From: Aeromicrobium sp. Leaf350
GTDB taxonomy: Bacteria; Actinomycetota; Actinomycetes; Propionibacteriales; Nocardioidaceae
Length of the DNA stretch: 64,000 nt
Direction of reading: 5' to 3'
NCBI RefSeq assembly: GCF_916858655.1
Contig: NZ_CAKASL010000001.1
Span: 868,001-932,000, forward strand
This document shows, one piece after another, positions 1 through 64,000 of this stretch. The notes below the pieces were generated by a model. The model saw only the letters and a program-made list of their open reading frames with translations, made no database searches and was not told the DNA's origin. The position numbers and the translations under genes were made by a program. Numbering within the stretch: position 1 is the first letter of the stretch; each line of letters opens with the position of its first letter.

Positions 1-22
1 CCTTGGCTTGTACGTTTGACGC

Positions 23-805
23 GTGGTCGAGTCCGTTCGCGCCTGGGAACCGGGAGTGCCCCTGGTGCGCGAGGTCCTGCACGCGACCTTCGAGGAGCAC
101 GCGTATCCGATGCACACCCACGACGCGTGGACCGTGCTGCTGGTCGACGACGGTGCCGTCGACTACCACCTCGACCGCAGGGGCCACCGGACCGAGCCGG
201 GCACCCTGACGATCCTGCCCCCGCACGTCGCCCACGACGGTCGCTCCGCCGAACGAGGCACCTCCTTCACGAAGCGCGCGCTCTACCTGGACGGCGACTG
301 GCTCCCCGACGCGCTCGCCGGGCCCACGGCCCTGCGCCCCGCGCTCCGCGCTCCTCGGGCGTCGCGTCTCGCCGTCGGCATCCACGAGGCACTGCGCTCG
401 CCTGGCGACGAGACCGCCGCCGAGCACGGCGTGCTGATGCTCGGCGACGTGGTCCGCGGAGAGCTCGACCGCACGGCTCCGGAGCACCTGCGTGACGCCC
501 CGCTCGCCCGTCGCCTCCGGGACCTGCTCGACGACCACCTTCCGGCAACCGTGACGGTGGCCGAGGCCGGCCGCCTCCTGCACGCCCACCCCGGGCACCT
601 GACCCGCGTGTTCGTGCAGACCTACGGCATCCCTCCCCACCAGTACGTCACCGGCCGGCGGGTCGACCGCGCGCGGCGCCTCCTCGTCCGCGGGGAGTCA
701 GCGGCAGCCGCAGCGACCGCGGCCGGCTTCCACGACCAGTCCCACATGACGCGCCACTTCCGCAGGGTCCTCGGGGCGACGCCGGGAGCCTTCGCGCGGC
801 CCTGA
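23..805 (+). CDS. AraC family transcriptional regulator
   Basis: A 260-residue protein. The N-terminal half is a small cupin-type effector-binding domain (HTHDAW near residue 31, with a later run of Pro/His residues). The C-terminal hundred residues form the paired helix-turn-helix of AraC/XylS activators, with the typical AGFHDQSHMTRHFRR recognition helix and a GATPGAF end. The GTG start has no Shine-Dalgarno sequence, but TACGTT at 11-16 followed by six bases suggests a leaderless transcript. The target is unknown; the next gene is on the same strand but looks independently transcribed. The family call is firm and the effector is not known. Confidence 0.9.
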   Translation: MVESVRAWEPGVPLVREVLHATFEEHAYPMHTHDAWTVLLVDDGAVDYHLDRRGHRTEPGTLTILPPHVAHDGRSAERGTSFTKRALYLDGDWLPDALAGPTALRPALRAPRASRLAVGIHEALRSPGDETAAEHGVLMLGDVVRGELDRTAPEHLRDAPLARRLRDLLDDHLPATVTVAEAGRLLHAHPGHLTRVFVQTYGIPPHQYVTGRRVDRARRLLVRGESAAAAATAAGFHDQSHMTRHFRRVLGATPGAFARP

Positions 806-847
806 CCGACGCGCCCCCGCCCTCCGCGCTCCCGGTACCGTTCAGCG

Positions 848-1342
848 GTGATCACGACGATCCTGGTCGAGCACCCCTGGCTGACCACCGCCGGCCTCGG
901 CCTGCTGGTCGTCGCCGGTCCTCCGCTGGGCGTGCTGCTGGTGCGCCGACGTCGGACCACGCAGGTCCTGCTCGCCGCGTCGCTGGTGGCGATCGCCCTG
1001 CTGACCCTCACGCCGAGCGGGTCCGACCTGGGCGTCCGGTGCGTCGCCGAGTGGTCGTGGCCCGCGCTCGGCCGGGTCGAGCTGATCGCCAACGCCATCC
1101 TGTTCGTGCCTGCGGTCGCGCTGGCCTCGCTCCTGACCCGACGGCCGGTCCCGACCCTGCTGGGCGCCAGCGCCTCGTCAGTCCTGATCGAGGGGGTGCA
1201 AGCCCTCGTGACACCGCTCGGTCGCAGCTGCTCCACGAACGACTGGCTCTACAACACCCTCGGCGCCCTGCTCGGGGCTGCGGTCGCCGCACTCGCCCTG
1301 CACCTCGACCGCCGGGGCGAGCCGGCCGCCGCGCGGGAATGA
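848..1342 (+). CDS. VanZ-like membrane protein
   Basis: A 164-residue hydrophobic protein with about four membrane segments. It has the VanZ-family layout: TLTPSG after the second helix, an NAILFVPA segment, a GVQALVTPLGR segment and a late NDWLYNTLGALLGA motif that matches the conserved D..xNTxGxxxG signature. VanZ homologues are membrane proteins of mostly unknown role; a few affect glycopeptide or lipopeptide sensitivity. The GTG start follows TACCGT (836-841) by six bases and lacks a ribosome site, so leaderless translation is likely. Confidence 0.85.
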   Translation: MITTILVEHPWLTTAGLGLLVVAGPPLGVLLVRRRRTTQVLLAASLVAIALLTLTPSGSDLGVRCVAEWSWPALGRVELIANAILFVPAVALASLLTRRPVPTLLGASASSVLIEGVQALVTPLGRSCSTNDWLYNTLGALLGAAVAALALHLDRRGEPAAARE

Positions 1343-1387
1343 ATCCCCGTCGGAGCCGTTAAGGTAGATGAAAGTTCAATTTCTGCG

Positions 1388-2452
1388 ATGGGACCCCTCA
1401 TGCGTGACGTGACCTTCGGGATCGACACCTTCGGCGACGTGCCGGAGGACGACCACGGCGACCTGCTGACGCCCGCCCAGGCGATCCGCCAGGTCCTCGA
1501 CGAGGCCGTGCTGGCCGACCAGGTCGGCATCGACGTCATCGCCCTGGGCGAGCACCACCGCCCGGAGTACGCGATCTCGAGCCCCGAGACCGTCCTCGCC
1601 GGCATCGCCACGCGCACCGAGCGCATCACCCTCGCCTCGGGCGTCACGGTGCTCTCCTCCGACGACCCCGTGCGCGTCTTCCAGCGGTTCTCGACCGTCG
1701 ACGCCCTCTCGAACGGCCGCGCGCAGGTGATCCTCGGACGCGGCTCCTTCACCGAGTCGTTCCCGCTCTTCGGGTACGACATGGCGCAGTACGACACGCT
1801 CTTCGAGGAGAAGCTCGAGCTGTTCTCGAAGCTCCTCGAGGAGCAGCCCGTCACGTGGAGCGGCACGACCCGCGCCGCCCTCGACAACGCGGACGTGCAC
1901 CCGAAGACCGAGTCCGGCCGCCTCGACACCTGGGTCGGCGTCGGCGGCTCGCCCGAGTCGGTCATCCGCACGGCCCGCTACGGTCTGCCGCTGATGCTGG
2001 CCATCATCGGCGGCTCCCCGGCGCGCTTCGCCCCCTACGTCGACCTCTACCGCCGCGCGGCCGAGCAGCTCGGCACCACGGCACTGCCCGTGGGCATGCA
2101 CTCCCCCGGGTTCGTGGCCGAGACCGACGCGGAGGCCGCCGAGATCGTCTGGCCCCGCTACAAGGTCCTGCACGACCGCATCGGTGCCCAGCGCGGCTGG
2201 CCGCCCATGCGTCGCCGCGACTTCGAGTCCGAGATCGCGCAGGGCTCGATGTACCTGGGCTCGCCCGAGACCGTGGCACGCCGCATCGCGGGTGCGCTCG
2301 GTCAGCTCGACGTCGGCCGGTTCGACCTCATCTACAGCCAGGGCAGCATCCCGGCGTCGGCGCGACTGCGCTCCGTCGAGCTCTTCGGCACCGAGGTGAT
2401 CCCGCGGGTCCGCGAGCTGCTCGCGCAGGACGCCGTGCCGGTGACGTCGTGA
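1388..2452 (+). CDS. LLM class flavin-dependent oxidoreductase
   Basis: A 354-residue luciferase-like (bacterial luciferase/F420 superfamily) TIM-barrel protein. It starts with the family pattern IDTFGDV, has [14 protein letters not shown] near residue 60, [18 protein letters not shown] near 95 and [13 protein letters not shown] near 120. Such enzymes reduce or oxygenate substrates with reduced FMN or F420. Its stop codon overlaps the start of an F420-type NADP oxidoreductase by 4 bp, suggesting the pair is co-expressed and that a deazaflavin or flavin is supplied in cis. The start may instead be the ATG at 1400 (MRDVTFG); neither has a clear ribosome site. Substrate unknown. Confidence 0.88.
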
Positions 2453-3081
2453 GCTCGATCGGCATCCTGGGCGCGGGCAAGTTCGGGCTCGTCCTGGCCC
2501 GGCTCGCCGCGCGAGCGGGCCACGACGTGCGCATCGCGTCGTCCCGCGAGCCGGCGGCGATCGCCCTGACCGTGGAGATCCTGGCGCCCGGCGCCACCGC
2601 GACGGACGCCACCTCCGCGGTCACGGACGCCGACGTCGTCGTGCTCGCCCTCCCCCTCGGCAAGCACGACCGCGTCGACCCCGCGCCCCTGGCGGGCAAG
2701 GTCGTCGTCGACGCCATGAACTACTGGTGGGAGATCGACGGGCTCCGTGACGACCTCGCGAACCCGAAGACCTCCACCAGCGAGATCGTGCAGGACCACC
2801 TGCCCGCGTCGCGGGTCGTCAAGGCGTTCAACCACATGGGGTATCACGACCTCGAGGACGAGTCGCGCCCCCACGGCTCGGCCGGTCGCAAGGCCATCGC
2901 CGTCGCCGGCGACGACCCCGCCGACGTCGCCATGGTGTCGGCCCTGGTCGACAGCCTGGGCTTCGACCCGGTCACGATCGGACGCCTGTCCGACGGCGCC
3001 CGCCTCGAGCCGGGCACTCCGGCCTTCGGCGCGAACGTCACGGCGGACGAGCTGCGCGAGCTGACGGCCGCTCCGCGCTAG
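2449..3081 (+). CDS. NADPH-dependent F420 reductase family protein
   Basis: A 210-residue Rossmann protein. It starts by GTG inside the stop of the upstream LLM gene (GTGA overlap). GILGAGKFG at the N terminus is the nucleotide-binding loop; [12 protein letters not shown] and [10 protein letters not shown] are typical of the F420-dependent NADP oxidoreductase (Fno/NpdG-like) family. [14 protein letters not shown] corresponds to the AFNxx segment of that family. Coupling with the LLM enzyme suggests it moves electrons between NADPH and F420 (or a related acceptor). A second family member, closer to classical NpdG, lies at 19001-19708. Many homologues annotated this way are not biochemically tested. 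Confidence 0.8.
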
Positions 3082-3406
3082 GCGAGGAGCGTCGACGGCA
3101 CGAGGCTCAGAGCGAACGGCTCGGTGACCTCGAAGGGCGCGTCGCCGACGCCGTGTCGTCGGCGAGAGCGACGTCGACCGGGGCGTACAGCGCGAGCAGT
3201 CCCGCCGGGGCGGCCGCGTCCTGCAGCATCGTGAACAGCCGCGCCGAGGCGATCTGGTGGCTCACCCGCGGCGCCGGACTCACGACCAGCACCCCGTCGA
3301 GCAGCTCGTACCGGCGTCCGTCATCGGGCAAGGACTCCAGGTCGGCCCTCGTGAAGGGCCGCCCTCGCGACGGGACCGCCGGAACCTCGGTGGACATGGC
3401 GCTCAT
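3078..3406 (-). pseudogene. Uma2 family endonuclease-like gene, internally deleted and frameshifted
   Basis: The 5' part encodes the start of a Uma2 (DUF820) protein: MSAMSTEVPAV..., then GRRYELLDGVLVVSPAPR and SHQIASARLF, preceded by a good GGAGGAG ribosome site at 3414-3420. The reading frame then runs into LALYAPVDVALADDT and degenerates. The correct C-terminal end, DAPFEVTEPFALSLVPSTLL, is present just downstream in another frame, ending at 3078. About 90 residues carrying the central catalytic region are missing compared with the usual length of about 190. This is a deletion plus frameshift, so no functional nuclease is expected. It ends tail to tail with the F420 reductase gene, overlapping its stop codon. 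Confidence 0.8.
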
Positions 3407-3521
3407 GGTAGATCTCCTCCTCGCACACGACCACGATCCAACGACGGACCAGCGCCGTCCCCCGGCCCCGATGCGCGGACTGTCGAGACAGCAGCCGGGT
3501 GGACGGATCCGCTCCGCAGGG

Positions 3522-4043
3522 TCAGGCGCGCTCGTCGGCCGGGTCGACGAGGTGCGGGTCGCCGACGGTGACGTCGGAGACGTGCGCGTGGCCGATCGCG
3601 ATCGGCACCTCTCCGCCCGGCTCGGGCCGACCGAGGGTCTCGTCCAGCGCCTGCCGGGCCAGCGCCCGCGCCTGCTCACCGACGTCGGCGACGACCGTGC
3701 CGTACCGCACGACGAGGTCGACCGTGACCGAGCTCAGCAGTCCGTCGCGGTCGACGTCGAGCACGACGTGGCGCACGGCGGCGTCGACGAGCGCCTCGTC
3801 GAGCCGCTCCCGCACGATCGCGGTCACGGCGATCGAGGAGACGCGGAGGTGCTCGTGCGGTGCGGCGGCCCGGATCATGACGGAGCGCCGCGGCGCCGCG
3901 AGGGCGCGCTGCAGGACCCGGTTGGCGACCTCCACGGCCCGAGGACCGGCCGGCACGGCACGCAGCTGACGCGCAGCGGCGGCGAGGTCGGCCTCGCCGC
4001 GCGGCAGGTCGACGCCGTCGGGCACCTCCTCCAGCTCGCTCAT
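3522..4043 (-). CDS. Asp23/Gls24-related protein coupled to sigma factor
   Basis: A 173-residue protein. After about 55 residues of its own (MSELEEVPDGV..., a helical stretch), it has an Asp23/Gls24-like beta-alpha domain: RVSSIAVTAIVRERLDEAL, VLDVDRDGLLSSVTVDLVVRYG and VADVGEQARALARQAL. It begins by ATGA overlap with the stop of the ECF sigma gene, so the two are translated together. That position often holds an anti-sigma factor, but I see no zinc-binding anti-sigma motif or membrane segment. It more likely belongs to the Asp23-type envelope-stress proteins encoded divergently next door. Function not established. Confidence 0.6.
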   Translation of the reverse strand: MSELEEVPDGVDLPRGEADLAAAARQLRAVPAGPRAVEVANRVLQRALAAPRRSVMIRAAAPHEHLRVSSIAVTAIVRERLDEALVDAAVRHVVLDVDRDGLLSSVTVDLVVRYGTVVADVGEQARALARQALDETLGRPEPGGEVPIAIGHAHVSDVTVGDPHLVDPADERA

Positions 4044-4645
4044 CGCCACTGCTCCATCCTGATCGCCAAGGTGCGTCGGGCCCGGTGCAGCTGTCCGCGC
4101 ACCACGGTGGGCGTCGTGTCCAGGACCTGGGCGATCTCCGCGTAGGAGAGGTCTTCGAGCTCGCGCAGCATCCAGGCCGACCGCTGGGTCCACGGTAGTT
4201 CACTCAGAGCCAGCTGCAAGGTCTCCCACAGCTCCCGCTGCAGGTACTCCCGTTCCGGATCGGTCCGCGAGGACGGAGCCGGACGGTTCTGGGAGGCCCG
4301 CAGGGCCAGCGGCTCCAGGAGGTCGTCGTCCACGGCGAGGGGCCGCCGGCGGCGGCGCCGGTCGTACGTCCCGCGCTGCACGATCGTGAACAACCAGGTC
4401 TGCACCGTGGAGCGGCCGGCGAAGTCGGGCAGGGCGCGCCAGGCCTTGATCCACGCCTCCTGCACGACGTCCTCCGCAGCCCTGGCATCCCCGTCCAGCA
4501 GGTGCGTTGCGTAGCGCAGCGTCCCCGGGAACAGGCGGGCGAAGAGCTCGGCAAATGCCTCACGATCGCCCAGGCCCGCGCGCCGGGCGAGCGCGTGGTC
4601 CGAGGCGTCACCCACCGGTGGGGCTGACGGCTTCTCGGCGCTCAC
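4040..4645 (-). CDS. ECF-type RNA polymerase sigma factor
   Basis: A 201-residue sigma-70 family protein with only regions 2 and 4. Region 2 includes RAAEDVVQEAWIKAWRAL and TWLFTIVQRGTYDRRRRRR (residues about 55-100). Region 4 includes LSELPWTQRSAWMLRELEDL and YAEIAQVLDTTPTVVRGQLH (residues about 145-185). A variable acidic linker lies between. It is divergent from the Asp23 cluster at 4832-8177, which is the most likely regulon, and is translationally coupled to an Asp23-like protein. The 177-bp divergent gap is comparatively AT-rich; I could not assign a convincing ECF promoter in it. Confidence 0.9.
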   Translation of the reverse strand: MSAEKPSAPPVGDASDHALARRAGLGDREAFAELFARLFPGTLRYATHLLDGDARAAEDVVQEAWIKAWRALPDFAGRSTVQTWLFTIVQRGTYDRRRRRRPLAVDDDLLEPLALRASQNRPAPSSRTDPEREYLQRELWETLQLALSELPWTQRSAWMLRELEDLSYAEIAQVLDTTPTVVRGQLHRARRTLAIRMEQWR

Positions 4646-4831
4646 TCGGTCTCTTCTCGGTAGCTCGCTCAGGCAGTGCGCGATGTTTCAACTAGGTAAA
4701 CGAGAGTGACATCAACACCCGAGAGCCGCACGCCATGTGACATGCGTCACCCGACCGTGACGATCCGCGATCTCGACCCGTCTCACTCCTGTCCGAAGTA
4801 CTCAGCACGAACGTGAACAGGAATGATCAAC

Positions 4832-5269
4832 GTGAGCGAGAAGACCGTCGTCAAGACCCCGACCACCGGTGGCGCCCTCGAGAGCACCCAGGGCCGCACC
4901 ACCATCGCCGACACCGTCGTGTCGAAGATCGCCGGCATCGCGACCCGTGAGGTCAACGGCGTCCACTCCCTCGGTGGCGGCGCCGCCCGCGCCGTCGGCG
5001 CCCTGCGCGAGCGCATCCCGGGCAGCTCGACCAACCACGGCCAGGGCATCTCGGTCGAGGTCGGCGAGAAGGAGGCCGCGATCGACATCCAGCTCGTCGC
5101 CGAGTTCGGTGTCTCCATCACCGACCTCGCCGCCGGCATCCGCACCAACGTCATCAACTCGGTCGAGCGCATGGTCGGCCTGAGCGTCGTCGAGGTCAAC
5201 ATCGACGTGCAGGACGTGCACATCGCCTCCGAGGACAACGATGACGACAGCGAGCCGCGGGTCCAGTGA
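4832..5269 (+). CDS. Asp23/Gls24 family envelope stress response protein
   Basis: A protein of 145 residues from the GTG at 4832. AGGA at 4819-4822 is spaced 9 bases from this GTG, but abuts the alternative ATG at 4823, which would add three residues. The Asp23/Gls24 core is clear: GRTTIADTVVSKIAGIATRE, VNGVHSLGGG, then VGEKEAAIDIQLVAEFG and DLAAGIRTNVINSVERM. The tail is acidic. Asp23 proteins form membrane-proximal networks anchored by AmaP; candidate anchors are encoded downstream (6480, 7077). It is the first gene of the stress island. Confidence 0.88.
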   Translation: MSEKTVVKTPTTGGALESTQGRTTIADTVVSKIAGIATREVNGVHSLGGGAARAVGALRERIPGSSTNHGQGISVEVGEKEAAIDIQLVAEFGVSITDLAAGIRTNVINSVERMVGLSVVEVNIDVQDVHIASEDNDDDSEPRVQ

Positions 5270-5577
5270 GCCCGGCCCCCGACGCTGACACCCCCGACGA
5301 GCTCGCCGACCAGGTCGCCGCCGCAGCACTCGCCGTGCCCGGCGTCCACGGCCTGCACGCCGGCTCGTTCGGGGAGGTCGGGACCTACCTCCCCGGCCGC
5401 CGCGTGGCGGGCATTCGCCTCGCCGGCGACCTGACCGAGGTGCACCTGGCCGTCGTGATGGGCTCGCCCATCCCCGACCTCGCAGCCGCGGTCGCGACCG
5501 CCGTGTCGCCCCTCGTGGACACCCCGGTGCAGGTCTTCGTCGAGGACGTCGTCCCCGCCCGGACCGACCAGGAGTGA
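5266..5577 (+). CDS. Small Asp23-like protein
   Basis: A 103-residue protein starting by GTGA overlap with the preceding gene. It follows the Asp23 pattern in shortened form: ADQVAAAALAVPGVHGLHAG, then VAGIRLAGDLTEVHLAVVMG and IPDLAAAVATAVSPLVDTP. No signal peptide or membrane helix is seen. It is likely a partner of the Asp23 protein immediately upstream. No specific function can be assigned. Confidence 0.65.
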   Translation: MSPAPDADTPDELADQVAAAALAVPGVHGLHAGSFGEVGTYLPGRRVAGIRLAGDLTEVHLAVVMGSPIPDLAAAVATAVSPLVDTPVQVFVEDVVPARTDQE

Positions 5578-5582
5578 TCACC

Positions 5583-5879
5583 ATGGCCGACACCGACAGC
5601 TACGCCGGGCCGTCATCGCCCGAGCTGCGCGAGCGGTGGCGGCGCGACCGGCGGTCGATCGTCCGGCTCCACCACCCCGACCGGGGCGGCGACCCGGCCC
5701 TCCTGCAGCAGGAGCTGCGCGAGAACGACGCGTTCTACCGCGACCTCGACCAACCGCGTCACCACCGCGGCGACGTCATCGTGACCGCGCGTCCCGGGGT
5801 CCTGGTCCGCGCGGTCCGCGCCGTGCGGGCGAGCCTGACGCGCGGCCGGCCCGGGCGCCGTCACTACTTCGACCTCTGA
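5583..5879 (+). CDS. Small protein with a J-domain-like HPD motif
   Basis: A 98-residue basic protein. GGAG at 5571-5574 sits 8 bases before the ATG at 5583, which favours it over the in-frame GTG at 5574. Residues about 12-50 read ELRERWRRDRRSIVRLHHPD followed by RGGDPALLQQELRENDAFY, which looks like helix II, the HPD tripeptide and helix III of a DnaJ J-domain. No glycine-rich, zinc-finger or client-binding part is present. The C terminus is arginine-rich. If it is a true J-protein it could recruit DnaK to the envelope-stress machinery; the resemblance rests on a short motif. Confidence 0.6.
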   Translation: MADTDSYAGPSSPELRERWRRDRRSIVRLHHPDRGGDPALLQQELRENDAFYRDLDQPRHHRGDVIVTARPGVLVRAVRAVRASLTRGRPGRRHYFDL

Positions 5880-5905
5880 AGCACCACCCCACCAAGGAGC
5901 ACCTC

Positions 5906-6082
5906 ATGACCACCTCCACCGTCGGCCTCATCGCCGGCCTCCTCCTCGCCATCGCCATCGCCGCAGGCGGCTTCACCGGCTTCCTGATCGCGCTCGTCCT
6001 CGGGTCCGCCGGCTACCTCGTGGGCGGCCACGTCGACGGCGAGGTCGACCTCTCGGCCCTGCTCGGACGACGTCGTGGCTGA
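5906..6082 (+). CDS. Small DUF2273-like membrane protein
   Basis: A 58-residue protein with a good AAGGAG ribosome site. Two short hydrophobic helices (GLIAGLLLAIAIAAGGF and LIALVLGSAGYLVGGH) are followed by a short charged end. Size, glycine-rich hairpin and position between Asp23-family genes match the DUF2273-type small membrane proteins found in Asp23/AmaP operons. Probably a membrane component of the Asp23 network. Confidence 0.7.
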   Translation: MTTSTVGLIAGLLLAIAIAAGGFTGFLIALVLGSAGYLVGGHVDGEVDLSALLGRRRG

Positions 6083-6434
6083 GCTGGCGCCGGCTGCAGA
6101 ACGAGGCCGCACCACGATCGCCGACAAGGTCGTGTCCCGCGTCGCCTCGATCGCCGCCGCCGAGATGGAAGCAGTGGTCGACACCCGGTCCGGCTGGACC
6201 AAGCTCGTCCGCAAGGGCTTGCCCCACGCCGACGCGGTCGTGGCCGGCGGGACCACACGGATCACCGTCGAGGTGGCGGCCACCTGGCCCACGCCTCTGT
6301 CCCGCCTCGCCGCCCAGGTGCGCGATCACGTGACGAGCCGAGTCGTCGACCTGACCGGCACGCAGGTCTCCCGCGTCGACGTCACCGTCGCCGACGTGGT
6401 GCACCTGGAGACCGCCGCCCGACGCGTCGTCTGA
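6075..6434 (+). CDS. Asp23/Gls24-like protein
   Basis: A 119-residue protein starting at a GTG inside the end of the upstream gene (8-bp overlap). Its opening repeats the Asp23 motif of the 4832 gene (GRTTIADKVVSRVASIAAAE) and it continues with TTRITVEVAATWPTPLSRLA and QVRDHVTSRVVDLTGTQVSR. It is a second full-length Asp23-type subunit and looks like a diverged paralogue of the first. Confidence 0.78.
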   Translation: MAELAPAAERGRTTIADKVVSRVASIAAAEMEAVVDTRSGWTKLVRKGLPHADAVVAGGTTRITVEVAATWPTPLSRLAAQVRDHVTSRVVDLTGTQVSRVDVTVADVVHLETAARRVV

Positions 6435-6479
6435 CGCTGCACCAGTCCGTCCCACCCACCGCCCCGAAGAAGGAACGAC

Positions 6480-7067
6480 ATGACCACGACCCCACTGCCT
6501 GAAGCGGCCGCCGAGCCGGTCGCGCCACTGCGCGCCGGCAAGGCGCCGGTCGGCACGGGCGCCTCTCCCCTGGTCGCCCAGCTGCTGGCGCTCGCGCTGG
6601 TGTGCCTCGCGGCCGTCGCCGTCCAGCACCTGCTGGTCCTGACCGGCACGGTCTCCGGGACCTCGTGGTTGACCACCGCCGTCGACGGCCTCGACGGGCT
6701 CGACGGCGGGACCCCGCTGGTCCTGGTCGTCGGAGTCGTCAGCATCGTGCTCGGACTGCTGCTCGCGTCGATCTCGGTGAAGCCGCGGCCGCGCAAGGGC
6801 ATCCCGCTGGCGACGACGACCGGTGCGCACCTGCGCCGCCGCGACCTGCGCCGCGTGGTCGACGCCGCAGTCGACGGCACCGACGCCGTCACCGACACCA
6901 CGGTCACGGTGAGTCGACGTCGCATCCGCGTCACCGCGACCTCGGTGGCCACCCCGGACCGCGACGCCGAGACGCGAGCCGCCATCGAGGAGCGGCTGCG
7001 CTCGGTCGGCGACGCCCTCGAGCGCCGGCCGGCCGTGTCCGTCACCATCCGTCACGACGAGATCTGA
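6480..7067 (+). CDS. DUF6286-like membrane protein of the Asp23 cluster
   Basis: A 195-residue protein with an AAGGA ribosome site. A Pro/Ala-rich cytoplasmic start is followed by two membrane helices (about residues 31-52 and 78-98) and a soluble C-terminal alpha/beta domain containing RRRDLRRVVDAAVDGTDAVT and ATPDRDAETRAAIEERLRSV. The two-helix-plus-domain plan and its place in the cluster fit a membrane anchor or DUF6286-type protein working with Asp23. No catalytic motif is seen. Confidence 0.68.
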   Translation: MTTTPLPEAAAEPVAPLRAGKAPVGTGASPLVAQLLALALVCLAAVAVQHLLVLTGTVSGTSWLTTAVDGLDGLDGGTPLVLVVGVVSIVLGLLLASISVKPRPRKGIPLATTTGAHLRRRDLRRVVDAAVDGTDAVTDTTVTVSRRRIRVTATSVATPDRDAETRAAIEERLRSVGDALERRPAVSVTIRHDEI

Positions 7068-7076
7068 GGAGCGGAC

Positions 7077-7658
7077 ATGACCACACGCAAGACGCTGCTG
7101 ATCGACCGCCTCGCCACGTTCGTCCTCGCCCTCGTCCTGCTGGCCGGCGGCGCCACCGCCGTCTGGTGGTGGAGCGGACGATCCGTCGACGGGCGCACCC
7201 TGCCGACCACCAGCGACACCTCGACCGTCGCCGACCTCGTCGCGAAGGACTGGTTCGGCTGGACCGCCGCCGCAGTGGGGGTCGTGATCGCGCTGGTCGC
7301 GCTGCGCTGGATCGCCGCGCACCTCACGCCCAACACCGTGTCCCGCCTGCGGCTGGGGTCGAGCGACACCACCGGACGACTCGAGGCCTCCGCCTCGAAG
7401 GTCGTCGGCGCCGCGGCGGACGCCTATGCCGACACCCTGGGCGTCCGGAGCGCGAAGGGGTCCGTCGTCCGCGACCGGGGCCAGCTCGTGGCCCGCATCG
7501 ACGCGACGATCGAGCCGGACTCCGACCTCGCACTGCTGGCGCGACGTGCGGACGAGGTCTCGTCGCAGCTCCTCACCGTGCTGGAGCGCGACGACCTGCG
7601 CTGCAGCCTCCGACTCAAGGTCGCGGCCCGAGGCCGGACCCTCCCCCGCGCCCGCTGA
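7077..7658 (+). CDS. AmaP-like alkaline shock membrane anchor protein
   Basis: A 193-residue protein, 9 bp after the previous gene, with a GAGGAG ribosome site. Two membrane helices (about residues 11-32 and 60-82) flank a short exported loop. The soluble C-terminal domain contains TTGRLEASASKVVGAAADAY and RIDATIEPDSDLALL. This is the architecture of AmaP, which holds Asp23 at the membrane. Sequence identity to characterised AmaP cannot be judged here. Confidence 0.72.
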   Translation: MTTRKTLLIDRLATFVLALVLLAGGATAVWWWSGRSVDGRTLPTTSDTSTVADLVAKDWFGWTAAAVGVVIALVALRWIAAHLTPNTVSRLRLGSSDTTGRLEASASKVVGAAADAYADTLGVRSAKGSVVRDRGQLVARIDATIEPDSDLALLARRADEVSSQLLTVLERDDLRCSLRLKVAARGRTLPRAR

Positions 7659-7723
7659 GGCGCACCCCCATCCGTCCCGGCGCCCGCCGGGTCGCAGCAC
7701 CACCGCCACCGAAGGAGACAGTC

Positions 7724-7897
7724 ATGGGAATCGCGGACAAGGCGAAGAACGCAGCCGAGGACCTCGTCGGCAAGGCCAAGGAGGTCGTCGGCGACGCCAC
7801 CGACAACAAGGACCTCGAGGCCGAGGGCAAGAAGGACCAGGGCAAGGCGTCGGTCAAGAAGGCCGGCGAGAACATCAAGGACGCCTTCAAGAAGTAA
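7724..7897 (+). CDS. CsbD family stress protein
   Basis: A 57-residue, lysine- and glutamate-rich protein preceded by GAAGGAG. It shows the CsbD repeats: GIADKAKNAAEDLVGKAKE, VVGDATDNKDLEAEGKKDQG and KASVKKAGENIKDAFKK. CsbD-type proteins are small, abundant, general-stress-induced and of unknown mechanism. A strong hairpin follows directly, so this is probably the last gene of the main Asp23 transcript. Confidence 0.9.
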   Translation: MGIADKAKNAAEDLVGKAKEVVGDATDNKDLEAEGKKDQGKASVKKAGENIKDAFKK

Positions 7898-7906
7898 GTC
7901 GTCCCC

Positions 7907-7940
7907 GTCGTCGGCGGTGCCTCGCGGCACCGCCGACGAC
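7907..7940 (+). terminator. Perfect 15-bp hairpin after csbD
   Basis: GTCGTCGGCGGTGCC, a four-base loop TCGC, and the exact reverse complement form a 34-nt hairpin starting 10 bases after the CsbD stop. There is no T-run, as is common for actinobacterial terminators. It could end the Asp23 transcript or only reduce read-through into the small gene at 7971. Confidence 0.75.
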
Positions 7941-7970
7941 ACCCCACCCGACCCGAGGAGAAGAGCAGAG

Positions 7971-8177
7971 ATGGCACGCAGGACGAAGGCGCAGCAGAAG
8001 GCCCGCACGAACATCTTCACGGCCATCGGCTGGCTCGTGTGGAAGCTGATCGGATTCTTCGGCCGCCTGGCCCGCAAGGTCGTCGGACTCGCCGCGCGCG
8101 CCGTCTGGTCCGCACTCGGCCGGCTCGGGGTCCCGATCGCTCGTCGCAAGGTGGCCGAGAGCCGCGCTCCCCGCTGA
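7971..8177 (+). CDS. Small basic membrane-associated protein
   Basis: A 68-residue, strongly basic protein beginning MARRTKAQQKARTN, with a GAGGAG ribosome site. One amphipathic or hydrophobic stretch (IFTAIGWLVWKLIGFFGRLA) may sit in the membrane, followed by alternating Arg/Lys and hydrophobic residues. I do not recognise the family. Location immediately after the Asp23-CsbD transcript suggests a stress role. Confidence 0.6.
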   Translation: MARRTKAQQKARTNIFTAIGWLVWKLIGFFGRLARKVVGLAARAVWSALGRLGVPIARRKVAESRAPR

Positions 8178-8261
8178 CGACCTGCCACGGCACGCGACAG
8201 GTGTGAGGCCGCCTCCGCCGGGGTACACCCGAGGCACCGACGAGAGCGAAGGGGCCCGACC

Positions 8262-8597
8262 GTGCCGAGAACACCGAGACCGATCCGGTCCGTCCACTTC
8301 TCCATCGACCTGGACGTCACCCGCGCCGTCGTGACGGTCGCCGGCACGCTCAACACCGCCGCAGCCCTGGCGACCGGCGAGTCCATCGGGCTCGCATCAC
8401 CCGGCCGGACGACCTGCGTGACGGTTGACCTGAGCGACGTCAGGGACCTGTCGCCTCGGGCCGTCCACATGCTCGAGTCCGAGATCGCGACCTTCCGCAA
8501 GGGCGGGCTCGACGTCCGCGTCAGGGCCCGCGCCGGTTCCGTGGCGCACGGGGTGCTCCGCGTGGAGTCGACCCTGCTCGACCGCCAGGCCGGCTAA
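8262..8597 (+). CDS. STAS-like small protein
   Basis: A 111-residue soluble protein starting at GTG. The order of strands and helices (VTRAVVTVAGTLNTAAALA, CVTVDLSDVRDLSPRAVHML, GLDVRVRARAGSVAHGVLR) resembles a STAS domain of the anti-anti-sigma type: a VDLSDV strand, then a helix, then a VR(V) strand. The phosphorylatable Ser of SpoIIAA-like proteins is not obvious; RDLSPRA is the nearest candidate. A role in sigma-factor signalling near the stress island is possible but unproven. Confidence 0.5.
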   Translation: MPRTPRPIRSVHFSIDLDVTRAVVTVAGTLNTAAALATGESIGLASPGRTTCVTVDLSDVRDLSPRAVHMLESEIATFRKGGLDVRVRARAGSVAHGVLRVESTLLDRQAG

Positions 8598-8609
8598 CCG
8601 AGCCGGAGG

Positions 8610-8630
8610 GCCGTGCCGGAGGGCGGCACG
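8610..8630. terminator. Short hairpin between convergent genes
   Basis: CCGTGCC, a seven-base loop and GGCACGG form a 7-bp stem between the convergent genes ending at 8597 and 8644. It could terminate either transcript. There is no T-run. Confidence 0.4.
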
Positions 8631-8643
8631 GACCGAACTTCCG

Positions 8644-9012
8644 TCAGCCGGCGGCGGCGAGGTCGTCGTGCCCAGGGGCGACGCGCGCGGCGGTCTTCTC
8701 GACGAGAGCCATCAGCAGCGCGCACGCCTCGCGGTAGGACGCCCAGGCGACGCGTCGGGCGTCGTCGGCGTGCCCTGCGCTGCGCGCGAACGACACGGCG
8801 GTCTCCACGTCCCCGAGCCGGAACGCCTCGAGCGCCAGCGACCGCGAACGGTCGGCGGCGTCGCACGCCGCCAGGTAGTCACGCCGCGCCTCGGAGCAGC
8901 AGCGGTCGACGGTCTCGAAGGCATCCGTCTCGGCATGACCGGCACCGTCGAGGAGCCGGCTCAGCATGCGGGGGTCCATGCCTGAGAAACGCTCGACGCG
9001 GCCCGAGGTCAC
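8644..9012 (-). CDS. Hypothetical helical protein
   Basis: A 122-residue protein from a GTG with AGGA five bases upstream. It is nearly all alpha-helical and rich in Ala, Arg and acidic residues (ETVDRCCSEARRDYLAACDA, ALEAFRLGDVETAVSFARSA), with three Cys residues. No signal peptide, membrane helix or known motif was found. It converges on the STAS-like gene. I do not recognise it. Confidence 0.5.
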   Translation of the reverse strand: MTSGRVERFSGMDPRMLSRLLDGAGHAETDAFETVDRCCSEARRDYLAACDAADRSRSLALEAFRLGDVETAVSFARSAGHADDARRVAWASYREACALLMALVEKTAARVAPGHDDLAAAG

Positions 9013-9074
9013 GCACTTCCTGCCGATCTCGTCTCACCGAGGCCATACGGGACAGGGGCGTACGCACAACTGAT

Positions 9075-9124
9075 TCAAAACTTGTTCAACTGACTTGCCG
9101 AAGTGAACAAGTTTTGAGTAACAT
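9075..9124 (+). promoter_or_regulatory. whiB promoter with 14-bp inverted repeat
   Basis: A perfect inverted repeat, TCAAAACTTGTTCA (9075-9088) and TGAACAAGTTTTGA (9104-9117), is separated by 15 bases. It overlaps a sigma-A-like promoter: TTGCCG at 9095-9100, an 18-base spacer, TAACAT at 9119-9124. The arms therefore bracket the -35 and abut the -10, where a repressor would act. It lies about 70 bp upstream of the WhiB start. The binding protein is unknown. Confidence 0.65.
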
Positions 9125-9195
9125 TGCGAACAGCTTCGAGAGCCCGGAGCTCGGCCGCACTGGCCACTGCATCATCCGAGAACCGGGGAGCACCC

Positions 9196-9480
9196 ATGCC
9201 GAACCTCAAGCGACTGCCCATGCCACTGATCGAGGTCTACGAGTGGCAGCACTCCGGGGCCTGCATGGGTCTCGACTCGTCCGTCTTCTTCTCGCCGTCC
9301 CGTGAGCGCGGCGCCGCGAAGCACCTGCGCGAGCAGGGTGCGAAGGCCGTCTGCGCCACGTGCCCCGTCATCGAGGAGTGCCGCGACCACGCCCTCGCCG
9401 CACGCGAGCCGTACGGCGTCTGGGGCGGCATGACCGTCGAGGAGCGCGAGCTCCTGACCCGCGAGCGCAAGGCCGGCTGA
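9196..9480 (+). CDS. WhiB-family iron-sulfur transcription factor (WhiB3/WhiD-like)
   Basis: A 94-residue protein with GGGGAG before the ATG. The four cluster-binding cysteines are C23, C53, C56 and C62 (CATCPVIEEC), followed by the diagnostic GVWGG turn at residues 74-78. The stretch GLDSSVFFSPSRERG and the PVIEECRDHAL pattern resemble WhiB3/WhiD more than WhiB1. These proteins hold an oxygen- and NO-sensitive [4Fe-4S] cluster and bind the main sigma factor. A strong palindrome lies over its promoter. Confidence 0.93.
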   Translation: MPNLKRLPMPLIEVYEWQHSGACMGLDSSVFFSPSRERGAAKHLREQGAKAVCATCPVIEECRDHALAAREPYGVWGGMTVEERELLTRERKAG

Positions 9481-9619
9481 CGCCGCTGGTGGTTCGGTTC
9501 GGGAGGTCCTGCCGGACAAGCGGCATGGACCACCCGGCCACCCCGCGCCCCGAAGGGCAAGGGTCGCCCCTGACCGTCCGTTCGGACCGGAACTGCAGCG
9601 AATTATGGCAGTCTGACAC

Positions 9620-9648
9620 TTGTGTTCGAACGTCTGTTCGAGTAGAAT
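9620..9648 (+). promoter_or_regulatory. Promoter with embedded LexA (SOS) box
   Basis: TTGTGT (9620-9625) and TAGAAT (9643-9648) are separated by 17 bases. The spacer contains TCGAAC-GTCT-GTTCGA (9626-9641), the exact symmetrical actinobacterial LexA box. The ATG at 9655 falls six bases after the -10, so the transcript is probably leaderless. LexA bound here would block polymerase, and DNA damage would induce the HNH gene. Confidence 0.85.
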
Positions 9649-9654
9649 CGGACC

Positions 9655-10929
9655 ATGAGTTCAGCGGTCACGGTGCAGGCGCTTCGTGAAGCCGCGCACG
9701 CCCTGAACTCTGGTGACCACCGCACCGCGTTGCGAGCCATCCAGACCGCGCAGGACGCGTTGGACGCGGCGAAGGCGCACCATCTGGCCGAGATGGACCG
9801 GACCGCTGAGTTCGAGCTCGACGGGTCCTCGACGATCACCGCCTGGTCGCGCTTGCACCTTCGGTTGGATGCGAAGCAGACCAAGTCGCTGATCGCCGCC
9901 GATGCGACGATGCGCGACCTGCCGCAGGTGGCCGAGGCCGCGACCGCGGGCCAGATCCGGCTCGAGCACGTCAAGCTCTTCACCTTCGGCATCAAGCACA
10001 TCAGCCCCGAGATCATCGCGAACGCCCAGCCATGGTTGCTCGATGTGGCTCGCACGAATGAGCCGGTTGAGCTGCGCCGTGTTGTGCGCAAGCTTCGCGA
10101 GGCGGTCTATCCCGACGAGCTCGACGAGGCCTGGATCAAGGGCATGGCCAAGGAAGACTTCCAGCTCAGCCCAGTGCCCGACGGGTGGCACGTCACTGGC
10201 TTCCTGAACACGCTGACGGGCGCGAAGTTCAAGGCCGTCCTCGACTCCTTCTCCATCCCCACGACCGCCAACGACGACCGCAGCTCGGCCGAACGACGTG
10301 TCGCCGCACTTGATCGGGTCCTCGGATCGATCCTCGAGTCGGGTCTGCCGACGAGCAAGGGCATCCGACCCCAGGTCAGCGTCATCGTGCCGGTCGACAC
10401 CCTGCACGACGCCATGACCAACCAGGCCACCACCGACGGGGATTCGGCGGAGCTGGCCGGCTTCGGCCCCATCGGCCCGAAGCTCCTCTCCTACATCACC
10501 TGCACCGGCGAGAGCACCCCGATCCTGACCTCCTGCGGAGATGTGGAGCAGGCGCAGATCCTCAACGTCGGCGACACCATCAGACTCGCCACCCCCGCGC
10601 AGCGCAAAGCGGTCATCGCGAAGCAGGCCGGCCAGTGTGCGGCGCCCGGTTGCACCAACACCCACCTCGAGATCCACCACGTCACCTGGTGGTCCAACGG
10701 CGGCAAGACCAACATCGACGAGCTCATCGGTTACTGCGAGTGCTGCCACGTGCTCATCCACCAAGGTCTCTTGCAGGTCGAAGCCACCGGCGGGGGTCAG
10801 TTCACCATGACCACCCGCGACGGACGCCCCATCGACCTCACCCTCAGACGCACCACCCGCGAACGACTCCGCACCATCCGCAAGACCGCCCATGCGGCCC
10901 GAGAACATCAGGCCCCGCTCCGCACCTGA
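9655..10929 (+). CDS. DUF222/HNH endonuclease (13E12-type), SOS-regulated
   Basis: A 424-residue protein with an N-terminal DUF222 helical domain (AQDALDAAKAHHLAEMDR and following) and a C-terminal HNH nuclease fold: CAAPGCTNTHLEIHHVTWW, then NGGKTNIDELIGYC and HVLIHQG. The paired HH and the final H with Asn between them form the metal site. Such proteins are multicopy in actinobacteria (the mycobacterial 13E12 family); some members there have SOS boxes. The promoter here contains a perfect LexA box and no Shine-Dalgarno sequence. Codon use looks slightly less GC-biased than in neighbouring genes. The biological role is unknown; DNA repair or a mobile-element relic are both possible. Confidence 0.92.
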   Translation: MSSAVTVQALREAAHALNSGDHRTALRAIQTAQDALDAAKAHHLAEMDRTAEFELDGSSTITAWSRLHLRLDAKQTKSLIAADATMRDLPQVAEAATAGQIRLEHVKLFTFGIKHISPEIIANAQPWLLDVARTNEPVELRRVVRKLREAVYPDELDEAWIKGMAKEDFQLSPVPDGWHVTGFLNTLTGAKFKAVLDSFSIPTTANDDRSSAERRVAALDRVLGSILESGLPTSKGIRPQVSVIVPVDTLHDAMTNQATTDGDSAELAGFGPIGPKLLSYITCTGESTPILTSCGDVEQAQILNVGDTIRLATPAQRKAVIAKQAGQCAAPGCTNTHLEIHHVTWWSNGGKTNIDELIGYCECCHVLIHQGLLQVEATGGGQFTMTTRDGRPIDLTLRRTTRERLRTIRKTAHAAREHQAPLRT

Positions 10930-10975
10930 GGACCGGCCGTGCTTCCTGCGCGCCGCACCGAGGATGATGGTGGAC

Positions 10976-11767
10976 ATGACCGAGGACCTCACGGCCTTCT
11001 ACCTCCCGATCGACGAGGACGTGTTCGAGTCGACCGAGGCCACCCAGAGCCCCTGGGACTTCTCGCTGCAGCACGGCGGGCCACCCGCCGGACTGCTCGC
11101 ACGCGCGATCGACCGGGCCCGGCCCGCCGAGGACATGCGCATCGCCCGCGTCACGATCGACATGCTCGGCGGGATCCCACAAGGGCGCATGCGCACCGAG
11201 GCGACGGTCGTACGGCCGGGCCGGCGCGTCGAGATGATCGAGGCGAAGCTCTGGGCCGACGACCGCCTCGCTGTCACCGCGACCGCCTGGCGCATCCGCC
11301 TCTCCCCCGACAGCACGATCGAGGTGAACCACGAGGAGGCGCCGGCCACCCTGCCCGGCGAGCAGCCCCAGCACGTCTTCTCCGGCGTCGACCCCTCCTG
11401 GGGCTACGGCCGCGCGATGGAGTGGCGGTTCGTGAGCGGTGACTACGACTCGCTCGGACCGGCCCTCGCCTGGGGACGCCTGCGCGTCCCGCTCGTCGCC
11501 GGCGAGACAACCTCCGCCACGGCCCAGCTGCTCACGATGGCGGACTCGGCCAACGGACTCTCGGTCGAGCTGCCGATGGCCGAGTGGTTCTCGATCCCCT
11601 CGACCCTCACCGCCACGATCCAGCGCGCACCGGCCGGCGAGTGGATGCTCATGGACGCCCGCACCAGCATCGGCGCCGACGGCATCGGCCTGACCCGTGC
11701 CCAGGTCTACGACGAGCGCGGGTTCAGCGCGGAGATCGCGCAGCCCCTGCTCGTCGCCCGCCGCTGA
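10976..11767 (+). CDS. Acyl-CoA thioesterase family protein
   Basis: A 263-residue double-hotdog protein. It contains QHGGPPAGLLARAIDRA near residue 30, typical of the TesB-like 4HBT_3 family in which the opening loop reads (H)GGxxAALLARA. The second hotdog includes SANGLSVELPMAEWFSIPST. These enzymes hydrolyse acyl-CoA esters in the cytoplasm. The ATG at 10976 is favoured; in-frame ATGs at 10964 and 10967 would add three to four residues. The gene stands alone. Substrate unknown. Confidence 0.82.
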   Translation: MTEDLTAFYLPIDEDVFESTEATQSPWDFSLQHGGPPAGLLARAIDRARPAEDMRIARVTIDMLGGIPQGRMRTEATVVRPGRRVEMIEAKLWADDRLAVTATAWRIRLSPDSTIEVNHEEAPATLPGEQPQHVFSGVDPSWGYGRAMEWRFVSGDYDSLGPALAWGRLRVPLVAGETTSATAQLLTMADSANGLSVELPMAEWFSIPSTLTATIQRAPAGEWMLMDARTSIGADGIGLTRAQVYDERGFSAEIAQPLLVARR

Positions 11768-11804
11768 CGACGGCGCCGCACACCCTGCGCGGCCCGAAGC
11801 GACG

Positions 11805-11919
11805 AAGGAGACGCGATGGGGACCGGTCCCCATCGCTCGGGCCGGACACCGCTCCTACGGTCGGCAGCATGACGTCATCCTGGCTGCGCGACATCGACTG
11901 GCAGATCACCGCCCGCTGA
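11805..11919 (+). other. Two overlapping tiny ORFs, possible leader peptides
   Basis: AAGGAG (11805-11810) precedes an ATG at 11816 that encodes 18 residues (MGTGPHRSGRTPLLRSAA), ending in an ATGA overlap with a second ORF at 11869-11919 encoding 16 residues (MTSSWLRDIDWQITAR). The second ATG also follows TACGGT (11856-11861) by seven bases, so it could start a leaderless message. No gene follows on this strand; the next gene converges. These may be chance ORFs or a degraded gene start. Confidence 0.25.
11813..11836. repeat. Perfect 24-bp palindrome
   Basis: GCGATGGGGACC followed immediately by its exact reverse complement. It lies 46 bp after the thioesterase stop and before the convergent permease gene. 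As RNA it would form a stem of about 10 bp with a 4-nt loop, so it may be a terminator. It could also be a protein-binding site. Confidence 0.5.
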
Positions 11920-11938
11920 GCGGACCCCGCGACACCGG

Positions 11939-12703
11939 TCAGCCGGCGAGGAAGACCCCCAGGGCGACGAGGCCCACGAGCACGATGAACACGCGCAGCG
12001 CCGTCGCCGGGAGCCGGCGCCCGTACCGCGAACCGATCTGGCCGCCCACGGTCGACCCGATCGCGATGAGCAGCACGATGAGCCAGTCGACATCGGCCAC
12101 GACCACGAAGATCAGGCCCGAGACGCCGTTCGCGACGCCCGCCAGGACGTTCTTCAGCGCGTTCAGCCGCTGCAGCTCGTCGTCGATCCCGATGCCCATC
12201 ACGGCCAGCAGGATGATGCCCTGCGCCGCCCCGAAGTAGCCGCCGTAGACACCCGTGAGCCCGACGAGCGGCTGCGTCCACCAGGCGCCGTGGTCCGGGA
12301 GCCCGCCGCGGTCGGCCTGCCGGCGCGCCACCGCCGCCGAGATGCGAGGTCCGACCACCACCAGCACGCATCCGAGCACGATGAGCACGGGCACGATCGC
12401 CGAGAACGCGTCGTCGGGCAGGGTCAGCAGCAGCACCGCGCCCACCGCCGCACCGAGCGCCGACGCCGGGATCAGCCAGACGGCCCGCCGCTTCTGCCCG
12501 GTCAGCTCTGCGCGGTAGCCGATCGCACCGGACACCGACCCGGGCACCAGCCCGATCGTGTTCGAGACGTTGGCCGTGACCGGAGGGACGCCGATCGCGA
12601 GGAGCATCGGGAACGTGATCAGGGTGCCGGAACCCACGACGGTGTTGATCGTGCCGGCGGCGACGCCCGCGAGGACGATCGCGATGACCTCGACGGGGCT
12701 CAT
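11939..12703 (-). CDS. TauE/SafE (TSUP) family anion permease
   Basis: A 254-residue, very hydrophobic protein with about eight membrane helices in two homologous halves. The TSUP signature GxGGxxxxP-like pattern appears as VVGSGTLITFPMLLAIGVPP near the N terminus and as GLTGVYGGYFGAAQGIIL in the second half. NTIGLVPGSVSGAIGYR is also typical. TSUP proteins move small sulfur-containing or carboxylate anions across the membrane. The substrate cannot be told. It is transcribed alone towards the thioesterase. Confidence 0.87.
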   Translation of the reverse strand: MSPVEVIAIVLAGVAAGTINTVVGSGTLITFPMLLAIGVPPVTANVSNTIGLVPGSVSGAIGYRAELTGQKRRAVWLIPASALGAAVGAVLLLTLPDDAFSAIVPVLIVLGCVLVVVGPRISAAVARRQADRGGLPDHGAWWTQPLVGLTGVYGGYFGAAQGIILLAVMGIGIDDELQRLNALKNVLAGVANGVSGLIFVVVADVDWLIVLLIAIGSTVGGQIGSRYGRRLPATALRVFIVLVGLVALGVFLAG

Positions 12704-12766
12704 GACGTCCTTCCGGTGAGCTCAGGCGTGCACGACCCGTCGACCGTATCGACGTCCGGCGAGCCT

Positions 12767-12782
12767 CCGACCCTAGGGTCGG
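12767..12782. repeat. 16-bp perfect palindrome over a stop codon
   Basis: CCGACCCTAGGGTCGG covers the stop codon of the hydrolase gene (12773-12775). It may be a weak transcription terminator; no other role is evident. Confidence 0.3.
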
Positions 12783-13612
12783 GCCACGAGACGCAGGATC
12801 TCCGCCGCGACCACGTGGGGCCGCTGCTCGGGCACCCAGTGCGAGACGCCCTCGAGCTCGACGTACCGGAACTCCCCGCCCACGAACTCGTGACAGGCAC
12901 GGGCCGCGACCGGTCCGATGAACGCGTCCGCGTCGCTCCAGACGAACGTCGTCGGCACCGTGACCTGCGGCAGCTCCGCCAGCTCCCCGGTCATCGCCCG
13001 GTACCAGCTCAGCGCGGCGTCGAGCGCCCCCGGTCGACTCAGGTGCCGGAGGTACGTCTCGACGTGCTCGGCGTCGAGGTCGCCGTAGACGTCGCGCAGG
13101 CGGCGCGCATCGTCGGCCAGCAGGAGGTCCGCCATGTCAGGGGTGCGCCGGAACTCGGCGTAGTACGACGACATCCGTCGCTGCTCCGGGTCGTCGCGCA
13201 CCGCACGGCCGTAGGCGCCGAGATGGGGGACGGACACCGCCGTCAGCGACGCGACGCGATCCGGGTTCAGCGCGGCGACGACCCAGGCCACGCTCGCGCC
13301 CCAGTCGTGCCCCACGAGGTGGAACGACGAGGCACCGAGCGCGTCGACCAGCTCGAGCACGTCGGCCGCGAGACGCTCGGTCGCGTAGTCCTCGACGCGC
13401 TCCGGACGAGCGCCCGGGGAGTATCCGCGCTGGTCCGGCGCCACGGCCCAGCACCCGGCCGCGGCCAGCACGGGCAGCACGCCCGACCACGTCGCCGACG
13501 TCGCCGGGAACCCGTGCAGCAGCACGATCGGGACGCCGGTGGGGTCCCCGACCTGCACCGTGTCGAGCTGGAAGCCGTCGACGGCCACGGGCGTGCGGCG
13601 GATCTGGGTCAT
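12773..13612 (-). CDS. Alpha/beta hydrolase, epoxide hydrolase/dehalogenase type
   Basis: A 279-residue alpha/beta hydrolase. The nucleophile elbow is GHDWG (about residue 103), so the nucleophile is Asp, as in epoxide hydrolases and haloalkane dehalogenases. HGFPATSATW supplies the oxyanion HGxP motif; SDADAFI and GVSHWVPEQRP hold the probable acid and His. It is divergent from fbiA, 67 bp away. It probably opens an epoxide or hydrolyses a C-halogen or ester bond. Substrate unknown. Confidence 0.85.
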   Translation of the reverse strand: MTQIRRTPVAVDGFQLDTVQVGDPTGVPIVLLHGFPATSATWSGVLPVLAAAGCWAVAPDQRGYSPGARPERVEDYATERLAADVLELVDALGASSFHLVGHDWGASVAWVVAALNPDRVASLTAVSVPHLGAYGRAVRDDPEQRRMSSYYAEFRRTPDMADLLLADDARRLRDVYGDLDAEHVETYLRHLSRPGALDAALSWYRAMTGELAELPQVTVPTTFVWSDADAFIGPVAARACHEFVGGEFRYVELEGVSHWVPEQRPHVVAAEILRLVARP

Positions 13613-13679
13613 GGCGCCAGCGTCGCAAACGGTCGCGATCGCGTCCAGGCGTCCCGGGTCCGTCTGGGAGGATGAGCGG

Positions 13680-14669
13680 GTGCACATCGTCGTCTTGTCC
13701 GGCGGGGTCGGTGGCTCCCGCTTCATCCGAGGGCTGCTCGCCGCGACCACTCCCGACGACCGGGTCACGGTCGTCGCGAACACCGCCGACGACATCTGGC
13801 TGTTCGGGCTGCGGGTGTGCCCCGACCTCGACACCGTGATGTACACGCTCGGCGACGGCATCGACACCGAGCGCGGCTGGGGACGCACCGACGAGACCTG
13901 GAACGCCAAGTCCGAGCTCGGCGCGTACGGCGTGCCGGAGGCATGGTTCGGTCTCGGCGACCGCGACCTCGCGACCCACCTGGTGCGCACCGAGATGCTC
14001 CGCGCCGGCGACGGACTCACGGCGGCGACCGACCGGCTCTGCGCCCGCTGGTCCCCCGACACCGACCTGGAGCGCATCCGACTGCTCCCCATGACCGAGG
14101 ACGAGGTCGAGACCTGGATCTCGACCACCGTCGACGGCAGCCCGACCGACATCCACTTCCAGGAGTTCTGGATCCGCCACCACGCCGGAGTGCCGGTGCA
14201 CGGCGTGACACAGCGCGGCATCGAGGCGGCCACTCCCGCCCCCGGCGTGCTCGAGGCGATCGCGGACGCCGACGTCGTGGTGCTGCCTCCCTCGAACCCG
14301 ATCGTCTCCGTCGGACCGATCCTCGCCGTGCCAGGCATCCGCGACGCCCTCCGTGACGCGGCCGCGCCCGTCGTCGGCGTCTCGCCGATCATCGGCGGTG
14401 GCGCGGTGCGCGGCATGGCCGACCAGCTGCTGGCGGGGCTCGGCATCGAGAACAGCGCCGCCGCGGTCGGGCTGCTGCACGGCGCCCGGTCTGCCGACGG
14501 CGTGCTCGACGGCTGGCTCGTCGACACGGCCGACGCCGATCTCCTCCCGCGTCTGGAGGACGGCGGGGTCACGGCTCGCGCCGTCCCGCTCTGGATGACT
14601 GACGACGCCACCACGCGCCAGCTCGCCGCCGACGCCCTGGCCCTCGCGGCGGAGCTCGCGCGTGGCTGA
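13680..14669 (+). CDS. fbiA: 2-phospho-L-lactate transferase family enzyme (F420 biosynthesis)
   Basis: A 329-residue CofD/FbiA protein starting at a GTG with GGAGG upstream. Diagnostic parts are VVLSGGVGGSRFIRGL at the N terminus, VVANTADDIWLFGL, GWGRTDETWN, and PSNPIVSVGPILAVPGIR near residue 200. It transfers the phospholactyl or phosphoenolpyruvyl moiety from its guanylylated donor onto Fo to give F420-0 or dehydro-F420-0. It overlaps the next gene (fbiB) by 8 bp and faces fbiD-fbiC on the other strand, so the pathway is clustered here. Confidence 0.95.
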   Translation: MHIVVLSGGVGGSRFIRGLLAATTPDDRVTVVANTADDIWLFGLRVCPDLDTVMYTLGDGIDTERGWGRTDETWNAKSELGAYGVPEAWFGLGDRDLATHLVRTEMLRAGDGLTAATDRLCARWSPDTDLERIRLLPMTEDEVETWISTTVDGSPTDIHFQEFWIRHHAGVPVHGVTQRGIEAATPAPGVLEAIADADVVVLPPSNPIVSVGPILAVPGIRDALRDAAAPVVGVSPIIGGGAVRGMADQLLAGLGIENSAAAVGLLHGARSADGVLDGWLVDTADADLLPRLEDGGVTARAVPLWMTDDATTRQLAADALALAAELARG

Positions 14670-15615
14670 GTCACTGACCTTCACCGCGGTCGACGGCATC
14701 GGCGAGGTCGTGGCCGGCGACGACCTGGCGGCCCTCGTCGCATCGCTCGTCGAGCTGGCCGACGGCGACGTCGTGGTCGTGACGTCCAAGGTCGTCAGCA
14801 AGGCCCTCGGGCTCGCGACGACCCGCGAGAAGGACGAGCTGCTCGCCGAGCAGACCGACCGCGTCGTGGCCCGCCGCGACGCGACCACGATCGTCCGCAC
14901 CCACCACGGCCTGACGATGGCGGCCGCCGGCATCGACAACTCCAACACGGCACCCCGCACGCTGCTGCCCCTGCCCGGCGACCCGGACGCGGAGGCCCGG
15001 CGAATCCGCGGCCGCCTGCACGAGCTCACCGGCCGCACCGTCGGTGTCGTCATCAGCGACACCGCGGGCCGCGCGTGGCGCATCGGCCAGACCGACATCG
15101 CGATCGGCTGCGCCGGGCTGCTGCCGGTCGAGTCGTTCGCCGGCCGCGAGGACACCCACGGCCAGCCGCTAGTCGTGACCGCGCCCGCCGTCGCCGACGA
15201 GGTGGCGGGCGCGGCGGAGCTCGCCTCGGGCAAGCTCGGCGGCCGACCCGTGGTGGTGGTGCGCGGTCTCGCGCCGCACCTGCTGACGGCTGAGGACGGC
15301 CCCGGCGCCGCCGCGATCCTCCGCGACGAGGACGGCGACCTGTTCGGTCTCGGGTCCCGCGACGCGGTCGTCGCGGCCCTCGCCGACGGGGGCGACGTGG
15401 TTCGCGGGTTCCCCGCCACCGACGCGAGCATCGCGGACCTGGTGGCGATGGCCGACGTCCCCGACGGCGTCGCTGTCGTGGTCGACGGCGACGCCGTCAC
15501 CCTGGTCGCCGGAGCCCGCCAGGCCGTCGAGACCGGGATGCTCGCGCAGCGGCTGGTCTCGCTCGCGACCGCCCACGCCCGTCCGCTCCAGATCGGCGTC
15601 CGCATCAGCAGCTGA
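14662..15615 (+). CDS. fbiB: Coenzyme F420-0:L-glutamate ligase, without nitroreductase domain
   Basis: A 317-residue protein matching the CofE domain: VVVTSKVVSKALG, DNSNTAPRTLLPLPGDPD, and VVISDTAGRAWRIGQTDIAI. It adds glutamates to F420-0. Full-length mycobacterial FbiB is about 450 residues because a C-terminal FMN nitroreductase-like domain reduces dehydro-F420-0. Here the CofE core is followed by only about 65 residues (from FPATDASIADLV to the end) with no FMN-binding motif. Either F420-0 is made from 2-phospholactate, or the reductase is encoded elsewhere. It overlaps fbiA. Confidence 0.92.
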   Translation: MAESLTFTAVDGIGEVVAGDDLAALVASLVELADGDVVVVTSKVVSKALGLATTREKDELLAEQTDRVVARRDATTIVRTHHGLTMAAAGIDNSNTAPRTLLPLPGDPDAEARRIRGRLHELTGRTVGVVISDTAGRAWRIGQTDIAIGCAGLLPVESFAGREDTHGQPLVVTAPAVADEVAGAAELASGKLGGRPVVVVRGLAPHLLTAEDGPGAAAILRDEDGDLFGLGSRDAVVAALADGGDVVRGFPATDASIADLVAMADVPDGVAVVVDGDAVTLVAGARQAVETGMLAQRLVSLATAHARPLQIGVRISS

Positions 15616-15625
15616 GCGCTCCCCG

Positions 15626-15683
15626 CCCCGCCCCCGACTCCGGTGGTTGAGGCGCCTTCACACCTCAACCAGCGGGGGCGGGG
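15626..15683. terminator. Two-tier hairpin between convergent fbiB and fbiD
   Basis: Outer arms CCCCGCCCCCG (15626-15636) and CGGGGGCGGGG (15673-15683) enclose inner arms TGGTTGAGG (15644-15652) and CCTCAACCA (15663-15671). It fills the gap between the two convergent F420 genes, so it is a likely bidirectional terminator. Confidence 0.7.
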
Positions 15684-15685
15684 GG

Positions 15686-16321
15686 TCAGCCAGCGGCGGA
15701 CAGGGCGGGGCGGGCCGCGTCCAGCGTGTGTCCGCCGACGCCGAGCTCGAGCGCGTCGGCGAGGTCCTCGAGGGTGTCGACGTCACGGCGGACCACGAGG
15801 GGGACGTCCTCGACCCGGCGGAGGCCGAGCCGCTGGTGACGGGCGGCCGAACCGGTGCCGTACGCCGTGCGCAGGCGGCCGGCCGTCGCCGCCGAGACGA
15901 GCGTCGTGCCGCCGCGAGCGAGGTCGGGGACGAACGCGCGGTCGTGCTCGCCGAGCGCGGCGAGCGTCGTGGCCAGCGCGACGGGGTCGAGGCACGGCAG
16001 GTCGGCGGGCACGACGGCGACCGGCTCGCACGGAGCGTGCGCGAACGCCCACCGACGTCCGATCGAGACGGCGGTGTTGAGCCGCCCCGGGGTTCCGAGC
16101 GGCCGGTCGGCCATCAGGGCGACGTCGCGACGGCGTGCCTCGGCGGCCAGTCCGGTCTCTGCGGACACCACGACGACCCGTCCTACCCCGTCGGTCGCCG
16201 CGACGACGTCGAGCACGTCGAGCAGGAACGCGCGGGCCAGGTCGGCCCGACGCACGGTGCGCAGGCGGGACTTCGCGAGGTGCCACGGCTTGGCCGGCAC
16301 GATCACCGTCCACCCGCTCAC
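15686..16321 (-). CDS. fbiD: Phosphoenolpyruvate/2-phospho-L-lactate guanylyltransferase
   Basis: A 211-residue CofC/FbiD protein. It starts [17 protein letters not shown], the nucleotidyltransferase loop of the family, and has [16 protein letters not shown] (metal-binding DxP) and [18 protein letters not shown]. It activates PEP or 2-phospholactate with GTP to make the donor used by FbiA. It begins by ATGA overlap with fbiC and is the last gene of the long minus-strand operon. It converges on fbiB across a strong hairpin. Confidence 0.93.
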
Positions 16322-18990
16322 GAGGCCACGACCTCACCGGCAGGGGTGCCGGGCCCTGGGCGGCTGGCGAGCACAGCGCCGGGCCCTGGGCGGCGGTGAG
16401 ACACCGTCCCGGGCAGGTGCTCGTGGAGCGTCGTGCGCTGCACCGCGGGCCGGCCGCCCAGGTGCGCCATGGCGACGAGCTCGTCGACCTCCTTGCGGCT
16501 GCCGTTGGTGGAGCCGGCCATGCGGCTGATGGTCTCCTCCATCAGCGTGCCGCCCAGGTCGTCGACCCCGCCGTTGAGCACCTGGGTGCAGGTCTCGGGG
16601 CCGAGCTTGACCCACGAGCACTGCACGTGGTCGACCAGGCCGTGGAGCAGGATCCGGCCGAGGGCGTGGACCGCGCGGTTGTCGCGGACCGACGGTCCCG
16701 GCCGGGCGACGCCTGCGAGGTAGATCGGGCTGCTCTGGTGCACGAACGGCAACGGCACGAACTCGGTGAACCCACCGGTCTGACGCTGGAGGTCGGCGAT
16801 GAGCCGGATGTGGTCGACCCAGTGGCCGGGGTGGTCGACGTGGCCGTACATCATCGTCGCCGTGGTCGGCAGCCCGACGGAGTGAGCGGTGGTGACGACG
16901 TCGATCCACTGGGCCGTGGGGAGCTTGCCCTTGGTCAGGATCCAACGGACCTCGTCGTCCAGGATCTCCGCGGCCGTGCCCGGCAGGGAGTCGACACCTG
17001 CCTCCTTCAACGACACCAGGAACTCGCGGACTGACAGTCCCGTGCGGGACACGCCGTTCATGACCTCCATCGGGCTGAACGCGTGCACGTGCATGTCCGG
17101 GTCGGTCTGCTTGACCGTCTGCGCGATGCGCGCGTACGTGTCGGCCGGCAGCTCAGGGTCGATGCCGCCCTGGATGCAGACCTCCGTCGCGCCCGCCTCG
17201 CGGGCCTCGACGACGCGGGTCGCGATCTCCTCGAACGAGAGAGAGTACGCGTCGGCGTCGGTCTTGCGCTGGGCGAACGCGCAGAACCGGCAGCCGGTGT
17301 AACAGACGTTGGTGAAGTTGATGTTCCGGTTCACGACGTAGCCGACCCGGTCGCCCACGGCACTGCGGCGCAGGTCGTCCGCCAGCGCGCACACGGCCTC
17401 GAGCGCGGGACCCTCGGCTGCCGTCATGAGCGCCAACGCGTGCTCGCGGGAGATCCCTGACGGGTCCCGCTCGGCCGCCAGGAGGGCCGCCGTCACGTCA
17501 CTGCCGAGCGCGGCACCGAGGAGCGCGGGAGCGTTGCGGACCTTGTCGCGCAGGATCGACCAGTCGCCGTAGACCTCGTCGAAGTCACCCCGTCGGTCCC
17601 CCGTGCGACCGGTCGTGTCGATCGTCGAGTGCAGATCGGAGCGCCCCGTGGTCTCGAGTCCGCCGTCGGGCTCCTGCCACACCATCCCGACCGGCCTCGC
17701 ACCCTCGGCCAGCAGCCCGTCGGGGCCACGGAGCGCGTCGACGTGGCCCCGCAGACGAGGGTCGACCCACGGCGCGTCCAACAACTCGGGATGCGTGGTC
17801 AGGCGCGGCTTCAAGTCGAAGCCCTCCCCCTCGCAGACCTCACGCAGGAGGTCCAGGTCGGGCCACGGCCGCTCGGGGTTCACGTGATCGGGAGTGACGG
17901 GGCTGATGCCGCCGAAGTCGTCCACGCCCGCGGCGAGCAGGGCTCGGCACTCGGCCAGGTCGACCAGGTTCGGCGGCGCTTGGACCCGCACCGACGGACC
18001 CAGCACCACGCGCGCCGTCGCGACGGCGGCGAGGTTCTCGTCCAACCCTAGGTCGTCCACGCTGCGCATCGCGGTGGCGTCCTTGGCGCGGAAGTTCTGG
18101 ACGATCACTTCCTGAATCGACCCGTGCTCACGATGCACGCCACGGATCGCGAACAGGCTCTCGGCCCGCTCGGTCAGCGTCTCCCCGATCCCGACCAGGA
18201 TGCCGGTCGTGAACGGAATCCCGAGGCGCCCGGCGTCCTCCAGGACCCGCAGCCGGACGGCCGGGTCCTTGTCCGGGCTGCCGTAGTGCGGCTGCCCCTT
18301 CTCCTCGAACAACCGGCGGCTCGTGGTCTCCAGCATCATCCCCATGCTCGGGGCGACCGGCTTGAGGCGGTTCATCTCGGCCCAGCTCATGACGCCCGGG
18401 TTCAGGTGCGGCAGCAGGCCCGTCTCCTCCAGCACCCGGATCGCGAGAGCGCGGACGTACTCGAGGGTCGAGTCGTAGCCGGCCTCCTCGAGCCACTGCT
18501 TCGCCTCGGGCCAGCGGTCCTCCGGCCGGTCACCCAACGTGAACAGCGCTTCGGTGCAGCCTTGCTCGGCACCCGCTCGACAGATATCGAGGACCTCGTC
18601 GAAGCTCAGGAACAGGCTCTGCCCCTCACGCTCCAGCTGGCCTGGCGTCGCCACGAACGTGCAGTAGTGACACCGGTCCCGACACAACCGCGTGACCGGG
18701 ACGAACACCTTCGGCGAGAACGTCACCACACCCGGCCGACCCACCGCCTCCAGCCCCGCGTCACGCACCCGCGCAGCAACCGCCATCAACCGGTCCAGGT
18801 GCTCACCGCTCGCAGCGAGCAGCGCCGTCACCTCGGGCAGGTCGAGCGTCTTGCCCGCCTCCGCCCGAACCACCGCACGCCGCACCTCACGCTCCGTCGG
18901 CAGCACCTCGGCCACCGGGGCGGCCGGGAACGCGGGAAAGGGCAGCGCCGTGCTCTCTCGCTGCCCGGTGCCCGGCACTCCCGCCTGCAT
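16318..18990 (-). CDS. fbiC: FO synthase, fused CofG-CofH
   Basis: An 890-residue fusion of two radical SAM enzymes that makes the deazaflavin Fo from tyrosine and 5-amino-6-ribitylaminouracil. The CofG half has its CxxxCxxC cluster at C103, C107, C110 (CRDRCHYC). The CofH half has C563, C567, C570 (CYTGCRFC). TAGTGT lies seven bases before the ATG at 18990, so a leaderless internal message is possible; a GTG at 18996 is the alternative start. It sits 10 bp after npdG and overlaps fbiD. The last 25 or so residues come from a short repeated DNA element and are not typical of the family. Confidence 0.95.
16339..16406. repeat. Two short GC-rich repeat units inside the fbiC 3' end
   Basis: The core GCCGGGCCCTGGGCGGC occurs at 16348-16364 and again at 16378-16394. 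The left unit (16339-16364) is identical over 26 bases to 25960-25985 in a MaoC gene. The right unit (16378-16406) matches 25969-25997 at 27 of 29 positions. The repeats are translated as the C-terminal [20 protein letters not shown] tail of FbiC. Confidence 0.8.
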
Positions 18991-19000
18991 GGTCACGACA

Positions 19001-19708
19001 CTAGAGTCCGTGTCCGGTGATGCGGATGCCCGCGTGCGTCTTGTGGCGACGATTGATGGCGATCAGGTTCGCCGTGAGCTTCTCGACCTGGCCCGCATTC
19101 GCGAGCCGGCCGCCGAACAGCCCCCGCACACCGGGGATCGTGTCAGCCAGGGCGATCACCAGGTCGGTGTCGGCCCGCTCCTCGCCCACCACCAGCACGT
19201 CGGTGTCGACCTCCGCCTGCGACAGATCAGCCAGGACCACGGCCGAGACGTTGTGGAACGCGCCGATCACCCGCGACCCCGGCAGCACCGACTGCGCCTG
19301 CTGCGCCGCCGAACCCTCGGCCACCTCCAGCGGGAACGGACCGGTCTTGCCGAACCCGATCGGGTTCACGCAATCCACCACCACCTTGCCCTCCAGCTCG
19401 GCGGCCAACGAGGCCAACAGCTCGCCGTGGCCGTCCCACGGCACCGCCGCCAGCACCACGTCGGCCTGCGCCGCAGTCGCGGCGTTGTCCGCACCCGTCA
19501 CCCGGGCACCGACGAACCCCGCAGCAGCCACCAGCTCGGCGACCTCCTTGGCCGCGACCTCGGCCCGTCCGGCGTCACGCGAGCCCAGCACGACCGGAAT
19601 CCCCGCAGCCGCCCAGCGCAGCGCCAACCCGCGGCCCTGCGCTCCGGTACCACCGAGAACTCCGACGGTCACTCCCTCGAGCACACCCAGATCGGTCATG
19701 TCATCCAT
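19001..19708 (-). CDS. npdG: F420-dependent NADP+ oxidoreductase
   Basis: A 235-residue Fno/NpdG protein. [20 protein letters not shown] is the NADP-binding loop with the TGxQG pattern of F420:NADP oxidoreductases. [36 protein letters not shown] and the closing [16 protein letters not shown] are also family hallmarks. It recycles F420H2 from NADPH for the LLM-type reductases; one lies near the start of the same operon (30344). It overlaps the upstream hydrolase gene by 8 bp (an ATG at 19699 is also possible). Confidence 0.94.
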
Positions 19709-20534
19709 CCTCTCGGTCCAGCAGGTCGACCACCACGGCGGCGGCCCCTGCGGCGTCGTTGTCCAGGAACCCGTGGGTCCAGTCGGGTCGTTCCACGACG
19801 GCGCCCGCCGGCAGGTGCTCGGCGGCGCGGCGCGTCTGGTGGGTCAGGTCGTCGTCGAGGTTCAACACCGTGATCGGGACGTCGACCCGCGACAGCGCGT
19901 CTGCGATGTCGTACCGGAAGGCAGCGTGGTGCCCCCACCAGTGCCGCGGTCCGCCCGAGAGCCGGGCCAGGAAGATGCGGGCCGCGTCCTCGACGGTGTT
20001 GAACCGGCCGACACCGAAGAACTCGACGAACCAGCGCCACTTGGCCAGCAGGTTCTCTCCGTCCTCGGTGAAGATCGGGTCGGTGCGGTAGATCGCGAGG
20101 AAGTGCGCGAGCTCCTCGGCGGTGAACAGCGGCATCGAGACGGTGACGATGCGGCGCACGAGCCCGGGGTGACGCAGCGCCAGCTCGATCGCCGTGAAGG
20201 AGCCCGTGTGGTACCCCATCACGTCGACGGGGCGGGCGTCCCCCGTCCGCTCCTGCTCCGCGCGGACGACCTCGGCCATCACGTCGGCATAGTCGGAGAT
20301 CTCCGGCGGCTGCGGCGTCGGGTCGGAGGCACCGAATCCCGGGGTGTCGGGCGCGACCACGCGGCGGGTCCGCCCGATCTCGGCCATGACGTTCTCGTAG
20401 ACCAGGCCCGACGCCGGACTCATGTGCAGGCACAGCAGCGTCGGGGGCTCGGCATGGGTGCCGGCCGTGCGGACGTGGACCTGGCCGTGGGCGACGTCGA
20501 CGTAGCCACGGCGGACCGGGACGGGGCCGGTCAT
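19701..20534 (-). CDS. Alpha/beta hydrolase with non-canonical GYHTG elbow
   Basis: A 277-residue alpha/beta hydrolase. CLHMSPASG provides the oxyanion segment and DTPGFGASDP the usual loop. The nucleophile elbow reads GYHTG, so His stands where Ser is expected. LNLDDDLTHQ and DWTHGFLDN supply a possible acid and His. It resembles C-C or ester hydrolases acting on ring-cleavage products. A paralogue with GVHTG is encoded at 35654. Both ends overlap neighbouring operon genes by 4-8 bp. Confidence 0.82.
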   Translation of the reverse strand: MTGPVPVRRGYVDVAHGQVHVRTAGTHAEPPTLLCLHMSPASGLVYENVMAEIGRTRRVVAPDTPGFGASDPTPQPPEISDYADVMAEVVRAEQERTGDARPVDVMGYHTGSFTAIELALRHPGLVRRIVTVSMPLFTAEELAHFLAIYRTDPIFTEDGENLLAKWRWFVEFFGVGRFNTVEDAARIFLARLSGGPRHWWGHHAAFRYDIADALSRVDVPITVLNLDDDLTHQTRRAAEHLPAGAVVERPDWTHGFLDNDAAGAAAVVVDLLDREDG

Positions 20535-21265
20535 GCCGCCCACCGGACCGCTCGCGCCTGTCGGCCGTGGGCCAGCAGGTACCCGTCGGCGTCCCAGACG
20601 GTCGCGTCGTCGATGCAGGTCGAGCCCGTGGCCCACGAGGTCGTGTGGCTGACGAACATCCACGCGCTGGGGTCGACCTCGGCGTCCGTGCGGAAGTGCG
20701 CCGTGAACGACAGCGTGGGGACGAAGACCGGCTTGACCTCACGCGTGTAGAGCGCGGGCGGCATCACGTCGAGCAGGGTGGCCAGGACGGCCTCGGGCGA
20801 GTCGAGCGAGACCTCGGCGGGCGCCTCGTTGAGCCGGACCCAGCCGCCGCCGGGGCGCCCCTCCTGCGAGTTCTCGACGATCCTGAGGTCGAGCCGGTCG
20901 CGGAAGACGAGCTCGAGCTGTCCGTCGGCGGGGAGCGTGCCGACCGCCGGCCGCGGTGGCAGCTCGTGGCGGTCGGCCCACAGGTGCGGCTCGCCCGGCT
21001 GGGTGTGCTCGGCGAGGCCGTGGGCCCGCACCCGGTCCTGCTGGACCAGGGCGAACCGGCTCGTGGCGGTGCGACGACCCTCGTGGAGGACGTCGAGGTC
21101 GATCTCGGCATCGCCGGGCTTGACGGAGGCGACGAAGCAGACCGTCAGGGCGGCGAGCCGGTGCTCGACCGCGGCGACGGCGGCGTCCGCGACGCGCCCG
21201 AAGACGTGGCCGCCGAAGATGCCGTCGACGCCGCTCCACCGCGGGTCGAGCCGGGTCGCCACCAC
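20531..21265 (-). CDS. Acyl-CoA thioesterase-like double-hotdog protein
   Basis: A 244-residue protein starting at GTG. GIFGGHVFGRVADAAVAAVE near residue 15 matches the TesB-like opening, and the second half has FVPTLSFTAHFRTDAEVDPS and WMFVSHTTSWATGSTCID. It resembles thioesterase-family proteins that hydrolyse CoA esters. Within the operon it may release a CoA-bound intermediate or clear dead-end thioesters. It starts just after the cupin stop. Confidence 0.75.
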   Translation of the reverse strand: MVATRLDPRWSGVDGIFGGHVFGRVADAAVAAVEHRLAALTVCFVASVKPGDAEIDLDVLHEGRRTATSRFALVQQDRVRAHGLAEHTQPGEPHLWADRHELPPRPAVGTLPADGQLELVFRDRLDLRIVENSQEGRPGGGWVRLNEAPAEVSLDSPEAVLATLLDVMPPALYTREVKPVFVPTLSFTAHFRTDAEVDPSAWMFVSHTTSWATGSTCIDDATVWDADGYLLAHGRQARAVRWAA

Positions 21266-21266
21266 G

Positions 21267-21839
21267 TCAGAGCCCTCGACGGACGAGCGCGTCGTCGCCG
21301 GGTGCCTGCGCCGGCGGCCGCGACCAGTGCGACAGGTCGCCGGCGACGACCTCCCGCACGAAGTCCGGGTCGCCCGGCACGAGGGGCTCGCCGACCGACC
21401 ACGCGGCGACGCCCGAGGCGACCAGCGGGCCGGTCGCCCCGGTGACCCGGGTCGAGGTGATGACGTCGGTGCAGGCCTCGAGCTCGTCGGCCGGGAGGAA
21501 CGCGGCCGGACCGGCGAACCAGGCCAGCACGACGCAGCCCTGTGGCGACCGCATGTCGGTGCGCAGGAACTCGGCGGGCACGACGACCAGGTCGCCGCGA
21601 CGGTAGGTCCCGCCCTCGAGCAGGAGCTCGCCGTCGAGCACGAGCACCTCCTCCGAGGCGTGGTATCCGCCCGGCGTGAGCCGCTCGAAGCCGGCCGGGA
21701 ACCGGCCGAGGATCGAGAAGTGGCCCTCCGGTGCGGCGAGCGGCACGAGCTCGATGCCGCCGTTCGAGCCGGGCATCGGCACCTCGCGCCAGGGCTGGGC
21801 GTCGAGGTCGGTCAGGTCGAGCTCGGTGGGGCGGGGCAT
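21267..21839 (-). CDS. Cupin domain protein
   Basis: A 190-residue single cupin. The barrel motif is visible as PGGYHASEEVLVLDGELLLE followed by YRRGDLVVVPAEFLRTDMRS. Metal ligands are less complete than in classical dioxygenases: one H and two E in the first motif. It may be a non-haem metal enzyme or a binding protein. It begins at a TGATG overlap with the lyase gene upstream. Reaction unknown. Confidence 0.72.
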   Translation of the reverse strand: MPRPTELDLTDLDAQPWREVPMPGSNGGIELVPLAAPEGHFSILGRFPAGFERLTPGGYHASEEVLVLDGELLLEGGTYRRGDLVVVPAEFLRTDMRSPQGCVVLAWFAGPAAFLPADELEACTDVITSTRVTGATGPLVASGVAAWSVGEPLVPGDPDFVREVVAGDLSHWSRPPAQAPGDDALVRRGL

Positions 21840-22720
21840 CAGCGGGCCGCCCGGTCCGCGAGGGCCAGGGTGCGCTGCGCACCCGCGAGGACTGCGGGGT
21901 CGACCAGTCGTCCCTGCGGATCGAGCACGACGCCGCTGCCGGCTGCCTCGGCCTCCTCGAGGAGGCGGAGCACCGTGCGGGCCTCGTCGACCTCGTCGGT
22001 GGTGGGCGTGAACACCTCGTGCACGACCGCGACCTGCGCCGGGTGGATGCACGCACGACCGACGAAGCCCAGACGCTGGACCCGCTCGGTCGAGACACGG
22101 AGCGCGTCGGGATCGGCCGTGATGCGTGAGACGGGGCCGACCGGCGGCGCGATGCCCGCGGCGACGCTGGCGAGCACGACCATCGTGCGCATCGACAGCA
22201 GCTCGACCTCGTCCTCGCCGGGCGTGATGCCGGTGTCGCCGGCGAGGTCGACCTCGCCGATCTGCATCTGGTGGACCCGCGGACCGCTCGCGATCTCGCG
22301 CACCCCCAGCACCGCGACGGCAGACTCGACCAGCGGCATGAGCCGCGTGGTCTCGTCGCCGGCGGCCGAGAGCTGGGCGGCTACCGCCTCGACGTCCGCC
22401 CGGCTCTCGGCCTTCGCGAGCGCCAGGCCCGTCAGGCCGGGGAGACCCGCGAGCGCGGCCACGTCGGCGTCCCGCAGCGGGCCGGCGTTGACCCGCACCC
22501 ACACCTCGGTCGCCAGGTCGGCCGGGAGGGTCCCGATCCACGCCACGACGGCGTCGCGGGCGACGTCCTTCTCGGCGAGAGGGACGGCGTCCTCCAGGTC
22601 GACGATGACCGCGTCGGCCCCCCGCCCGAGGGCGCCGGCCAGCTTGCTGCCGGCGTTCCCCGGGACGTAGAGGTAGCTGCGGGGCAGGTCACCGACGCCC
22701 TCGCCCGACGACCGGGTCAT
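21839..22720 (-). CDS. HpcH/HpaI aldolase, CitE-like acyl-CoA lyase
   Basis: A 293-residue TIM-barrel protein. It starts with the CitE-type RSYLYVPGNAGSKLAGALGR, then GADAVIVDLEDAVPLAEK (acidic metal ligands), LMPLVESAVAVLGVREI, and GEVDLAGDTGI. CIHPAQVAVVHEVF near the end is typical. Relatives cleave citryl-, malyl-, methylmalyl- or citramalyl-CoA. Together with the MaoC hydratases and the CaiB CoA-transferase in the same operon it suggests retro-Claisen cleavage of a branched hydroxyacyl-CoA. Confidence 0.87.
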   Translation of the reverse strand: MTRSSGEGVGDLPRSYLYVPGNAGSKLAGALGRGADAVIVDLEDAVPLAEKDVARDAVVAWIGTLPADLATEVWVRVNAGPLRDADVAALAGLPGLTGLALAKAESRADVEAVAAQLSAAGDETTRLMPLVESAVAVLGVREIASGPRVHQMQIGEVDLAGDTGITPGEDEVELLSMRTMVVLASVAAGIAPPVGPVSRITADPDALRVSTERVQRLGFVGRACIHPAQVAVVHEVFTPTTDEVDEARTVLRLLEEAEAAGSGVVLDPQGRLVDPAVLAGAQRTLALADRAAR

Positions 22721-23877
22721 CCGACGACCGTGTCCCCGCGCAGGAGCGACTTGGCGACGACGGTGCGGAGCACGTCGTTGGTGCCCTCGCCGATGCTCAT
22801 GAGGATGGAGTCGCGGTAGAGGCGCTCGACCTCGAACTCGGTCGAGTAGCCGTAGCCGCCGTGGACCTTCATCGAGTCGATCGACGCCTGGAGGGCGACC
22901 TCGGAGCAGAAGATCTTCGCCATGCCGGTCTCGACGTCGGCCCGGCCACGGCGCACCGCGTCGGCCGACCAGTAGGCCATCAGACGCGAGGCCTGGACGT
23001 TCGTGGCCATCGAGGCGAGCTGCAGCTGGATCGACTGGAACTCGCCGATCGTCTGGCCGAAGGCCTTGCGCTGGTTGGCGTAGGCGAGCGCCTCGTCGTA
23101 GGCGCGCTGGGCGATGCCGGTGGAGCGAGCGGCCATGTTGACCCGGCCCCACTCGAGCGCCGACAGAGCCTGCTTCATGCCGACGCCCTCGACGCCGCCG
23201 AGCAGGTTCTCCTTCGGCACGCGCACGTTGTCGAGCACGATCTCGCACGACTCGGTGCCCTTGTAGCCGAGCTTCGGGATGTCCTTGGTGACCGTGAAGC
23301 CCTCGGACGTCGAGTCGATCAGGAGGATGCTCATGCCCTTGTGGCGCGGATCCGCGGTCGGGTCGGTCTTGACGAGGACCGGCAGCGGGTTGGCGTAGCG
23401 GGCGTTGGTGATCCACATCTTGGCGCCGTTGACGACGTAGTGGTCGCCGTCGAGCTTCGCCGTGGTGCGGATGCCCTGCAGGTCCGTGCCGGCGTCGGGC
23501 TCGGTCAGGCCCACGCCCGTGCGCAGCTCGCCCGTGGCCAGCTTCGGCAGGTAGGCCTGCTTCTGCTCCTCGGTGCCGTGCATCGCGAGCATGCGGCACG
23601 ACAGCGAGTGGCTGCCGAGGATGCCGGCGACGCCCATCCAGCCGCGGGAGATCTCCTCGAAGACCAGCGCGAACGAGACCGGGTCCAGGTCGAGGCCGCC
23701 GAACTCCTCGGGAATGGTCATGCCGAACAGGCCCATGTCGGCCATGCCCTTGACGATCTCGGTCGGGTAGCGGCCCGACTGCTCCCACTCGCGGGCGACG
23801 GGGATGATCTCCTTCTCGACGAACGTGCGGAGAAGCTTGCGGAACTGCTGGTGGTCCTCGGACAGGGTGAAGTCCAT
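22717..23877 (-). CDS. Acyl-CoA dehydrogenase
   Basis: A 386-residue FAD enzyme of the usual family length. It has EEFGGLDLDPVSFALVFEEI, GLTEPDAGTDLQGIRTTAK, KMWITNARYAN, and GGYGYSTEFEVERLYRDSIL. The catalytic base is present in SIGEGTNDVLR. It inserts a 2,3-double bond into an acyl-CoA and passes electrons to ETF. It is 14 bp from the DUF35 gene, the largest gap in the front half of this operon, and overlaps the CitE gene by 4 bp. Confidence 0.93.
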   Translation of the reverse strand: MDFTLSEDHQQFRKLLRTFVEKEIIPVAREWEQSGRYPTEIVKGMADMGLFGMTIPEEFGGLDLDPVSFALVFEEISRGWMGVAGILGSHSLSCRMLAMHGTEEQKQAYLPKLATGELRTGVGLTEPDAGTDLQGIRTTAKLDGDHYVVNGAKMWITNARYANPLPVLVKTDPTADPRHKGMSILLIDSTSEGFTVTKDIPKLGYKGTESCEIVLDNVRVPKENLLGGVEGVGMKQALSALEWGRVNMAARSTGIAQRAYDEALAYANQRKAFGQTIGEFQSIQLQLASMATNVQASRLMAYWSADAVRRGRADVETGMAKIFCSEVALQASIDSMKVHGGYGYSTEFEVERLYRDSILMSIGEGTNDVLRTVVAKSLLRGDTVVG

Positions 23878-23891
23878 GGCGGGTGCCTTCC

Positions 23892-24338
23892 TCAGGTGGT
23901 GGTCGAGCTGGTGGTCGGCCGGAACACGGGGAGTGCCCGGCCGTCGGTCAGGTCCCACCAGGTGACCTCGACGGCGTCGCCGATCGAGACGGTCTGGTGG
24001 GGGTGGATGCGGGTCAGGAGGATCGGTCCCTCGGCCAGCCGGACGCGCGCGATCGTGTAGGGCGTCGCGACGTCGGCGCGGGGGGCGCGGTGGACCACCG
24101 TGAAGGAGTCGACCTCGCCGCGCCCGGAGACGTCGACCTGCGTCAGTCCCTCGAGCGTGCTGCACGCGACGCACACCGCCCGGGGCGGGTGCTGCACGGC
24201 CTGGCACGCCGAGCACTGCTGCACCGTCAGCCGGTGCTCACGGGTCGCGTCCCACCACGCGGTGGTGACGTCGTCGGGCTGCGGGACGGGGGGCTCGGGC
24301 GTCGGCACGGGCTCGGTGTGCGCGGTCGTGTCGGTCAT
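23892..24338 (-). CDS. DUF35 OB-fold/zinc-ribbon acyl-CoA-associated protein
   Basis: A 148-residue protein. The zinc ribbon is QCSACQAVQHPPRAVCVACS (two CxxC pairs at about residues 42-60), followed by an OB fold (GRGEVDSFTVVHRAPRADVA). DUF35 proteins bind to thiolase-fold partners; in steroid side-chain degradation the DUF35 part of ChsH2 activates the aldolase Ltp2. The adjacent thiolase-like gene overlaps it by 4 bp, so the two almost certainly form a complex. Confidence 0.88.
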   Translation of the reverse strand: MTDTTAHTEPVPTPEPPVPQPDDVTTAWWDATREHRLTVQQCSACQAVQHPPRAVCVACSTLEGLTQVDVSGRGEVDSFTVVHRAPRADVATPYTIARVRLAEGPILLTRIHPHQTVSIGDAVEVTWWDLTDGRALPVFRPTTSSTTT

Positions 24339-25501
24339 CGGTCGGCCCCCAGGACGACGGTCGCGTGCGTGGACATGATGCCTCCGGTGCCGTGGGCCAC
24401 GGCGATCTCCGCGTCGGGCACCTGACGGGCGCCGGCCTCGCCGCGCAGCTGGCGCACGGCCTCGACGAGCAGGAGCACGCCGTACTGGCCGGGGTGGCAG
24501 TACGAGAGGCCACCACCCGCGGTGTCGAGCGGCAGGTCGCCGCCGGGCCGGATGCGGCCGCCGGAGATGAAGTCCAGCACCTCGCCGCGGCCGCAGAAGC
24601 CGAGCGCCTCGATGCTGAGCGCGGCGGTGATCGTGAAGGAGTCGTACACCTCGAGCACGTCGACGTCGGCCGGCGTGATGCCGGCGCGGGCGAAGGCGTC
24701 AGCGCCCGACCCGACGGCACCCGTGACGGTGAGGTCCTGCACCGTGGTCATCGAGGTGTTGGTCGTGCGCTCGCCGTAGCCGAGCACCCGCACGACCGGC
24801 TTCGCCAGGTCGCGCGCCCGCTCGAGCGAGGTCAGCACGACCGCGCCGCCGCCGTCGGTCACGAGGCAGCAGTCGGCGACCGTGAGCGGGCTCGAGATCA
24901 TCCGCGACGAGACGACGTCCTCTGCGGTCAGCGGTCCGGCGCCGAAGCGGTAGGCCGCCGGGTTGAGCAGGGCCCACTCGCGGGCCGCGACCGCGACCTC
25001 CGCCAGCTGCTCGTGCGTGCCGCCGTAGCGGTGCAGGTACTGCTGGGCGGCCATCGCGTAGTACGACAGGGGGTACAGCGGGTCGTACGGCACCTCGAGC
25101 TGCGCCTCGGGGGTGTGGTCCTCGGTGACGCCGCCGAGCTTGCGCGACGCGGCCGAGCGCTGGTTGGAGGCGAAGCTGATGACGATCGTCTCGGCCTGAC
25201 CGGCCTCGATCGCCTGGGTCGCGCGGGCCACCATCATCTCGTAGGCGGAGCCGCCGGCGAAGGTCGAGTCGGTCCAGCGCGGCTGGAGCCCGAGATGGTC
25301 GGCGACCTGCGTGGCCGAGAAGCGCGAGACGCCGGTCGTGGCGATGCCGTCGACGTCGGCGAGCGTGAGGCCCGCATCCGCGAGGGCCCGGGTGATCGCC
25401 TGCGTCTGCAGGGTCAGGATCGACAGGTTCGTGACGCCCAGGTCGGACTCGGCCGCGCCCACGATCGCAGCGCCGGTACCGGTGCCGGTGGTGGGGCTCA
25501 T
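24335..25501 (-). CDS. Thiolase-fold protein, Ltp2-like aldolase candidate
   Basis: A 388-residue SCP2-thiolase-like protein. The region where thiolases have the nucleophilic Cys reads TFAGGSAYEMMVARATQ, with no Cys. The C-terminal motif is GGGLSYCHPGQYG in place of the usual GGGxAxGHPxGATG. Such Cys-less members, with a DUF35 partner, act as retro-aldolases (Ltp2) and not as thiolases. The order MaoC-like, MaoC, thiolase-fold, DUF35 matches the hydratase-aldolase set of steroid side-chain catabolism. I infer it releases a short acyl-CoA or ketone from a beta-hydroxyacyl-CoA. Confidence 0.85.
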   Translation of the reverse strand: MSPTTGTGTGAAIVGAAESDLGVTNLSILTLQTQAITRALADAGLTLADVDGIATTGVSRFSATQVADHLGLQPRWTDSTFAGGSAYEMMVARATQAIEAGQAETIVISFASNQRSAASRKLGGVTEDHTPEAQLEVPYDPLYPLSYYAMAAQQYLHRYGGTHEQLAEVAVAAREWALLNPAAYRFGAGPLTAEDVVSSRMISSPLTVADCCLVTDGGGAVVLTSLERARDLAKPVVRVLGYGERTTNTSMTTVQDLTVTGAVGSGADAFARAGITPADVDVLEVYDSFTITAALSIEALGFCGRGEVLDFISGGRIRPGGDLPLDTAGGGLSYCHPGQYGVLLLVEAVRQLRGEAGARQVPDAEIAVAHGTGGIMSTHATVVLGADR

Positions 25502-26004
25502 GGTCGGCCCGTCCCGTCGGCACGACCCAGCAGCACGCGGGCCGAGGCGGGCTTGACCGCGAAGCGGTCGTCGCGTCCGTCGGTGCCGAGCGTCGTGACG
25601 GTCATCGTGACGTCGACGTACGAGGGGTCCTCGGTCACCGCCCCGTCGGCGGAGCCGACATGAACAGCAGAGACCTCGCCCTCGCAGCGCACTGACTCCC
25701 CCGCGAACATCAGGTTGCGGAACGTGAAGTCGATGCTCTGCACGAAGCACTGCGGGCCGAGCCAGTCCTGCAGCATCTCGACGAGCAGCGCACCGAAGAC
25801 CTGGCCGTCGACGATGGGACCGGGCAGCTTCTTGGCCGCGACGTAGTCGGGGTCGTAGTGGCTCTGGTACCAGTCCCACGTGGCACCGGCGTACGCGACC
25901 ATGTCGGGCAGGCCGATACGTCGCTCGAGCGGCGGGATGGTGTCGCCGACCTTCGGCACGGCAGGGGTGCCGGGCCCTGGGCGGCGGGAAGACACCGCGG
26001 TCAT
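25498..26004 (-). CDS. MaoC family hydratase subunit
   Basis: A 168-residue hotdog protein. The hydratase motif is YAGATWDWYQSHYDPDYV, which keeps the catalytic Asp and His. VDGQVFGALLVEMLQDWLG follows. The first 15 residues ([11 protein letters not shown]) are encoded by a short repeat that also occurs at the end of fbiC and are not part of the fold. It overlaps the MaoC-N-like gene, its probable dimer partner, by 4 bp. Confidence 0.87.
   Translation of the reverse strand: MTAVSSRRPGPGTPAVPKVGDTIPPLERRIGLPDMVAYAGATWDWYQSHYDPDYVAAKKLPGPIVDGQVFGALLVEMLQDWLGPQCFVQSIDFTFRNLMFAGESVRCEGEVSAVHVGSADGAVTEDPSYVDVTMTVTTLGTDGRDDRFAVKPASARVLLGRADGTGRP
25960..25997. repeat. Short repeat shared with the fbiC 3' end
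   Basis: Bases 25960-25985 are identical to 16339-16364, and 25969-25997 match 16378-16406 at 27 of 29 positions. The core is GCCGGGCCCTGGGCGGC. It supplies residues about 3-15 of the MaoC protein. It looks like one complete unit of about 38 bp, of which the fbiC end carries two overlapping or partial copies. Confidence 0.8.
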
Positions 26005-26501
26005 GACTGGCCTCCCAGGTCGATGAAGATGATCGTCTCGGTGTTCTCGGCGAGGAACTCGTCGTGCTCGTCGGTGTAGGTCGCCCGCGACGTCACGATG
26101 AGCATCGCGGCGCCCGAGCCGCTCGTCTTCTCGACGGCGTCGGTGATCTCCCACGTCGCCGTCACGACGTCCTCGGGCCGCAGGCGGCGGCCGAAGACGT
26201 AGGCGTTGCCGCCCCGGACCTCCCGGGTGTTCTCGATCTGGATGCCCCAGCGGTGACCGGCGTAGCCCTCGTCGTCCATCGGCAGGCCCGAGTACTGGTT
26301 CGTCTCGCAGATCAGGGTCGGCGGGGCGGTGACCCCGGCCAGGCCCTGCGCGCGAGCGTGCTCGGGATCGCGGTAGAGCGGGTTGTCGTCACCGATCGCG
26401 AGGCCGAAGTAGCGGCCCGACGCGGCGCCGAACGGCTCCGGGGCGGTGTAGACCCGGCGCTGTCCCACCAGCGCCCGGATCTCGTCGGTCAGCAGGCTCA
26501 C
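26001..26501 (-). CDS. FAS1-like/MaoC N-terminal dehydratase domain protein
   Basis: A 166-residue hotdog protein. AIGDDNPLYRDPEHARAQG corresponds to the hydratase motif but has Tyr where the catalytic His should be, as in the non-catalytic half of heteromeric hydratases (ChsH2/HTD2 type). TAPPTLICETNQYSGLPM and NAYVFGRRLRPEDVVTATWE are typical. It probably pairs with the catalytic MaoC subunit encoded next, with a 4-bp overlap. Confidence 0.82.
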   Translation of the reverse strand: MSLLTDEIRALVGQRRVYTAPEPFGAASGRYFGLAIGDDNPLYRDPEHARAQGLAGVTAPPTLICETNQYSGLPMDDEGYAGHRWGIQIENTREVRGGNAYVFGRRLRPEDVVTATWEITDAVEKTSGSGAAMLIVTSRATYTDEHDEFLAENTETIIFIDLGGQS

Positions 26502-27724
26502 GCCTCGCTCCCCTCGTCACCGGCCGGGTACAGCGCCATCGGGAAGACCTCGAGCAGGAACTCGTCACGCAGCAGCGCCTTGCAGATGGCTCCGGTCGAC
26601 GCGGGCCACGGCTCCGACAGCAGCTTCTCGCGCACCGGGGCGACGGCCCGGTACTCCGGGATGGCCGACTCGACGCAGTACTCCACGGTCTCGAGGAGGT
26701 CGGTCGGCCCGAGACCCGCATGGGCCAGGAGCTCCAGGATCGAGCCGAACGTCGCCTCCGCCTGGGCGCCGATGTCACCGGGGTGCAGCGCCTCCTGGGT
26801 CTCCATGTCGAGGGCCGCGAAGCCCGACATGAACAGGGTGCGGCCGGCCTTGACGCCCGGCGAGTAGGTGAGGGTGTCGTAGCGCGACCAGCCCGGGTTG
26901 ACGAGCTCGAGCGGGTGCCGCGACGCGGTGACGTCCATCGCCACGAGCACGCCCGGGGCGTGCAGGCGGCTCATCAGGATGCCGCCGGCGCCCGGGTAGA
27001 CGCCCGCGCCGCCGAGGCGCTCCTTGCGCACGCGGTGCGAGCGTCGGTACTCGTCACGCGTCTCGGGGGTGGAGTAGTCGTACGTCGTCACGGCGTGGTC
27101 GAGCGACAGACCGGTCTCGCGCAGCAGCGCGTCGGCGCGGTCGAGGCAGTAGGCGTACTGACCCACGAAGTCGCCCGGCGACACGACGTCGCCGTGCTCG
27201 TCGAGCGGGACGACGGTCGGCAGGTAGACCGTGCCGTCGTGACCCTCGCGGATCGGCGACGCCGCCCAGGCGCCGGCGTCGCGGGCCTCGCTCGCGGCCC
27301 GCAGCTCGGTGCCGCCGCCCTTGACCGCGTGCAGCTCGACCTCGAGGAACGCGGTGCGGCGCACGAGACGCTCGACCACGACGGTGCGGACGACGGGCTC
27401 GTGCGCGCCGAACAGCTCACGGCGCACCGACGCGGCTGCCTCGTAGTCGGGCAGGCCCGACAGGGTGACGTTCTCGGTGATGCGCGTGACGTCCTCGGGG
27501 CCGAGGCCGGCGCCCGCGAGGATCGTGAGCACCTTCTCGTAGGCGATGCGGGCCTGCTGCTCCATCGTGCCGCCGACCGTCATCTTGCCGACCTCGGCGT
27601 CGAACGCGGCGGACGTGTGGCCGGACGTCCAAACGTTGTCGCCCTCGGAAAGTCCCAAGCAGAACGTGAACCCCTCGTACGGGAACCAGGGGAACTCCGC
27701 GGGGCGGATGGCGTTGAGCGTCAT
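26498..27724 (-). CDS. Triple RidA-domain protein
   Basis: A 408-residue protein that reads as three consecutive RidA (YjgF/UK114) units at about residues 1-134, 140-265 and 270-400. Unit 1 has VWTSGHTSAAFDAEVGK and VRTVVVERLV, keeping an Arg where RidA binds carboxylates. Unit 3 has TLFMSGFAALDMETQEALHP but STGAICKALL at the equivalent place. RidA proteins hydrolyse reactive enamines/imines. A triple unit in one chain may form a RidA-like trimer by itself. This hints at a nitrogen-containing intermediate in the pathway. Confidence 0.8.
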   Translation of the reverse strand: MTLNAIRPAEFPWFPYEGFTFCLGLSEGDNVWTSGHTSAAFDAEVGKMTVGGTMEQQARIAYEKVLTILAGAGLGPEDVTRITENVTLSGLPDYEAAASVRRELFGAHEPVVRTVVVERLVRRTAFLEVELHAVKGGGTELRAASEARDAGAWAASPIREGHDGTVYLPTVVPLDEHGDVVSPGDFVGQYAYCLDRADALLRETGLSLDHAVTTYDYSTPETRDEYRRSHRVRKERLGGAGVYPGAGGILMSRLHAPGVLVAMDVTASRHPLELVNPGWSRYDTLTYSPGVKAGRTLFMSGFAALDMETQEALHPGDIGAQAEATFGSILELLAHAGLGPTDLLETVEYCVESAIPEYRAVAPVREKLLSEPWPASTGAICKALLRDEFLLEVFPMALYPAGDEGSEA

Positions 27725-29103
27725 GACGGACCTCCAGGGCCGGGAACGGGGTGGATGGCGGAGTGGAGCGCGGCGACGAGGGCGTCGAGCGAGGGCTCGT
27801 CCTCGAGCCGGGCCAGCAGGTCGGCGACGGCCTGGCCCCCATGGCCGGCGTTGCCGAGGAACTTCTGGTGCAGCTGGTCGTCGGTGAGCGGGTGGGCGGT
27901 CGTGCCCGCGCTGCCGGAGACGGAGCCGACGACGTCGCGCCCGTCCTTGAGCCGCACGACGACGCGACCGGCTGCGTCGGCCGCGTGACCCACGGGGTCG
28001 GTGATGTTCCACGAGATCCGGGCCGCGACGTCGGAGACCTCGAGGCGGTCCAGCGACGCGGGCTCGTACGTGTCGAGTCCGACGGTGCCGTCGACGAGCA
28101 TCGCCGCCGTGCTCCAGGGGAGCGAGAACTTGGCGGCGTACGGCGTGTTCGGGTGCACCAGGTCGCGCCCGGGCGGGCAGACGGTCGGCGCGGAGTCGGG
28201 GTGGACGTCGGCGATGATCGAGACGACGTCGGCCGCCCCGAACGACTCGCGGACGGCGACCTCCCGCATGGCGTCGAGCGTCACGTGCATGAGCTGACAG
28301 GCCGGGTACGGCTTGATGCCGATGCGGGTCGTCTCCCAGCGGTCACCGAGGCCCTCGACCACGCTCTCGGGGTCGGCGGGCACCGCGGAGAGCGCGTCGT
28401 ACAGCCCGTTGGGGCCGTCGAGCACCGTCGCGGGTCCGCTGGCACCGGCGGCGGCGAGCCGCGCGGCTAGGATGCCGGCGTGCGAGGCGAGGCCGGGGTG
28501 CAGCTGCTTGGTGGAGGCGCCGGTGCCGAGGAAGGCGAGCAGCCCGCCCGCCTGGCTGCCGGCGATGCCGAGCGCGTCGGTCGCGGTCCCGGGCTCCTGG
28601 CCCGTGAGCCGGGCCGTGACGAGCGCCGAGGAGAACACCCCGGCGACCATCGTCGCGTGCAGGCCGCGCGTGTGGAAGCCGTGCGGAGCGGCGGCCGCGA
28701 TGCGGCAGACCGTCTCGTAGCCGACGACCGCGGCGTCCAGCGCCTGGCGACCCGTCGCCCCGACCTGCTGACCGACGGCGAAGACCGCCGGCAGCACGAC
28801 GGCCGTCGCGTGCACGAGGCCGCCCGCGTGGGTGTCGTCGAAGTCGAGGGCGTGCACGAGGGCGCCCGTGGCCAGTGCGGCAGCGGGAGCCCCGATGCGG
28901 CGGTCGTCGCCCAGGGCGACGGCCTCCGGCGGTCCGCCGAGGCCGGCCGCAACCTCCAGCACCGGGTCGACGGTGCCCGAGCGGTGGCCGGCGATCGCGG
29001 TGCCGAGGCCGTCGAGCAGGTGCCGCTTCGCGGCCGCGTCGACGTCCGCAGGCACGTCCAGCGGGGACGTGCCCCAGTGGGCGAGCCTGCGCGCGGTGGT
29101 CAT
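27721..29103 (-). CDS. MmgE/PrpD family protein
   Basis: A 460-residue protein of standard length for the family that includes 2-methylcitrate dehydratase and cis-aconitate decarboxylase. HALDFDDTHAGGLVHATAVV, GYETVCRIAAAAPHGFHTRG and GIKPYPACQLMHVTLDAM are diagnostic. The enzymes add or remove water, or decarboxylate tricarboxylates. In this operon it could process a di- or tricarboxylate. It overlaps both neighbours by 4 bp. Confidence 0.88.
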   Translation of the reverse strand: MTTARRLAHWGTSPLDVPADVDAAAKRHLLDGLGTAIAGHRSGTVDPVLEVAAGLGGPPEAVALGDDRRIGAPAAALATGALVHALDFDDTHAGGLVHATAVVLPAVFAVGQQVGATGRQALDAAVVGYETVCRIAAAAPHGFHTRGLHATMVAGVFSSALVTARLTGQEPGTATDALGIAGSQAGGLLAFLGTGASTKQLHPGLASHAGILAARLAAAGASGPATVLDGPNGLYDALSAVPADPESVVEGLGDRWETTRIGIKPYPACQLMHVTLDAMREVAVRESFGAADVVSIIADVHPDSAPTVCPPGRDLVHPNTPYAAKFSLPWSTAAMLVDGTVGLDTYEPASLDRLEVSDVAARISWNITDPVGHAADAAGRVVVRLKDGRDVVGSVSGSAGTTAHPLTDDQLHQKFLGNAGHGGQAVADLLARLEDEPSLDALVAALHSAIHPVPGPGGPS

Positions 29104-30347
29104 CGGGCGGCGGCCTCCGTCTCGGCCGTGTCGGGCTCGACGGGAGCCACCGCACCGAACGCTCCGCGGCTGCGCAGCGCCTCGAGCGCGTCGGCGTCGA
29201 GGTTCAGCACCTCGGTCGCGACCTCCTCGAGGTGCTCGCCGCGCTGCGGCGCCCGACGGTACTCGGGCACCTCGGACCCCACCCGCACGGGCGAGCCGAG
29301 CTGCTGGAGCGTGCCGTAGTGCGGGTGCTCGGTCTCGACGATCAGGTTGCGCGCCGCGGTGTGCGGATCGGTCAGCGCCGCCTCGACGTCGTTGATCGGA
29401 CCGCAGGGGATCGAGGCCGCGTAGAGCTCGGGCAGCCAGTCGTCGACGTTGCGCTCGCGGAAGATGTCCTCGAGCAGGCCGATCAGCTCGGCCTGGTTCT
29501 CCCGGCGCGACGAGAAGCTCGCGAACGGCGAGTCCTGCTCCGCCCACTCCGGGTGGCCGACGACCTTGGCGAGCCGCTGCCAGAACTTCTCCTTCGCGCA
29601 GCCGACGACCATCCAGCCGTCCTTGGCCTCGAAGGCCTGGAAGGGCACGAGGGACGGATGGGCGGAGTGGCTCGTGCGCACGGGCTCGAAGCCGGCGTTG
29701 AGCTTCCAGGTGGCCAGGTAGGCCAGCATCGTGACGGCCGTGTCGTAGAGGCTGACGTCGCAGTCCATGCCGACGCCGTCGCGGCGCGCGGCGTGCACCC
29801 CGGCCAGCAGCGACATCGCGGCGACGAAGCCGCCGGAGTAGTCCACGAGCGACAGGCCACTCTTGGTCGGCGGCCCCTCGGGCTCGCCGGTGAGCTCCAT
29901 CCAGCCGGCCAGGCCCTGCAGGATGTAGTCGTAGCCGGGCTCCTTCGAGCGCGGGCCGGTCATGCCGAAGCCGGTCAGCGAGACGCAGACGATCGCGGGG
30001 TTGAGGTGCTTGAGGTCGTCGTACATCAGGCGCATCTTGGCCGGGACGTCACCGCGGAGGTTGGAGTAGACGACGTCGGAGACCTTGACGAGCTCCTCGA
30101 AGACCTCGCGGCCCGCCTCGCTCGTGAGGTCCAGGGAGATGCTCCGCTTGTTGCGGTTGAAGGTCTCGAAGAACAGCGAGTCCTCGCCGTCGAAGTACGG
30201 CGGCACGTAGCGGCCGACGTCGCCGCCGACGTTGGGGTCCTCGATCTTGATGACCTCGGCGCCCAGGTCGGCCAGGTGCACCGTTCCGAACGGTCCGGCG
30301 CCGTACTGCTCGACGGCGATGATGCGGATGTCTTCCAGCGGCTTCAT
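29100..30347 (-). CDS. CaiB/BaiF (class III) CoA-transferase
   Basis: A 415-residue class III CoA-transferase. IIAVEQYGAGPFGTVHLADL and GAEVIKIEDP open the fold. KSGLSLVDYSGGFVAA carries the catalytic Asp that forms the acyl anhydride. NRNKRSISLDLTSEAG binds CoA. It moves CoA from a donor thioester to the substrate acid, priming it for the beta-oxidation-like steps encoded downstream. Closest functional analogues cannot be named from sequence alone; itaconate or mesaconate transferases are candidates. Confidence 0.9.
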   Translation of the reverse strand: MKPLEDIRIIAVEQYGAGPFGTVHLADLGAEVIKIEDPNVGGDVGRYVPPYFDGEDSLFFETFNRNKRSISLDLTSEAGREVFEELVKVSDVVYSNLRGDVPAKMRLMYDDLKHLNPAIVCVSLTGFGMTGPRSKEPGYDYILQGLAGWMELTGEPEGPPTKSGLSLVDYSGGFVAAMSLLAGVHAARRDGVGMDCDVSLYDTAVTMLAYLATWKLNAGFEPVRTSHSAHPSLVPFQAFEAKDGWMVVGCAKEKFWQRLAKVVGHPEWAEQDSPFASFSSRRENQAELIGLLEDIFRERNVDDWLPELYAASIPCGPINDVEAALTDPHTAARNLIVETEHPHYGTLQQLGSPVRVGSEVPEYRRAPQRGEHLEEVATEVLNLDADALEALRSRGAFGAVAPVEPDTAETEAAAR

Positions 30348-31384
30348 CGATTCGCTCCCGTGAACTCGGCGATCATGTCGATGATCGCGTCCTGGGCGAC
30401 GCGGGTGTCCTGCGCCGCAATGCCGTGCGTGGGTGGGCTGAGCTTGATCGAGTCGGCCACGCCGTCGTAGGCGGAGACCCGCTCGACGACCTCGTCGCGC
30501 GTGCCGCTGAGGGTCAGGGCGTCGACCATCTCGTCGCCGACGACGTCGGCCAGGTAGTCGGCGCCCGTGCCGGCGCGGAACGTCTCGATGACCGTCTGCT
30601 GCGCCTCGCCGAGACCGTGGAACTCGAACATCTCGACGTAGGAGCGGACCGTCGCGTAGAAGCCGACCAGGCCCGCCGCGCGGCGCCGGGCGACCGAGCC
30701 GTCGGCGTCGATCGAGCAGCAGGCCGAGACGACGACGTCGAAGTCGGCGCGCGACTTGCCGTCGGTCTTGTCGATGCCGGCCTGGAGGTCGGGCAGCAGG
30801 CGGTCGGTCAGGTAGCCCGGCGAGCACAGCTCGTGGCTGATCCAGCCGTCGCCGATCTGGCCGGCGAGCCGCATCATGTACGGGCCCATCGCGGCCAGGT
30901 AGACCGGGATCTCGGTCCGCTGCACCGGGAAGGGACGCTCGTACCCGCGGATGTGCATGGGCTCGTAGTCGCCCTCGGTCTGCATCGTCTCGCCGGTCGT
31001 GGCGGTCGACCAGAACAGGCGGAGGTTCCGCACGGTCTCGCGCATGTGCGGCACCGGCTTGCCGAACTCGACGTGGTGCCAGTCCTCGTTGAGGCGCTGC
31101 ACGCCCGAGCCGAGACCCAGGACGAACCGTCCGCCGCTCATCTCGTCGAGGTCGAGCGACTCCAGGGCCGTCACCATCGGGCTGCGCGTGAACGCCAGCA
31201 GGATCGAGGTGCCGACCTTCGCGGTGCTCGTGCCGGCGGCGAGGGCCGCCGCGGTGATCGTCGCGCTGCGGTGGAGCTCGGAGGTCCAGAGGATCTCGGC
31301 CCCGGCCTCCTCGGCCCGACGGCCGGCCGCGACCAGCTCCTCCAGGGTCTCCCCCCAGGGCTGGTAGGTGATGGCGAGGCTCAT
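30344..31384 (-). CDS. LLM class F420-type oxidoreductase
   Basis: A 346-residue luciferase-like protein. LWTSELHRSATITAAALAAG and TSILLAFTRSPMVTALESLD are typical of F420-dependent members, as are GGRFVLGLGSGVQ and EIPVYLAAMGPYMMRLAGQI. Being in the same operon as npdG and the F420 synthesis genes makes F420H2 the likely hydride donor. It may reduce an unsaturated ring or enoyl substrate, or oxidise an alcohol. Co-translation with the CoA-transferase puts it early in the pathway. Confidence 0.9.
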   Translation of the reverse strand: MSLAITYQPWGETLEELVAAGRRAEEAGAEILWTSELHRSATITAAALAAGTSTAKVGTSILLAFTRSPMVTALESLDLDEMSGGRFVLGLGSGVQRLNEDWHHVEFGKPVPHMRETVRNLRLFWSTATTGETMQTEGDYEPMHIRGYERPFPVQRTEIPVYLAAMGPYMMRLAGQIGDGWISHELCSPGYLTDRLLPDLQAGIDKTDGKSRADFDVVVSACCSIDADGSVARRRAAGLVGFYATVRSYVEMFEFHGLGEAQQTVIETFRAGTGADYLADVVGDEMVDALTLSGTRDEVVERVSAYDGVADSIKLSPPTHGIAAQDTRVAQDAIIDMIAEFTGANR

Positions 31385-31929
31385 CGCGCGCCCTTGGTGC
31401 GCTCCGCCTCGGACTCCAGCGACAGCGGGACCTCGGCCTCCGGGAAGATGCCCTCGAGCTGCTCCGCGCCCTGCTTGTAGACGTAGAACGTGCGCTTGAA
31501 CGAGCACACCTCGACGGCGTCCTGGTTCAGCGTGCGCGTGCGCACCGTGACGATGCCGGCGTGCGGCCGCGACCCCGACTCGCGCTTCTCGAGCACGAGC
31601 GACTCGCTGTACAGGGTGTCACCGGAGAAGACGGGCTTCGTCATCTTGATGTCGTCCCAGCCGAGGTTCGAGAACGCGTTCTGCGTCAGGTCCGTGACGC
31701 TCTGGCCGACGGCGATGGCGAGCGTCAGCGTCGAGACGACGAGCGGCTTGCCGAACTCCGACTTCGCCGCCCACTCGGTGTTGAAGTGCATCTGCGCCGT
31801 GTTCATCGTCAGCAGCGTGAACCAGGTGTTGTCGGTCTCGGTGACGGTGCGACCCAGGGGGTGGCGGTAGACGTCGCCGACCTCGAAGTCCTCGTAGAAC
31901 CGGCCGACCCAGCCCTGCTTCTGACCCAT
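31381..31929 (-). CDS. MaoC family hydratase, mesaconyl/itaconyl-CoA hydratase-like
   Basis: A 182-residue hotdog protein and the first gene of the 17-gene operon. RFYEDFEVGDVYRHPLGRTV and NTWFTLLTMNTAQMHFNTEW match the hydratase type acting on mesaconyl- or itaconyl-CoA, with His kept and the Asp position replaced by Asn. VSTLTLAIAVGQSVTDLTQN and KPVFSGDTLYSESLVLEKRE follow. With the CaiB transferase and the CitE lyase it forms the three-enzyme set known from C5-dicarboxylate breakdown. A promoter with an operator lies 33-61 bp upstream. Confidence 0.88.
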   Translation of the reverse strand: MGQKQGWVGRFYEDFEVGDVYRHPLGRTVTETDNTWFTLLTMNTAQMHFNTEWAAKSEFGKPLVVSTLTLAIAVGQSVTDLTQNAFSNLGWDDIKMTKPVFSGDTLYSESLVLEKRESGSRPHAGIVTVRTRTLNQDAVEVCSFKRTFYVYKQGAEQLEGIFPEAEVPLSLESEAERTKGAR

Positions 31930-31961
31930 GATTGCCCTCTTCCCTCTGACGTGGTGCGTCC

Positions 31962-31990
31962 AGAATAAATGTCGGACGTATCTCCGTCAA
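31962..31990 (-). promoter_or_regulatory. Promoter and operator of the 17-gene operon
   Basis: On the minus strand TTGACG (31990-31985), a 17-base spacer and TATTCT (31967-31962) form a good sigma-A promoter. The spacer contains ACGTCCGACAT (31979-31969), one mismatch from the palindrome ATGTCnGACAT found at other promoters of the island. A repressor bound here would block RNA polymerase. The GntR gene ends just upstream. Confidence 0.75.
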
Positions 31991-32056
31991 GAGGTTTCGG
32001 CGGTCGTTATCTGCTGTTAACGACTACAAAATAGGGCGAAACAAAATGACAGACTT

Positions 32057-32845
32057 TTACGACTGACGACGGCTGACGTCGTGGTCGAGGTACGTCTCAC
32101 GCAGACGCGTGAGGTGGTCGTGCATCGCCTCGGCCGCGGCGTCGGCGTCCTGCGCCGCGATGGCCTCGAGGATCGTCTCGTGGTCGTCGTCAACGCTGCG
32201 CCACACGCGCGGCTCGACGTCCGGGTTGAGGAACTTGGTCTGCAGGACCCGGAAGACCGGCTCGGTCATGATCTCGAGCAGCGGGTTCTGCGAGCTCTGC
32301 AGGATGATGCCGTGGAAGTTGCGGTGCTCCTGGAAGCGCATCCCGCGACCCCGCGTGAGCTTCTCGCGGTCGACGGCCTCGCGCATCGCCTCGAGGTGGT
32401 GGTCCTGGCGCCGCTCCGCCGCCCGACGCGCCGCCGGCACCTCGAGGATCTCGCGGGCCTCCAGCATCTGCGTGACGGTGATGTCGTCCGAGCCCGACAT
32501 CAGGCCGAGGCTCGTCTCCAGGTAGTCGCTGACCTGCTCCTGCTCGACACGGCGCACGAACGTGCCACCGGTCGTGCCGCGTGCGGTCTCGACCAGGTCG
32601 CGCGACGCCAGCGCTCGGAGCGCCTCGCGCACCGTGCTGCGGCTGACGCCGAAGATCGACGAGAGCTCGGTCTCCGACGGCAGCCGGTCACCGGCCGCGA
32701 GGGAACCGTCCAGGATCAGCGCCAGCAGCTGGTCGGCGACCTGCTGGTACGCCGGGCGCACACGGCTGACCGTGAGCGCCTCGGCGCCCCGGTCGTCGGC
32801 CGATCGACGCGGCGGGATCGCCGCCGAGATCGCGTCGTTGGTCAT
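32057..32845 (-). CDS. GntR family regulator, FadR/FCD subfamily
   Basis: A 262-residue regulator. Residues about 28-100 form the winged helix (PAYQQVADQLLALILDGSL, LPSETELSSIFGVSRSTVRE). The C-terminal FCD domain has the helical pattern and the His residues of the metal/effector pocket (EHRNFHGIIL, DDDHETILEAI, AMHDHL). It is the last gene of the transporter operon and lies next to the promoter of the 17-gene operon. It is the best candidate for binding the ATGTCnGACAT operators. The effector is presumably the substrate or an early acid or CoA intermediate. Confidence 0.92.
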   Translation of the reverse strand: MTNDAISAAIPPRRSADDRGAEALTVSRVRPAYQQVADQLLALILDGSLAAGDRLPSETELSSIFGVSRSTVREALRALASRDLVETARGTTGGTFVRRVEQEQVSDYLETSLGLMSGSDDITVTQMLEAREILEVPAARRAAERRQDHHLEAMREAVDREKLTRGRGMRFQEHRNFHGIILQSSQNPLLEIMTEPVFRVLQTKFLNPDVEPRVWRSVDDDHETILEAIAAQDADAAAEAMHDHLTRLRETYLDHDVSRRQS

Positions 32846-32867
32846 GCTGCCTCCTGGTCGGTCCACG

Positions 32868-34418
32868 TCACGGCGTGGTCGTCGCGATCGTCGCGATGTG
32901 CTGGTCTCGGATGTCCCGCTTGAGAATCTTCCCACTGGGATTCCGGGGAAGTTCGTCTACGACATGCCATTCGCGCGGAACCTTGTACTTCGCGACGCCG
33001 CCCTTGACGTGCTCCTCGACCACTCCGACGTCGATCGTGACGCCTCGTCGCGCGACCACGAAGGCCGCGATGCGCTCACCGTAGACGTCGTCGGGCAACC
33101 CCACCACCGCGACGTCGTCGACGTGCGGGTGCTGCGCCACGACCTCCTCGATCTCGCGTGGGTAGATGTTGACCCCGCCGGCGATGATCATGTCCTTCTT
33201 GCGGTCGACGATCGAGATGAAGCCCTCCTCGTCGCGGACGGCGATGTCGCCCACCGAGAAGAAGCCGTCGGCGTCGGTGCCCTCGCGGGTCGCCTCCTCG
33301 TTCTTGAGGTAGCCCTTCATCAGCATCGGCGACTTGGCGTACAGCTCGCCGGGCTCGTTCGGACCGACCTCCTGGCCGTCGTCGCCGACGAGGCGGACCT
33401 GCTGGAAGAACCACGGGTGACCAACGCTGCCGGCCTTGCGGAGCGACTCCTCGGGACGCAGCGTCGTGACGACGGCGCACTCGGTGGACCCGTAGAGCTC
33501 GTGGATCCCGACACCCGGGAAGGCCTCGTGGACCCACTTCTTCAGGTCGATCGGCAGCGCGGCGGCGTTGAAGTAGAGGGTCTTGAGCGCCGACAGGTCG
33601 TACTTGACCATCGGGTCCTCGATGACCCGACGGATCTGCTGCGCGTGCGTCGGCACGAGGAACACCGTGCTGACGCGGTCACGCACGAGGCCCTCGAGGA
33701 ACTGCTCGGGGTTCCACGAGCGCAGCACCGACGTGGTGCCACCCGTCTGCGGCCCGGCGTAGGCGAACGCGAAGCCGGCACCGTGGTACATCGGCGCGAC
33801 CGCCATCGTCGAGCTCGACGGGCCGAGGCCCCACTCCAGGGCCGAGAGGTAGTTGTTGATGACCCGCGCCCGGTGCGTCAGGACGACGCCCTTCGGCAGA
33901 CCCGTCGTGCCCGACGTGTAGGTGATGCAGAACGGGTCGTCGTCGTGGACCTCCACGAAGGGGTCGACCGCGCGGGCCGTCGCGAGGAACGTCTCGTAGT
34001 CACGACCGACCTCGCCCGTGAGCGACACGACGGTCGACAGGTCGTCGAGCGTGCCCTCGACGCCCGCGGCGAGCGCGTCGTCGACGATGATCGCCCGGGC
34101 CTCGGAGTGACCGAGGATGTAGGCGTTGTCGGAGGCCTGGTTCTTCGGGTTCAGCGGCACCATCGGCAGGCCGGCCTTGGCGAGCCCGGCCGCGATCTCG
34201 AAGTACTCCATGCGGTTGCCCGAGAGCACCGCGACGGGCTCGCCCGGTCGCAGGCCCTGCTCCAGGAGCCCGGCCGCCAGACGGTTGGAGCGGTCGTCGA
34301 GCCCGGCAAAGGTCAGCCGTCGGTCGCCGTCGACGACGGCGTCACGGCGCGGGCTGGACTTCCCGAACTCGCGGATGCCGGCCGCCATGTGCAGGGGCAC
34401 GTTCATGCTGAGGTTCAC
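32868..34418 (-). CDS. Acyl-CoA synthetase (AMP-forming)
   Basis: A 516-residue ANL-family ligase. The P-loop is TYTSGTTGLPKGVVLTH; ELYGSTECAVVTTLRPEES, DGFFSVGDIAVRDEEGFISI and DRKKDMIIAGGVNIYPREIE follow; the C-terminal Lys is in PSGKILKRDI. It activates a carboxylic acid to its CoA thioester with ATP. The GTG start overlaps the preceding stop (GTGA) and has GGAGGAG upstream; an in-frame ATG at 34406 is less likely. It is 22 bp from the GntR gene. Confidence 0.92.
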   Translation of the reverse strand: MNLSMNVPLHMAAGIREFGKSSPRRDAVVDGDRRLTFAGLDDRSNRLAAGLLEQGLRPGEPVAVLSGNRMEYFEIAAGLAKAGLPMVPLNPKNQASDNAYILGHSEARAIIVDDALAAGVEGTLDDLSTVVSLTGEVGRDYETFLATARAVDPFVEVHDDDPFCITYTSGTTGLPKGVVLTHRARVINNYLSALEWGLGPSSSTMAVAPMYHGAGFAFAYAGPQTGGTTSVLRSWNPEQFLEGLVRDRVSTVFLVPTHAQQIRRVIEDPMVKYDLSALKTLYFNAAALPIDLKKWVHEAFPGVGIHELYGSTECAVVTTLRPEESLRKAGSVGHPWFFQQVRLVGDDGQEVGPNEPGELYAKSPMLMKGYLKNEEATREGTDADGFFSVGDIAVRDEEGFISIVDRKKDMIIAGGVNIYPREIEEVVAQHPHVDDVAVVGLPDDVYGERIAAFVVARRGVTIDVGVVEEHVKGGVAKYKVPREWHVVDELPRNPSGKILKRDIRDQHIATIATTTP

Positions 34419-34870
34419 GCCTTCTCCTCCGTCGTCTCGAGCAGCATCAGGACCTCGGCGACGGCGAGGGTCTCCTCGTCGGCGTCGACCGCGGTCCACG
34501 TCCAGTCCTGCAGGGTCTTGCCCGAGCTCGTCGTACGGCTCTCGCCCGGCTCCAGTCTCACGCGGACGCTGGTGCCGGCGACGACCATCTTCCGGAACGA
34601 GACGCGGCGGACCTCGACCATCGCGATCGCGTGGTCGAGGGCGCCCGACTGCTCGACGAGCCCGCCCATCATGAGGAACAGTCCCTGCCCCGGGAGGGGC
34701 CGGCCGGCGTCGGTGCGCTGGAACAGCGGGTGGGTGTAGCCACCGGTCTCGACGAGCGTCGCGATCGTCTCGGCGGTGACCTCGACGGTGCCGGTCTCGA
34801 TCGCACTGCTCATCGCGGAGCCGGTCTCAGCGGCCACGGCGGAGCCGGTCTCAGCGGTAGGAGTCGACAT
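34415..34870 (-). CDS. MaoC-like hotdog protein with repeated N terminus
   Basis: A 151-residue protein. The hotdog part (TVEVTAETIATLVETGGYTH to the end, GQGLFLMMGGLVEQSG) resembles MaoC-like or thioesterase-like subunits but lacks a clear catalytic Asp/His pair. The first 20 residues are a duplicated octapeptide, AETGSAVA/AETGSAMS, from a 24-bp tandem repeat that also covers the end of the enoyl-CoA hydratase gene. GGGGGGA before the ATG at 34870 supports the long form; an ATG at 34813 would skip the repeat. Confidence 0.65.
   Translation of the reverse strand: MSTPTAETGSAVAAETGSAMSSAIETGTVEVTAETIATLVETGGYTHPLFQRTDAGRPLPGQGLFLMMGGLVEQSGALDHAIAMVEVRRVSFRKMVVAGTSVRVRLEPGESRTTSSGKTLQDWTWTAVDADEETLAVAEVLMLLETTEEKA
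34816..34857. repeat. 24-bp period tandem duplication
   Basis: CGGAGCCGGTCTCAGCGG occurs at 34816-34833 and again at 34840-34857. The second copy straddles the stop codon of the enoyl-CoA hydratase gene and the start region of the next gene. It is probably a local duplication that extended the N terminus of the hotdog protein. Confidence 0.75.
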
Positions 34871-35654
34871 CGGCGTCCCCCCAGTACGGATCGCGCTTCT
34901 CGACGAAGGCGCGGAAGCCCTCGCCGGCGTTCGGGTCGTGGGCGAACTGCGTGAACAGGGTGATCTCGTGGTCGAGCGCGCCGTCGACCCCGTAGGTGCG
35001 GACGCCGTTGATGAGGCGCTTGGTGATCGCCATCGCCGGGCGCGACTGACCCACCATCGAACCGACGAAGGACGCGACCGCGGCGTCGAGCTCCTCGTAC
35101 GGGTGGCTGGCGATCGCGAGCCCCCACTCGACCATCTGCGGACCGTTCAGCCAGGTCGGCGTCAGCATGAGCGCCTTGGCGCGCTGGTCGCCGAGCTTGT
35201 GCGCGGCCCGGGCGCTGGCGCCGCCGCCGGACGGAACGCCGAACGAGACGTGCACGTCACCGACCTTGGCGTCGTCGGCCGCGATCACGATGTCGCAGGC
35301 CAGGATGAGCTCGAACCCGCCGGCCCGCGCGAGCCCGTCGACCTGCGCGATGACGGGGATGCCGAGCGCCTCGAGCCGCTTCAGGGTCGCGTGGTAGCTC
35401 GTGATGAACGGGACGAACACGCCGTCGGGATCACCGAAGCAGCTCTCGAGGAACGTGATGTCCATGCCCACGCAGAACGCCTTGCGGCCGGCGCCGCGGA
35501 TGACCACCGCGCGCAGCGAGTGGTCGGCCTCGGCGGCGTCGATCATGGCGTCGAGCTGCTCGACGGTGGTGGGCGTCAGGCTGTTCAGCGTGTCCTCGCC
35601 GTCGAGGAGCACGTGCATCACCCGGTCACGGACCTCGTAGGTCACGTCGGTCAT
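34851..35654 (-). CDS. Enoyl-CoA hydratase/isomerase family protein
   Basis: A 267-residue crotonase. RGAGRKAFCVGMDITFLES provides the first oxyanion loop and GLARAGGFELILACDIVIA the second, keeping the first catalytic Glu (in GGFEL). Where hydratases have the second Glu (QPEI) this protein reads GDVHVSFG, so a His replaces it. This may mean isomerase, hydrolase or C-C-cleaving activity and not simple hydration. It begins at a TGATG overlap with the hydrolase gene. Confidence 0.88.
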   Translation of the reverse strand: MTDVTYEVRDRVMHVLLDGEDTLNSLTPTTVEQLDAMIDAAEADHSLRAVVIRGAGRKAFCVGMDITFLESCFGDPDGVFVPFITSYHATLKRLEALGIPVIAQVDGLARAGGFELILACDIVIAADDAKVGDVHVSFGVPSGGGASARAAHKLGDQRAKALMLTPTWLNGPQMVEWGLAIASHPYEELDAAVASFVGSMVGQSRPAMAITKRLINGVRTYGVDGALDHEITLFTQFAHDPNAGEGFRAFVEKRDPYWGDADVDSYR

Positions 35655-36481
35655 CAGATCGTCTCTTTCGTCGAGGCGCACTCGAGGGCGAACGCGACCA
35701 GGTGGTCGGCGTAGGTCTCGGGCACGCGCAGGTGGGGCTGTCCCGGCAGGCCGGGCAGGATCTCGAGGCGGCCGTCCTGGGCCAGCTCCATCGCCTCGGC
35801 GTCGGCGAACGCGAGCATGTCGTGCTCGGCGTCGAGCAGCAGCACGGGGCAGGCCGCGGTGCGCAGCAGCTCGCGGGGGTCGTGGCGGAAGGCCGCCTGG
35901 TAGCCCCAGTGGTAGCGGTCCTTGACGCGCAGGAGCTGCATCGCGGCGACGTGCAGGAGCTCGGGGGTGAGCTCGGGCCAGATGCGGGTGTAGCGCTCGA
36001 CGGCCCAGTCGAACTGGGCCCCGTCGAGATCGGTCGGCACCGGCGGGGTCCAGCCGGCGATGAACTCGTCGCGCTGCTCCGGGCTGAACAGCGAGATGCC
36101 GCTCAGCACGATGCCGGCCGTGTCGGGCACCAGGTGGCACAGCTCGACCGCGAGCGCGGCGCCCGTGTGCACTCCGGCGAAGACCGGCGCCTCCATGCCG
36201 AGCGCGGTGCACGCCTCGGCGATGACCGCGGCGTAGTCGCCCAGCTCGAAGCCCTCGCGCGGCGGCGGGCTCGACGCCCCGTAGCCGGGGGTGTCGAAGG
36301 CGACCACGCGCGCCCGGCCGGCCAGCGCACGGACCACGTCGAGCCAGACCTCCGACGACAGCGGCGACTCGTGCAGCAGGCCGATCCACGGCCCGCTGTC
36401 GCCCGCCGTCACGGCGTGGAGCTGGCCCCAGGACGTGTCGACGTAGGTGCGGCGGAGGACGTCGGGAGCGGTGGTGCTCAT
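35654..36481 (-). CDS. Alpha/beta hydrolase with GVHTG elbow
   Basis: A 275-residue alpha/beta hydrolase. GLLHESPLSSEVW is the oxyanion region and DTPGYGASSPPP the following loop. The nucleophile elbow is GVHTG, so His stands in the usual Ser place, exactly as in the paralogue at 19701 (GYHTG). LLDAEHDMLA and GQPHLRVPETYADH supply the acid and His candidates. It lies between the ABC transporter and the crotonase gene and overlaps both. It probably acts on the imported substrate or its ring-cleavage product. Confidence 0.82.
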   Translation of the reverse strand: MSTTAPDVLRRTYVDTSWGQLHAVTAGDSGPWIGLLHESPLSSEVWLDVVRALAGRARVVAFDTPGYGASSPPPREGFELGDYAAVIAEACTALGMEAPVFAGVHTGAALAVELCHLVPDTAGIVLSGISLFSPEQRDEFIAGWTPPVPTDLDGAQFDWAVERYTRIWPELTPELLHVAAMQLLRVKDRYHWGYQAAFRHDPRELLRTAACPVLLLDAEHDMLAFADAEAMELAQDGRLEILPGLPGQPHLRVPETYADHLVAFALECASTKETI

Positions 36482-37332
36482 CCCTGCTCCCCCGCCGGCA
36501 CCGCGTCGCGGACCGACGTGTCGCCCTGGAACGCCTTGTAGGCGTGCTTCTCGCGCGGGTCGGCCGACAGACGGGCCGACAGCAGCGTGCGCGTGTAGGC
36601 GTGCTGCGGCGAGCGGAACAGGTCGAGCGTGGGCGCCGTCTCGACGATCTCGCCGAGGTACATCACGGCGATGCGGTCGCTGACCTTCTCGACCGTGTGC
36701 ATGTCGTGCGACACGAACAGGTAAGCCAGGCCGAGGTCCTGCTGGATCTCCGCAAGCAGCGCCAGGATCTGGGCGCGGATCGAGAGGTCGAGCGACGACG
36801 TGGGCTCGTCGAGCACCACGAACTTCGGCTGGGAGATGATCGCCCGGGCCACGCCGACGCGCTGCTGCTGGCCGCCGGAGAGCTCGCCCGGGAGACGGGC
36901 GGCGGTGTTTCCCGTCAGGCCCACGCGCTCGAGCGCCTCGTGGACACGCGTGCGGATCTCGGTCGAGCCGAGGTCGCTGCGGTGGATCTGGAGCGGCTCG
37001 GCCACGATCGCGCCGATCGACATGCGGGGGTTCAGGGACTCGTACGGCTCCTGGAACACGATCTGCATGTCGGCGCGCTTGGCGCGCAGCTCCTTCGGCG
37101 AGAGGCTCGCCAGGTCCACGCCGTCGAGCCGCACCGACCCGGAGTCCAGGTCGAGCAGTCGCAGGACCGCGCGGCCGAGCGTGGACTTGCCGGAGCCGCT
37201 CTCGCCGATCACGGCGAGCGTCTCGCCGGCCTCGACACGCAGGCTCACCCCGCGCAGGGCGCGGACGGGATCGCCGCCGCGCTGCCGGGACGGGAACGTC
37301 TTGAACGCCTCGTCGACCTCAACCAATGACAT
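36478..37332 (-). CDS. Oligopeptide/dipeptide-type ABC transporter ATPase (DppF-like)
   Basis: A 284-residue ATPase with Walker A GESGSGKSTLGR, signature LSGGQQQRVGVARAII and Walker B VVLDEPTSSLD. It pairs with the ATPase encoded just upstream (14-bp overlap) to power the importer made by the 38169 and 39013 permeases. The C-terminal YTRTLLSARLSADPR segment is typical of Dpp/Opp ATPases. Confidence 0.93.
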   Translation of the reverse strand: MSLVEVDEAFKTFPSRQRGGDPVRALRGVSLRVEAGETLAVIGESGSGKSTLGRAVLRLLDLDSGSVRLDGVDLASLSPKELRAKRADMQIVFQEPYESLNPRMSIGAIVAEPLQIHRSDLGSTEIRTRVHEALERVGLTGNTAARLPGELSGGQQQRVGVARAIISQPKFVVLDEPTSSLDLSIRAQILALLAEIQQDLGLAYLFVSHDMHTVEKVSDRIAVMYLGEIVETAPTLDLFRSPQHAYTRTLLSARLSADPREKHAYKAFQGDTSVRDAVPAGEQG

Positions 37333-38158
37333 CGTGGAGCTCCTCGCGCTTGGGCACCGAGCTGATCAGCTTGCGGGTGTACTCGTGCTGGGGGTCGACC
37401 ATGACGTCCTCGACGCGGCCGTGCTCGACGACCTTGCCGTCGAGCATCACGACGACCCGCTGGGCGTACTGGGCGATGACGCCGAGGTCGTGCGTCACGA
37501 GCAGCATCGAGCGCTGCTCGCTGCGGACGAGCCCCGAGATGAGGTCCATGATCTGCGCCTGGACCGTGACGTCCAGGCCGGTCGTCGGCTCGTCGGCGAT
37601 GAGGAGCTGCGGGCTGAGCGTCGTGGCGAGCGCGATGACGACGCGCTGGGCCATGCCGCCCGAGAGCTGGTGGGCGAACCCGTCCAGCACCCGGTCCGGG
37701 TTGACGATGCCCACGCCGTCGAGCATCGCGTGCGCGATCTCCCGCGACTCCTTCTTGCTGACCTTCGTGCCGTGGGCCTTCTGCAGCTCGTGGAACTGCC
37801 GCTCGATCGAGTAGATCGGGTTGAGCGAGCCGAACGGGTTCTGGGCGACGAAGCCGATGCGACGTCCGCGGACGTGGCGCATCTTCTTGGTCGGCGTCCG
37901 CAGCAGGTCGCCGTGGCCGGCGAGCTCGATCTTGTCGGCGCCCACCGTCGCGTTGGGCGGCAGGAGCCCGAGGATGCCCTTGATGGTCGTGGACTTGCCA
38001 CAGCCCGACTCGCCGACGACACCGAGGATCTCGCCGCGGCCGACCGCGAGGTCGATGCCGCGCACGGCGTGGACGACGCCGTCGGGCGTCGCGATGTCGA
38101 CGGTCAGGCCCTGGACGTCCAGGACCGTCTCGGGGGTGGTGGGGGTGGTCTCGGTCAT
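37319..38158 (-). CDS. Oligopeptide/dipeptide-type ABC transporter ATPase (DppD-like)
   Basis: A 279-residue ATPase. Walker A is GESGCGKSTTIKG, the signature LSGGMAQRVVIAL and Walker B LLIADEPTTGLDV. FVAQNPFGSLNPIYSIERQF is the Opp/Dpp-type Q-loop region. It is the second ATPase of a five-gene importer and lies 10 bp after the permease gene. Confidence 0.93.
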   Translation of the reverse strand: MTETTPTTPETVLDVQGLTVDIATPDGVVHAVRGIDLAVGRGEILGVVGESGCGKSTTIKGILGLLPPNATVGADKIELAGHGDLLRTPTKKMRHVRGRRIGFVAQNPFGSLNPIYSIERQFHELQKAHGTKVSKKESREIAHAMLDGVGIVNPDRVLDGFAHQLSGGMAQRVVIALATTLSPQLLIADEPTTGLDVTVQAQIMDLISGLVRSEQRSMLLVTHDLGVIAQYAQRVVVMLDGKVVEHGRVEDVMVDPQHEYTRKLISSVPKREELHDVIG

Positions 38159-38168
38159 CGGGAGCCCT

Positions 38169-39020
38169 TCATCGATAGGACCGGGCGGTACGGTCGCCGA
38201 TGGCGTCGGCGATCTGGTTGAAGGCGAGGACGCAGAGCAGCACGGCCACGCCGGGGAAGGCGGCGATCCACCACTCGCCGGAGGACATGTTTCCGGCGCC
38301 GTCGCGGATCATCGATCCCCATGACGGGGTGGGTGCGCTGACGCCGACGCCGAGGAACGACAGCGACGACAGCACGACGATCGAGTTGGCGATGGTCAGC
38401 GACGTCTGGACGAGGATCACGCCCCAGACGTTCGGCAGCAGGTGCTTGAAGATGAGCCGGGGCGTGGTCGCGCCCATCGCCGTGGCCGCCTCCATGAAGC
38501 GGCTCTCGCGCAGCGACAGCACCTCGCTGCGGAGCAGGCGCATGTAGCGCGGGATGTTCTGCAGCGAGATCGCGACGACGACCATGTAGAGCTTGTTGCC
38601 CGAGAGCGTGACCAGCGCGAGCGCCAGGATCAGCAGCGGGAACGCCTGGAAGGCGTCGAGCGCCCGGACGATCCGCTGGCTGCCGCGGCCCTTGGTGCTG
38701 GCCGCGAGTCCCAGCGGCACGCCGATGACCAGCGCGACCGCCGCGCCCGCGAGGGCCAGCGACAGGTCGACCCTGGCCGCGTCGATCGTGCGCGAGAAGA
38801 CGTCGCCGCCCGTGCCGTCGGTGCCGAACCAGTGGGTCCCGTTCGGGGACTGGCGCGACGCGGAGCCGTCGGTGGCCGCCGAGCTGTACGGCAGTGGGCC
38901 GAGCAGGCTCCACAGCACCAGCACGACGATGAAGACCCCGCCGAGCGTGGCGCCCGGGTGCTCCTTCGCGGTGCGCCAGAGGACGGCCGCGCGGGACGGG
39001 GCGAGCTGCAGGTCAGCCAT
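38169..39020 (-). CDS. ABC transporter permease (DppC-like)
   Basis: A 283-residue membrane protein with about six helices. The N terminus has the first helix after HPGATLGGVFIVVLVLWSLL. FGTDGTGGDVFSRTIDAARV is the diagnostic DppC loop, and FMEAATAMGATTPRLIFKHL followed by LPN is the EAA loop contacting the ATPases. Partner of the permease at 39013, with an 8-bp overlap. Confidence 0.92.
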   Translation of the reverse strand: MADLQLAPSRAAVLWRTAKEHPGATLGGVFIVVLVLWSLLGPLPYSSAATDGSASRQSPNGTHWFGTDGTGGDVFSRTIDAARVDLSLALAGAAVALVIGVPLGLAASTKGRGSQRIVRALDAFQAFPLLILALALVTLSGNKLYMVVVAISLQNIPRYMRLLRSEVLSLRESRFMEAATAMGATTPRLIFKHLLPNVWGVILVQTSLTIANSIVVLSSLSFLGVGVSAPTPSWGSMIRDGAGNMSSGEWWIAAFPGVAVLLCVLAFNQIADAIGDRTARSYR

Positions 39021-40080
39021 GGGTGATCCTCGGGTCCAGGAGTCCGACGATGATGTCGAGCGCGGTGTAGGTGATCAGCGTGATCGCCCCGGAGACCAGG
39101 ACCATGCCCTGGACGACCGGGATGTCGAGGCGCAGGATGCCCTGGACGGCCCACGAGCCCAGGCCGTCCCACGCGAAGATCTGCTCCACGATCGCCTCGC
39201 CGCCGATCAGCGCGGCGAAGATGACGCCGGCGTAGGTCACGATCGTGCCGCGGGCCTCGACGAAGGCGTAGCGGAGCACGGTGCGCTCCGGCAGTCCCAT
39301 CGCGCGGGCGAACTGCGCCTGCTGGGAGTTGAGGGCCTTGCCCACGGTCGACCGCGACGTCTTGGAGAAGTACGCGGCGTAGACCAGTCCCAGCGTCACG
39401 ACCGGCAGCACCAGGTGGCTCACGGCCGACCAGAAGGTCGCCATCTCCCCCCGGAGCAGGGCGTCGATCGTGATGAAGCCGGTGATCTTCTCGGGCCTCA
39501 TCTCGCTGATCCCGATCTGCCCCGACGGTGCGGGCGCGAGGCCCATCACGAAGAACACGACGTAGATCAGGATCAGGCCGAGGAAGAAGTCCGGCACCGA
39601 CTGGAACACGCTGGTGCCCAGCCGGCCGAGCTTGTCGGGCCAGCGCCCCCGGAAGTAGGCGCCGGCCGAGCCGACGCCGATGCCGACGACGGCCGCGAAC
39701 ACGACCGACAGGATGATCAGGCTCAGCGAGGCCGGCAGCCGGTTGCCGATCTCGGAGGTGATGGACAGGTTCGTGTAGTAGGAGGTGCCCAGGTCGCCCT
39801 GGAGCAGGCCCCCGATGTAGTCGGTGTAACGGTCCCAGAGCGGGTCGTCCAGCCCCAGATCGGCGCGGATCGCGTCGATCTGGGACTGGCTCGCCACGGG
39901 TCCGGCGATGACCTCCGCCGGGTCTCCGGGGGTGACGCTGACCAGGAGGAAGGACAGCGTCACCACACCGAAGAGCGCGGCCACGAGGAAGACGAGCCGA
40001 GACGCGACCAGCCGCAGTGCGCCGGTTCCGCGTCGGGGCCGGGACAGCTCCTGCGACGAGGTGGTCGTGCTCAGCGTCAT
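39013..40080 (-). CDS. ABC transporter permease (DppB-like)
   Basis: A 355-residue permease with six main membrane segments. The N-terminal helix is followed by TPGDPAEVIAGPVASQSQID, and then LGLDDPLWDRYTDYIGGLLQ and GDLGTSYY, the classic DppB signature. The EAA loop region reads AQFARAMGLPERTVLRYAF. It starts 4 bp after the binding-protein gene. Confidence 0.92.
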   Translation of the reverse strand: MTLSTTTSSQELSRPRRGTGALRLVASRLVFLVAALFGVVTLSFLLVSVTPGDPAEVIAGPVASQSQIDAIRADLGLDDPLWDRYTDYIGGLLQGDLGTSYYTNLSITSEIGNRLPASLSLIILSVVFAAVVGIGVGSAGAYFRGRWPDKLGRLGTSVFQSVPDFFLGLILIYVVFFVMGLAPAPSGQIGISEMRPEKITGFITIDALLRGEMATFWSAVSHLVLPVVTLGLVYAAYFSKTSRSTVGKALNSQQAQFARAMGLPERTVLRYAFVEARGTIVTYAGVIFAALIGGEAIVEQIFAWDGLGSWAVQGILRLDIPVVQGMVLVSGAITLITYTALDIIVGLLDPRITHG

Positions 40081-40084
40081 CTGT

Positions 40085-41686
40085 TTACTCCCGCGTCAGC
40101 TGGTCGAAGAGGAACCCACCGGAGACGAGCGGCTTGAAGCCACCGACCGAGTCCGCGAGACCGACGAAGCTGGGCATCTCGACCAGCGAGGCGATCGGCA
40201 CGTTCTCGGCGATGATCTCCAGACCCTCCTCGGTCAGGGCGTCACGCTCCGGGCCCGGCGCCGTCTTGAGGACCTCGACCGAGATCTCGTCCAGACGGGG
40301 CAGGTTGATGCCCGAGGTGTTCAGCGCCGACTTGCTGTTCAGGTAGAGGTACAGACCGAAGCCGATGTCCGGCTGCGACGGACGCTCCGTGTAGAGGAAC
40401 GTCTGGTACTTCTTGCCCGACACGCCGGCCTGGAAGTCCGCCACCGAGGCGACGCCGTTGAGCGTCGCGGTGACGCCGACCTCGGCGAGGTCGCTCTGGA
40501 TCAGACGAGCGATGTTCTCGGCGTAGGGGCCGGGACGCTCGGCGCTGAAGGCGATCTGGATCTCGAAGCCGTCGCCGTAGCCGGCCTCCTCGAGCAGCTC
40601 CTTCGCGAGCTCGGGGTCGTAGGTGCCGATCTCGGGCTGGTCGTCGAACAGGGTCGACGGCTGCGGGTACAGCGCCGGCTCCGCACGGTCCTGGTAGATC
40701 GACTCGACGAGCGCGTCGCGGTCGACCGCGTGGTTCAGCGCGACGCGCACCTTCGGATCGCTGAGGATCGGGTCGGTCGTGTTGAACGTCCAGTTGTGAC
40801 GGAAGACGTCCGGGTTGCTGACCAGCGAGGCGTTCGCGCTGTCGTCGATCGTCGTGAACTGGTCGATCGGCGGCTCGGAGATCATGTCGACCTCGCCGGA
40901 CGCGAGCAGCTGCGCACGGGCGGAGCCGTCGGGCACGGCCCGGATGATGACCTCGGTGTAGTCGGGCTCGTCGCCGTACCAGGTGTCGCTGGCCTCGAGG
41001 CGGACCTCGGTGCCCGGGTCGAACGAGGAGATGTTGTACGGACCGAAGCTGGCCGAGTTCGTGGCGAGCCACTCCGACGCCCACGGATCGGCGTCCGTCG
41101 TGTGCTTGGCGATCTCGGTCGCGTCCAGGATGCCCAGGTTCGGGTACGCCATGAGCGAGAGTGCCTGGGCCGACGGGGCCGTCAGGTTGAGCGTGAACGT
41201 GTAGTCGTCGATCACGGTGACCGGCTCGGCCGGGTCGACGTTGGTGGTGGGCATCGAGATGCTCGCCTGCAGCGTCGTGGCGCTCGAGGTCATGCGGTCG
41301 AACGTGTACTGGACGTCGGCCGTGGTGAGCTCGTTGCCGTACTGGCTCGTGACGCCCTCACGCAGCTTGAACGTGTACTGGGTCTGGTCGTCGTTGACCT
41401 CCCAGGACTCGGCGAGACCGGGCTTGATGTCCTCCAGACCGACGATCTCGTCGGCCGGGACGTCCAGGTCGTACGTCGTGATCGTGCCCATGTGTGCGTG
41501 GGCGAGGTAGACGTCAGGGTTGCCGCCGTACAGGTTCTGGTCCAGCTCCGTCGGCGTGGACGTCCACGCGATGGTGAGGGGCCCGTCGCCACTGTCCGAA
41601 CCGCCGCCGCCCCCGCAGGCTGCCGTCGCGAGCAGGGCGACCGTGCCGATCGCGGCACCAGCCTTCCGCTTCATACTCCACTGCAT
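40085..41686 (-). CDS. ABC transporter substrate-binding lipoprotein (family 5)
   Basis: A 533-residue SBP_bac_5 protein. The signal peptide AAIGTVALLATAAC ends in a lipobox (TAAC), so the mature protein is a lipid-anchored receptor outside the membrane. LAESWEVNDDQTQYTFKLRE and VRVALNHAVDRDALVESIYQ are family motifs. Such receptors bind peptides, but also nickel, opines or small organic acids; here the catabolic context favours a small metabolite. CGGAGCG precedes the ATG. Its promoter carries a perfect operator palindrome. Confidence 0.93.
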   Translation of the reverse strand: MQWSMKRKAGAAIGTVALLATAACGGGGGSDSGDGPLTIAWTSTPTELDQNLYGGNPDVYLAHAHMGTITTYDLDVPADEIVGLEDIKPGLAESWEVNDDQTQYTFKLREGVTSQYGNELTTADVQYTFDRMTSSATTLQASISMPTTNVDPAEPVTVIDDYTFTLNLTAPSAQALSLMAYPNLGILDATEIAKHTTDADPWASEWLATNSASFGPYNISSFDPGTEVRLEASDTWYGDEPDYTEVIIRAVPDGSARAQLLASGEVDMISEPPIDQFTTIDDSANASLVSNPDVFRHNWTFNTTDPILSDPKVRVALNHAVDRDALVESIYQDRAEPALYPQPSTLFDDQPEIGTYDPELAKELLEEAGYGDGFEIQIAFSAERPGPYAENIARLIQSDLAEVGVTATLNGVASVADFQAGVSGKKYQTFLYTERPSQPDIGFGLYLYLNSKSALNTSGINLPRLDEISVEVLKTAPGPERDALTEEGLEIIAENVPIASLVEMPSFVGLADSVGGFKPLVSGGFLFDQLTRE

Positions 41687-41725
41687 GATCGCTCCGATCC
41701 GTGTGATGCACGCCACAGGTGTGCA

Positions 41726-41766
41726 ATGTCTGACATAAAGATATGCAGCCAACGTCAGGGGCGCAA
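41726..41766 (-). promoter_or_regulatory. Promoter and perfect operator for the transporter-ligase-GntR operon
   Basis: On the minus strand TTGCGC (41766-41761), 17 bases and TATCTT (41743-41738) form a promoter. ATGTCAGACAT (41736-41726), a perfect 11-bp palindrome around one central base, begins one base after the -10 and covers the transcription start. The gene it controls begins at 41686. Confidence 0.75.
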
Positions 41767-41885
41767 TACCCGGCGATGACAATCTTGTAAAGAACTGTCC
41801 GACCTATCGCACTAGTCGCAAATCTGCTGATTTTTCAGCGAACTGGCTGCGAGAGGCCGGTCGAGGCGCGAGCTTCGCCGACTCC

Positions 41886-41905
41886 TTGCCTGAAACATCA
41901 GACAA
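41886..41905. repeat. 20-bp imperfect palindrome TTGCCTGA-N4-TCAGACAA
   Basis: TTGCCTGAAACATCAGACAA: arms match at 7 of 8 positions. It lies between the racemase stop and the transporter promoter. The 12 bases TTGCCTGAAACA recur at 42880-42891. The TCAGAC half-site is shared with the 11-bp operators, so it may be an accessory regulator site. Confidence 0.5.
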
Positions 41906-41926
41906 TTTGCACGTAACGTACTCGTC

Positions 41927-42766
41927 TCACACGGCGCCGGCCGGCGTGAACACGCAGACCTCGCAGTCGTCCGTCGGCACCGCGACGTCCGCACCCTCGC
42001 CGAGCCACGCGTCGACGAGCCCCATGACCGTGCCGAAGCGGTCGCTCACGAGGGTGCTGGGACCCGGCGCACCCTCGAGGGCGTCGAAGGCCGCCTGCAG
42101 GCCGAGGCGGGACGGCTCGATCACCGTCAGGCCGGTGCGCGACGCGAGCGGCTCGGCCACGGCCCACATGCACGTGCACCCGAGCAGGACCGTGTCGGTC
42201 CCATCGGCCTCGGCCGCAGCCAGGCAGGTCGCCGCGAGCTGGTCGAGGAGGTCGCCCTCACCCCGGTTCATCCGCGCCTTGATCCCGGCGCCCGTGCCGA
42301 CGAGCTCGAGCTCGGACTCCGCCGAGAAGTGGTGCACCCCGGCGACGTGCTCACCGCCGGCGTGACGCGCGATCATCTGGTCGTAGAGGTAGGCCATCGA
42401 CGCGGGCCACACCGTGACGATGCTGACCGGACGGCCCGCGGCGGCCAGGGCCGCCATGGCCGTCTCACCCGCACCGACCACCGGGACCGGCGAGACGGCG
42501 CGCAGCCGCTCGAGCCCGTAGTCGCCGAGCGTGTCGATGTAGATCACGTCGCTGGCCGCGGTGATCGCCGCCTCGCCGGCGTCGACCGTCGCGATCTCGG
42601 TCACCAGGTGCTCGTACGGGGTCTTCGCCATGAGGCGCACCCGCAGCTCCTGCAGCCGCAGCTGCGTGCCGTCCGGCACCGCAAGCGGAGGCTCCGCCTT
42701 GCCGTCGGAGTTGATCATGGTGACCGTGCGAAGGGCCGGTCGGACCACGGCGTCGATCTCGGGCAT
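41927..42766 (-). CDS. Asp/Glu/hydantoin racemase superfamily protein
   Basis: A 279-residue protein of the aspartate/glutamate racemase fold. The second catalytic Cys is present (VLLGCTCMW). The first, normally in a short Cys-containing strand before a GL motif, is missing: the segment reads IYIDTLGDYGLERL. Single-Cys members include arylmalonate decarboxylase; maleate isomerase has two. This suggests a decarboxylase, isomerase or one-base racemase. It stands alone with its own promoter and a weak operator and is divergent from the next operon. Confidence 0.82.
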   Translation of the reverse strand: MPEIDAVVRPALRTVTMINSDGKAEPPLAVPDGTQLRLQELRVRLMAKTPYEHLVTEIATVDAGEAAITAASDVIYIDTLGDYGLERLRAVSPVPVVGAGETAMAALAAAGRPVSIVTVWPASMAYLYDQMIARHAGGEHVAGVHHFSAESELELVGTGAGIKARMNRGEGDLLDQLAATCLAAAEADGTDTVLLGCTCMWAVAEPLASRTGLTVIEPSRLGLQAAFDALEGAPGPSTLVSDRFGTVMGLVDAWLGEGADVAVPTDDCEVCVFTPAGAV

Positions 42767-42782
42767 CTCGGCTCCTCAGGCG

Positions 42783-42826
42783 TTGTCTGAAAAACCAACA
42801 TATGCAGCATCCGGGATCACCCACAA
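42783..42826 (-). promoter_or_regulatory. Racemase-family gene promoter with degenerate operator
   Basis: On the minus strand TTGTGG (42826-42821), 18 bases and TATGTT (42802-42797). TTTTCAGACAA (42793-42783) starts four bases after the -10 and matches the island operator at 8 of 11 positions. GAGGAG follows close to the ATG. Confidence 0.5.
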
Positions 42827-42878
42827 GGCTTTCGCGAGATCCACAGCCGACTGTCACCGTCGTGCATCCCGGCTGTCA

Positions 42879-42898
42879 TTTGCCTGAAACACGGCAAA
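42879..42898. repeat. Inverted repeat TTTGCC-N8-GGCAAA
   Basis: A 20-bp site, TTTGCCTGAAACACGGCAAA, in the divergent gap, about 18 bp upstream of the -35 of the acyl-CoA dehydrogenase promoter. It shares TTGCCTGAAACA with 41886-41897. An activator site is possible. Confidence 0.45.
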
Positions 42899-42916
42899 CT
42901 TTTCGGTGCGGCACCC

Positions 42917-42962
42917 TGGCCAGACGGTGTCACCATGGCGCATGATCTGTTCTGTCTGACAT
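42917..42962 (+). promoter_or_regulatory. Promoter and operator of the acyl-CoA dehydrogenase-VOC-MFS operon
   Basis: TGGCCA (42917-42922), 18 bases and CATGAT (42941-42946) give a moderate promoter. CTGTCTGACAT (42952-42962), one mismatch from the palindrome, lies at the expected transcription start. AAGGAGA follows before the ATG at 42978. Confidence 0.6.
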
Positions 42963-42977
42963 TTAAGGAGACGCCTG

Positions 42978-44141
42978 ATGGCCCAGCCCGTCCTGACCGA
43001 GTCCGATGATCGCGCCGCCGTCCGTTCGGCCGTCGGCGAGCTGCTCCGGCGCCACCTGCCGCCGGAGCGCGCGATCGAGCTGGACGCCTCCGGGACGTTC
43101 GACCGCGAGGTCTGGCAGGCGCTCGGCGACGCGGGCTTCCTGGGCCTCGGGACGCCCGAGGAGCTCGGCGGATCGGGTGGTGGCTCCGGCGACGCGCTGG
43201 TCGTCGTCGAGGAGGTCGCCCGAGCGCTGCCGAGCCTCGCCGTCGACCTCGTGCTGGCGGGCATGATCTCCCGGGTCCTGGCCGACGTCGAGCACCCGCA
43301 GCGCGAGACATGGCTGGCCGGCGCGGCCGCCGGGACCTTCATCGCGTCCTTCGCCCTGAGCGAGCCGGGGGCGGGCACCGACCTCCTGGCCGCCACGACG
43401 TCGGCGCGGCCCAGCGGCGACGGCTGGGTGCTGAACGGCCAGAAGGCCTGGATCTCGCTCGCCCTCCACGCCGACACGATCTTCGTCCTCGCGCGGACCG
43501 ACACCCCGGCGTCGGGTCGCCGCGCCTCCGGCCTCAGCCTGATCGCGATCGACCCCGACCAGCCGGGCGTCACGATCCGGCGCACCTCGATGGCCGGCAT
43601 GCGTGCGGCTGTGAGCTGCGAGATCTTCCTGGACGACGCGGTCGCCGGGCCCGACGCCATCATCGGCGAGCGCGGCGAGGCGATGCGTCTCCTCGCCGCG
43701 ACCCTGGACGTCGAGCGGCTCCTGGCCGCCGGCATCAGCCTCGGGATCTCGCGCGGGGCGCTCGACCTCCACCTCGACCACGCGAAGCACCGCCAGGCCT
43801 TCGGCCGACCCATCGGCGCGCTGCAGGCCGTCCAGCACCCCGCCGCCGACTCGGCCACGGAGCTCGCCGCCGCCACGGCCCTGACGCGGGCCGCCGCCGA
43901 CCGCATCGACGCCGGCGACCGCGTCCCGACCCTCACCGCGATGGCGAAGCTCCAGGCCGGCGAGACCGCCGCACGGGTCGTCGACCGCGGCATGCGGGCG
44001 ATGGGCGCGATGGGCCTCGCCTCGGAGTCGCTCATGCAGATGTACTTCCGCGACGCGCGGCTGCAGCTGTTCAGCCCGATCAGCAACGAGATGACGCGCA
44101 ACATCATCGGCGAGGCCATGGGCCTCGGCCGGAGCTACTGA
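42978..44141 (+). CDS. Acyl-CoA dehydrogenase family protein, catalytic Glu replaced
   Basis: A 387-residue FAD protein with the acyl-CoA dehydrogenase core (EELGGSGGGSGDALVVVEEV, ALSEPGAGTDLLAATTSAR, NGQKAWISLALHADTIFVLA, KHRQAFGRPIGALQAVQH). At the end, where most members have EGT with the catalytic Glu, this one reads RDARLQLFSPISNEMTRNII. It may use a base elsewhere, as some long-chain or isovaleryl-type enzymes do, or catalyse another flavin reaction. It has a strong ribosome site and starts a three-gene operon. Confidence 0.88.
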   Translation: MAQPVLTESDDRAAVRSAVGELLRRHLPPERAIELDASGTFDREVWQALGDAGFLGLGTPEELGGSGGGSGDALVVVEEVARALPSLAVDLVLAGMISRVLADVEHPQRETWLAGAAAGTFIASFALSEPGAGTDLLAATTSARPSGDGWVLNGQKAWISLALHADTIFVLARTDTPASGRRASGLSLIAIDPDQPGVTIRRTSMAGMRAAVSCEIFLDDAVAGPDAIIGERGEAMRLLAATLDVERLLAAGISLGISRGALDLHLDHAKHRQAFGRPIGALQAVQHPAADSATELAAATALTRAAADRIDAGDRVPTLTAMAKLQAGETAARVVDRGMRAMGAMGLASESLMQMYFRDARLQLFSPISNEMTRNIIGEAMGLGRSY

Positions 44142-45070
44142 TGACGGCCGCGATGGAGTTCGACGGCATCGACCACGTCGTCCTCGCCATGTCCGACCTC
44201 GACCGGGTCTCCGGTCTCTACGCCGACACCATGGGGTTCTCGGTCAGCCACGACGACCCCTCCCCCGACCCCGCGTGGAGCGAGCTGACCGGTCTCGACC
44301 GACCGGTCACGCACGTCCGCAGCCTGGCCCGACCGCGAGCCCAGGGCGGCGCGATCGTGCTGCTGCAGGCGGAAGGCCTGGAGCCGCTGCCCAGCCCCGG
44401 ACCGCCGGCCCGTCGCGGGCCGTACGCCCTCGACTTCTACGCGCGCGACAGCGACGTGCTGGAGGAACGTCTGCTCGCGGCCGGCTGGACGTTCACGGCC
44501 GAGCCGGTTCACTACCCACTCCCCGGCACCGACCTCCCGGTGCGTGAACGCATGCTCGTGCAGGACGACGCCGGCCTGCTGCACGCGATCGTGCAGCACC
44601 GGCCGATGGGCACACGGTCGGTCGTGGGCGTCGACGACACCGAGGACTGCAGCGAGGTCGTGGCCGTGGTCTGCATGACCCCCGACCTGGAGGACGCGCG
44701 CCGGTTCGCCGCCGACGCCCTCGGCGGGCGGGAGTACTTCCGGGGCGACTTCGAGGGTCCCGCGATGGAGGAGATGCTCGGGATGGCCCCCGGCGAGCGG
44801 CTCGAGGCGTCGCTGTACCGCGGGCCGGCCTCGCGCAACGCGCGGCTGGAGTTCGCCTGGCGGCCCGGCAGCACTCCAGGAGATCCGGCCGACCCGGCCC
44901 GCGTCACCCTGGGCATCCGGGTCGACGACCTCGCGGTCGCCGAGGGCTGGACCGACCACGGCACCGCCGGACCGGTGGTGCCGCTGCGACTCGGCGACGA
45001 GCAGCTGCTCGCTCGACGCTTCTCGTCGCGCTACGACGTCGGCGTGCTGCTGCTGTCGCCCGCCGCGTGA
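44141..45070 (+). CDS. Two-domain VOC (glyoxalase/dioxygenase fold) protein
   Basis: A 309-residue protein. The first VOC unit begins GIDHVVLAMSDLDRVSGLYA with DTMGFSV and has the His-Glu-type pattern through YALDFYARDSDVLEERL. The second begins CSEVVAVVCMTPDLEDARRF. VOC proteins include extradiol dioxygenases, glyoxalase I, and methylmalonyl-CoA epimerase; the two-unit layout fits an isomerase, epimerase or dioxygenase. It starts at a TGATG overlap with the dehydrogenase. Confidence 0.8.
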   Translation: MTAAMEFDGIDHVVLAMSDLDRVSGLYADTMGFSVSHDDPSPDPAWSELTGLDRPVTHVRSLARPRAQGGAIVLLQAEGLEPLPSPGPPARRGPYALDFYARDSDVLEERLLAAGWTFTAEPVHYPLPGTDLPVRERMLVQDDAGLLHAIVQHRPMGTRSVVGVDDTEDCSEVVAVVCMTPDLEDARRFAADALGGREYFRGDFEGPAMEEMLGMAPGERLEASLYRGPASRNARLEFAWRPGSTPGDPADPARVTLGIRVDDLAVAEGWTDHGTAGPVVPLRLGDEQLLARRFSSRYDVGVLLLSPAA

Positions 45071-46227
45071 GCCGGCCGGCGGGCCTCACCGCGACGAGCC
45101 TGCTGCTGCTCGTGACGATGCTGGCGAGCTTCACACCGACGCCGCTCTACCCGGCGTACCGCGAGGAGTGGGACCTCGGGGACGCCCAGATCAGCTGGAT
45201 CTTCGCGGGCTACCCGCTCGGGGTGATGGTCGTGCTGGTCGCGCTCGGGGGGATGTCGGACCGGATCGGCCGGATCCCCACACTGCGGGTCGGCGCCGGA
45301 CTCCTGATCGCCGCCCTGGCGGTGCTCGCCTCCGCCCCGAACCTCGAGGCCCTCGTCGCGGGCCGGCTGCTGCAGGGCGCCGCGACCGGACTGGTCACCG
45401 GGGCCGGGGCCGCCGCGCTCATGGACCTGCACCCGCGCGGGTCCGGCGCGGGCACCTCGCGCACGACGCTGATGCTGGCGACCGGCCTCGCGATCGGTCC
45501 CCTGCTCGCGGGGCAGGCGACCGCCCACCTGCCCGGCCCGCTCGTCGCCCCGTACGCCGTCACGATCCTGCTGCTGCTCGTGCCGTTCGCGGGCCTCGTC
45601 GCGGCCTCCGCCACCCGGCCGGAGCGCACGACCGCCGCACGGCTGATCGCGCCGATCCGCGTCCCCCGGCCGATCCTGGCGCCGGTCGCGCTCGCGGCCG
45701 CCTCCGTCGCGACCACGAACGTGACCTTCGCGATGCTCGGCAGCTACGGGCCGGACGTCGTGGCCCGGGTGGCCTCGAGCTCCTCGCCCACGGTCGCGGG
45801 CGCGTTCGTCTCCTCGATCCTCGTCCTGGTGGCGCTCGTGCAGGTGCTGGCCCGCGGGAGCCGGACGGTCCTCATGGCCGCAGGCGCGACGGCCACGGCG
45901 GCCGGGTGGGGAGCGGTCACGGTCGCGGCGGTCCTGCGAGAGCCGGCGGTGCTGGTCGCCTCGGTCCCCCTCATCGGCATCGGGGCCGGCCTCGGGCTCC
46001 ACGCCTCGGCCGGCCACGTCGGCGCCGTCTCGCCGCCGGAGCGGCGGGCGGAGATCTACTCCGCCTACCTGCTGTCGGCCTTCGTCGCGCTCGCGCTCGG
46101 CGCCTTCGGGCTCGGCGCCGTGGTCGACACGGCCGGCATCACGGCGGCCGCCGGCACCGCGGCGGGCGTCTGCGCGCTCCTCGCGGTCGGCACCGCCCTG
46201 GGACTAGGACGGCCCCGTCAGCGATAG
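45067..46227 (+). CDS. MFS transporter
   Basis: A 386-residue membrane protein with about 12 helices. GGMSDRIGRIPTLRVGAGLL is the conserved MFS loop after helix 2, and GRLLQGAATGLVTGAGAAAL follows. It starts by GTGA overlap with the VOC gene. It may import an alternative form of the substrate or export a product. It is independent of the ABC importer in the neighbouring operon. Confidence 0.88.
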   Translation: MSRPAGLTATSLLLLVTMLASFTPTPLYPAYREEWDLGDAQISWIFAGYPLGVMVVLVALGGMSDRIGRIPTLRVGAGLLIAALAVLASAPNLEALVAGRLLQGAATGLVTGAGAAALMDLHPRGSGAGTSRTTLMLATGLAIGPLLAGQATAHLPGPLVAPYAVTILLLLVPFAGLVAASATRPERTTAARLIAPIRVPRPILAPVALAAASVATTNVTFAMLGSYGPDVVARVASSSSPTVAGAFVSSILVLVALVQVLARGSRTVLMAAGATATAAGWGAVTVAAVLREPAVLVASVPLIGIGAGLGLHASAGHVGAVSPPERRAEIYSAYLLSAFVALALGAFGLGAVVDTAGITAAAGTAAGVCALLAVGTALGLGRPRQR

Positions 46228-46310
46228 GTCTTCACAGCAGACATATCGAAGTGCCAGCCGCGCGAAACACGGGATCATCGACGAGTTTCGCCAGAATTAA
46301 CAGTGGATCA

Positions 46311-46346
46311 TTGCCAAGCGGAGCCAGCGACCTTAATGTCTGACGT
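46311..46346 (+). promoter_or_regulatory. Promoter and operator of the bicupin-nitrilase operon
   Basis: TTGCCA (46311-46316), exactly 17 bases and TAATGT (46334-46339) form a good promoter. ATGTCTGACGT (46336-46346), one mismatch from the palindrome, overlaps the -10. The gene starts at 46382. Confidence 0.7.
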
Positions 46347-46381
46347 ATTAGTGAACATCGTCACACGAGAGGTTCCACCTG

Positions 46382-47236
46382 ATGGAGATCAAGCACACGG
46401 GCGACCTGCCCTGGGAGAACGGCCTGGACGTCGTCGACTCGATGACGCCGGAGTTCCGTGATCACCTCGGTCCGATCGAGAAGGTGCGCGAGTCCTACAC
46501 GAAGTACAAGCAGAAGCGGCTCTTCCACAACCCGGAGACGACCTTTCGCGGCGACCTGATCCACCTCGAGGCCGGGTACGCCGACCTCACCGACGCCTAC
46601 CACGACACCTGCGAGGAGTCGTTCGTCCTCACGGGCGACAGCACGCTGACGGGCGACGGCACCTACCACGACCGCGGCTACTTCTGGCGGCCGCCGGGCA
46701 TCGTGCACAGCGCCAGCACCGTCAACGGTCACGTGTCGCTGCTCTTCCTCGAGGGCAAGAGCGAGGGCGACCTCAGCGACTACGCCTCGCGCCGCATCCG
46801 CCCCGTCGAGGAGGCCGGGCAGTGCGTCACCGAGCCCGACTGGGACAAGGCGATGGGCACGCGCGGCTGGGTCCGCCTCCAGGTCGACAACGTCCCGTGG
46901 ATCCGCGGCACCGACTGGGCCCGCACCCAGGGCGACACCTCGCTGCTCGACGTCGAGCACCTCTCGGTCAAGGTCCTCTCGCACAACTACGCCACCGGCG
47001 CCCAGTCGATCCTGATCCGCCTGGACCCCGGCTACCGCCAGTCCGGCCCGGTCACGCTCGACAGCTGGATGGGCGTCTTCGTGACGTCGGGCTCGATCAC
47101 GATGGGCGACGAGACGCTGCGCGAGGGCTCCTGGTTCTCCGCCGAGGGCGACGAGGTCCGACCGGCGTGGGAGAGCGCCGACGGCGCCGAGATGTTCGCC
47201 AAGATCTCCGGCTTCCTGGGCGCGTCCGCCGCATGA
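46382..47236 (+). CDS. Bicupin protein
   Basis: A 284-residue protein with two cupin barrels. The first has HLEAGYADLTDAYHDTCEES and FVLTGDS and the later RPPGIVHSASTVNGH; the second has LIRLDPGYRQSGPVTLDSWM, GVFVTSGSITMG and SAEGDEVRPAWES. Bicupins include ring-cleavage dioxygenases, oxalate decarboxylases and isomerases. A possible metal His set is in the first half only. It opens a four-gene operon and overlaps the next gene by 4 bp. Confidence 0.75.
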   Translation: MEIKHTGDLPWENGLDVVDSMTPEFRDHLGPIEKVRESYTKYKQKRLFHNPETTFRGDLIHLEAGYADLTDAYHDTCEESFVLTGDSTLTGDGTYHDRGYFWRPPGIVHSASTVNGHVSLLFLEGKSEGDLSDYASRRIRPVEEAGQCVTEPDWDKAMGTRGWVRLQVDNVPWIRGTDWARTQGDTSLLDVEHLSVKVLSHNYATGAQSILIRLDPGYRQSGPVTLDSWMGVFVTSGSITMGDETLREGSWFSAEGDEVRPAWESADGAEMFAKISGFLGASAA

Positions 47237-48150
47237 GCCGCATCCTCGTCGTGGGCCTCGGGGCGATCGGTGGCTACGCCGCCGCCGTGCTCGCCGCGGG
47301 CGGGGCCGACGTGTCGGTCCTCGCGCGCGGTCGCACGCTCGACGCCGTCCGCGCAGGCGGACTGCGGATCACCGGAGGCCCCGACGAGGTCACGGCCCAT
47401 CCGGTCGTGCTCGACCGCCTGGACGACAGCGGCACGTTCGACGTCGTGCTCGTCGCCACGAAGGCGCACGACACGGCCGACGCCGTCGCCGCGGCCGCCG
47501 ACCACCTCGCCGAGGACGGCGTCGTCGTGGCCCTGCAGAACGGGGTCGGACGCGGCGCCGCGGTCAGCGACCTCCTCGGCCGCGACGCCGGCCTGGACGG
47601 CGTCGTCTACCTCGAGGCCCGCATGGAGGAGCCCGGGGTCGTGTCGTTCCTCAGCGGCGCGCGGCGGTTCGAGCTCGGCGACCCGACGCACGGGGCCGAC
47701 GAGCGGGCCGAGCCGCTCGCGCAGCTGCTCCGTGACGCCGGCCTGAACGCGGTCGCCTCCCCCGATCCCCACACCGCCGCGTGGAAGAAGATGGTGCTGG
47801 TCTCGACCGCCAACTCCATGACCGGCGCGACCCGGGCGATGTTCGGCGACCTCATCGCCGACGACGCCGGACGCGCCGTCGCCCAGGCCCTCCTGGCCGA
47901 GGGTGCCGCGGTCGCAGCGGCCGACGGCGCCGACCTCGGCACCGACTTCGCCACGGAGGCGTTCGACTTCCTCGTCGACGTCGGGCCGTCGCTGCGCTCC
48001 TCGATGCTCCACGACGTGGAGCGCGGACGCCGGACCGAGGTGGACGCGCTCAACGGCGAGGTCGTCCGTCGCGGCGAGGCCCTCGGCGTCGCCACACCGT
48101 CCCACCGCGTCATGCAGCTCGTCATCGGCGGCGTCCCCGCCCGCTCCTGA
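47233..48150 (+). CDS. Ketopantoate reductase (ApbA/PanE) family protein
   Basis: A 305-residue NADPH-dependent 2-oxoacid reductase. ILVVGLGAIGGYAAAVLAAG is the nucleotide loop, VVLVATKAHDTADAVAAAAD and VVALQNGVG are family motifs, and TAAWKKMVLVSTANSMTGAT carries the catalytic Lys with Asn. In this catabolic operon it probably reduces a 2-keto acid other than ketopantoate, or works in reverse as a 2-hydroxyacid dehydrogenase. The start overlaps the bicupin stop (ATGA). Confidence 0.88.
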   Translation: MSRILVVGLGAIGGYAAAVLAAGGADVSVLARGRTLDAVRAGGLRITGGPDEVTAHPVVLDRLDDSGTFDVVLVATKAHDTADAVAAAADHLAEDGVVVALQNGVGRGAAVSDLLGRDAGLDGVVYLEARMEEPGVVSFLSGARRFELGDPTHGADERAEPLAQLLRDAGLNAVASPDPHTAAWKKMVLVSTANSMTGATRAMFGDLIADDAGRAVAQALLAEGAAVAAADGADLGTDFATEAFDFLVDVGPSLRSSMLHDVERGRRTEVDALNGEVVRRGEALGVATPSHRVMQLVIGGVPARS

Positions 48151-48173
48151 CCCACCCACCCCGGAGGCCCCCC

Positions 48174-49781
48174 ATGCACGTCCACGAAGCCATCGCCCAC
48201 GCCCTCGCCGACGAGGGCACCGACACGATCTTCGGGCTGATGGGGGACGCCAACCTGTTCCTCAGCGACAGCTACGCCCGCAAGCACGGCCGCTTCATCG
48301 CGGTCGCGCACGAGGCCGCAGCCGTCCTCGGCGCGTCCGGCTACGCGCGGGCGAGCGGACGGGTGGGCGTGGCGACCGTGACGCACGGCCCCGCCGTGAC
48401 CAACATCGTGACGCCGCTCGTCGAGGCCGTCCGCTCGCGCACGCCGATCGTCGTCGTCGCCGGCGACACCCCCTTCACCGACCGCGACGGCCTGCAGAAC
48501 ATCGACCAGCGGGCCGTCACCGGGCCCAGCGGTGCCGGCTTCGAGCAGCTGCGCTCCGTCGCGACGCTCTCGACCGACGTGCACCGCGCGTTCCGGCGCG
48601 CCCGCACCGAGCGTCGCCCGATCATCCTCAACGTCCCGATCGACCTGCAGTGGCAGGAGACCGACTACGTCCCCGCGGCCCGGCTCGAGGTCGTCGAGCA
48701 GCCGGCCCGGCCCAGCGAGGACTCCCTCGACGCCGCCCTGGGCGTGATCGCCTCGGCCCGTCGGCCCGTCGTGCTGGCCGGCATCGGCGTGCGTCGCTCG
48801 GGCGCCCGGGACGCCGTGCTGCGCCTCGCGCGCCGCATCGGGGCCCCCGTCGCGACGACCCTCAAGGGTCGCGGGCTCTACGCCGACGAGCCCGAGAACC
48901 TCGGCATCTTCGGCACGCTCTCCGACGAGCGCACGACCGCGGTCCTCGACCAGGCGGACTGCGTCATCGTGTTCGGCGCCGCGCTCACCAAGTGGACGAC
49001 CGCCGAGGGCGCCCTGCTCGACGGCCGTCGCGTCGTCCACGTCGACCGGGACCCGGCGGCGCTGAACGAGCACATCGCGGTCGACGTCCCGGTCGTCGGC
49101 GACGCGGCGACCGTCGCCGACGAGATCGTGCGCCAGCTCGACGAGGCCGAGATCGAGGCGACGACCTTCGCCGACCGCGTGCCCGCGCCGGTGCCGGTCG
49201 AGCCGGGTCCCGTCCTGACGTCGTCCGGCACCCTCCAGCTGCACCACGTGCTGCACCGTCTCGACGCCGACCTGCCCGCCCGCCGACACATCACGCTCGA
49301 CTGCGGCCGGTACTTCTTCCACGCCGCACCCCTCGTCGACACCGGCCGCGACGGCTACTACCTGCACACCGTCGAGTTCGGCTCGATCGGGCTCGGCATG
49401 GGCACGGCCCTCGGCGTCGCCGCCGTGGACCCGGAGGCGTCGTCGGTCCTGATCTGCGGCGACGGCGGCTTCATGCTCGGCGGCCTGACCGAGTTCAACA
49501 CCGCCGTGCGGCACGGGCTCGACGTCGTCGTCGTGATCCTCAACGACGCCGCCTACGGCGCGGAGCACATCCAGTTCGTCGACCGCGGCATGGACCCGAG
49601 CATGTCGGAGTTCGACTGGCCCGAGCTCGCACACGTCGCCACGGCGCTCGGCGGGACCGGCTTCGCCGTGCGCACCGACGAGGACCTCACGGCGGCCCTC
49701 GTGGGCATCGAGGAGCGCACCGGGCCCGTGCTGGTGAACATCCACCTCGACCCGAACGGCATCACCTCAGCCCCCCACTGA
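48174..49781 (+). CDS. Thiamine diphosphate-dependent enzyme (acetolactate synthase family)
   Basis: A 535-residue protein with the three ThDP-enzyme domains. The catalytic Glu is in VAHEAAAVLGASGYARASG. VTHGPAVTNIVTPLVEAVRS follows. The ThDP-Mg motif is GDGGFMLGGLTEFNTA to ILNDAAYG near residues 425-460. Members decarboxylate or carboligate 2-keto acids (acetolactate synthase, benzoylformate decarboxylase, benzaldehyde lyase). Next to a 2-keto acid reductase and a nitrilase, a 2-keto acid decarboxylase or lyase is the best guess. Confidence 0.9.
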   Translation: MHVHEAIAHALADEGTDTIFGLMGDANLFLSDSYARKHGRFIAVAHEAAAVLGASGYARASGRVGVATVTHGPAVTNIVTPLVEAVRSRTPIVVVAGDTPFTDRDGLQNIDQRAVTGPSGAGFEQLRSVATLSTDVHRAFRRARTERRPIILNVPIDLQWQETDYVPAARLEVVEQPARPSEDSLDAALGVIASARRPVVLAGIGVRRSGARDAVLRLARRIGAPVATTLKGRGLYADEPENLGIFGTLSDERTTAVLDQADCVIVFGAALTKWTTAEGALLDGRRVVHVDRDPAALNEHIAVDVPVVGDAATVADEIVRQLDEAEIEATTFADRVPAPVPVEPGPVLTSSGTLQLHHVLHRLDADLPARRHITLDCGRYFFHAAPLVDTGRDGYYLHTVEFGSIGLGMGTALGVAAVDPEASSVLICGDGGFMLGGLTEFNTAVRHGLDVVVVILNDAAYGAEHIQFVDRGMDPSMSEFDWPELAHVATALGGTGFAVRTDEDLTAALVGIEERTGPVLVNIHLDPNGITSAPH

Positions 49782-49808
49782 GAGCCCACCACCACCTGAG
49801 GAGACCTC

Positions 49809-50777
49809 ATGTCCACGACCCGGTTCCGCGTCGCCGCCGCCCACGCGTCCCCCGTCCTGCTCGACCTGGACGCCTCGATCGAGAAGGCCTGCGGCCTGAT
49901 CGCCGAGGCGGGTGAGGCCGGCGTGCAGCTGCTGGTCTTCCCCGAGGTCTTCGTGCCGGGCTTCCCGTACTGGATCAACCTCTACGCACCCCTCGACCAG
50001 TTCGGGCTCAACCTGCGGTACCGCGCGAGCTCCGTGGAGCTGCCCGGGCCGGAGATCGCCCGCGTGCAGGAGGCGGCCCGCGACGCCGCGGTCAACGTCG
50101 TGCTCGGCGTCTCCGAGCGCGACGGCGGCACGCTGTACAACACGCAGGTCCACATCGACGAGAACGGCGTGATCCTCGGCAAGCACCGCAAGCTCCAGCC
50201 GACCTACGCCGAGCGGTACGTCTGGGGCCAGGGCGACGGCTCCACGCTGAGCGTCTTCGACACCCGGGTCGGCAAGGTCGGCGGGCTGGCCTGCTGGGAG
50301 CACACCCTGAACCTGGCCCGTCAGGCCCTGATCGTGCAGGGCGAGCAGATCCACGCCGCCAGCTGGCCGAGCCTGTCGACCCAGCGCGGCATGGAGGACT
50401 CCTTCGACCTCCAGGTCGAGGCGATGTCCCGCACCCACGCCCTGACCGGGCAGTGCTTCGTCATCGTCGCCGAGAACCCCCTGACTCAGGACATGATCGA
50501 CGTCATGGAGTCCGAGCTCGGGCCCCAGGACATCCAGCCCGCCGGTGGCGGCTGGTCGGCGATCATCCATCCCACCGGCACCGACGTCGTCCCGCCGCAC
50601 ACCGGCGCGGAGGAGAAGCTTCTCGTCGCCGACATCGACCTGGCCGACATCGAGTTCCTGAACCTGCTGATCGACGGACGCGGTCACTACGCCCGTCGCG
50701 AGGTCCTGCGCCTGTGGATCGACGACGAGCCCAAGGGCACGGTCGTGCACCGCGCCGACACGGGCGAGACCGCCTGA
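49809..50777 (+). CDS. Nitrilase
   Basis: A 322-residue carbon-nitrogen hydrolase of nitrilase-branch type. The catalytic triad is E46 (LLVFPEVF), K128 (KHRKLQPTYAER) and C162 (GLACWEH), where CWEH is typical of true nitrilases and cyanide-type enzymes; amidases usually differ here. YALDQFGLNL-like spacing and the C-terminal GHYARREVLRL also fit. It converts a nitrile to its acid and ammonia. It is the last gene of the operon, followed by a strong hairpin. Confidence 0.9.
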   Translation: MSTTRFRVAAAHASPVLLDLDASIEKACGLIAEAGEAGVQLLVFPEVFVPGFPYWINLYAPLDQFGLNLRYRASSVELPGPEIARVQEAARDAAVNVVLGVSERDGGTLYNTQVHIDENGVILGKHRKLQPTYAERYVWGQGDGSTLSVFDTRVGKVGGLACWEHTLNLARQALIVQGEQIHAASWPSLSTQRGMEDSFDLQVEAMSRTHALTGQCFVIVAENPLTQDMIDVMESELGPQDIQPAGGGWSAIIHPTGTDVVPPHTGAEEKLLVADIDLADIEFLNLLIDGRGHYARREVLRLWIDDEPKGTVVHRADTGETA

Positions 50778-50811
50778 CCCGTCACGACACCGGCCGCTGG
50801 TGACAGCACCC

Positions 50812-50839
50812 CTCCCGGCCGTCGCCCGACGGCCGGGAG
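50812..50839 (+). terminator. 13-bp hairpin after the nitrilase gene
   Basis: CTCCCGGCCGTCG, two bases and the exact reverse complement lie 34 bp after the nitrilase stop. It probably ends the operon before the MFS gene that starts at 50876. Confidence 0.75.
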
Positions 50840-50875
50840 GAGACTGGACCCCGGTCCTGCTGGGGAGGGAGTCGC

Positions 50876-52057
50876 ATGGGGCGGGTCGCGTGGAGCGCAC
50901 TGCTGGCGAACTCGGTCCTCGTGCAGGCGGTGACGTTCCTCCTGCGCCCCGCGAGCACCTACCAGGCGATCGCGCTGGACGTGCCGGGTGGCGCGCTCGG
51001 TGCGATCGGCGCGACGTTCGCGATCGTGCCGCTGCTGCTCGCGATCCCCGTCGGCGGTCTGGTGGACCGGCTCGGCGAGAAGCGGCTCATGGTCGGCGGC
51101 GCCGTGCTGATGATCGGCGCGTCGGTCGTCTTCCTGACGGCCGCCGAGTCCGTCGCGGGACTCGTGGCGGCCAACGCCCTGCTCGGGGCCGCGCACCTGG
51201 CGTGCGTCATCGGACAGCAGTCGCTGGTCGCCAACACTGCTGCACCGGGGCAGCTCGACGCCCGGTTCGGCTACTACACCTTCATGGCCTCGCTCGGGCA
51301 GGCCGCGGGTCCCAGCCTGATCGCGGCCGTGGCGGGCACCTCGGTGCAGCCCGACACCCGGCCGATCTTCGTTCTGGCCGTCGCGATGAGCACCGTGATG
51401 CTCGGGACGTCGCTGCTCGTGCCGCTGCGCCGCCGCACCGCCGCCGAGCGGGCCGAGGCGCGGGGCGGGCTGGTCACGCTGCTGCGCACCCCCGGCCTCG
51501 GCCGGGCCCTGACCACGAGCGCGATCATCCTGTCGGCCGTCGACCTGACCCTGGTGTACCTGCCGGCCCTGGGGGCCGAGCGCGAGCTGACGGCCGCGAC
51601 CGTCGGCGCGCTGCTGACGGTGCGCGCGGTCTTCTCGATGGCCTCGCGGCTCCTGCTCGGACGGTTGTCGGCCTGGCTCGGGCGCACGCGGCTCATGGCG
51701 ACCTCGATCGTCGTCACGGCCGCGTCCCTCGTCGTGTGCGCCGTGCCGCTGCCACTGCCGGTGCTGATCACGGTGGTGGCGCTGCTCGGGCTCGGGCTCG
51801 GGGTGGGTCAGCCGCTCACGATGTCGTGGCTGACCGAGCAGGCCCCGCCGAACCGGCGCGGGCAGGCGCTCTCGCTGCGCCTCGCGGGCAACCGGGTGGG
51901 GCAGGTGGTGATCCCCACGGCCCTCGGCGTCGCCGCGGTCGGCACCGGCGCACCGGGCGTGCTGGCCGCCACCGGCGTCGCCGTCGGCGCCTCCGGCCTC
52001 CTCCTCCGCGGCTTCAGCATCGACCACACCCCCGACGACCCCACCCCCGACGAATGA
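50876..52057 (+). CDS. MFS transporter
   Basis: A 393-residue membrane protein with about 12 helices and a GGGAGGGAG ribosome site. GGLVDRLGEKRLMVGGAVLM is the MFS loop, and GQPLTMSWLTEQAPPNRRGQ near the end is typical of drug/metabolite:H+ antiporters. It has its own start after a terminator and may or may not belong to the catabolic island. Its stop codon abuts a large palindromic repeat. Confidence 0.88.
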   Translation: MGRVAWSALLANSVLVQAVTFLLRPASTYQAIALDVPGGALGAIGATFAIVPLLLAIPVGGLVDRLGEKRLMVGGAVLMIGASVVFLTAAESVAGLVAANALLGAAHLACVIGQQSLVANTAAPGQLDARFGYYTFMASLGQAAGPSLIAAVAGTSVQPDTRPIFVLAVAMSTVMLGTSLLVPLRRRTAAERAEARGGLVTLLRTPGLGRALTTSAIILSAVDLTLVYLPALGAERELTAATVGALLTVRAVFSMASRLLLGRLSAWLGRTRLMATSIVVTAASLVVCAVPLPLPVLITVVALLGLGLGVGQPLTMSWLTEQAPPNRRGQALSLRLAGNRVGQVVIPTALGVAAVGTGAPGVLAATGVAVGASGLLLRGFSIDHTPDDPTPDE

Positions 52058-52179
52058 CCCCTCGCGAGAGACTTTGTTACCCCTCGCGAGTGAGTTCGTC
52101 TGTGGACAGGAGTGCAGAACTCACTCCTGTGCACCAACAAGGTCTCTCGTGACCACGAACAAAGTCTCTCGCGAGGGGT
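52057..52179. repeat. 123-bp concentric palindromic element
   Basis: Outer arms 52057-52078 and 52158-52179 are perfect 22-bp inverted repeats (ACCCCTCGCGAGAGACTTTG... on the left). The centre, 52106-52130, is a second perfect hairpin, ACAGGAGTG-N7-CACTCCTGT, sharing exactly the same midpoint (52118). Between them, diverged copies of the arms (CCCTCGCGAGTGAG; GGTCTCTCGTGA) occur again. It fills the gap between convergent MFS and thiD/tenA genes. It may act as a bidirectional terminator or be a REP/MITE-like element. Confidence 0.85.
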
Positions 52180-52182
52180 ACG

Positions 52183-53634
52183 TCAGGGGAGGGGGGCGGC
52201 GAAGAAGGTGCGCTCGTGCTGGGCGGAGGCCCGGAAGGCCTGCCACATCCGCTCCCGCTCCGCCGGGGATGCGGACCTCGCGACGCGCTCCGTGACGGCC
52301 CGGGCGTGCCCCGCGGCCTCGGCGAAGGCGGGGTCGCCGTACGTGACGAGCCAGTCGCGGTAGGGATGCTCCGGCGTCGCGGCCGCCGCGAGGCGCACCC
52401 CGATGTCGGCGTACATCCAGTAGCAGGGCAGCACGGCGGCGACGGCCTGCGCGTACCCCGCCTCCGCCGACGACCGCAGGTGCTCGACGTACGCAACCGT
52501 GGCCGGCGCCGGGTCCACCCGATGGCCGTCGGTCCAGCCCTGGTGCAGCCGCAGCTCCTCCTCGAGGCACTCGGCCGCGCCCTTCGCCCAGAACGCCTTC
52601 TCCGCCGGGTCGTCGGCCAGCTCGGCCGTGCGCGCGAGCACGTCGGCGTAGGCGTGCAGGTACTCGGCGTCCTGCGCGAGGTACCAGCCGAACGCCTCCC
52701 TCGGCAGGGTGCCTGCGGCCAGCTGCGTGACGAACGGATCGGAGTCGGTGCCGTCGCGCACGTCCGCGATGCGTTCCCACCACTCGGCCGTCACGTCGGT
52801 GCGAAGCCCTCCGCGCGACCACAGGCCCGCGAAGTGGCTGACCGGACCATGGCCCTGGCCGACCTCCAGGGCCGCCCCGTGCCGCAGGCTCTCGGTCAGC
52901 CACTGCTTCGACCGGTCGACGCTCGCGAACCAGTCGTCGGTCGTCGCCTGCCACGTCGCGACCGCCGACGAGAGCGAGCAGCCCGTCCCGTGCGTCGCCG
53001 ACGTGTCCACGCGGGGCGCGACGAGCGTGCGCACGGGATCGTCGGCAGCGGCGTCGACGAGCGCGTCGTGGACCACGTCGCCCTCCAGGTGTCCGCCCTT
53101 CGCCAGCACGGCGACGCCCCACCGCTCGGAGACGGCCAGGGCCTGACCCACGACGGCGTCCCAGTCGGCGGCAGGCGCCTCGCCCGCGAGCACGGCGAGC
53201 TCCGGCACGTTCGGCGTGATGAGGCCCGCCGCGGGCAGCAGCTCCCGCAGGGCCTGCTCGGCCTCGGCCACGAGCAGGCGGTCGCCGCTGGTGGCAACCA
53301 TGACGGGATCGAGCACGACGACGCGCGGCCGCACCCGCTCGAGCCAGTCCCGGACGACCTCGATCGTGGCGACGTCGCCCAGCATTCCGATCTTGACCGC
53401 GTCGATGTCGACGTCGTCGCTCACGGCGACGAGCTGCTCGCGCAGGAAGGTGGCCGGCGGCGTGTGCACCGACCGGACACCGCGGGTGTTCTGCGCGACC
53501 AGCGCCGTCACGACGGCCATGCCGTAGCCACCGTTCGCCGCAATGCTCTTGAGGTCGGCCTGGATCCCGGCGCCCCCGGTCGGGTCCGTGCCCGCGATCG
53601 AGAGGACGCGCGGGACGGGTCGGGGCCCGTTCAT
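52183..53634 (-). CDS. thiD: Fused HMP-P kinase and TenA thiaminase II
   Basis: A 483-residue bifunctional thiamine protein. Residues 1-265 are ThiD (SIAGTDPTGGAGIQADLKSI, DPVMVATSGDRLL, THGTGCSLSSAVAT), which phosphorylates hydroxymethylpyrimidine. Residues about 275-483 are TenA (GTLPREAFGWYLAQDAEYL, LPCYWMYADIG with the catalytic Cys, HARAVTERVA), which salvages pyrimidine from degraded thiamine. The fusion occurs in several actinobacteria. It starts by ATGA overlap with thiE. Confidence 0.93.
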   Translation of the reverse strand: MNGPRPVPRVLSIAGTDPTGGAGIQADLKSIAANGGYGMAVVTALVAQNTRGVRSVHTPPATFLREQLVAVSDDVDIDAVKIGMLGDVATIEVVRDWLERVRPRVVVLDPVMVATSGDRLLVAEAEQALRELLPAAGLITPNVPELAVLAGEAPAADWDAVVGQALAVSERWGVAVLAKGGHLEGDVVHDALVDAAADDPVRTLVAPRVDTSATHGTGCSLSSAVATWQATTDDWFASVDRSKQWLTESLRHGAALEVGQGHGPVSHFAGLWSRGGLRTDVTAEWWERIADVRDGTDSDPFVTQLAAGTLPREAFGWYLAQDAEYLHAYADVLARTAELADDPAEKAFWAKGAAECLEEELRLHQGWTDGHRVDPAPATVAYVEHLRSSAEAGYAQAVAAVLPCYWMYADIGVRLAAAATPEHPYRDWLVTYGDPAFAEAAGHARAVTERVARSASPAERERMWQAFRASAQHERTFFAAPLP

Positions 53635-54278
53635 CGGTCGGCTCCCGTCCAGGCGACGCGGTAGGCGCGGGCGGCGGCCTCGGGGTCGGCAGCCCCGCAG
53701 ATGCCGGACACGACCGCGAGGCCCGCCAGGCCCGAGCCGTGGAGCGCCCGCGCGTCGGCGACGGTCACGCCACCGATCGCGACGGCGGGCACCGCCGCGA
53801 GGGCCACCCGCTCGCGCATGCCCTCGAGCCCCAGAGCCGGTGGTGCGTCGGTCTTGGTCGGCGTGCCGTGCAGCGCCCCGATGCCGACGTGGTCGACGAT
53901 CGCCGGGTCGACGACCGCGAGCTCGGCCGGTGTCGCGGCACTGAGCCCCAGCAGCGCGTCCGGACCGATCGCGGCCCGGACGTCCTCCACGGGGTCGTCG
54001 TCCTGGCCGACGTGCACACCGGTGACGGCGATGCCGGCGGCCCGCGCATCGAGGAAGGCCGTGACGTCGTCGTTGACGACCAGGGGCACGCCGGCGGGAA
54101 GGACCTCGGCCACCGAGCCGAGCACGTCGAGCAGCTGCTGACGCGATGCGTTCTTCTCGCGCACCTGCACCGCGGTGACGCCGCCGGCCACGCCGGCCGC
54201 GACGACCGCCGGCAGCGTGTGGCCCGCGGCGGCCGCGACCGCGGAGTCGGTCACGAGGTACAGCGTCAGGTCGGTCAC
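53631..54278 (-). CDS. thiE: Thiamine phosphate synthase
   Basis: A 215-residue TIM-barrel enzyme joining HMP-PP and thiazole phosphate. [50 protein letters not shown] and GVHVGQDD are diagnostic; [19 protein letters not shown] ends the fold. It starts at GTG with a GTGA overlap with thiM and overlaps thiD by 4 bp. Confidence 0.94.
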
Positions 54279-55090
54279 GACAGTGCGGCGCGGGTGCGCA
54301 GGTCGTCGCCCGACACCGTGGCCAGGGCGTCGAGGAAGCCGACGGCGAAGGAGCCCGGGCCGCGGGCGCCGTCCGCTGCCAGCTCGGCCGCGACCGTGTA
54401 GGTGGTCGCCGCGGCGACCGTCGCGAGGAAGGGATCCGGCTCGACGGCCGCGAAGGCCGCCATGACCGCACCGAGCGCGCAGCCGCCGCCCGTGACCTTC
54501 GTCAGCAGCACGTCGCCGTTGGCGATCCGCGCGACGCGGTCGCCGTCGGTCACGAGGTCGACCGGACCCGAGACGGCCACGACGGTGCCCGCCGACCGGG
54601 CCAGCTCGCGCGCGACGTCCGCGGCAACGTCGACCTCGTCGAGAGCGTCGACGCCCCGCCCACCCGCACCGGCACCCGCGAGGGCCAGGATCTCCGAGGC
54701 GTTGCCGCGCACGACGGTCGGGCTCGCGTCGCGCAGCCGGTGCGCGAGCTCGGTGCGCACGGGCAGCGCACCGATCGCGACCGGGTCGAGCACCCACGGC
54801 GTCCCCGCCTCGGCGGCGGCCGCCACCGCGACCTCGATCGCGGCCCGCAGCTCGGCGTGCGGCGTGCCGAGGTTGACCAGCACGCCTCCGGCCACGCCCG
54901 CGAACATCCCGGACTCCTCCGGGATGTCGACCATGGCCGGCGCGGCGCCGACCGCGAGCAGCGTGTTGGCCGTGAAGTTCACGACCACGTCGTTGGTGAG
55001 GCAGTGCACGAGCGGACCCGTGGCCCGCACCCGGTCGAGCGCGTCGACCGACGCGGCGAGCAGGTCAGAGGTGGTGGAGGACGACGTCAT
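54275..55090 (-). CDS. thiM: Hydroxyethylthiazole kinase
   Basis: A 271-residue kinase that phosphorylates the thiazole moiety for salvage. [53 protein letters not shown] and [20 protein letters not shown] (catalytic Cys) are all typical. It is the first gene of the thiM-thiE-thiD/tenA operon, and a TPP riboswitch lies in its leader. Confidence 0.95.
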
Positions 55091-55097
55091 CGAGGGA

Positions 55098-55175
55098 CAT
55101 CCCTTCGCTAGTTCGAGCTAGAGCAGGTTCGGCGGGTGTGTTCTCAGCCCCACTGGGGCACCCCGTGTCTGTCGG
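55098..55175 (-). ncRNA. TPP riboswitch (THI element)
   Basis: On the minus strand the leader contains the conserved THI parts in order: GGGGTGCC, GGGGCTGAGA, ACACCCGCCGAACCTG and GCGAAGGGATG, ending 7 bases before the thiM start. Thiamine pyrophosphate should stabilise this fold and shut off translation or transcription of the salvage operon. The upstream limit is approximate. Confidence 0.93.
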
Positions 55176-55235
55176 TCAGGCTAGCCGACGGCCGATGTGC
55201 CCCACCGCACCGCCGGGGCGCACTACCGTGGGGCC

Positions 55236-55895
55236 ATGACCGAGGTCCGGGTGCCGTGGTGGCCGCTGTTCGGCGCCGTCGCCGTGGCGCACCTGGTGCT
55301 CCTCGCCGCGGAGGCGTCGCCGTGGGACAGCATCACGAAGTGCCTGGCCGCTCCCCTGCTGATCGGCTGGGTCCTCACGTCCGGCGCCCCGCGCATCCTG
55401 GCGCTGGCGCTGCTGTTCTGCCTCGGTGGTGACTTCTTCCTCGAGCTCGACGGTCTGTTCCTGGCCGGCATGGCCTCGTTCGCCCTGGCCCACGTCTGCT
55501 TCGTGACCTGGTTCGTGCGCCACGGCGCCGTGCCGCGGCTCCGGCGTCGGCCGCTGCTGGTCGTGGCCCTGGGCGTCGCCGCGGTGGCGATCGTCGTCAG
55601 CGTGTGGGGCGGCATCGACGACCCGGTGGTCCGGGCGGTGCTCCCCGTCTACGCCCTGCTGCTGTCCGGCACGGCCGCGACGGCGCTCGTGACGGAGCGC
55701 GCCGCGGGTGTCGGTGCCGTGATGTTCCTGGTCTCGGACGCCCTCATCGCCCTCACCGTCTTCGACCGGGTCGAGACGACCACGCTCACCCACGTCGCGA
55801 TCATGGTGCTCTACCTCGGCGCGATCGCCCTGCTGACCCTCGGTGCCGCCCGGCTCGACCGGCCGGCCCCCGCGCTCGCGGCCGAGCCCACGTGA
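55236..55895 (+). CDS. Lysoplasmalogenase (YhhN/TMEM86) family membrane protein
   Basis: A 219-residue protein with about eight membrane helices. LLIGWVLTSG, LFCLGGDFFLELDGLFLAGM and AHVCFVTWFV match the YhhN family signature (GD...L and H in the membrane). MFLVSDALIALTVF supplies the second Asp. Eukaryotic and some bacterial members cleave vinyl-ether lysophospholipids. TACCGT lies six bases before the ATG with no ribosome site, so the transcript is likely leaderless. It overlaps the plsC gene by 4 bp. Confidence 0.87.
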   Translation: MTEVRVPWWPLFGAVAVAHLVLLAAEASPWDSITKCLAAPLLIGWVLTSGAPRILALALLFCLGGDFFLELDGLFLAGMASFALAHVCFVTWFVRHGAVPRLRRRPLLVVALGVAAVAIVVSVWGGIDDPVVRAVLPVYALLLSGTAATALVTERAAGVGAVMFLVSDALIALTVFDRVETTTLTHVAIMVLYLGAIALLTLGAARLDRPAPALAAEPT

Positions 55896-56662
55896 CCGCT
55901 CCGCGACGGTCCGACCGGGTCTACCGCGTGGTCGTGCGTCTCGTGGCCGGGATCTTCCGGCTGCAGGGCTACCGCTTCGACGTCCGCGGCACCGAGCACC
56001 TCCCGGCCACCGGTCCCGCGGTGCTCGCGGCCAACCACCAGAGCTTCTTGGACTTCACGCTCGTCGGCCGTGCGGTACGTCCGACGGGCCGACTCGTCCG
56101 CTTCATGGCGAAGCGGTCGCTCTTCGGACGCACCCCGCTGGGCTGGGCGATGCGCCGGATGGGGCACGTGCCGGTCGACCGTTCCTCGGGCGCGGTGGCC
56201 TACCGGCAGGCCCGAGACCGGCTGGCGCAGGGCGACGTCGTGGGGGTCTTTCCCGAGGCGACGATCAGCCGCTCGTGGCTGGTCAAGCCGCTGCGGCGCG
56301 GTGCCGCTGCGCTCGCGATCGAGGCGCAGGCCCCGCTCGTGCCTGTGATCACGTGGGGCGGCCACCGCATCCTCACGGTCGACGGCCATCGCAGCCTGCG
56401 GCGGCGCATCCCGATCACGATCCGGGTCGGCGAGCCGCTGCTGCCCCGTGCCGGGGAGTCGGCCGACGCCCTCACCGCGCGCCTGCGTCAGGCCCTGGAG
56501 CTCCTGCTCGACGTCGCGATCGAGGAGTACCCGGAGGATCCGCGGGACGACGCCGACCGGTGGTGGCTGCCGCACGACCGTGGCGGCACGGCTCCCGACC
56601 CCGAGACGGCGCACGCGCTCGACGTCGCCGCCGTGGCCCGCATCGGCGACTCGATCGACTGA
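55892..56662 (+). CDS. 1-acyl-sn-glycerol-3-phosphate acyltransferase (PlsC) family
   Basis: A 256-residue acyltransferase starting by GTGA overlap with the lysoplasmalogenase gene. The catalytic HX4D motif is NHQSFLDF, followed by FMAKRSLFG and the substrate-binding GVFPEATIS. LVPVITWGGHRIL completes the PlsC fold. It makes phosphatidic acid from lysophosphatidic acid or acylates another lysolipid. Pairing with a lysoplasmalogenase suggests lysolipid recycling. Confidence 0.9.
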   Translation: MTAPRRSDRVYRVVVRLVAGIFRLQGYRFDVRGTEHLPATGPAVLAANHQSFLDFTLVGRAVRPTGRLVRFMAKRSLFGRTPLGWAMRRMGHVPVDRSSGAVAYRQARDRLAQGDVVGVFPEATISRSWLVKPLRRGAAALAIEAQAPLVPVITWGGHRILTVDGHRSLRRRIPITIRVGEPLLPRAGESADALTARLRQALELLLDVAIEEYPEDPRDDADRWWLPHDRGGTAPDPETAHALDVAAVARIGDSID

Positions 56663-56685
56663 GGCGTCGGACGCGCGGCCTCGAC

Positions 56686-57435
56686 CTAGGCGGAGGCCTG
56701 CTGGCGCACGGCGGCGGCGAGGGGCCAGCCGGCGGGGTCGTCGAGCGAGCGACCGTGGTCGATGGCCCACCGGTTCCAGCTCTCGGCCTTGGCCGCGTGC
56801 CACCGCTGCTGCTGCGACATGAGCTGGCGGGACGTGAGCTCGCCGAGCTGCGGGTTGCGTGCGGCCTGCACCCGGGCGACCTCGAGCGCCGCTCGGGCAT
56901 CGGCGTTGGCCTCGTGCGCCCCGACCAGCGGCACCCCCAGGCGCTGCGCGACGTCGACCAGACGCCGCTGACCGCGACGGCGAGGCGTGAGTCCGCAGTC
57001 GATGAGGTACGGGTCGACGACGACCAGACGCCACCAGTCGGGCTCGGCGATGCCGTGGCGGCGGCACTCGGCCGCGAGCATCGTGAGGTCGTAGGCGGCG
57101 TTGAAGACGACGAGCGGGACGCCGCGGTCGACCAGGCGGTCGACCCAGCGGGCCACGACCGCCAGGGCGATGACCGACGAGGGCGCACCGACGAGCGACG
57201 AGGCGTCGAGCCCGTGCACCGAGGAGGCGGCGGCCGGCACCGGCACCCCGGGGTCGACCAGGCCGTCGTGCGACTCGTCGTCGGTCAGCAGGGCGAAGCT
57301 GATGACGCGGTCGTGCAGGGGGTCGACGCCGGTCGTCTCGAAGTCGAGCGCGGCCAGGGGTCCGTCGTGCCACCGGCGCGGTGTCGCGGACGCCCCTGCA
57401 CTGCCGGCTCGGTCGCCGAATCCTGACTGCTCCAT
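56686..57435 (-). CDS. DnaQ-like 3'-5' exonuclease
   Basis: A 249-residue DEDDh exonuclease. LAALDFETTGVDPLHDRVIS carries motif I (DFET), VVFNAAYDLTMLA motif II, and GAHEANADARAALEVARV motif III (H and D). It starts at ATG with GGGAGG upstream; an in-frame GTG at 57447 is less likely. It resembles exonuclease domains of DNA polymerase III epsilon found as free proteins in actinobacteria. It stands alone. Confidence 0.88.
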   Translation of the reverse strand: MEQSGFGDRAGSAGASATPRRWHDGPLAALDFETTGVDPLHDRVISFALLTDDESHDGLVDPGVPVPAAASSVHGLDASSLVGAPSSVIALAVVARWVDRLVDRGVPLVVFNAAYDLTMLAAECRRHGIAEPDWWRLVVVDPYLIDCGLTPRRRGQRRLVDVAQRLGVPLVGAHEANADARAALEVARVQAARNPQLGELTSRQLMSQQQRWHAAKAESWNRWAIDHGRSLDDPAGWPLAAAVRQQASA

Positions 57436-57563
57436 GCTGCCTCCCACGTCGTGCCGCCACGCTAGCCGTCAGGACCGACAGGTTCCGGGAGCCACGCGTT
57501 CCCCTCGGAGGCGAAAACCAGTACGATCGTCCAAGATCATTCCCCACCCGATCGGGAGCACTC

Positions 57564-58439
57564 GTGCGCAAGACCAGCTTCGACGGTGCCGTCACCGTCA
57601 TCACCGGTGCCGGGAGCGGCATCGGCCGCGCCACGGCCCTGCTCACCGCCCGCCGCGGTGCCCGCGTCGTGCTCACCGACGTCCAGGCCGACGGCCTCGC
57701 GGAGACCGTCGCGCTGCTCACCGCCGAGGGCCTGGGGTCCTCGGTCGTCCACCACGAGTCGCTCGACGTGACCGATGCCGACGCGGTCCTCGCCCTGGCC
57801 TCCCGCACGCACGAGATCGTCGGCTCGGTCGACGTCGTCATGAACGTGGCGGGCATCTCCACGTGGGGCCGCATCCAGGACCTCGCGCTCGAGGACTGGC
57901 GACGCACGGTCGAGGTCGACCTGATGGGACCGATCCACGTGCTGCACGCCTTCGTGCCGACCATGATCGAGGCCCGACGCGGCGGCCACGTCGTCAACGT
58001 CAGCTCGGCCGCAGGCCTGTTCGGCCTGCCGCTGCACGCTCCCTACAGCGCCGCGAAGTTCGGGCTCCGCGGCGTCAGCGAGGTGCTGCGGTTCGACCTG
58101 GCTGCCTACGACATCGGTGTCACGCTGGTCTGCCCCGGCGCCGTCGCCACGCCGCTCGTCGGCACCGTGAACATCGTCGGCGTCGACCGCTCGGACCCGC
58201 GGGTCGCGGCGGCCGTCGGTCGGTTCGAGAAGCACGCCGTGACGCCCGAGAAGGCGGCCGCGGCGATGGTGCGCGCCGTCGAGAAGGGTCGCCACACCGC
58301 CTTCACCTCGGCCGACATCCGCTTCGGCTGGTACGGCCAGCGATATGTGCCCGCCGGCTACGCGGCGGTCATGCACGGGCTCAACCAGGCGGCCCGGCGC
58401 ACCCTGCGATCGGTGTCGAGGCCTCGCCAGGAGGCGTGA
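57564..58439 (+). CDS. Short-chain dehydrogenase/reductase
   Basis: A 291-residue SDR starting at GTG with CGGGAG upstream. The cofactor loop is TGAGSGIGRA, NVAGIS the NAG-type motif, and the catalytic Ser, Tyr and Lys are in VSSAAGLFGLPLHAPYSAAK. Its usual length and C-terminal variability give no substrate clue. It ends 4 bp before the convergent aroQ stop. Confidence 0.92.
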   Translation: MRKTSFDGAVTVITGAGSGIGRATALLTARRGARVVLTDVQADGLAETVALLTAEGLGSSVVHHESLDVTDADAVLALASRTHEIVGSVDVVMNVAGISTWGRIQDLALEDWRRTVEVDLMGPIHVLHAFVPTMIEARRGGHVVNVSSAAGLFGLPLHAPYSAAKFGLRGVSEVLRFDLAAYDIGVTLVCPGAVATPLVGTVNIVGVDRSDPRVAAAVGRFEKHAVTPEKAAAAMVRAVEKGRHTAFTSADIRFGWYGQRYVPAGYAAVMHGLNQAARRTLRSVSRPRQEA

Positions 58440-58443
58440 GCCC

Positions 58444-58884
58444 TCAGGCCCGGCCGATGGCCTCGGTGAGCTCGCGCACCGCGCGGGCGTACCCGGGCAC
58501 GCCCTCACCGATCACGACGACGTCGGCGACGTCGCTCAGGTAGGAGTGGTGCCGGAAGCTCTCGCGCGCGTGCACGTCCGAGATGTGCACCTCGGCGAAC
58601 GGCAGGGCGACGCCCGTGAGCGCGTCGCGCAGCGCGACCGAGGTGTGCGTGAGGCCGCCGGGGTTGATGACGATCCCCGACGCCGCACCGCGCGCCTCGT
58701 GGACGGCGTCGATGAGGACGCCCTCGTGGTTGCTCTGCAGCGAGGTGACCGTGAAGCCCCGCTCGGCCGCGGTCGACTCCACGAGCGCGACGACGTCGGC
58801 CAGCGTGTCGGAGCCGTACACGCCGGGCTCGCGGGTCCCGAGCAGGTTGAGGTTGGGTCCGTTCAGGAGCAGCAGCGAAGGCAC
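58444..58884 (-). CDS. aroQ: 3-dehydroquinate dehydratase, type II
   Basis: A 146-residue type II dehydroquinase of the shikimate pathway. [21 protein letters not shown] holds the catalytic Tyr region; [16 protein letters not shown] and [14 protein letters not shown] hold the His and substrate Arg. The GTG start has TACCGT six bases upstream and no ribosome site, suggesting a leaderless message. It is alone and not beside other aro genes. Confidence 0.93.
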
Positions 58885-58944
58885 CCGCTCACGGTATCCG
58901 GTGGCGCCGGGCGGCCCCGGTCCGGGACGAGCCCCTGCCCACCG

Positions 58945-60099
58945 TCAGGCGGGAGCGTCGACCGCGGCGCCCAGCCGCTCGAACGCCGCCGTCAGCACCT
59001 CGGGCGTCGTCGCGTAGTTGAGCCGGGCGAAGTCGGGGCCACCCCGACGCGCCCGCCCCGGCTCCGGCAGCGCGCCGAACGGCGACGCCTCTCCGAGCGC
59101 GACGCCGGCCCGCTCACGCAGGACGACAGCGGCCTCGCCCCCGAGGTCGTAGGCCGCGAGGTCGAGCCAGGCGAGGTAGGAGTCGTCGCCCATGACGATC
59201 CCGGCCTGCGGCAGATGGGCGTGGAGGAGCTCGGCGACGAGCCGCCGGTTCTCGGCCAGGTCGGCCCGCACGGCGTCGAGCCACTCCACCCCCTCCGCCC
59301 AGGCGGCCTCCTGCGTCCGGATGCCGACCTGGCTCGGGCCGTGCGACAGGAGCTCGGGCAGCGCGCGCACCGCGTCGGCCACGTCGTCCCCCGCGACCAG
59401 GAGCGCCGCCTTGACCCCGGCCAGGTTCCAGGCCTTCGACGCGGACGTGACGACCACGGCGTCCTCCGTGCCGGGCAGCGACAGGTAGGGGGCGAACCGC
59501 ACCGGGTCGGCCAGCGGCGCGTGGATCTCGTCGACCACCACCCGCACGTCGTGGTGCCGCGCGAGCTCGGCGACGTGCAGCAGCTCGGCACGGCTCGGCG
59601 CGATCGACGTGGGGTTGTGCGGGTTGCACAGCAGGACGGTCGCCTGTCCGGCGTGCGCCTCGAAGGCGTCGGCGAGCGCGTCGAGGTCCAGGCCCCAGTC
59701 CTCGCCCAGAGGTACCTCGACGGGGCGAGCGCCGACCAGGGCGATCGCGTCGAAGAACGGCGGGTAGACGGGCGGCGTCAGGATGACGGTGTCACGGCGG
59801 GTGAGGCGCAGCGCCTCCACGACCCCCGTCATGACGTCGGCGACGGGCCTCGCGAATCCCGGCTCCCAGGCCCAGCGGCCCCGCGCGAAGGTCGCGAACG
59901 CGGCGGCGTACCCGCGGTCGTCGGGGTAGCCGAGGTCGCCGCTCGTGGCGACCTCCTCGAGGACCCGGGTCACGGCCGGCGCGAGCGGGGCGTCCATCTC
60001 CGCGACCCACAGCGGAAGCACGTCCGGGCCGAACCACGACCACTTGACGCTCCTGCGGGCGCGCAGGTCCGGCAGCGTCAGCTCACGCAGGGGTCGCAT
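58945..60099 (-). CDS. MalY/PatB family PLP aminotransferase (cystathionine beta-lyase-like)
   Basis: A 384-residue fold-type I PLP enzyme. DVLPLWVAEMDAPLAPAV at the start is diagnostic of MalY/PatB beta-C-S lyases. LLCNPHNPTSIAPSRAEL, VVVDEIHAPL and TSASKAWNLAGVKAAL (Schiff-base Lys) follow. It cleaves cystathionine or cysteine to pyruvate, ammonia and a thiol. It is divergent from the Mrp operon. Confidence 0.9.
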   Translation of the reverse strand: MRPLRELTLPDLRARRSVKWSWFGPDVLPLWVAEMDAPLAPAVTRVLEEVATSGDLGYPDDRGYAAAFATFARGRWAWEPGFARPVADVMTGVVEALRLTRRDTVILTPPVYPPFFDAIALVGARPVEVPLGEDWGLDLDALADAFEAHAGQATVLLCNPHNPTSIAPSRAELLHVAELARHHDVRVVVDEIHAPLADPVRFAPYLSLPGTEDAVVVTSASKAWNLAGVKAALLVAGDDVADAVRALPELLSHGPSQVGIRTQEAAWAEGVEWLDAVRADLAENRRLVAELLHAHLPQAGIVMGDDSYLAWLDLAAYDLGGEAAVVLRERAGVALGEASPFGALPEPGRARRGGPDFARLNYATTPEVLTAAFERLGAAVDAPA

Positions 60100-60191
60100 G
60101 ACCACATCGTGCCGCAGCAACGCCGGAGCCGCGTCTCGGCGCACCACCACCGACAGCACCTCAGGTCCCCGACCGGTAGACTGGTCGTCGG

Positions 60192-63026
60192 ATGATCACC
60201 CTGCTCGCTGCGCACCTCCTTGCCGCAGCGGGGGCCCCTGCCCTGGTCCGACTTCTCGACCGGCGGGCCTTCCTGGTGCTGGCCCTCGTGCCGGCCGCGA
60301 GCTTCGCCTGGCTCCTGCCGAAGGTCGTCGCGGGCGACCTGGTGACGCAGGAGATCTCGTGGGTGCCGGGCCTCGGGCTCGACATCTCGCTGCGGCTCGG
60401 TGAGGTCAGTGGCCCGTTCTCGCTGCTCGTGACTGGTGTCGGTGCCCTGGTGCTCTTCTACTGCGGCTGGTACTTCAAGCCGGGCGACACCGAGCTGTGG
60501 CGCTTCAGCGCCGTGTTCACGGCGTTCGCCGGCGCGATGCTCGGCCTGGTGCTGTCCGACAACGTGTACGTGCTCTACATCTTCTGGGAGCTCACGACCG
60601 TCCTGTCGTACCTGCTCGTGGGCCACAACCCCGAGCGCCGCGCCAACCGTCGCGCGGCCATGAACGCCCTGCTGGTCACGACCTTCGGCGGCCTGGCGAT
60701 GCTCGCCGGGCTCGTCATCCTGCACCTCACGTCCGGCACGCCCCTGCTCAGCGAGATCGTCGCCGACCCGCCGGAGGCCACGGTCACGGTGCAGATCGCC
60801 GTGGCCCTCGCCCTCGTCGGCGCGGTGTCGAAGTCGGCGCTCGTCCCGTTCCACTTCTGGCTGCCGGGCGCCATGGCGGCCCCCACGCCCGTCAGCGCCT
60901 ACCTGCACGCGGCGGCCATGGTGAAGGCCGGCATCTTCCTGGTCGCCGTCCTGGCGCCGGCGTACGCCGACCTCGCCTGGTGGCGGCCCACGCTCGCCAC
61001 GCTCGGGATCGTCACGATGGTCATCGGCGGTCTCCGGGCGCTGCGGCAGTACGACGTCAAGCTCCTGCTCGCCTACGGCACCGTCAGCCAGCTCGGCTTC
61101 CTGACCCTGATCGCCTCGATCGGCACCCGGTCCGCCGCGGTCGCCGGTCTGGCGATGGTCGTGGCGCACGCGCTGTTCAAGTCGACCCTGTTCCTGGTGG
61201 TCGGCATCATCGACCGCAGCGCCGGCACCCGCGACCTCCGCGACCTCTCGGGGCTCTGGCGGCTCCTGCCGTGGCCGTTCGCCGCGGCCGTCGTGGCGGG
61301 TGCCTCCATGGCCGGCATCCCGCCCGCCTTCGGCTTCGTCGCGAAGGAGGCCGTGCTGGCCTCGATCGAGGACCTCGGTGCCGACACGGGCGCAGGGTGG
61401 GGCGTCGTGGCCCTCGCCGGCATCGTCGTCGGCACGATCCTCACGGTCGCGTACACCGCGCGCTTCGTCTGGGGCGCCTTCGCGACCAAGGCCGACGTCC
61501 CGCCGTGCGACATCATGCGGCGCTCCTCCTGGTTCGTCGTCTCCCCCGTGATCCTGACGGCCGCCTCGCTCGTCGCGGGATTCTCGGGTCCGTGGCTCAC
61601 GACGATCCTCGGTCGCGCCGGGGAGGCCTACCCGGCCGGCGCCCACGAGCTCGAGCTGACCCTCTGGCACGGCGTCAACCTGCCGCTGCTGCTCTCACTG
61701 ACCACGATCGTGCTCGGCATCGCCCTGTTCGTGGCGCGCCGGTCCGTGGCCGCCGCCCAGCACGCGATCACCGACCGCCTCCCGATGCCCGACGCCGAGC
61801 AGTCGTACTACGCCGTCGTCCGCGGGGTCGAGCGCGTGTCGGTCGAGCTCACGGGTCGCGTCCAGCGCGGTTCGCTCCCGTTCTACCTCGGCACGATCAT
61901 CGTCGTCCTGGCCCTGCTGCCGGGATCGATGCTGGTCCGCGCCTTCGTCCTCGACGAGGGCGGGCTCGACGTCGACCTCGCCGACCGCCCCGCCCAGGTC
62001 GTGATCGTCGCGCTCGTGATCGGTGCGGCGATCGCCGCCGTACGGTCCCGGCGCCGCCTGCGCGCCGTGCTCCTCGTGGGCCTGACGGGCTACGGCACCG
62101 CGATGCTGTTCGTGCTCCACGGGGCGCCCGACCTCGCGCTGACCCAGGTGCTCGTCGAGACCTTCCTGCTCGTGACGTTCGTGCTGGTGCTGCGGCGCCT
62201 CCCCCCGTTCTTCTCGGAGCGGCCGTTCACGGCCGACCGCTGGGTCCGCATCGCCGCCGGCGCCACGGTCGGCCTCGTCGTCGCCGGGCTCGCGCTGCTC
62301 ACCGCCGCCTCGCGCATCGCCGACCCGATCGGTCAGGAGTTCGCCGAGCCCGCGGTCAGCTACGGCGGCGGCTACAACATCGTCAACGTCACCCTCGTCG
62401 ACATCCGTGCGTGGGACACCCTCGGTGAGCTCTCCGTGCTCGTCGTGGCCGCCACCGGCGTCGCCAGCCTGATCCACCTGCTGACCGACCGCGCCGAGCG
62501 CATCAGCCGCGTGCCCAGCGGGTCCGGCTCGCAGCGCTGGCTGCAGCGCCTCGACGCCGTGCGCGCCGAGCGTCGCTCCGTCGTGTTCGAGGTGGTCACC
62601 CGCCTCGTGTTCCACGCCGTGATCGTCTACTCGATCTTCATCATGCTGATCGGCCACAACGAGCCCGGCGGCGGCTTCGCCGGCGGCCTCATCGCGGGCC
62701 TCGCCCTCATGGTGCGCTACCTCGTGGGCGGCCGACAGGAGCTCGACGCGGCCGCGCCCGTCGACGCCGGTCTCGTGCTGGGCCTCGGCCTCGCGACCGC
62801 GGCCCTCGCGGGCCTGCTGCCGACGCTGCTCGGTGGAGGGGTCCTGCAGAGCGCCATCGTCGACATCCCGCTCGGGCCGCTCGGCGAGCTGCACCTGGTC
62901 ACGTCGGTCTTCTTCGACATCGGCGTCTACCTCGTCGTGATCGGCCTGGCCCTCGACGTGCTCCGCAGCCTCGGCGGCGGCATCGACCAGCACGTCGCCG
63001 ACGAGGACCAGGCGGTGGGCGTGTGA
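60192..63026 (+). CDS. mrpA: Mrp Na+/H+ antiporter subunit A with fused MnhB domain
   Basis: A 944-residue membrane protein. The N-terminal two thirds form the NuoL-like channel (FYCGWYFKPGDTELWRFSAV, NVYVLYIFWELTTVLSYLLV, LVPFHFWLPGAMAAPTPVSA). Later helices contain DUF4040 (LFVLHGAPDLALTQVLVE) and a MnhB domain (YSIFIMLIGHNEPGGGFAGG). MrpA of about 800 residues plus MrpB gives this length, so subunits A and B are fused. It exchanges Na+ for H+ and helps pH and salt homeostasis. TAGACT lies 9 bases before the ATG. Confidence 0.94.
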   Translation: MITLLAAHLLAAAGAPALVRLLDRRAFLVLALVPAASFAWLLPKVVAGDLVTQEISWVPGLGLDISLRLGEVSGPFSLLVTGVGALVLFYCGWYFKPGDTELWRFSAVFTAFAGAMLGLVLSDNVYVLYIFWELTTVLSYLLVGHNPERRANRRAAMNALLVTTFGGLAMLAGLVILHLTSGTPLLSEIVADPPEATVTVQIAVALALVGAVSKSALVPFHFWLPGAMAAPTPVSAYLHAAAMVKAGIFLVAVLAPAYADLAWWRPTLATLGIVTMVIGGLRALRQYDVKLLLAYGTVSQLGFLTLIASIGTRSAAVAGLAMVVAHALFKSTLFLVVGIIDRSAGTRDLRDLSGLWRLLPWPFAAAVVAGASMAGIPPAFGFVAKEAVLASIEDLGADTGAGWGVVALAGIVVGTILTVAYTARFVWGAFATKADVPPCDIMRRSSWFVVSPVILTAASLVAGFSGPWLTTILGRAGEAYPAGAHELELTLWHGVNLPLLLSLTTIVLGIALFVARRSVAAAQHAITDRLPMPDAEQSYYAVVRGVERVSVELTGRVQRGSLPFYLGTIIVVLALLPGSMLVRAFVLDEGGLDVDLADRPAQVVIVALVIGAAIAAVRSRRRLRAVLLVGLTGYGTAMLFVLHGAPDLALTQVLVETFLLVTFVLVLRRLPPFFSERPFTADRWVRIAAGATVGLVVAGLALLTAASRIADPIGQEFAEPAVSYGGGYNIVNVTLVDIRAWDTLGELSVLVVAATGVASLIHLLTDRAERISRVPSGSGSQRWLQRLDAVRAERRSVVFEVVTRLVFHAVIVYSIFIMLIGHNEPGGGFAGGLIAGLALMVRYLVGGRQELDAAAPVDAGLVLGLGLATAALAGLLPTLLGGGVLQSAIVDIPLGPLGELHLVTSVFFDIGVYLVVIGLALDVLRSLGGGIDQHVADEDQAVGV

Positions 63027-63042
63027 GCGAGGTGACCCGGGC

Positions 63043-63561
63043 ATGAGCGTCGACCTGACCCTGATCATCGCGATCGGCGTGCTCGTGGCGTGCGGCACGA
63101 CGCTCGTGCTCGAGCGCAGCCTGACGCGCATCCTGGTCGGCTTCGTGCTGCTCGGCAACGGCGTCAACCTGTTCTTCATCGTGGCCTCCGGTCCGCCCGG
63201 CGCCGCCCCGATCGTGCGCGACAACGGCGAGCGCATGGCCGACCCGCTGCCGCAGGCCATGGCACTGACGGCGATCGTCATCACCCTGGGCGTCACGGCG
63301 TTCGGCCTCGCGCTGGCCTACCGCACCTGGCAGCTCGAGGGGCACGACGACGTGCAGGACGACGTCGAGGACGCCCTCGTCATCCGTCGCGCCGAGCGCG
63401 ACGACCTCTCGGCCAGCTTCGACGAGGTCGACGAGTCGCTCCCCGAGGAGGAGGGTGCCGACCTGCCGGCGGTCGACGACGAGGTCACCGACGAGAACGC
63501 CGAGACCGCCGACGACGAGCCCCACAACGACGGCGCTCCTGACGCAGGGGGAACCCGATGA
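63043..63561 (+). CDS. mrpC: Mrp antiporter subunit C
   Basis: A 172-residue NuoK-like subunit: three membrane helices, with ILVGFVLLGNGVNLFFIVAS and DPLPQAMALTAIVITLGVTA as signature, then an acidic tail of about 60 residues after AYRTWQLEG that is not part of the fold. It follows mrpA by 16 bp and overlaps mrpD by 4 bp. Confidence 0.94.
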   Translation: MSVDLTLIIAIGVLVACGTTLVLERSLTRILVGFVLLGNGVNLFFIVASGPPGAAPIVRDNGERMADPLPQAMALTAIVITLGVTAFGLALAYRTWQLEGHDDVQDDVEDALVIRRAERDDLSASFDEVDESLPEEEGADLPAVDDEVTDENAETADDEPHNDGAPDAGGTR

Positions 63562-64000
63562 ACCACCTCGCGAGCCAGCTGGTGCTCGTGCCGGTCATCG
63601 TGCCCCTGCTCGGCGCCGGCCTCTGTCTGGCGTTCGGTCGATCCGCCCGCGCGCAGCGCATCATCAGCATCGTCGCCCTCGCCCTGGTGGTCGCCGCCGC
63701 TGCCGCCCTGCTGTGGCGGGCCGACCAGTTCGGTCCGCAATCGGTCAACGTCGGCGGCTGGCCCGCTGACATTGGCATCAGCCTCGTCGCCGACCGCCTC
63801 TCCGCCCTCCTGCTGGTCGTGTCGACGATCGTCACGTTCTCGGTGCTGCTGTACTCGTTCGGCCAGGGCATCGTGGAGTTCGGTCGCGACACCCCGCTGT
63901 CGGTCTTCCACCCCACGTTCCTGGTGCTGAGCGCGGGCGTGTCCGCGGCGTTCCTCTCGGCCGACCTGTTCAACCTGTTCGTCGGCTTCGAGATCCTGCT
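63558..64000 (+). CDS. mrpD: Mrp antiporter subunit D, partial
   Basis: Starts by ATGA overlap with mrpC (MNHLASQLVLVPVIVPLLGA) and runs off the window after 147 residues. The NuoN/M-like start continues with ADRLSALLLVVSTIVTFSVL and ends in SADLFNLFVGFEIL, the conserved helix with the membrane Glu. The full gene should encode about 500 residues. Subunits E, F and G are expected beyond the window. Confidence 0.92.
   Translation, partial: MNHLASQLVLVPVIVPLLGAGLCLAFGRSARAQRIISIVALALVVAAAAALLWRADQFGPQSVNVGGWPADIGISLVADRLSALLLVVSTIVTFSVLLYSFGQGIVEFGRDTPLSVFHPTFLVLSAGVSAAFLSADLFNLFVGFEIL

Follow-up and report, generated by a model that had tools for sequence, protein, structure and literature searches.

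A tight run of catabolic genes in Aeromicrobium sp. Leaf350 ends in F420 biosynthesis genes

The rare redox coenzyme F420 is commonly regarded as a constitutive cofactor. In a 64,000-nucleotide stretch of DNA from Aeromicrobium sp. Leaf350 (the window, whose numbering is used throughout), two F420 synthesis genes and the F420 reductase gene stand at the end of a catabolic run linked to a GntR regulator, an arrangement that a preliminary description had pointed out and that the sequence bore out. This locus raises the question of whether the cofactor genes are expressed with the pathway or merely lie next to it. The host, a member of the genus Aeromicrobium, is a soil actinobacterium.

Organization of the gene run

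Gene calls and family searches placed 17 genes head to tail on the minus strand from 31929 to 15686. Thirteen of the 16 junctions are overlaps, and the three gaps measure 14, 1 and 4 bp; from the first gene onward the series reads -4 (eight times), +14, -4, -1, +1, -13, -8, +4 and -4. The tight run reported earlier was thus confirmed, every junction being an overlap or a gap of at most 14 bp, and its start at 31929 stood, whereas its end had to be moved: 16318 is where fbiC ends, and the run extends to 15686, the end of fbiD, its 17th gene. The start codons of several genes are a choice among alternatives. The HadB-like gene was set to start at 26004, and the next alternative start of npdG, at 19699, would put a +1 gap in place of the 8-bp overlap.

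A consensus scan of positions 15600-32200 found a single sigma-70-like site, TTGACG-17-TATTCT before the first gene (31990-31962, minus strand), against an average of 0.3 in shuffled sequence. It found none resembling a terminator, against an average of 2.1, such scans having little power in DNA of such high G+C.

Catabolic genes

Family searches recovered the order described before, with a MaoC hydratase and an LLM (luciferase-like) oxidoreductase first, CoA chemistry next, and npdG, fbiC and fbiD last, all on the minus strand. Several Pfam matches, namely those of the LLM, CaiB, MmgE/PrpD, HadB-like, SCPx/thiolase-like, acyl-CoA dehydrogenase, CitE-like, cupin and alpha/beta hydrolase genes, were obtained on open reading frames longer than the final genes. 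The first gene encodes an Ich/RipB-like MaoC-type (R)-enoyl-CoA hydratase (31381..31929; PF19315/PF01575; RipB_Ich 195 bits, below the cut-off of 340), and the second the LLM oxidoreductase (30344..31384; PF00296). They are followed by a family III CoA-transferase (CaiB; 29100..30347; PF02515 and PDB relatives), an MmgE/PrpD family protein whose nearest solved relative is IDS epimerase (27721..29103; PF03972/PF19305), a 408-aa tandem RidA protein with two PF01042 stretches (26498..27724), a HadA-like dehydratase subunit (26001..26501; PF13452), a HadB-like MaoC dehydratase subunit (25498..26004; PF01575), an SCPx/thiolase-like protein (24335..25501; PF22691) and a zinc ribbon plus OB-fold partner of the ChsH2 C-terminal type (23892..24338; PF12172, PF01796). 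The remaining catabolic genes encode an acyl-CoA dehydrogenase (22717..23877; PF02771/PF02770/PF00441), a CitE-like acyl-CoA lyase (21839..22720; PF03328; RipC_Ccl 131 bits, below the cut-off of 375), a ChrR-type cupin (21267..21839; PF12973), a 4HBT_3 acyl-CoA thioesterase (20531..21265; PF13622/PF20789) and an alpha/beta hydrolase (19701..20543; PF00561).

The best PDB relative of the SCPx/thiolase-like protein is the thiolase 4u4e; others are 7pxp, a benzoylsuccinyl-CoA thiolase subunit, and 6ok1, which we take to be Ltp2, a lipid-transfer protein. The SCPx gene adjoins that of the OB/zinc-ribbon partner, as in an Ltp2-type retro-aldolase. Ltp2-type retro-aldolases have lost the N-terminal thiolase nucleophile cysteine, and the alignment to 4u4e shows no cysteine where the nucleophile would be expected, a place judged from the sequence alignment. 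The CaiB, MmgE/PrpD, acyl-CoA dehydrogenase, Ich-like hydratase and CitE-like lyase genes, together with the steroid-side-chain-like hydratase/aldolase layout, point to a branched or 2-substituted dicarboxylate as the substrate skeleton, and the RidA protein suggests that the substrate perhaps carries nitrogen.

F420 genes of the window and the host genome

The three last genes are npdG, encoding the NADPH:F420 reductase (Fno; 19001..19708; TIGR01915 235 bits, cut-off 150), fbiC, encoding the fused CofG-CofH FO synthase (16318..18996; NF006687 1409 bits, cut-off 1018), and fbiD of the CofC type (15686..16321; TIGR03552 134 bits, cut-off 105). As described before, fbiA (CofD; 13539..14669; PF01933) and fbiB (14662..15615; PF01996) face the run, lying on the plus strand and converging on fbiD. 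Mycobacterial FbiB bears a C-terminal nitroreductase-type domain, which is absent from the 317-aa window protein consisting of the ligase domain alone; a lone nitroreductase gene adjoins a second npdG-fbiC-fbiD set of the host.

This second set was found when the genome was searched for further fbi genes, as had been proposed. It also terminates an acyl-CoA operon, which is common to G022 (L113) and Nocardioides terrigena (L023). Duplication does not extend to fbiA and fbiB: the genome's one full fbiA and the one fbiB found are those of the window. The F420 ligase search hit one gene, matched in two pieces, and of the two other PF01933 matches, one is a short CofD-like protein and the other, at C2:815294, was considered as fbiA but rejected as the YvcK beside WhiA.

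Regulator and operator-like motif

Upstream of the run lies the gene of an FCD-type GntR regulator, its presumed controller (32057..32845, minus strand; PF00392 and PF07729, on a longer open reading frame), and beyond it a minus-strand transport and CoA unit (32868..41674) identified by family searches. The latter encodes a solute-binding protein, two permeases, two ABC ATPases, an alpha/beta hydrolase, an enoyl-CoA hydratase, a 132-aa protein and an AMP-forming acyl-CoA ligase, in the same order as in the sister genome G031 (L155). A motif scan located an operator-like palindrome inside the promoter spacer of the run (31969..31979) and, likewise on the plus strand, an exact match to WTGTCNGACAW ahead of the upstream ABC-transporter operon (41726..41736), an operator-like site between an Asp/Glu racemase gene and a divergent acyl-CoA dehydrogenase operon (42952..42962) and one before cupin/ApbA/TPP-enzyme/CN-hydrolase genes (46336..46346).

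The region's four intergenic stretches hold five sites with at most one mismatch against 0.11 in shuffled sequence (none of 1000 shuffles reached five), an enrichment that is overstated because motif and stretches were picked after viewing those same sequences. Across the window, WTGTCNGACAW occurs 51 times with at most two mismatches (31.2 expected; 0 of 100 shuffles reach this), most matches being intragenic and 14 lying outside called genes, at least one of them within fbiA, which the gene call had missed. A first motif seed, TGTCTGATG, was dropped, with six occurrences in the window against 8.4 expected.

The motif, defined on the window and G031, was then tested at 30 loci of relatives, a set that includes G031 itself as L155. 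Within 250 bp before the first gene, a site with at most two mismatches was present at all 12 loci with an adjacent GntR gene versus 3 of 18 without (p=1e-5); with at most one mismatch, the counts were 7 of 12 versus 2 of 18 (p=0.013). Presence of GntR was scored by tblastn with the window protein, down to 42% identity and with a reach of about 1.8 kb upstream. The motif is positioned identically relative to the promoter-like hexamers in the window, ahead of the first gene in G031 and in Nocardioides G152. The GntR protein is the putative binder of this motif.

In G031, an isochorismatase gene between the cupin and thioesterase genes splits off the F420 part as a thioesterase-hydrolase-npdG-fbiC-fbiD unit preceded by two motif-like sites. 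One of these, ATGTCTGATGT, lies in TTGACA-17-TGTATT (hexamers read by eye), where it overlaps the spacer end and the second hexamer; it has two mismatches, as do the same eleven bases in the G152 promoter. The consensus scan detected no promoter before this split-off unit. Co-induction of the F420 genes with the catabolic operon, as suggested earlier, thus gains support at the sequence level from a motif that lies in the operon promoter, tracks an adjacent GntR gene and recurs before the G031 F420 unit.

Distribution among relatives

The catabolic core, traced by matches to the tandem RidA protein (some partial), occurs in 30 of 341 family genomes; no match to this protein was found in a plasmid collection at 1e-20. 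The RidA search (E <= 1e-30) gave 32 operon loci, of which 31 were inspected, a second place in G111 (C55) being left out. F420 genes are attached at three of the 31, and 28 have none in the fetched stretch, a single 20 kb per locus beyond which F420 genes could still be neighbours. The conserved synteny looked for on the earlier suggestion is therefore partial: most operon loci go without F420 genes, and the pairing has arisen independently in G152, where the CitE gene is directly followed by npdG-fbiC-fbiD. This fbiC is the genome's only copy, and its product falls in a different part of the tree from the window FbiC, which indicates that F420 genes were joined to the operon at least twice. 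Acquisition of the window FbiC from a distant donor was rejected, as it falls in its own genus' clade (quick tree, SH-aLRT only). Between the fbiC copies of G031, silent-site identity is low.

F420 synthesis, earlier described as usually a housekeeping function, does not have that status in this genus: FbiC was found in 29 of 49 Aeromicrobium genomes, and 11 of the 20 without it are at least 99% complete. FbiC is not enriched in operon carriers (23/30 versus 208/311 others, p=0.31), and its enrichment as proof of an F420 need was accordingly rejected, as was the idea that all carriers make FO themselves, since seven of the 30 have neither FbiC nor any CofH while keeping the LLM. These two results weaken the earlier proposal of a high demand for F420H2. 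The F420 ligase was kept in all 13 carriers tested, including these seven, and fbiA adjoins it in 12 (fetched stretches and window).

Other pairings also occur. Two Nocardioides genomes, G214 (L178) and G222 (L187), have distinct, unrelated LLM-containing catabolic operons ending in fbiC-npdG-fbiD. At 14 of 22 loci in the genus, by contrast, the tight run upstream of fbiC contains nothing beyond npdG and/or a single other gene, runs being counted with a looser start rule (a stricter one shortened several genes) and upstream genes being labelled catabolic as relatives of reference proteins, with Pfam for part of them. At many Nocardioides loci, relatives of the LLM and acyl-CoA dehydrogenase occur in the 10 kb upstream of fbiC, whether or not this copy is tightly joined, so that attached and other copies are hard to separate.

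Proposed mechanism and alternative explanations

The reading we favour, and hold to be reasonably probable, is that an npdG-fbiC-fbiD module has been joined to a conserved LLM-containing catabolic operon as one GntR-controlled transcription unit, so that the cofactor would be made with the pathway. GntR would repress the promoter at 31990-31962, most likely via the palindrome within it, until released by an intermediate of the substrate. Read-through would then yield the CoA-pathway enzymes together with NpdG, FbiC and FbiD. NpdG would recharge F420 from NADPH for presumed use by the LLM, FbiC would make FO and FbiD the activated tail precursor, and FbiA and FbiB, encoded on the opposite strand, would complete the cofactor, possibly raising its level.

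Somewhat unlikely, in our view, is that co-transfer rather than co-induction was selected, the F420 genes letting an F420-using pathway work at once in a recipient lacking the cofactor. This would suit a genus in which 20 of 49 genomes have no FbiC, the differing cassette sites and the presence of FbiC on plasmids, including the predicted conjugative pCZY, which has cofD and CofGH downstream of catabolic genes. However, G214, G222 and G000 each hold a further fbiC besides the attached copy, and an F420-making recipient needs no extra genes; moreover, the window FbiC groups with those of its own genus, and the motifs ahead of the F420 unit in G031 favour regulation.

It is unlikely that a resident F420 locus, expressed on its own, merely has the catabolic operon directly upstream. 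The location in the window of the sole full fbiA and the sole detected fbiB of the genome would fit this, as would the absence of the cassette from 28 of 31 operon loci. The fbi locus without catabolic genes in relatives, named earlier as counter-evidence to co-induction, was found in part: npdG-fbiC-fbiD faces fbiB-fbiA without the operon at five loci (L095, L096, L111, L113 and L114). The G031 split-off unit also suggests that scans may miss promoters. Against this, npdG either overlaps the preceding gene or is almost contiguous with it, and no promoter-like site was found ahead of it; in G031, operator-like motifs head a unit in which two catabolic genes precede the F420 genes; and independent pairings exist in G152 and with other operons. 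The flanks past fbiA, compared in seven genomes, match in G031 only, with one weak 30-33% match in G041, G011 and G022 and none in G046, G012 and G013; as these flanks differ, the cassette appears to have no fixed site.

That the LLM uses FMN, with the F420 genes supplying other enzymes, is very unlikely: although seven carriers without FbiC keep the LLM, RidA stands alongside an LLM in the Rut pathway too, and the protein is under the cut-off of every named F420 LLM subfamily listed (best TIGR03617, 185 versus 278 bits), its nearest families are F420-dependent, the solved proteins closest to it are F420-dependent Mer (E 5e-33) with luciferases at 1.9e-7 or weaker, the tested carriers all keep the F420 ligase, with fbiA beside it in each of the 12 inspected stretches, and npdG is in the same run.

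Since the pairing recurs with other degradation operons in some relatives, the co-made cofactor of the favoured reading may be a case of F420 made on demand for particular pathways. Tentatively, and with somewhat less than even confidence, Nocardioidaceae may have repeatedly fused dedicated npdG-fbiC-fbiD cassettes to unrelated LLM/acyl-CoA operons under the pathway regulator, at times several in one genome, with fbiC copies kept alike by gene conversion. If so, the F420 level would be a readout of which pathway runs, additional fbi copies would flag F420-dependent degradation pathways whose substrate is unknown, and pathway-inducible F420 supply could become a biocatalysis tool.

Comparison with known systems

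Among the matches listed from the open-licence literature, no earlier description of F420 synthesis wired into catabolic regulons was found. Parts of the run resemble known pathways. The benzylsuccinate (Bbs) pathway follows a logic of 2-substituted succinates; the CaiB protein is related to its benzylsuccinate CoA-transferase subunit and the SCPx protein to the benzoylsuccinyl-CoA thiolase subunit, but the run holds no arylsuccinate-specific evidence. As in the steroid side-chain set (ChsH1-ChsH2-Ltp2; Shy-Sal), HadA/HadB-type, SCPx/thiolase-like and zinc-ribbon/OB genes adjoin; in contrast to that set, no steroid-ring genes were recognised among the named families, and the best PDB relative is the thiolase 4u4e.

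PMC12290011 describes an ict-ich-ccl-mcd-mmgE cluster for itaconate/methylsuccinate, in which a CoA transferase, itaconyl-CoA hydratase, lyase, acyl-CoA dehydrogenase and MmgE/PrpD protein stand together. All five families are clustered in the window run, but its Ich-like (195/340 bits) and Ccl-like (131/375 bits) proteins are under the equivalog cut-offs, and it adds the LLM, RidA, HadAB, SCPx, zinc-ribbon/OB, cupin and F420 genes. The nearest precedent found is the npd (picrate/2,4-dinitrophenol) operon of Rhodococcus and Nocardioides, which carries npdG in the picrate operon and whose picrate reductase is an LLM-type enzyme according to PMC8498797. The window run includes fbiC and fbiD as well, in which it may differ from the npd operon, and has a single LLM, its other genes being mostly those of CoA chemistry.

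Organization of the catabolic operon and its F420 genes

Operon A, the 17-gene minus-strand operon of the window, runs head to tail from 31929 to 15686, with 13 of its 16 junctions overlapping and the remaining three forming gaps of 14, 1 and 4 bp. Genes 1-14 are of catabolic type and genes 15-17 are npdG, fbiC and fbiD, each above its curated cut-off; fbiA and fbiB, on the plus strand, converge on this end. Junctions and gene families thus confirmed the tight operon faced by fbiA-fbiB that the preliminary description had proposed. Its start at 31929 was also retained, but its end was moved from 16318 to 15686, where fbiD ends. The upstream side is occupied by a GntR regulator of the FCD type and by a unit of transport and acyl-CoA-ligase genes. 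The genome measures 3.5 Mb, and its contig C1 contains the window. The nearest named relatives of the window's FbiC belong to Aeromicrobium, and four FbiC entries from the window's genus were identical to FbiC of named Aeromicrobium loci, which places the host in Aeromicrobium.

Conservation and predicted regulation of operon A in relatives

The tandem RidA protein of the operon (26498-27724; 408 aa, two RidA domains) proved a good marker and was matched, in some cases over partial length, in 30 of 341 Nocardioidaceae genomes. From these carriers 31 loci were compared, comprising 29 fetched from 28 genomes, the window, and the locus of G031, the sister of the window's species. The order MaoC, luciferase-like oxidoreductase (LLM), CaiB, MmgE/PrpD, RidA, HadA, HadB, SCPx, zinc ribbon/OB, acyl-CoA dehydrogenase was kept, as relatives, in all 31 loci, and F420 genes were joined to it in three (the window, G031 and the Nocardioides genome G152). 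In G152, CitE is followed by npdG, fbiC and fbiD, with fbiA-fbiB about 1 kb further on, and a search of this genome for any other fbiC found none. Because G152 FbiC clusters with that of Nocardioides terrigena and the window's FbiC with its own genus, the pairing has at least two separate origins.

A palindrome, WTGTCNGACAW, recurs before operon A, before the ABC-transporter unit, between a racemase gene and a divergent dehydrogenase operon, and before a cupin/ApbA/TPP unit. The site of this type before the first operon A gene is placed between TTGACG and TATTCT. In G031 and G152 the operon is also preceded by promoter-like hexamers, and the motif occupies the same register relative to them. 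When about 250 bp before the operon was searched in 30 relatives' loci (the 29 fetched plus G031), the motif occurred at two or fewer mismatches in 12/12 loci with a GntR relative beside the operon, versus 3/18 without. From these sequence patterns we infer that the linked GntR protein binds the operator-like sites.

The operon of G031 is interrupted by an isochorismatase gene between the cupin and thioesterase genes, and two motif-like sites precede its thioesterase-hydrolase-npdG-fbiC-fbiD block. One of them, ATGTCTGATGT, overlaps the spacer end and second hexamer of TTGACA-17-TGTATT, whose hexamers were read by eye and which a consensus promoter scan of G031 did not report; the identical eleven bases make up the G152 site. 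We read this as two different layouts through which the pathway's regulator would retain control of the F420 genes. Elsewhere in the window, the motif stands in two stretches before plus-strand genes at 42978-52057 (acyl-CoA dehydrogenase, glyoxalase, MFS, cupin, ApbA, TPP enzyme, CN-hydrolase and MFS), which on this account may belong to the same regulon.

A second F420 gene set and probable exchange between fbiC copies

A search for a second fbi set, as the preliminary description had suggested, located npdG-fbiC-fbiD at C1:1178592-1182420 on the contig of the window, likewise at the end of an acyl-CoA operon. This operon B (8554-18583 of the own-genome stretch L006) is preceded by a SnoaL-like and a cyclase-like gene and encodes an AMP-forming ligase, acyl-CoA dehydrogenase, thiolase and enoyl-CoA hydratase before npdG, fbiC and fbiD. 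Operon B with terminal F420 genes was also found in G022 (L113) and in N. terrigena (L023), the latter in the order npdG-fbiD-fbiC.

The fbiC copies compared were those at 16318-18996 of the window, at 9186-11768 of L006, and in the stretches L115 and L116. Between the two operons of the window's genome, FbiC is 91% identical at the protein level, versus 50-52% for npdG and fbiD products. Between the window's species and G031, npdG pairs by locus (A-A 89%, B-B 86%, A-B 50-51%), whereas fbiC does not (A-A 91%, B-B 88%, A-B 87-92%). Third-position identity of fbiC is 76% between the two own copies, 55-62% between the two species and 59% between the two G031 copies; given this last value, recent exchange is visible in the window's genome, with no sign of it at silent sites in G031. 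DNA identity of the own copies falls at both gene ends, with one dip inside. Probable gene conversion between the fbiC copies is the simplest reading.

Neither a second full fbiA nor a second F420 ligase was found in the window's genome, the other fbiA matches being YvcK and a 241-aa CofD-like protein, so F420 synthesis in this cell probably needs the window's fbiA-fbiB. This short CofD-like protein adjoins a TIGR03089 protein at L009 1420-2825. The window's FbiB has no nitroreductase domain, and stand-alone nitroreductases could be the source of the missing reductase step. Stand-alone genes of this family adjoin F420 sets at L006 7306-8130 and L183 8863-9672.

F420 genes are accessory in Aeromicrobium and recur in catabolic operons

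FbiC was present in 29 of 49 Aeromicrobium genomes (21 with the usual fused form above the cut-off, eight with a divergent form) and npdG in 17; of the 20 genomes without FbiC, 11 are at least 99% complete and the other nine less so. F420 genes are therefore accessory in this genus, and the view of F420 synthesis as a housekeeping function, from which the preliminary description had started, is the wrong baseline here. Its interpretation is partly supported: co-regulation of the F420 genes with the catabolic operon is the better reading, and a high demand of the pathway for F420H2 is a hypothetical cause. The divergent FbiC (L117-L124) is 35-62% identical by piece; its open frame is 836 aa long in G003 and 725-752 aa in the other seven genomes, and a CofC relative lies about 1.4 kb downstream.

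Among 22 loci of the usual form from 20 relatives, the tight run before fbiC holds catabolic or transport genes in eight; in the other 14 it contains nothing beyond npdG and/or a single additional gene. The eight have operon A from the thioesterase onward (G031), operon B (G022), cyclase-like and LLM genes (G042), an ABC transporter with a dehydrogenase (G041), an enoyl-CoA hydratase relative (G046, G037), and a nucleoside-type operon assigned by Pfam in G012 (ABC transporter, deaminase, P450, pyrimidine phosphorylase, MaoC), with a similar run in G026. At L100 6005-15608, genes for a Bmp binding protein, permeases, cytidine deaminase, P450, pyrimidine phosphorylase and MaoC, together with one gene of unassigned family, are directly followed by fbiC, and L101 is similar. 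Across seven genomes compared, the window's flanks beyond fbiA were matched by G031 only, with one weak match (30-33%) in each of three others.

In Nocardioides, G214 carries three fbiC copies, and a run with junctions of -8 to +21 (L178 203-14502: ABC transporter, LLM, enoyl-CoA hydratase, acyl-CoA dehydrogenase, CaiB, ligase, hydroxyacyl-CoA dehydrogenase, hydratase) ends in fbiC-npdG-fbiD and one more 215-aa gene. A comparable yet different LLM/acyl-CoA run in G222 (L187 4624-16853; junctions -8 to +29), which includes an amidase, also ends in fbiC-npdG-fbiD. The enzymes of both runs come from families also represented in operons A and B, but in the comparison carried out their identity did not exceed 35%. 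In many other loci from Nocardioides, fbiC has LLM and acyl-CoA dehydrogenase relatives at a greater upstream distance. FbiC was further matched in 23 plasmid records, and in eight of them the match spans 80% or more of the query. Among the plasmids, pCZY, predicted to be conjugative, carries cofD and CofGH after hydratase, RidA, MaoC, aminotransferase and CoA-transferase genes, and pRHL3 carries CofGH-cofC. The pairing of F420 genes with catabolic operons is thus recurrent.

FbiC was not enriched in carriers of operon A (23/30) relative to other family genomes (208/311). Both FbiC and any CofH were missing from seven carriers, presumably all Nocardioides (G111, G125, G127, G147, G153, G167 and G317; L160-L166), six of them 99-100% complete and G111 91% complete with 7% contamination. 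The F420 ligase was kept in all 13 carriers tested, including these seven, in which fbiA adjoins it. Such genomes may take up FO, the product of the FO synthase FbiC, made by others; they weaken, without removing, the claim that the LLM enzyme of operon A needs F420.

Comparison with known systems

Operon A has the HadA-HadB-SCPx-OB protein layout of steroid side-chain hydratase/aldolase sets. It shares MmgE/PrpD, CoA transferase, acyl-CoA dehydrogenase, hydratase and lyase with the itaconate/methylsuccinate cluster (PMC12290011); however, operon A was not assigned to that type because two of its proteins fall below equivalog cut-offs. A branched or 2-substituted dicarboxylate skeleton is the expected substrate. 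The nearest precedent found for the F420 genes is the picrate operon, which contains npdG (PMC5352752); the repeated presence of FO synthase and fbiD inside such catabolic operons appears to be a new form of this arrangement.
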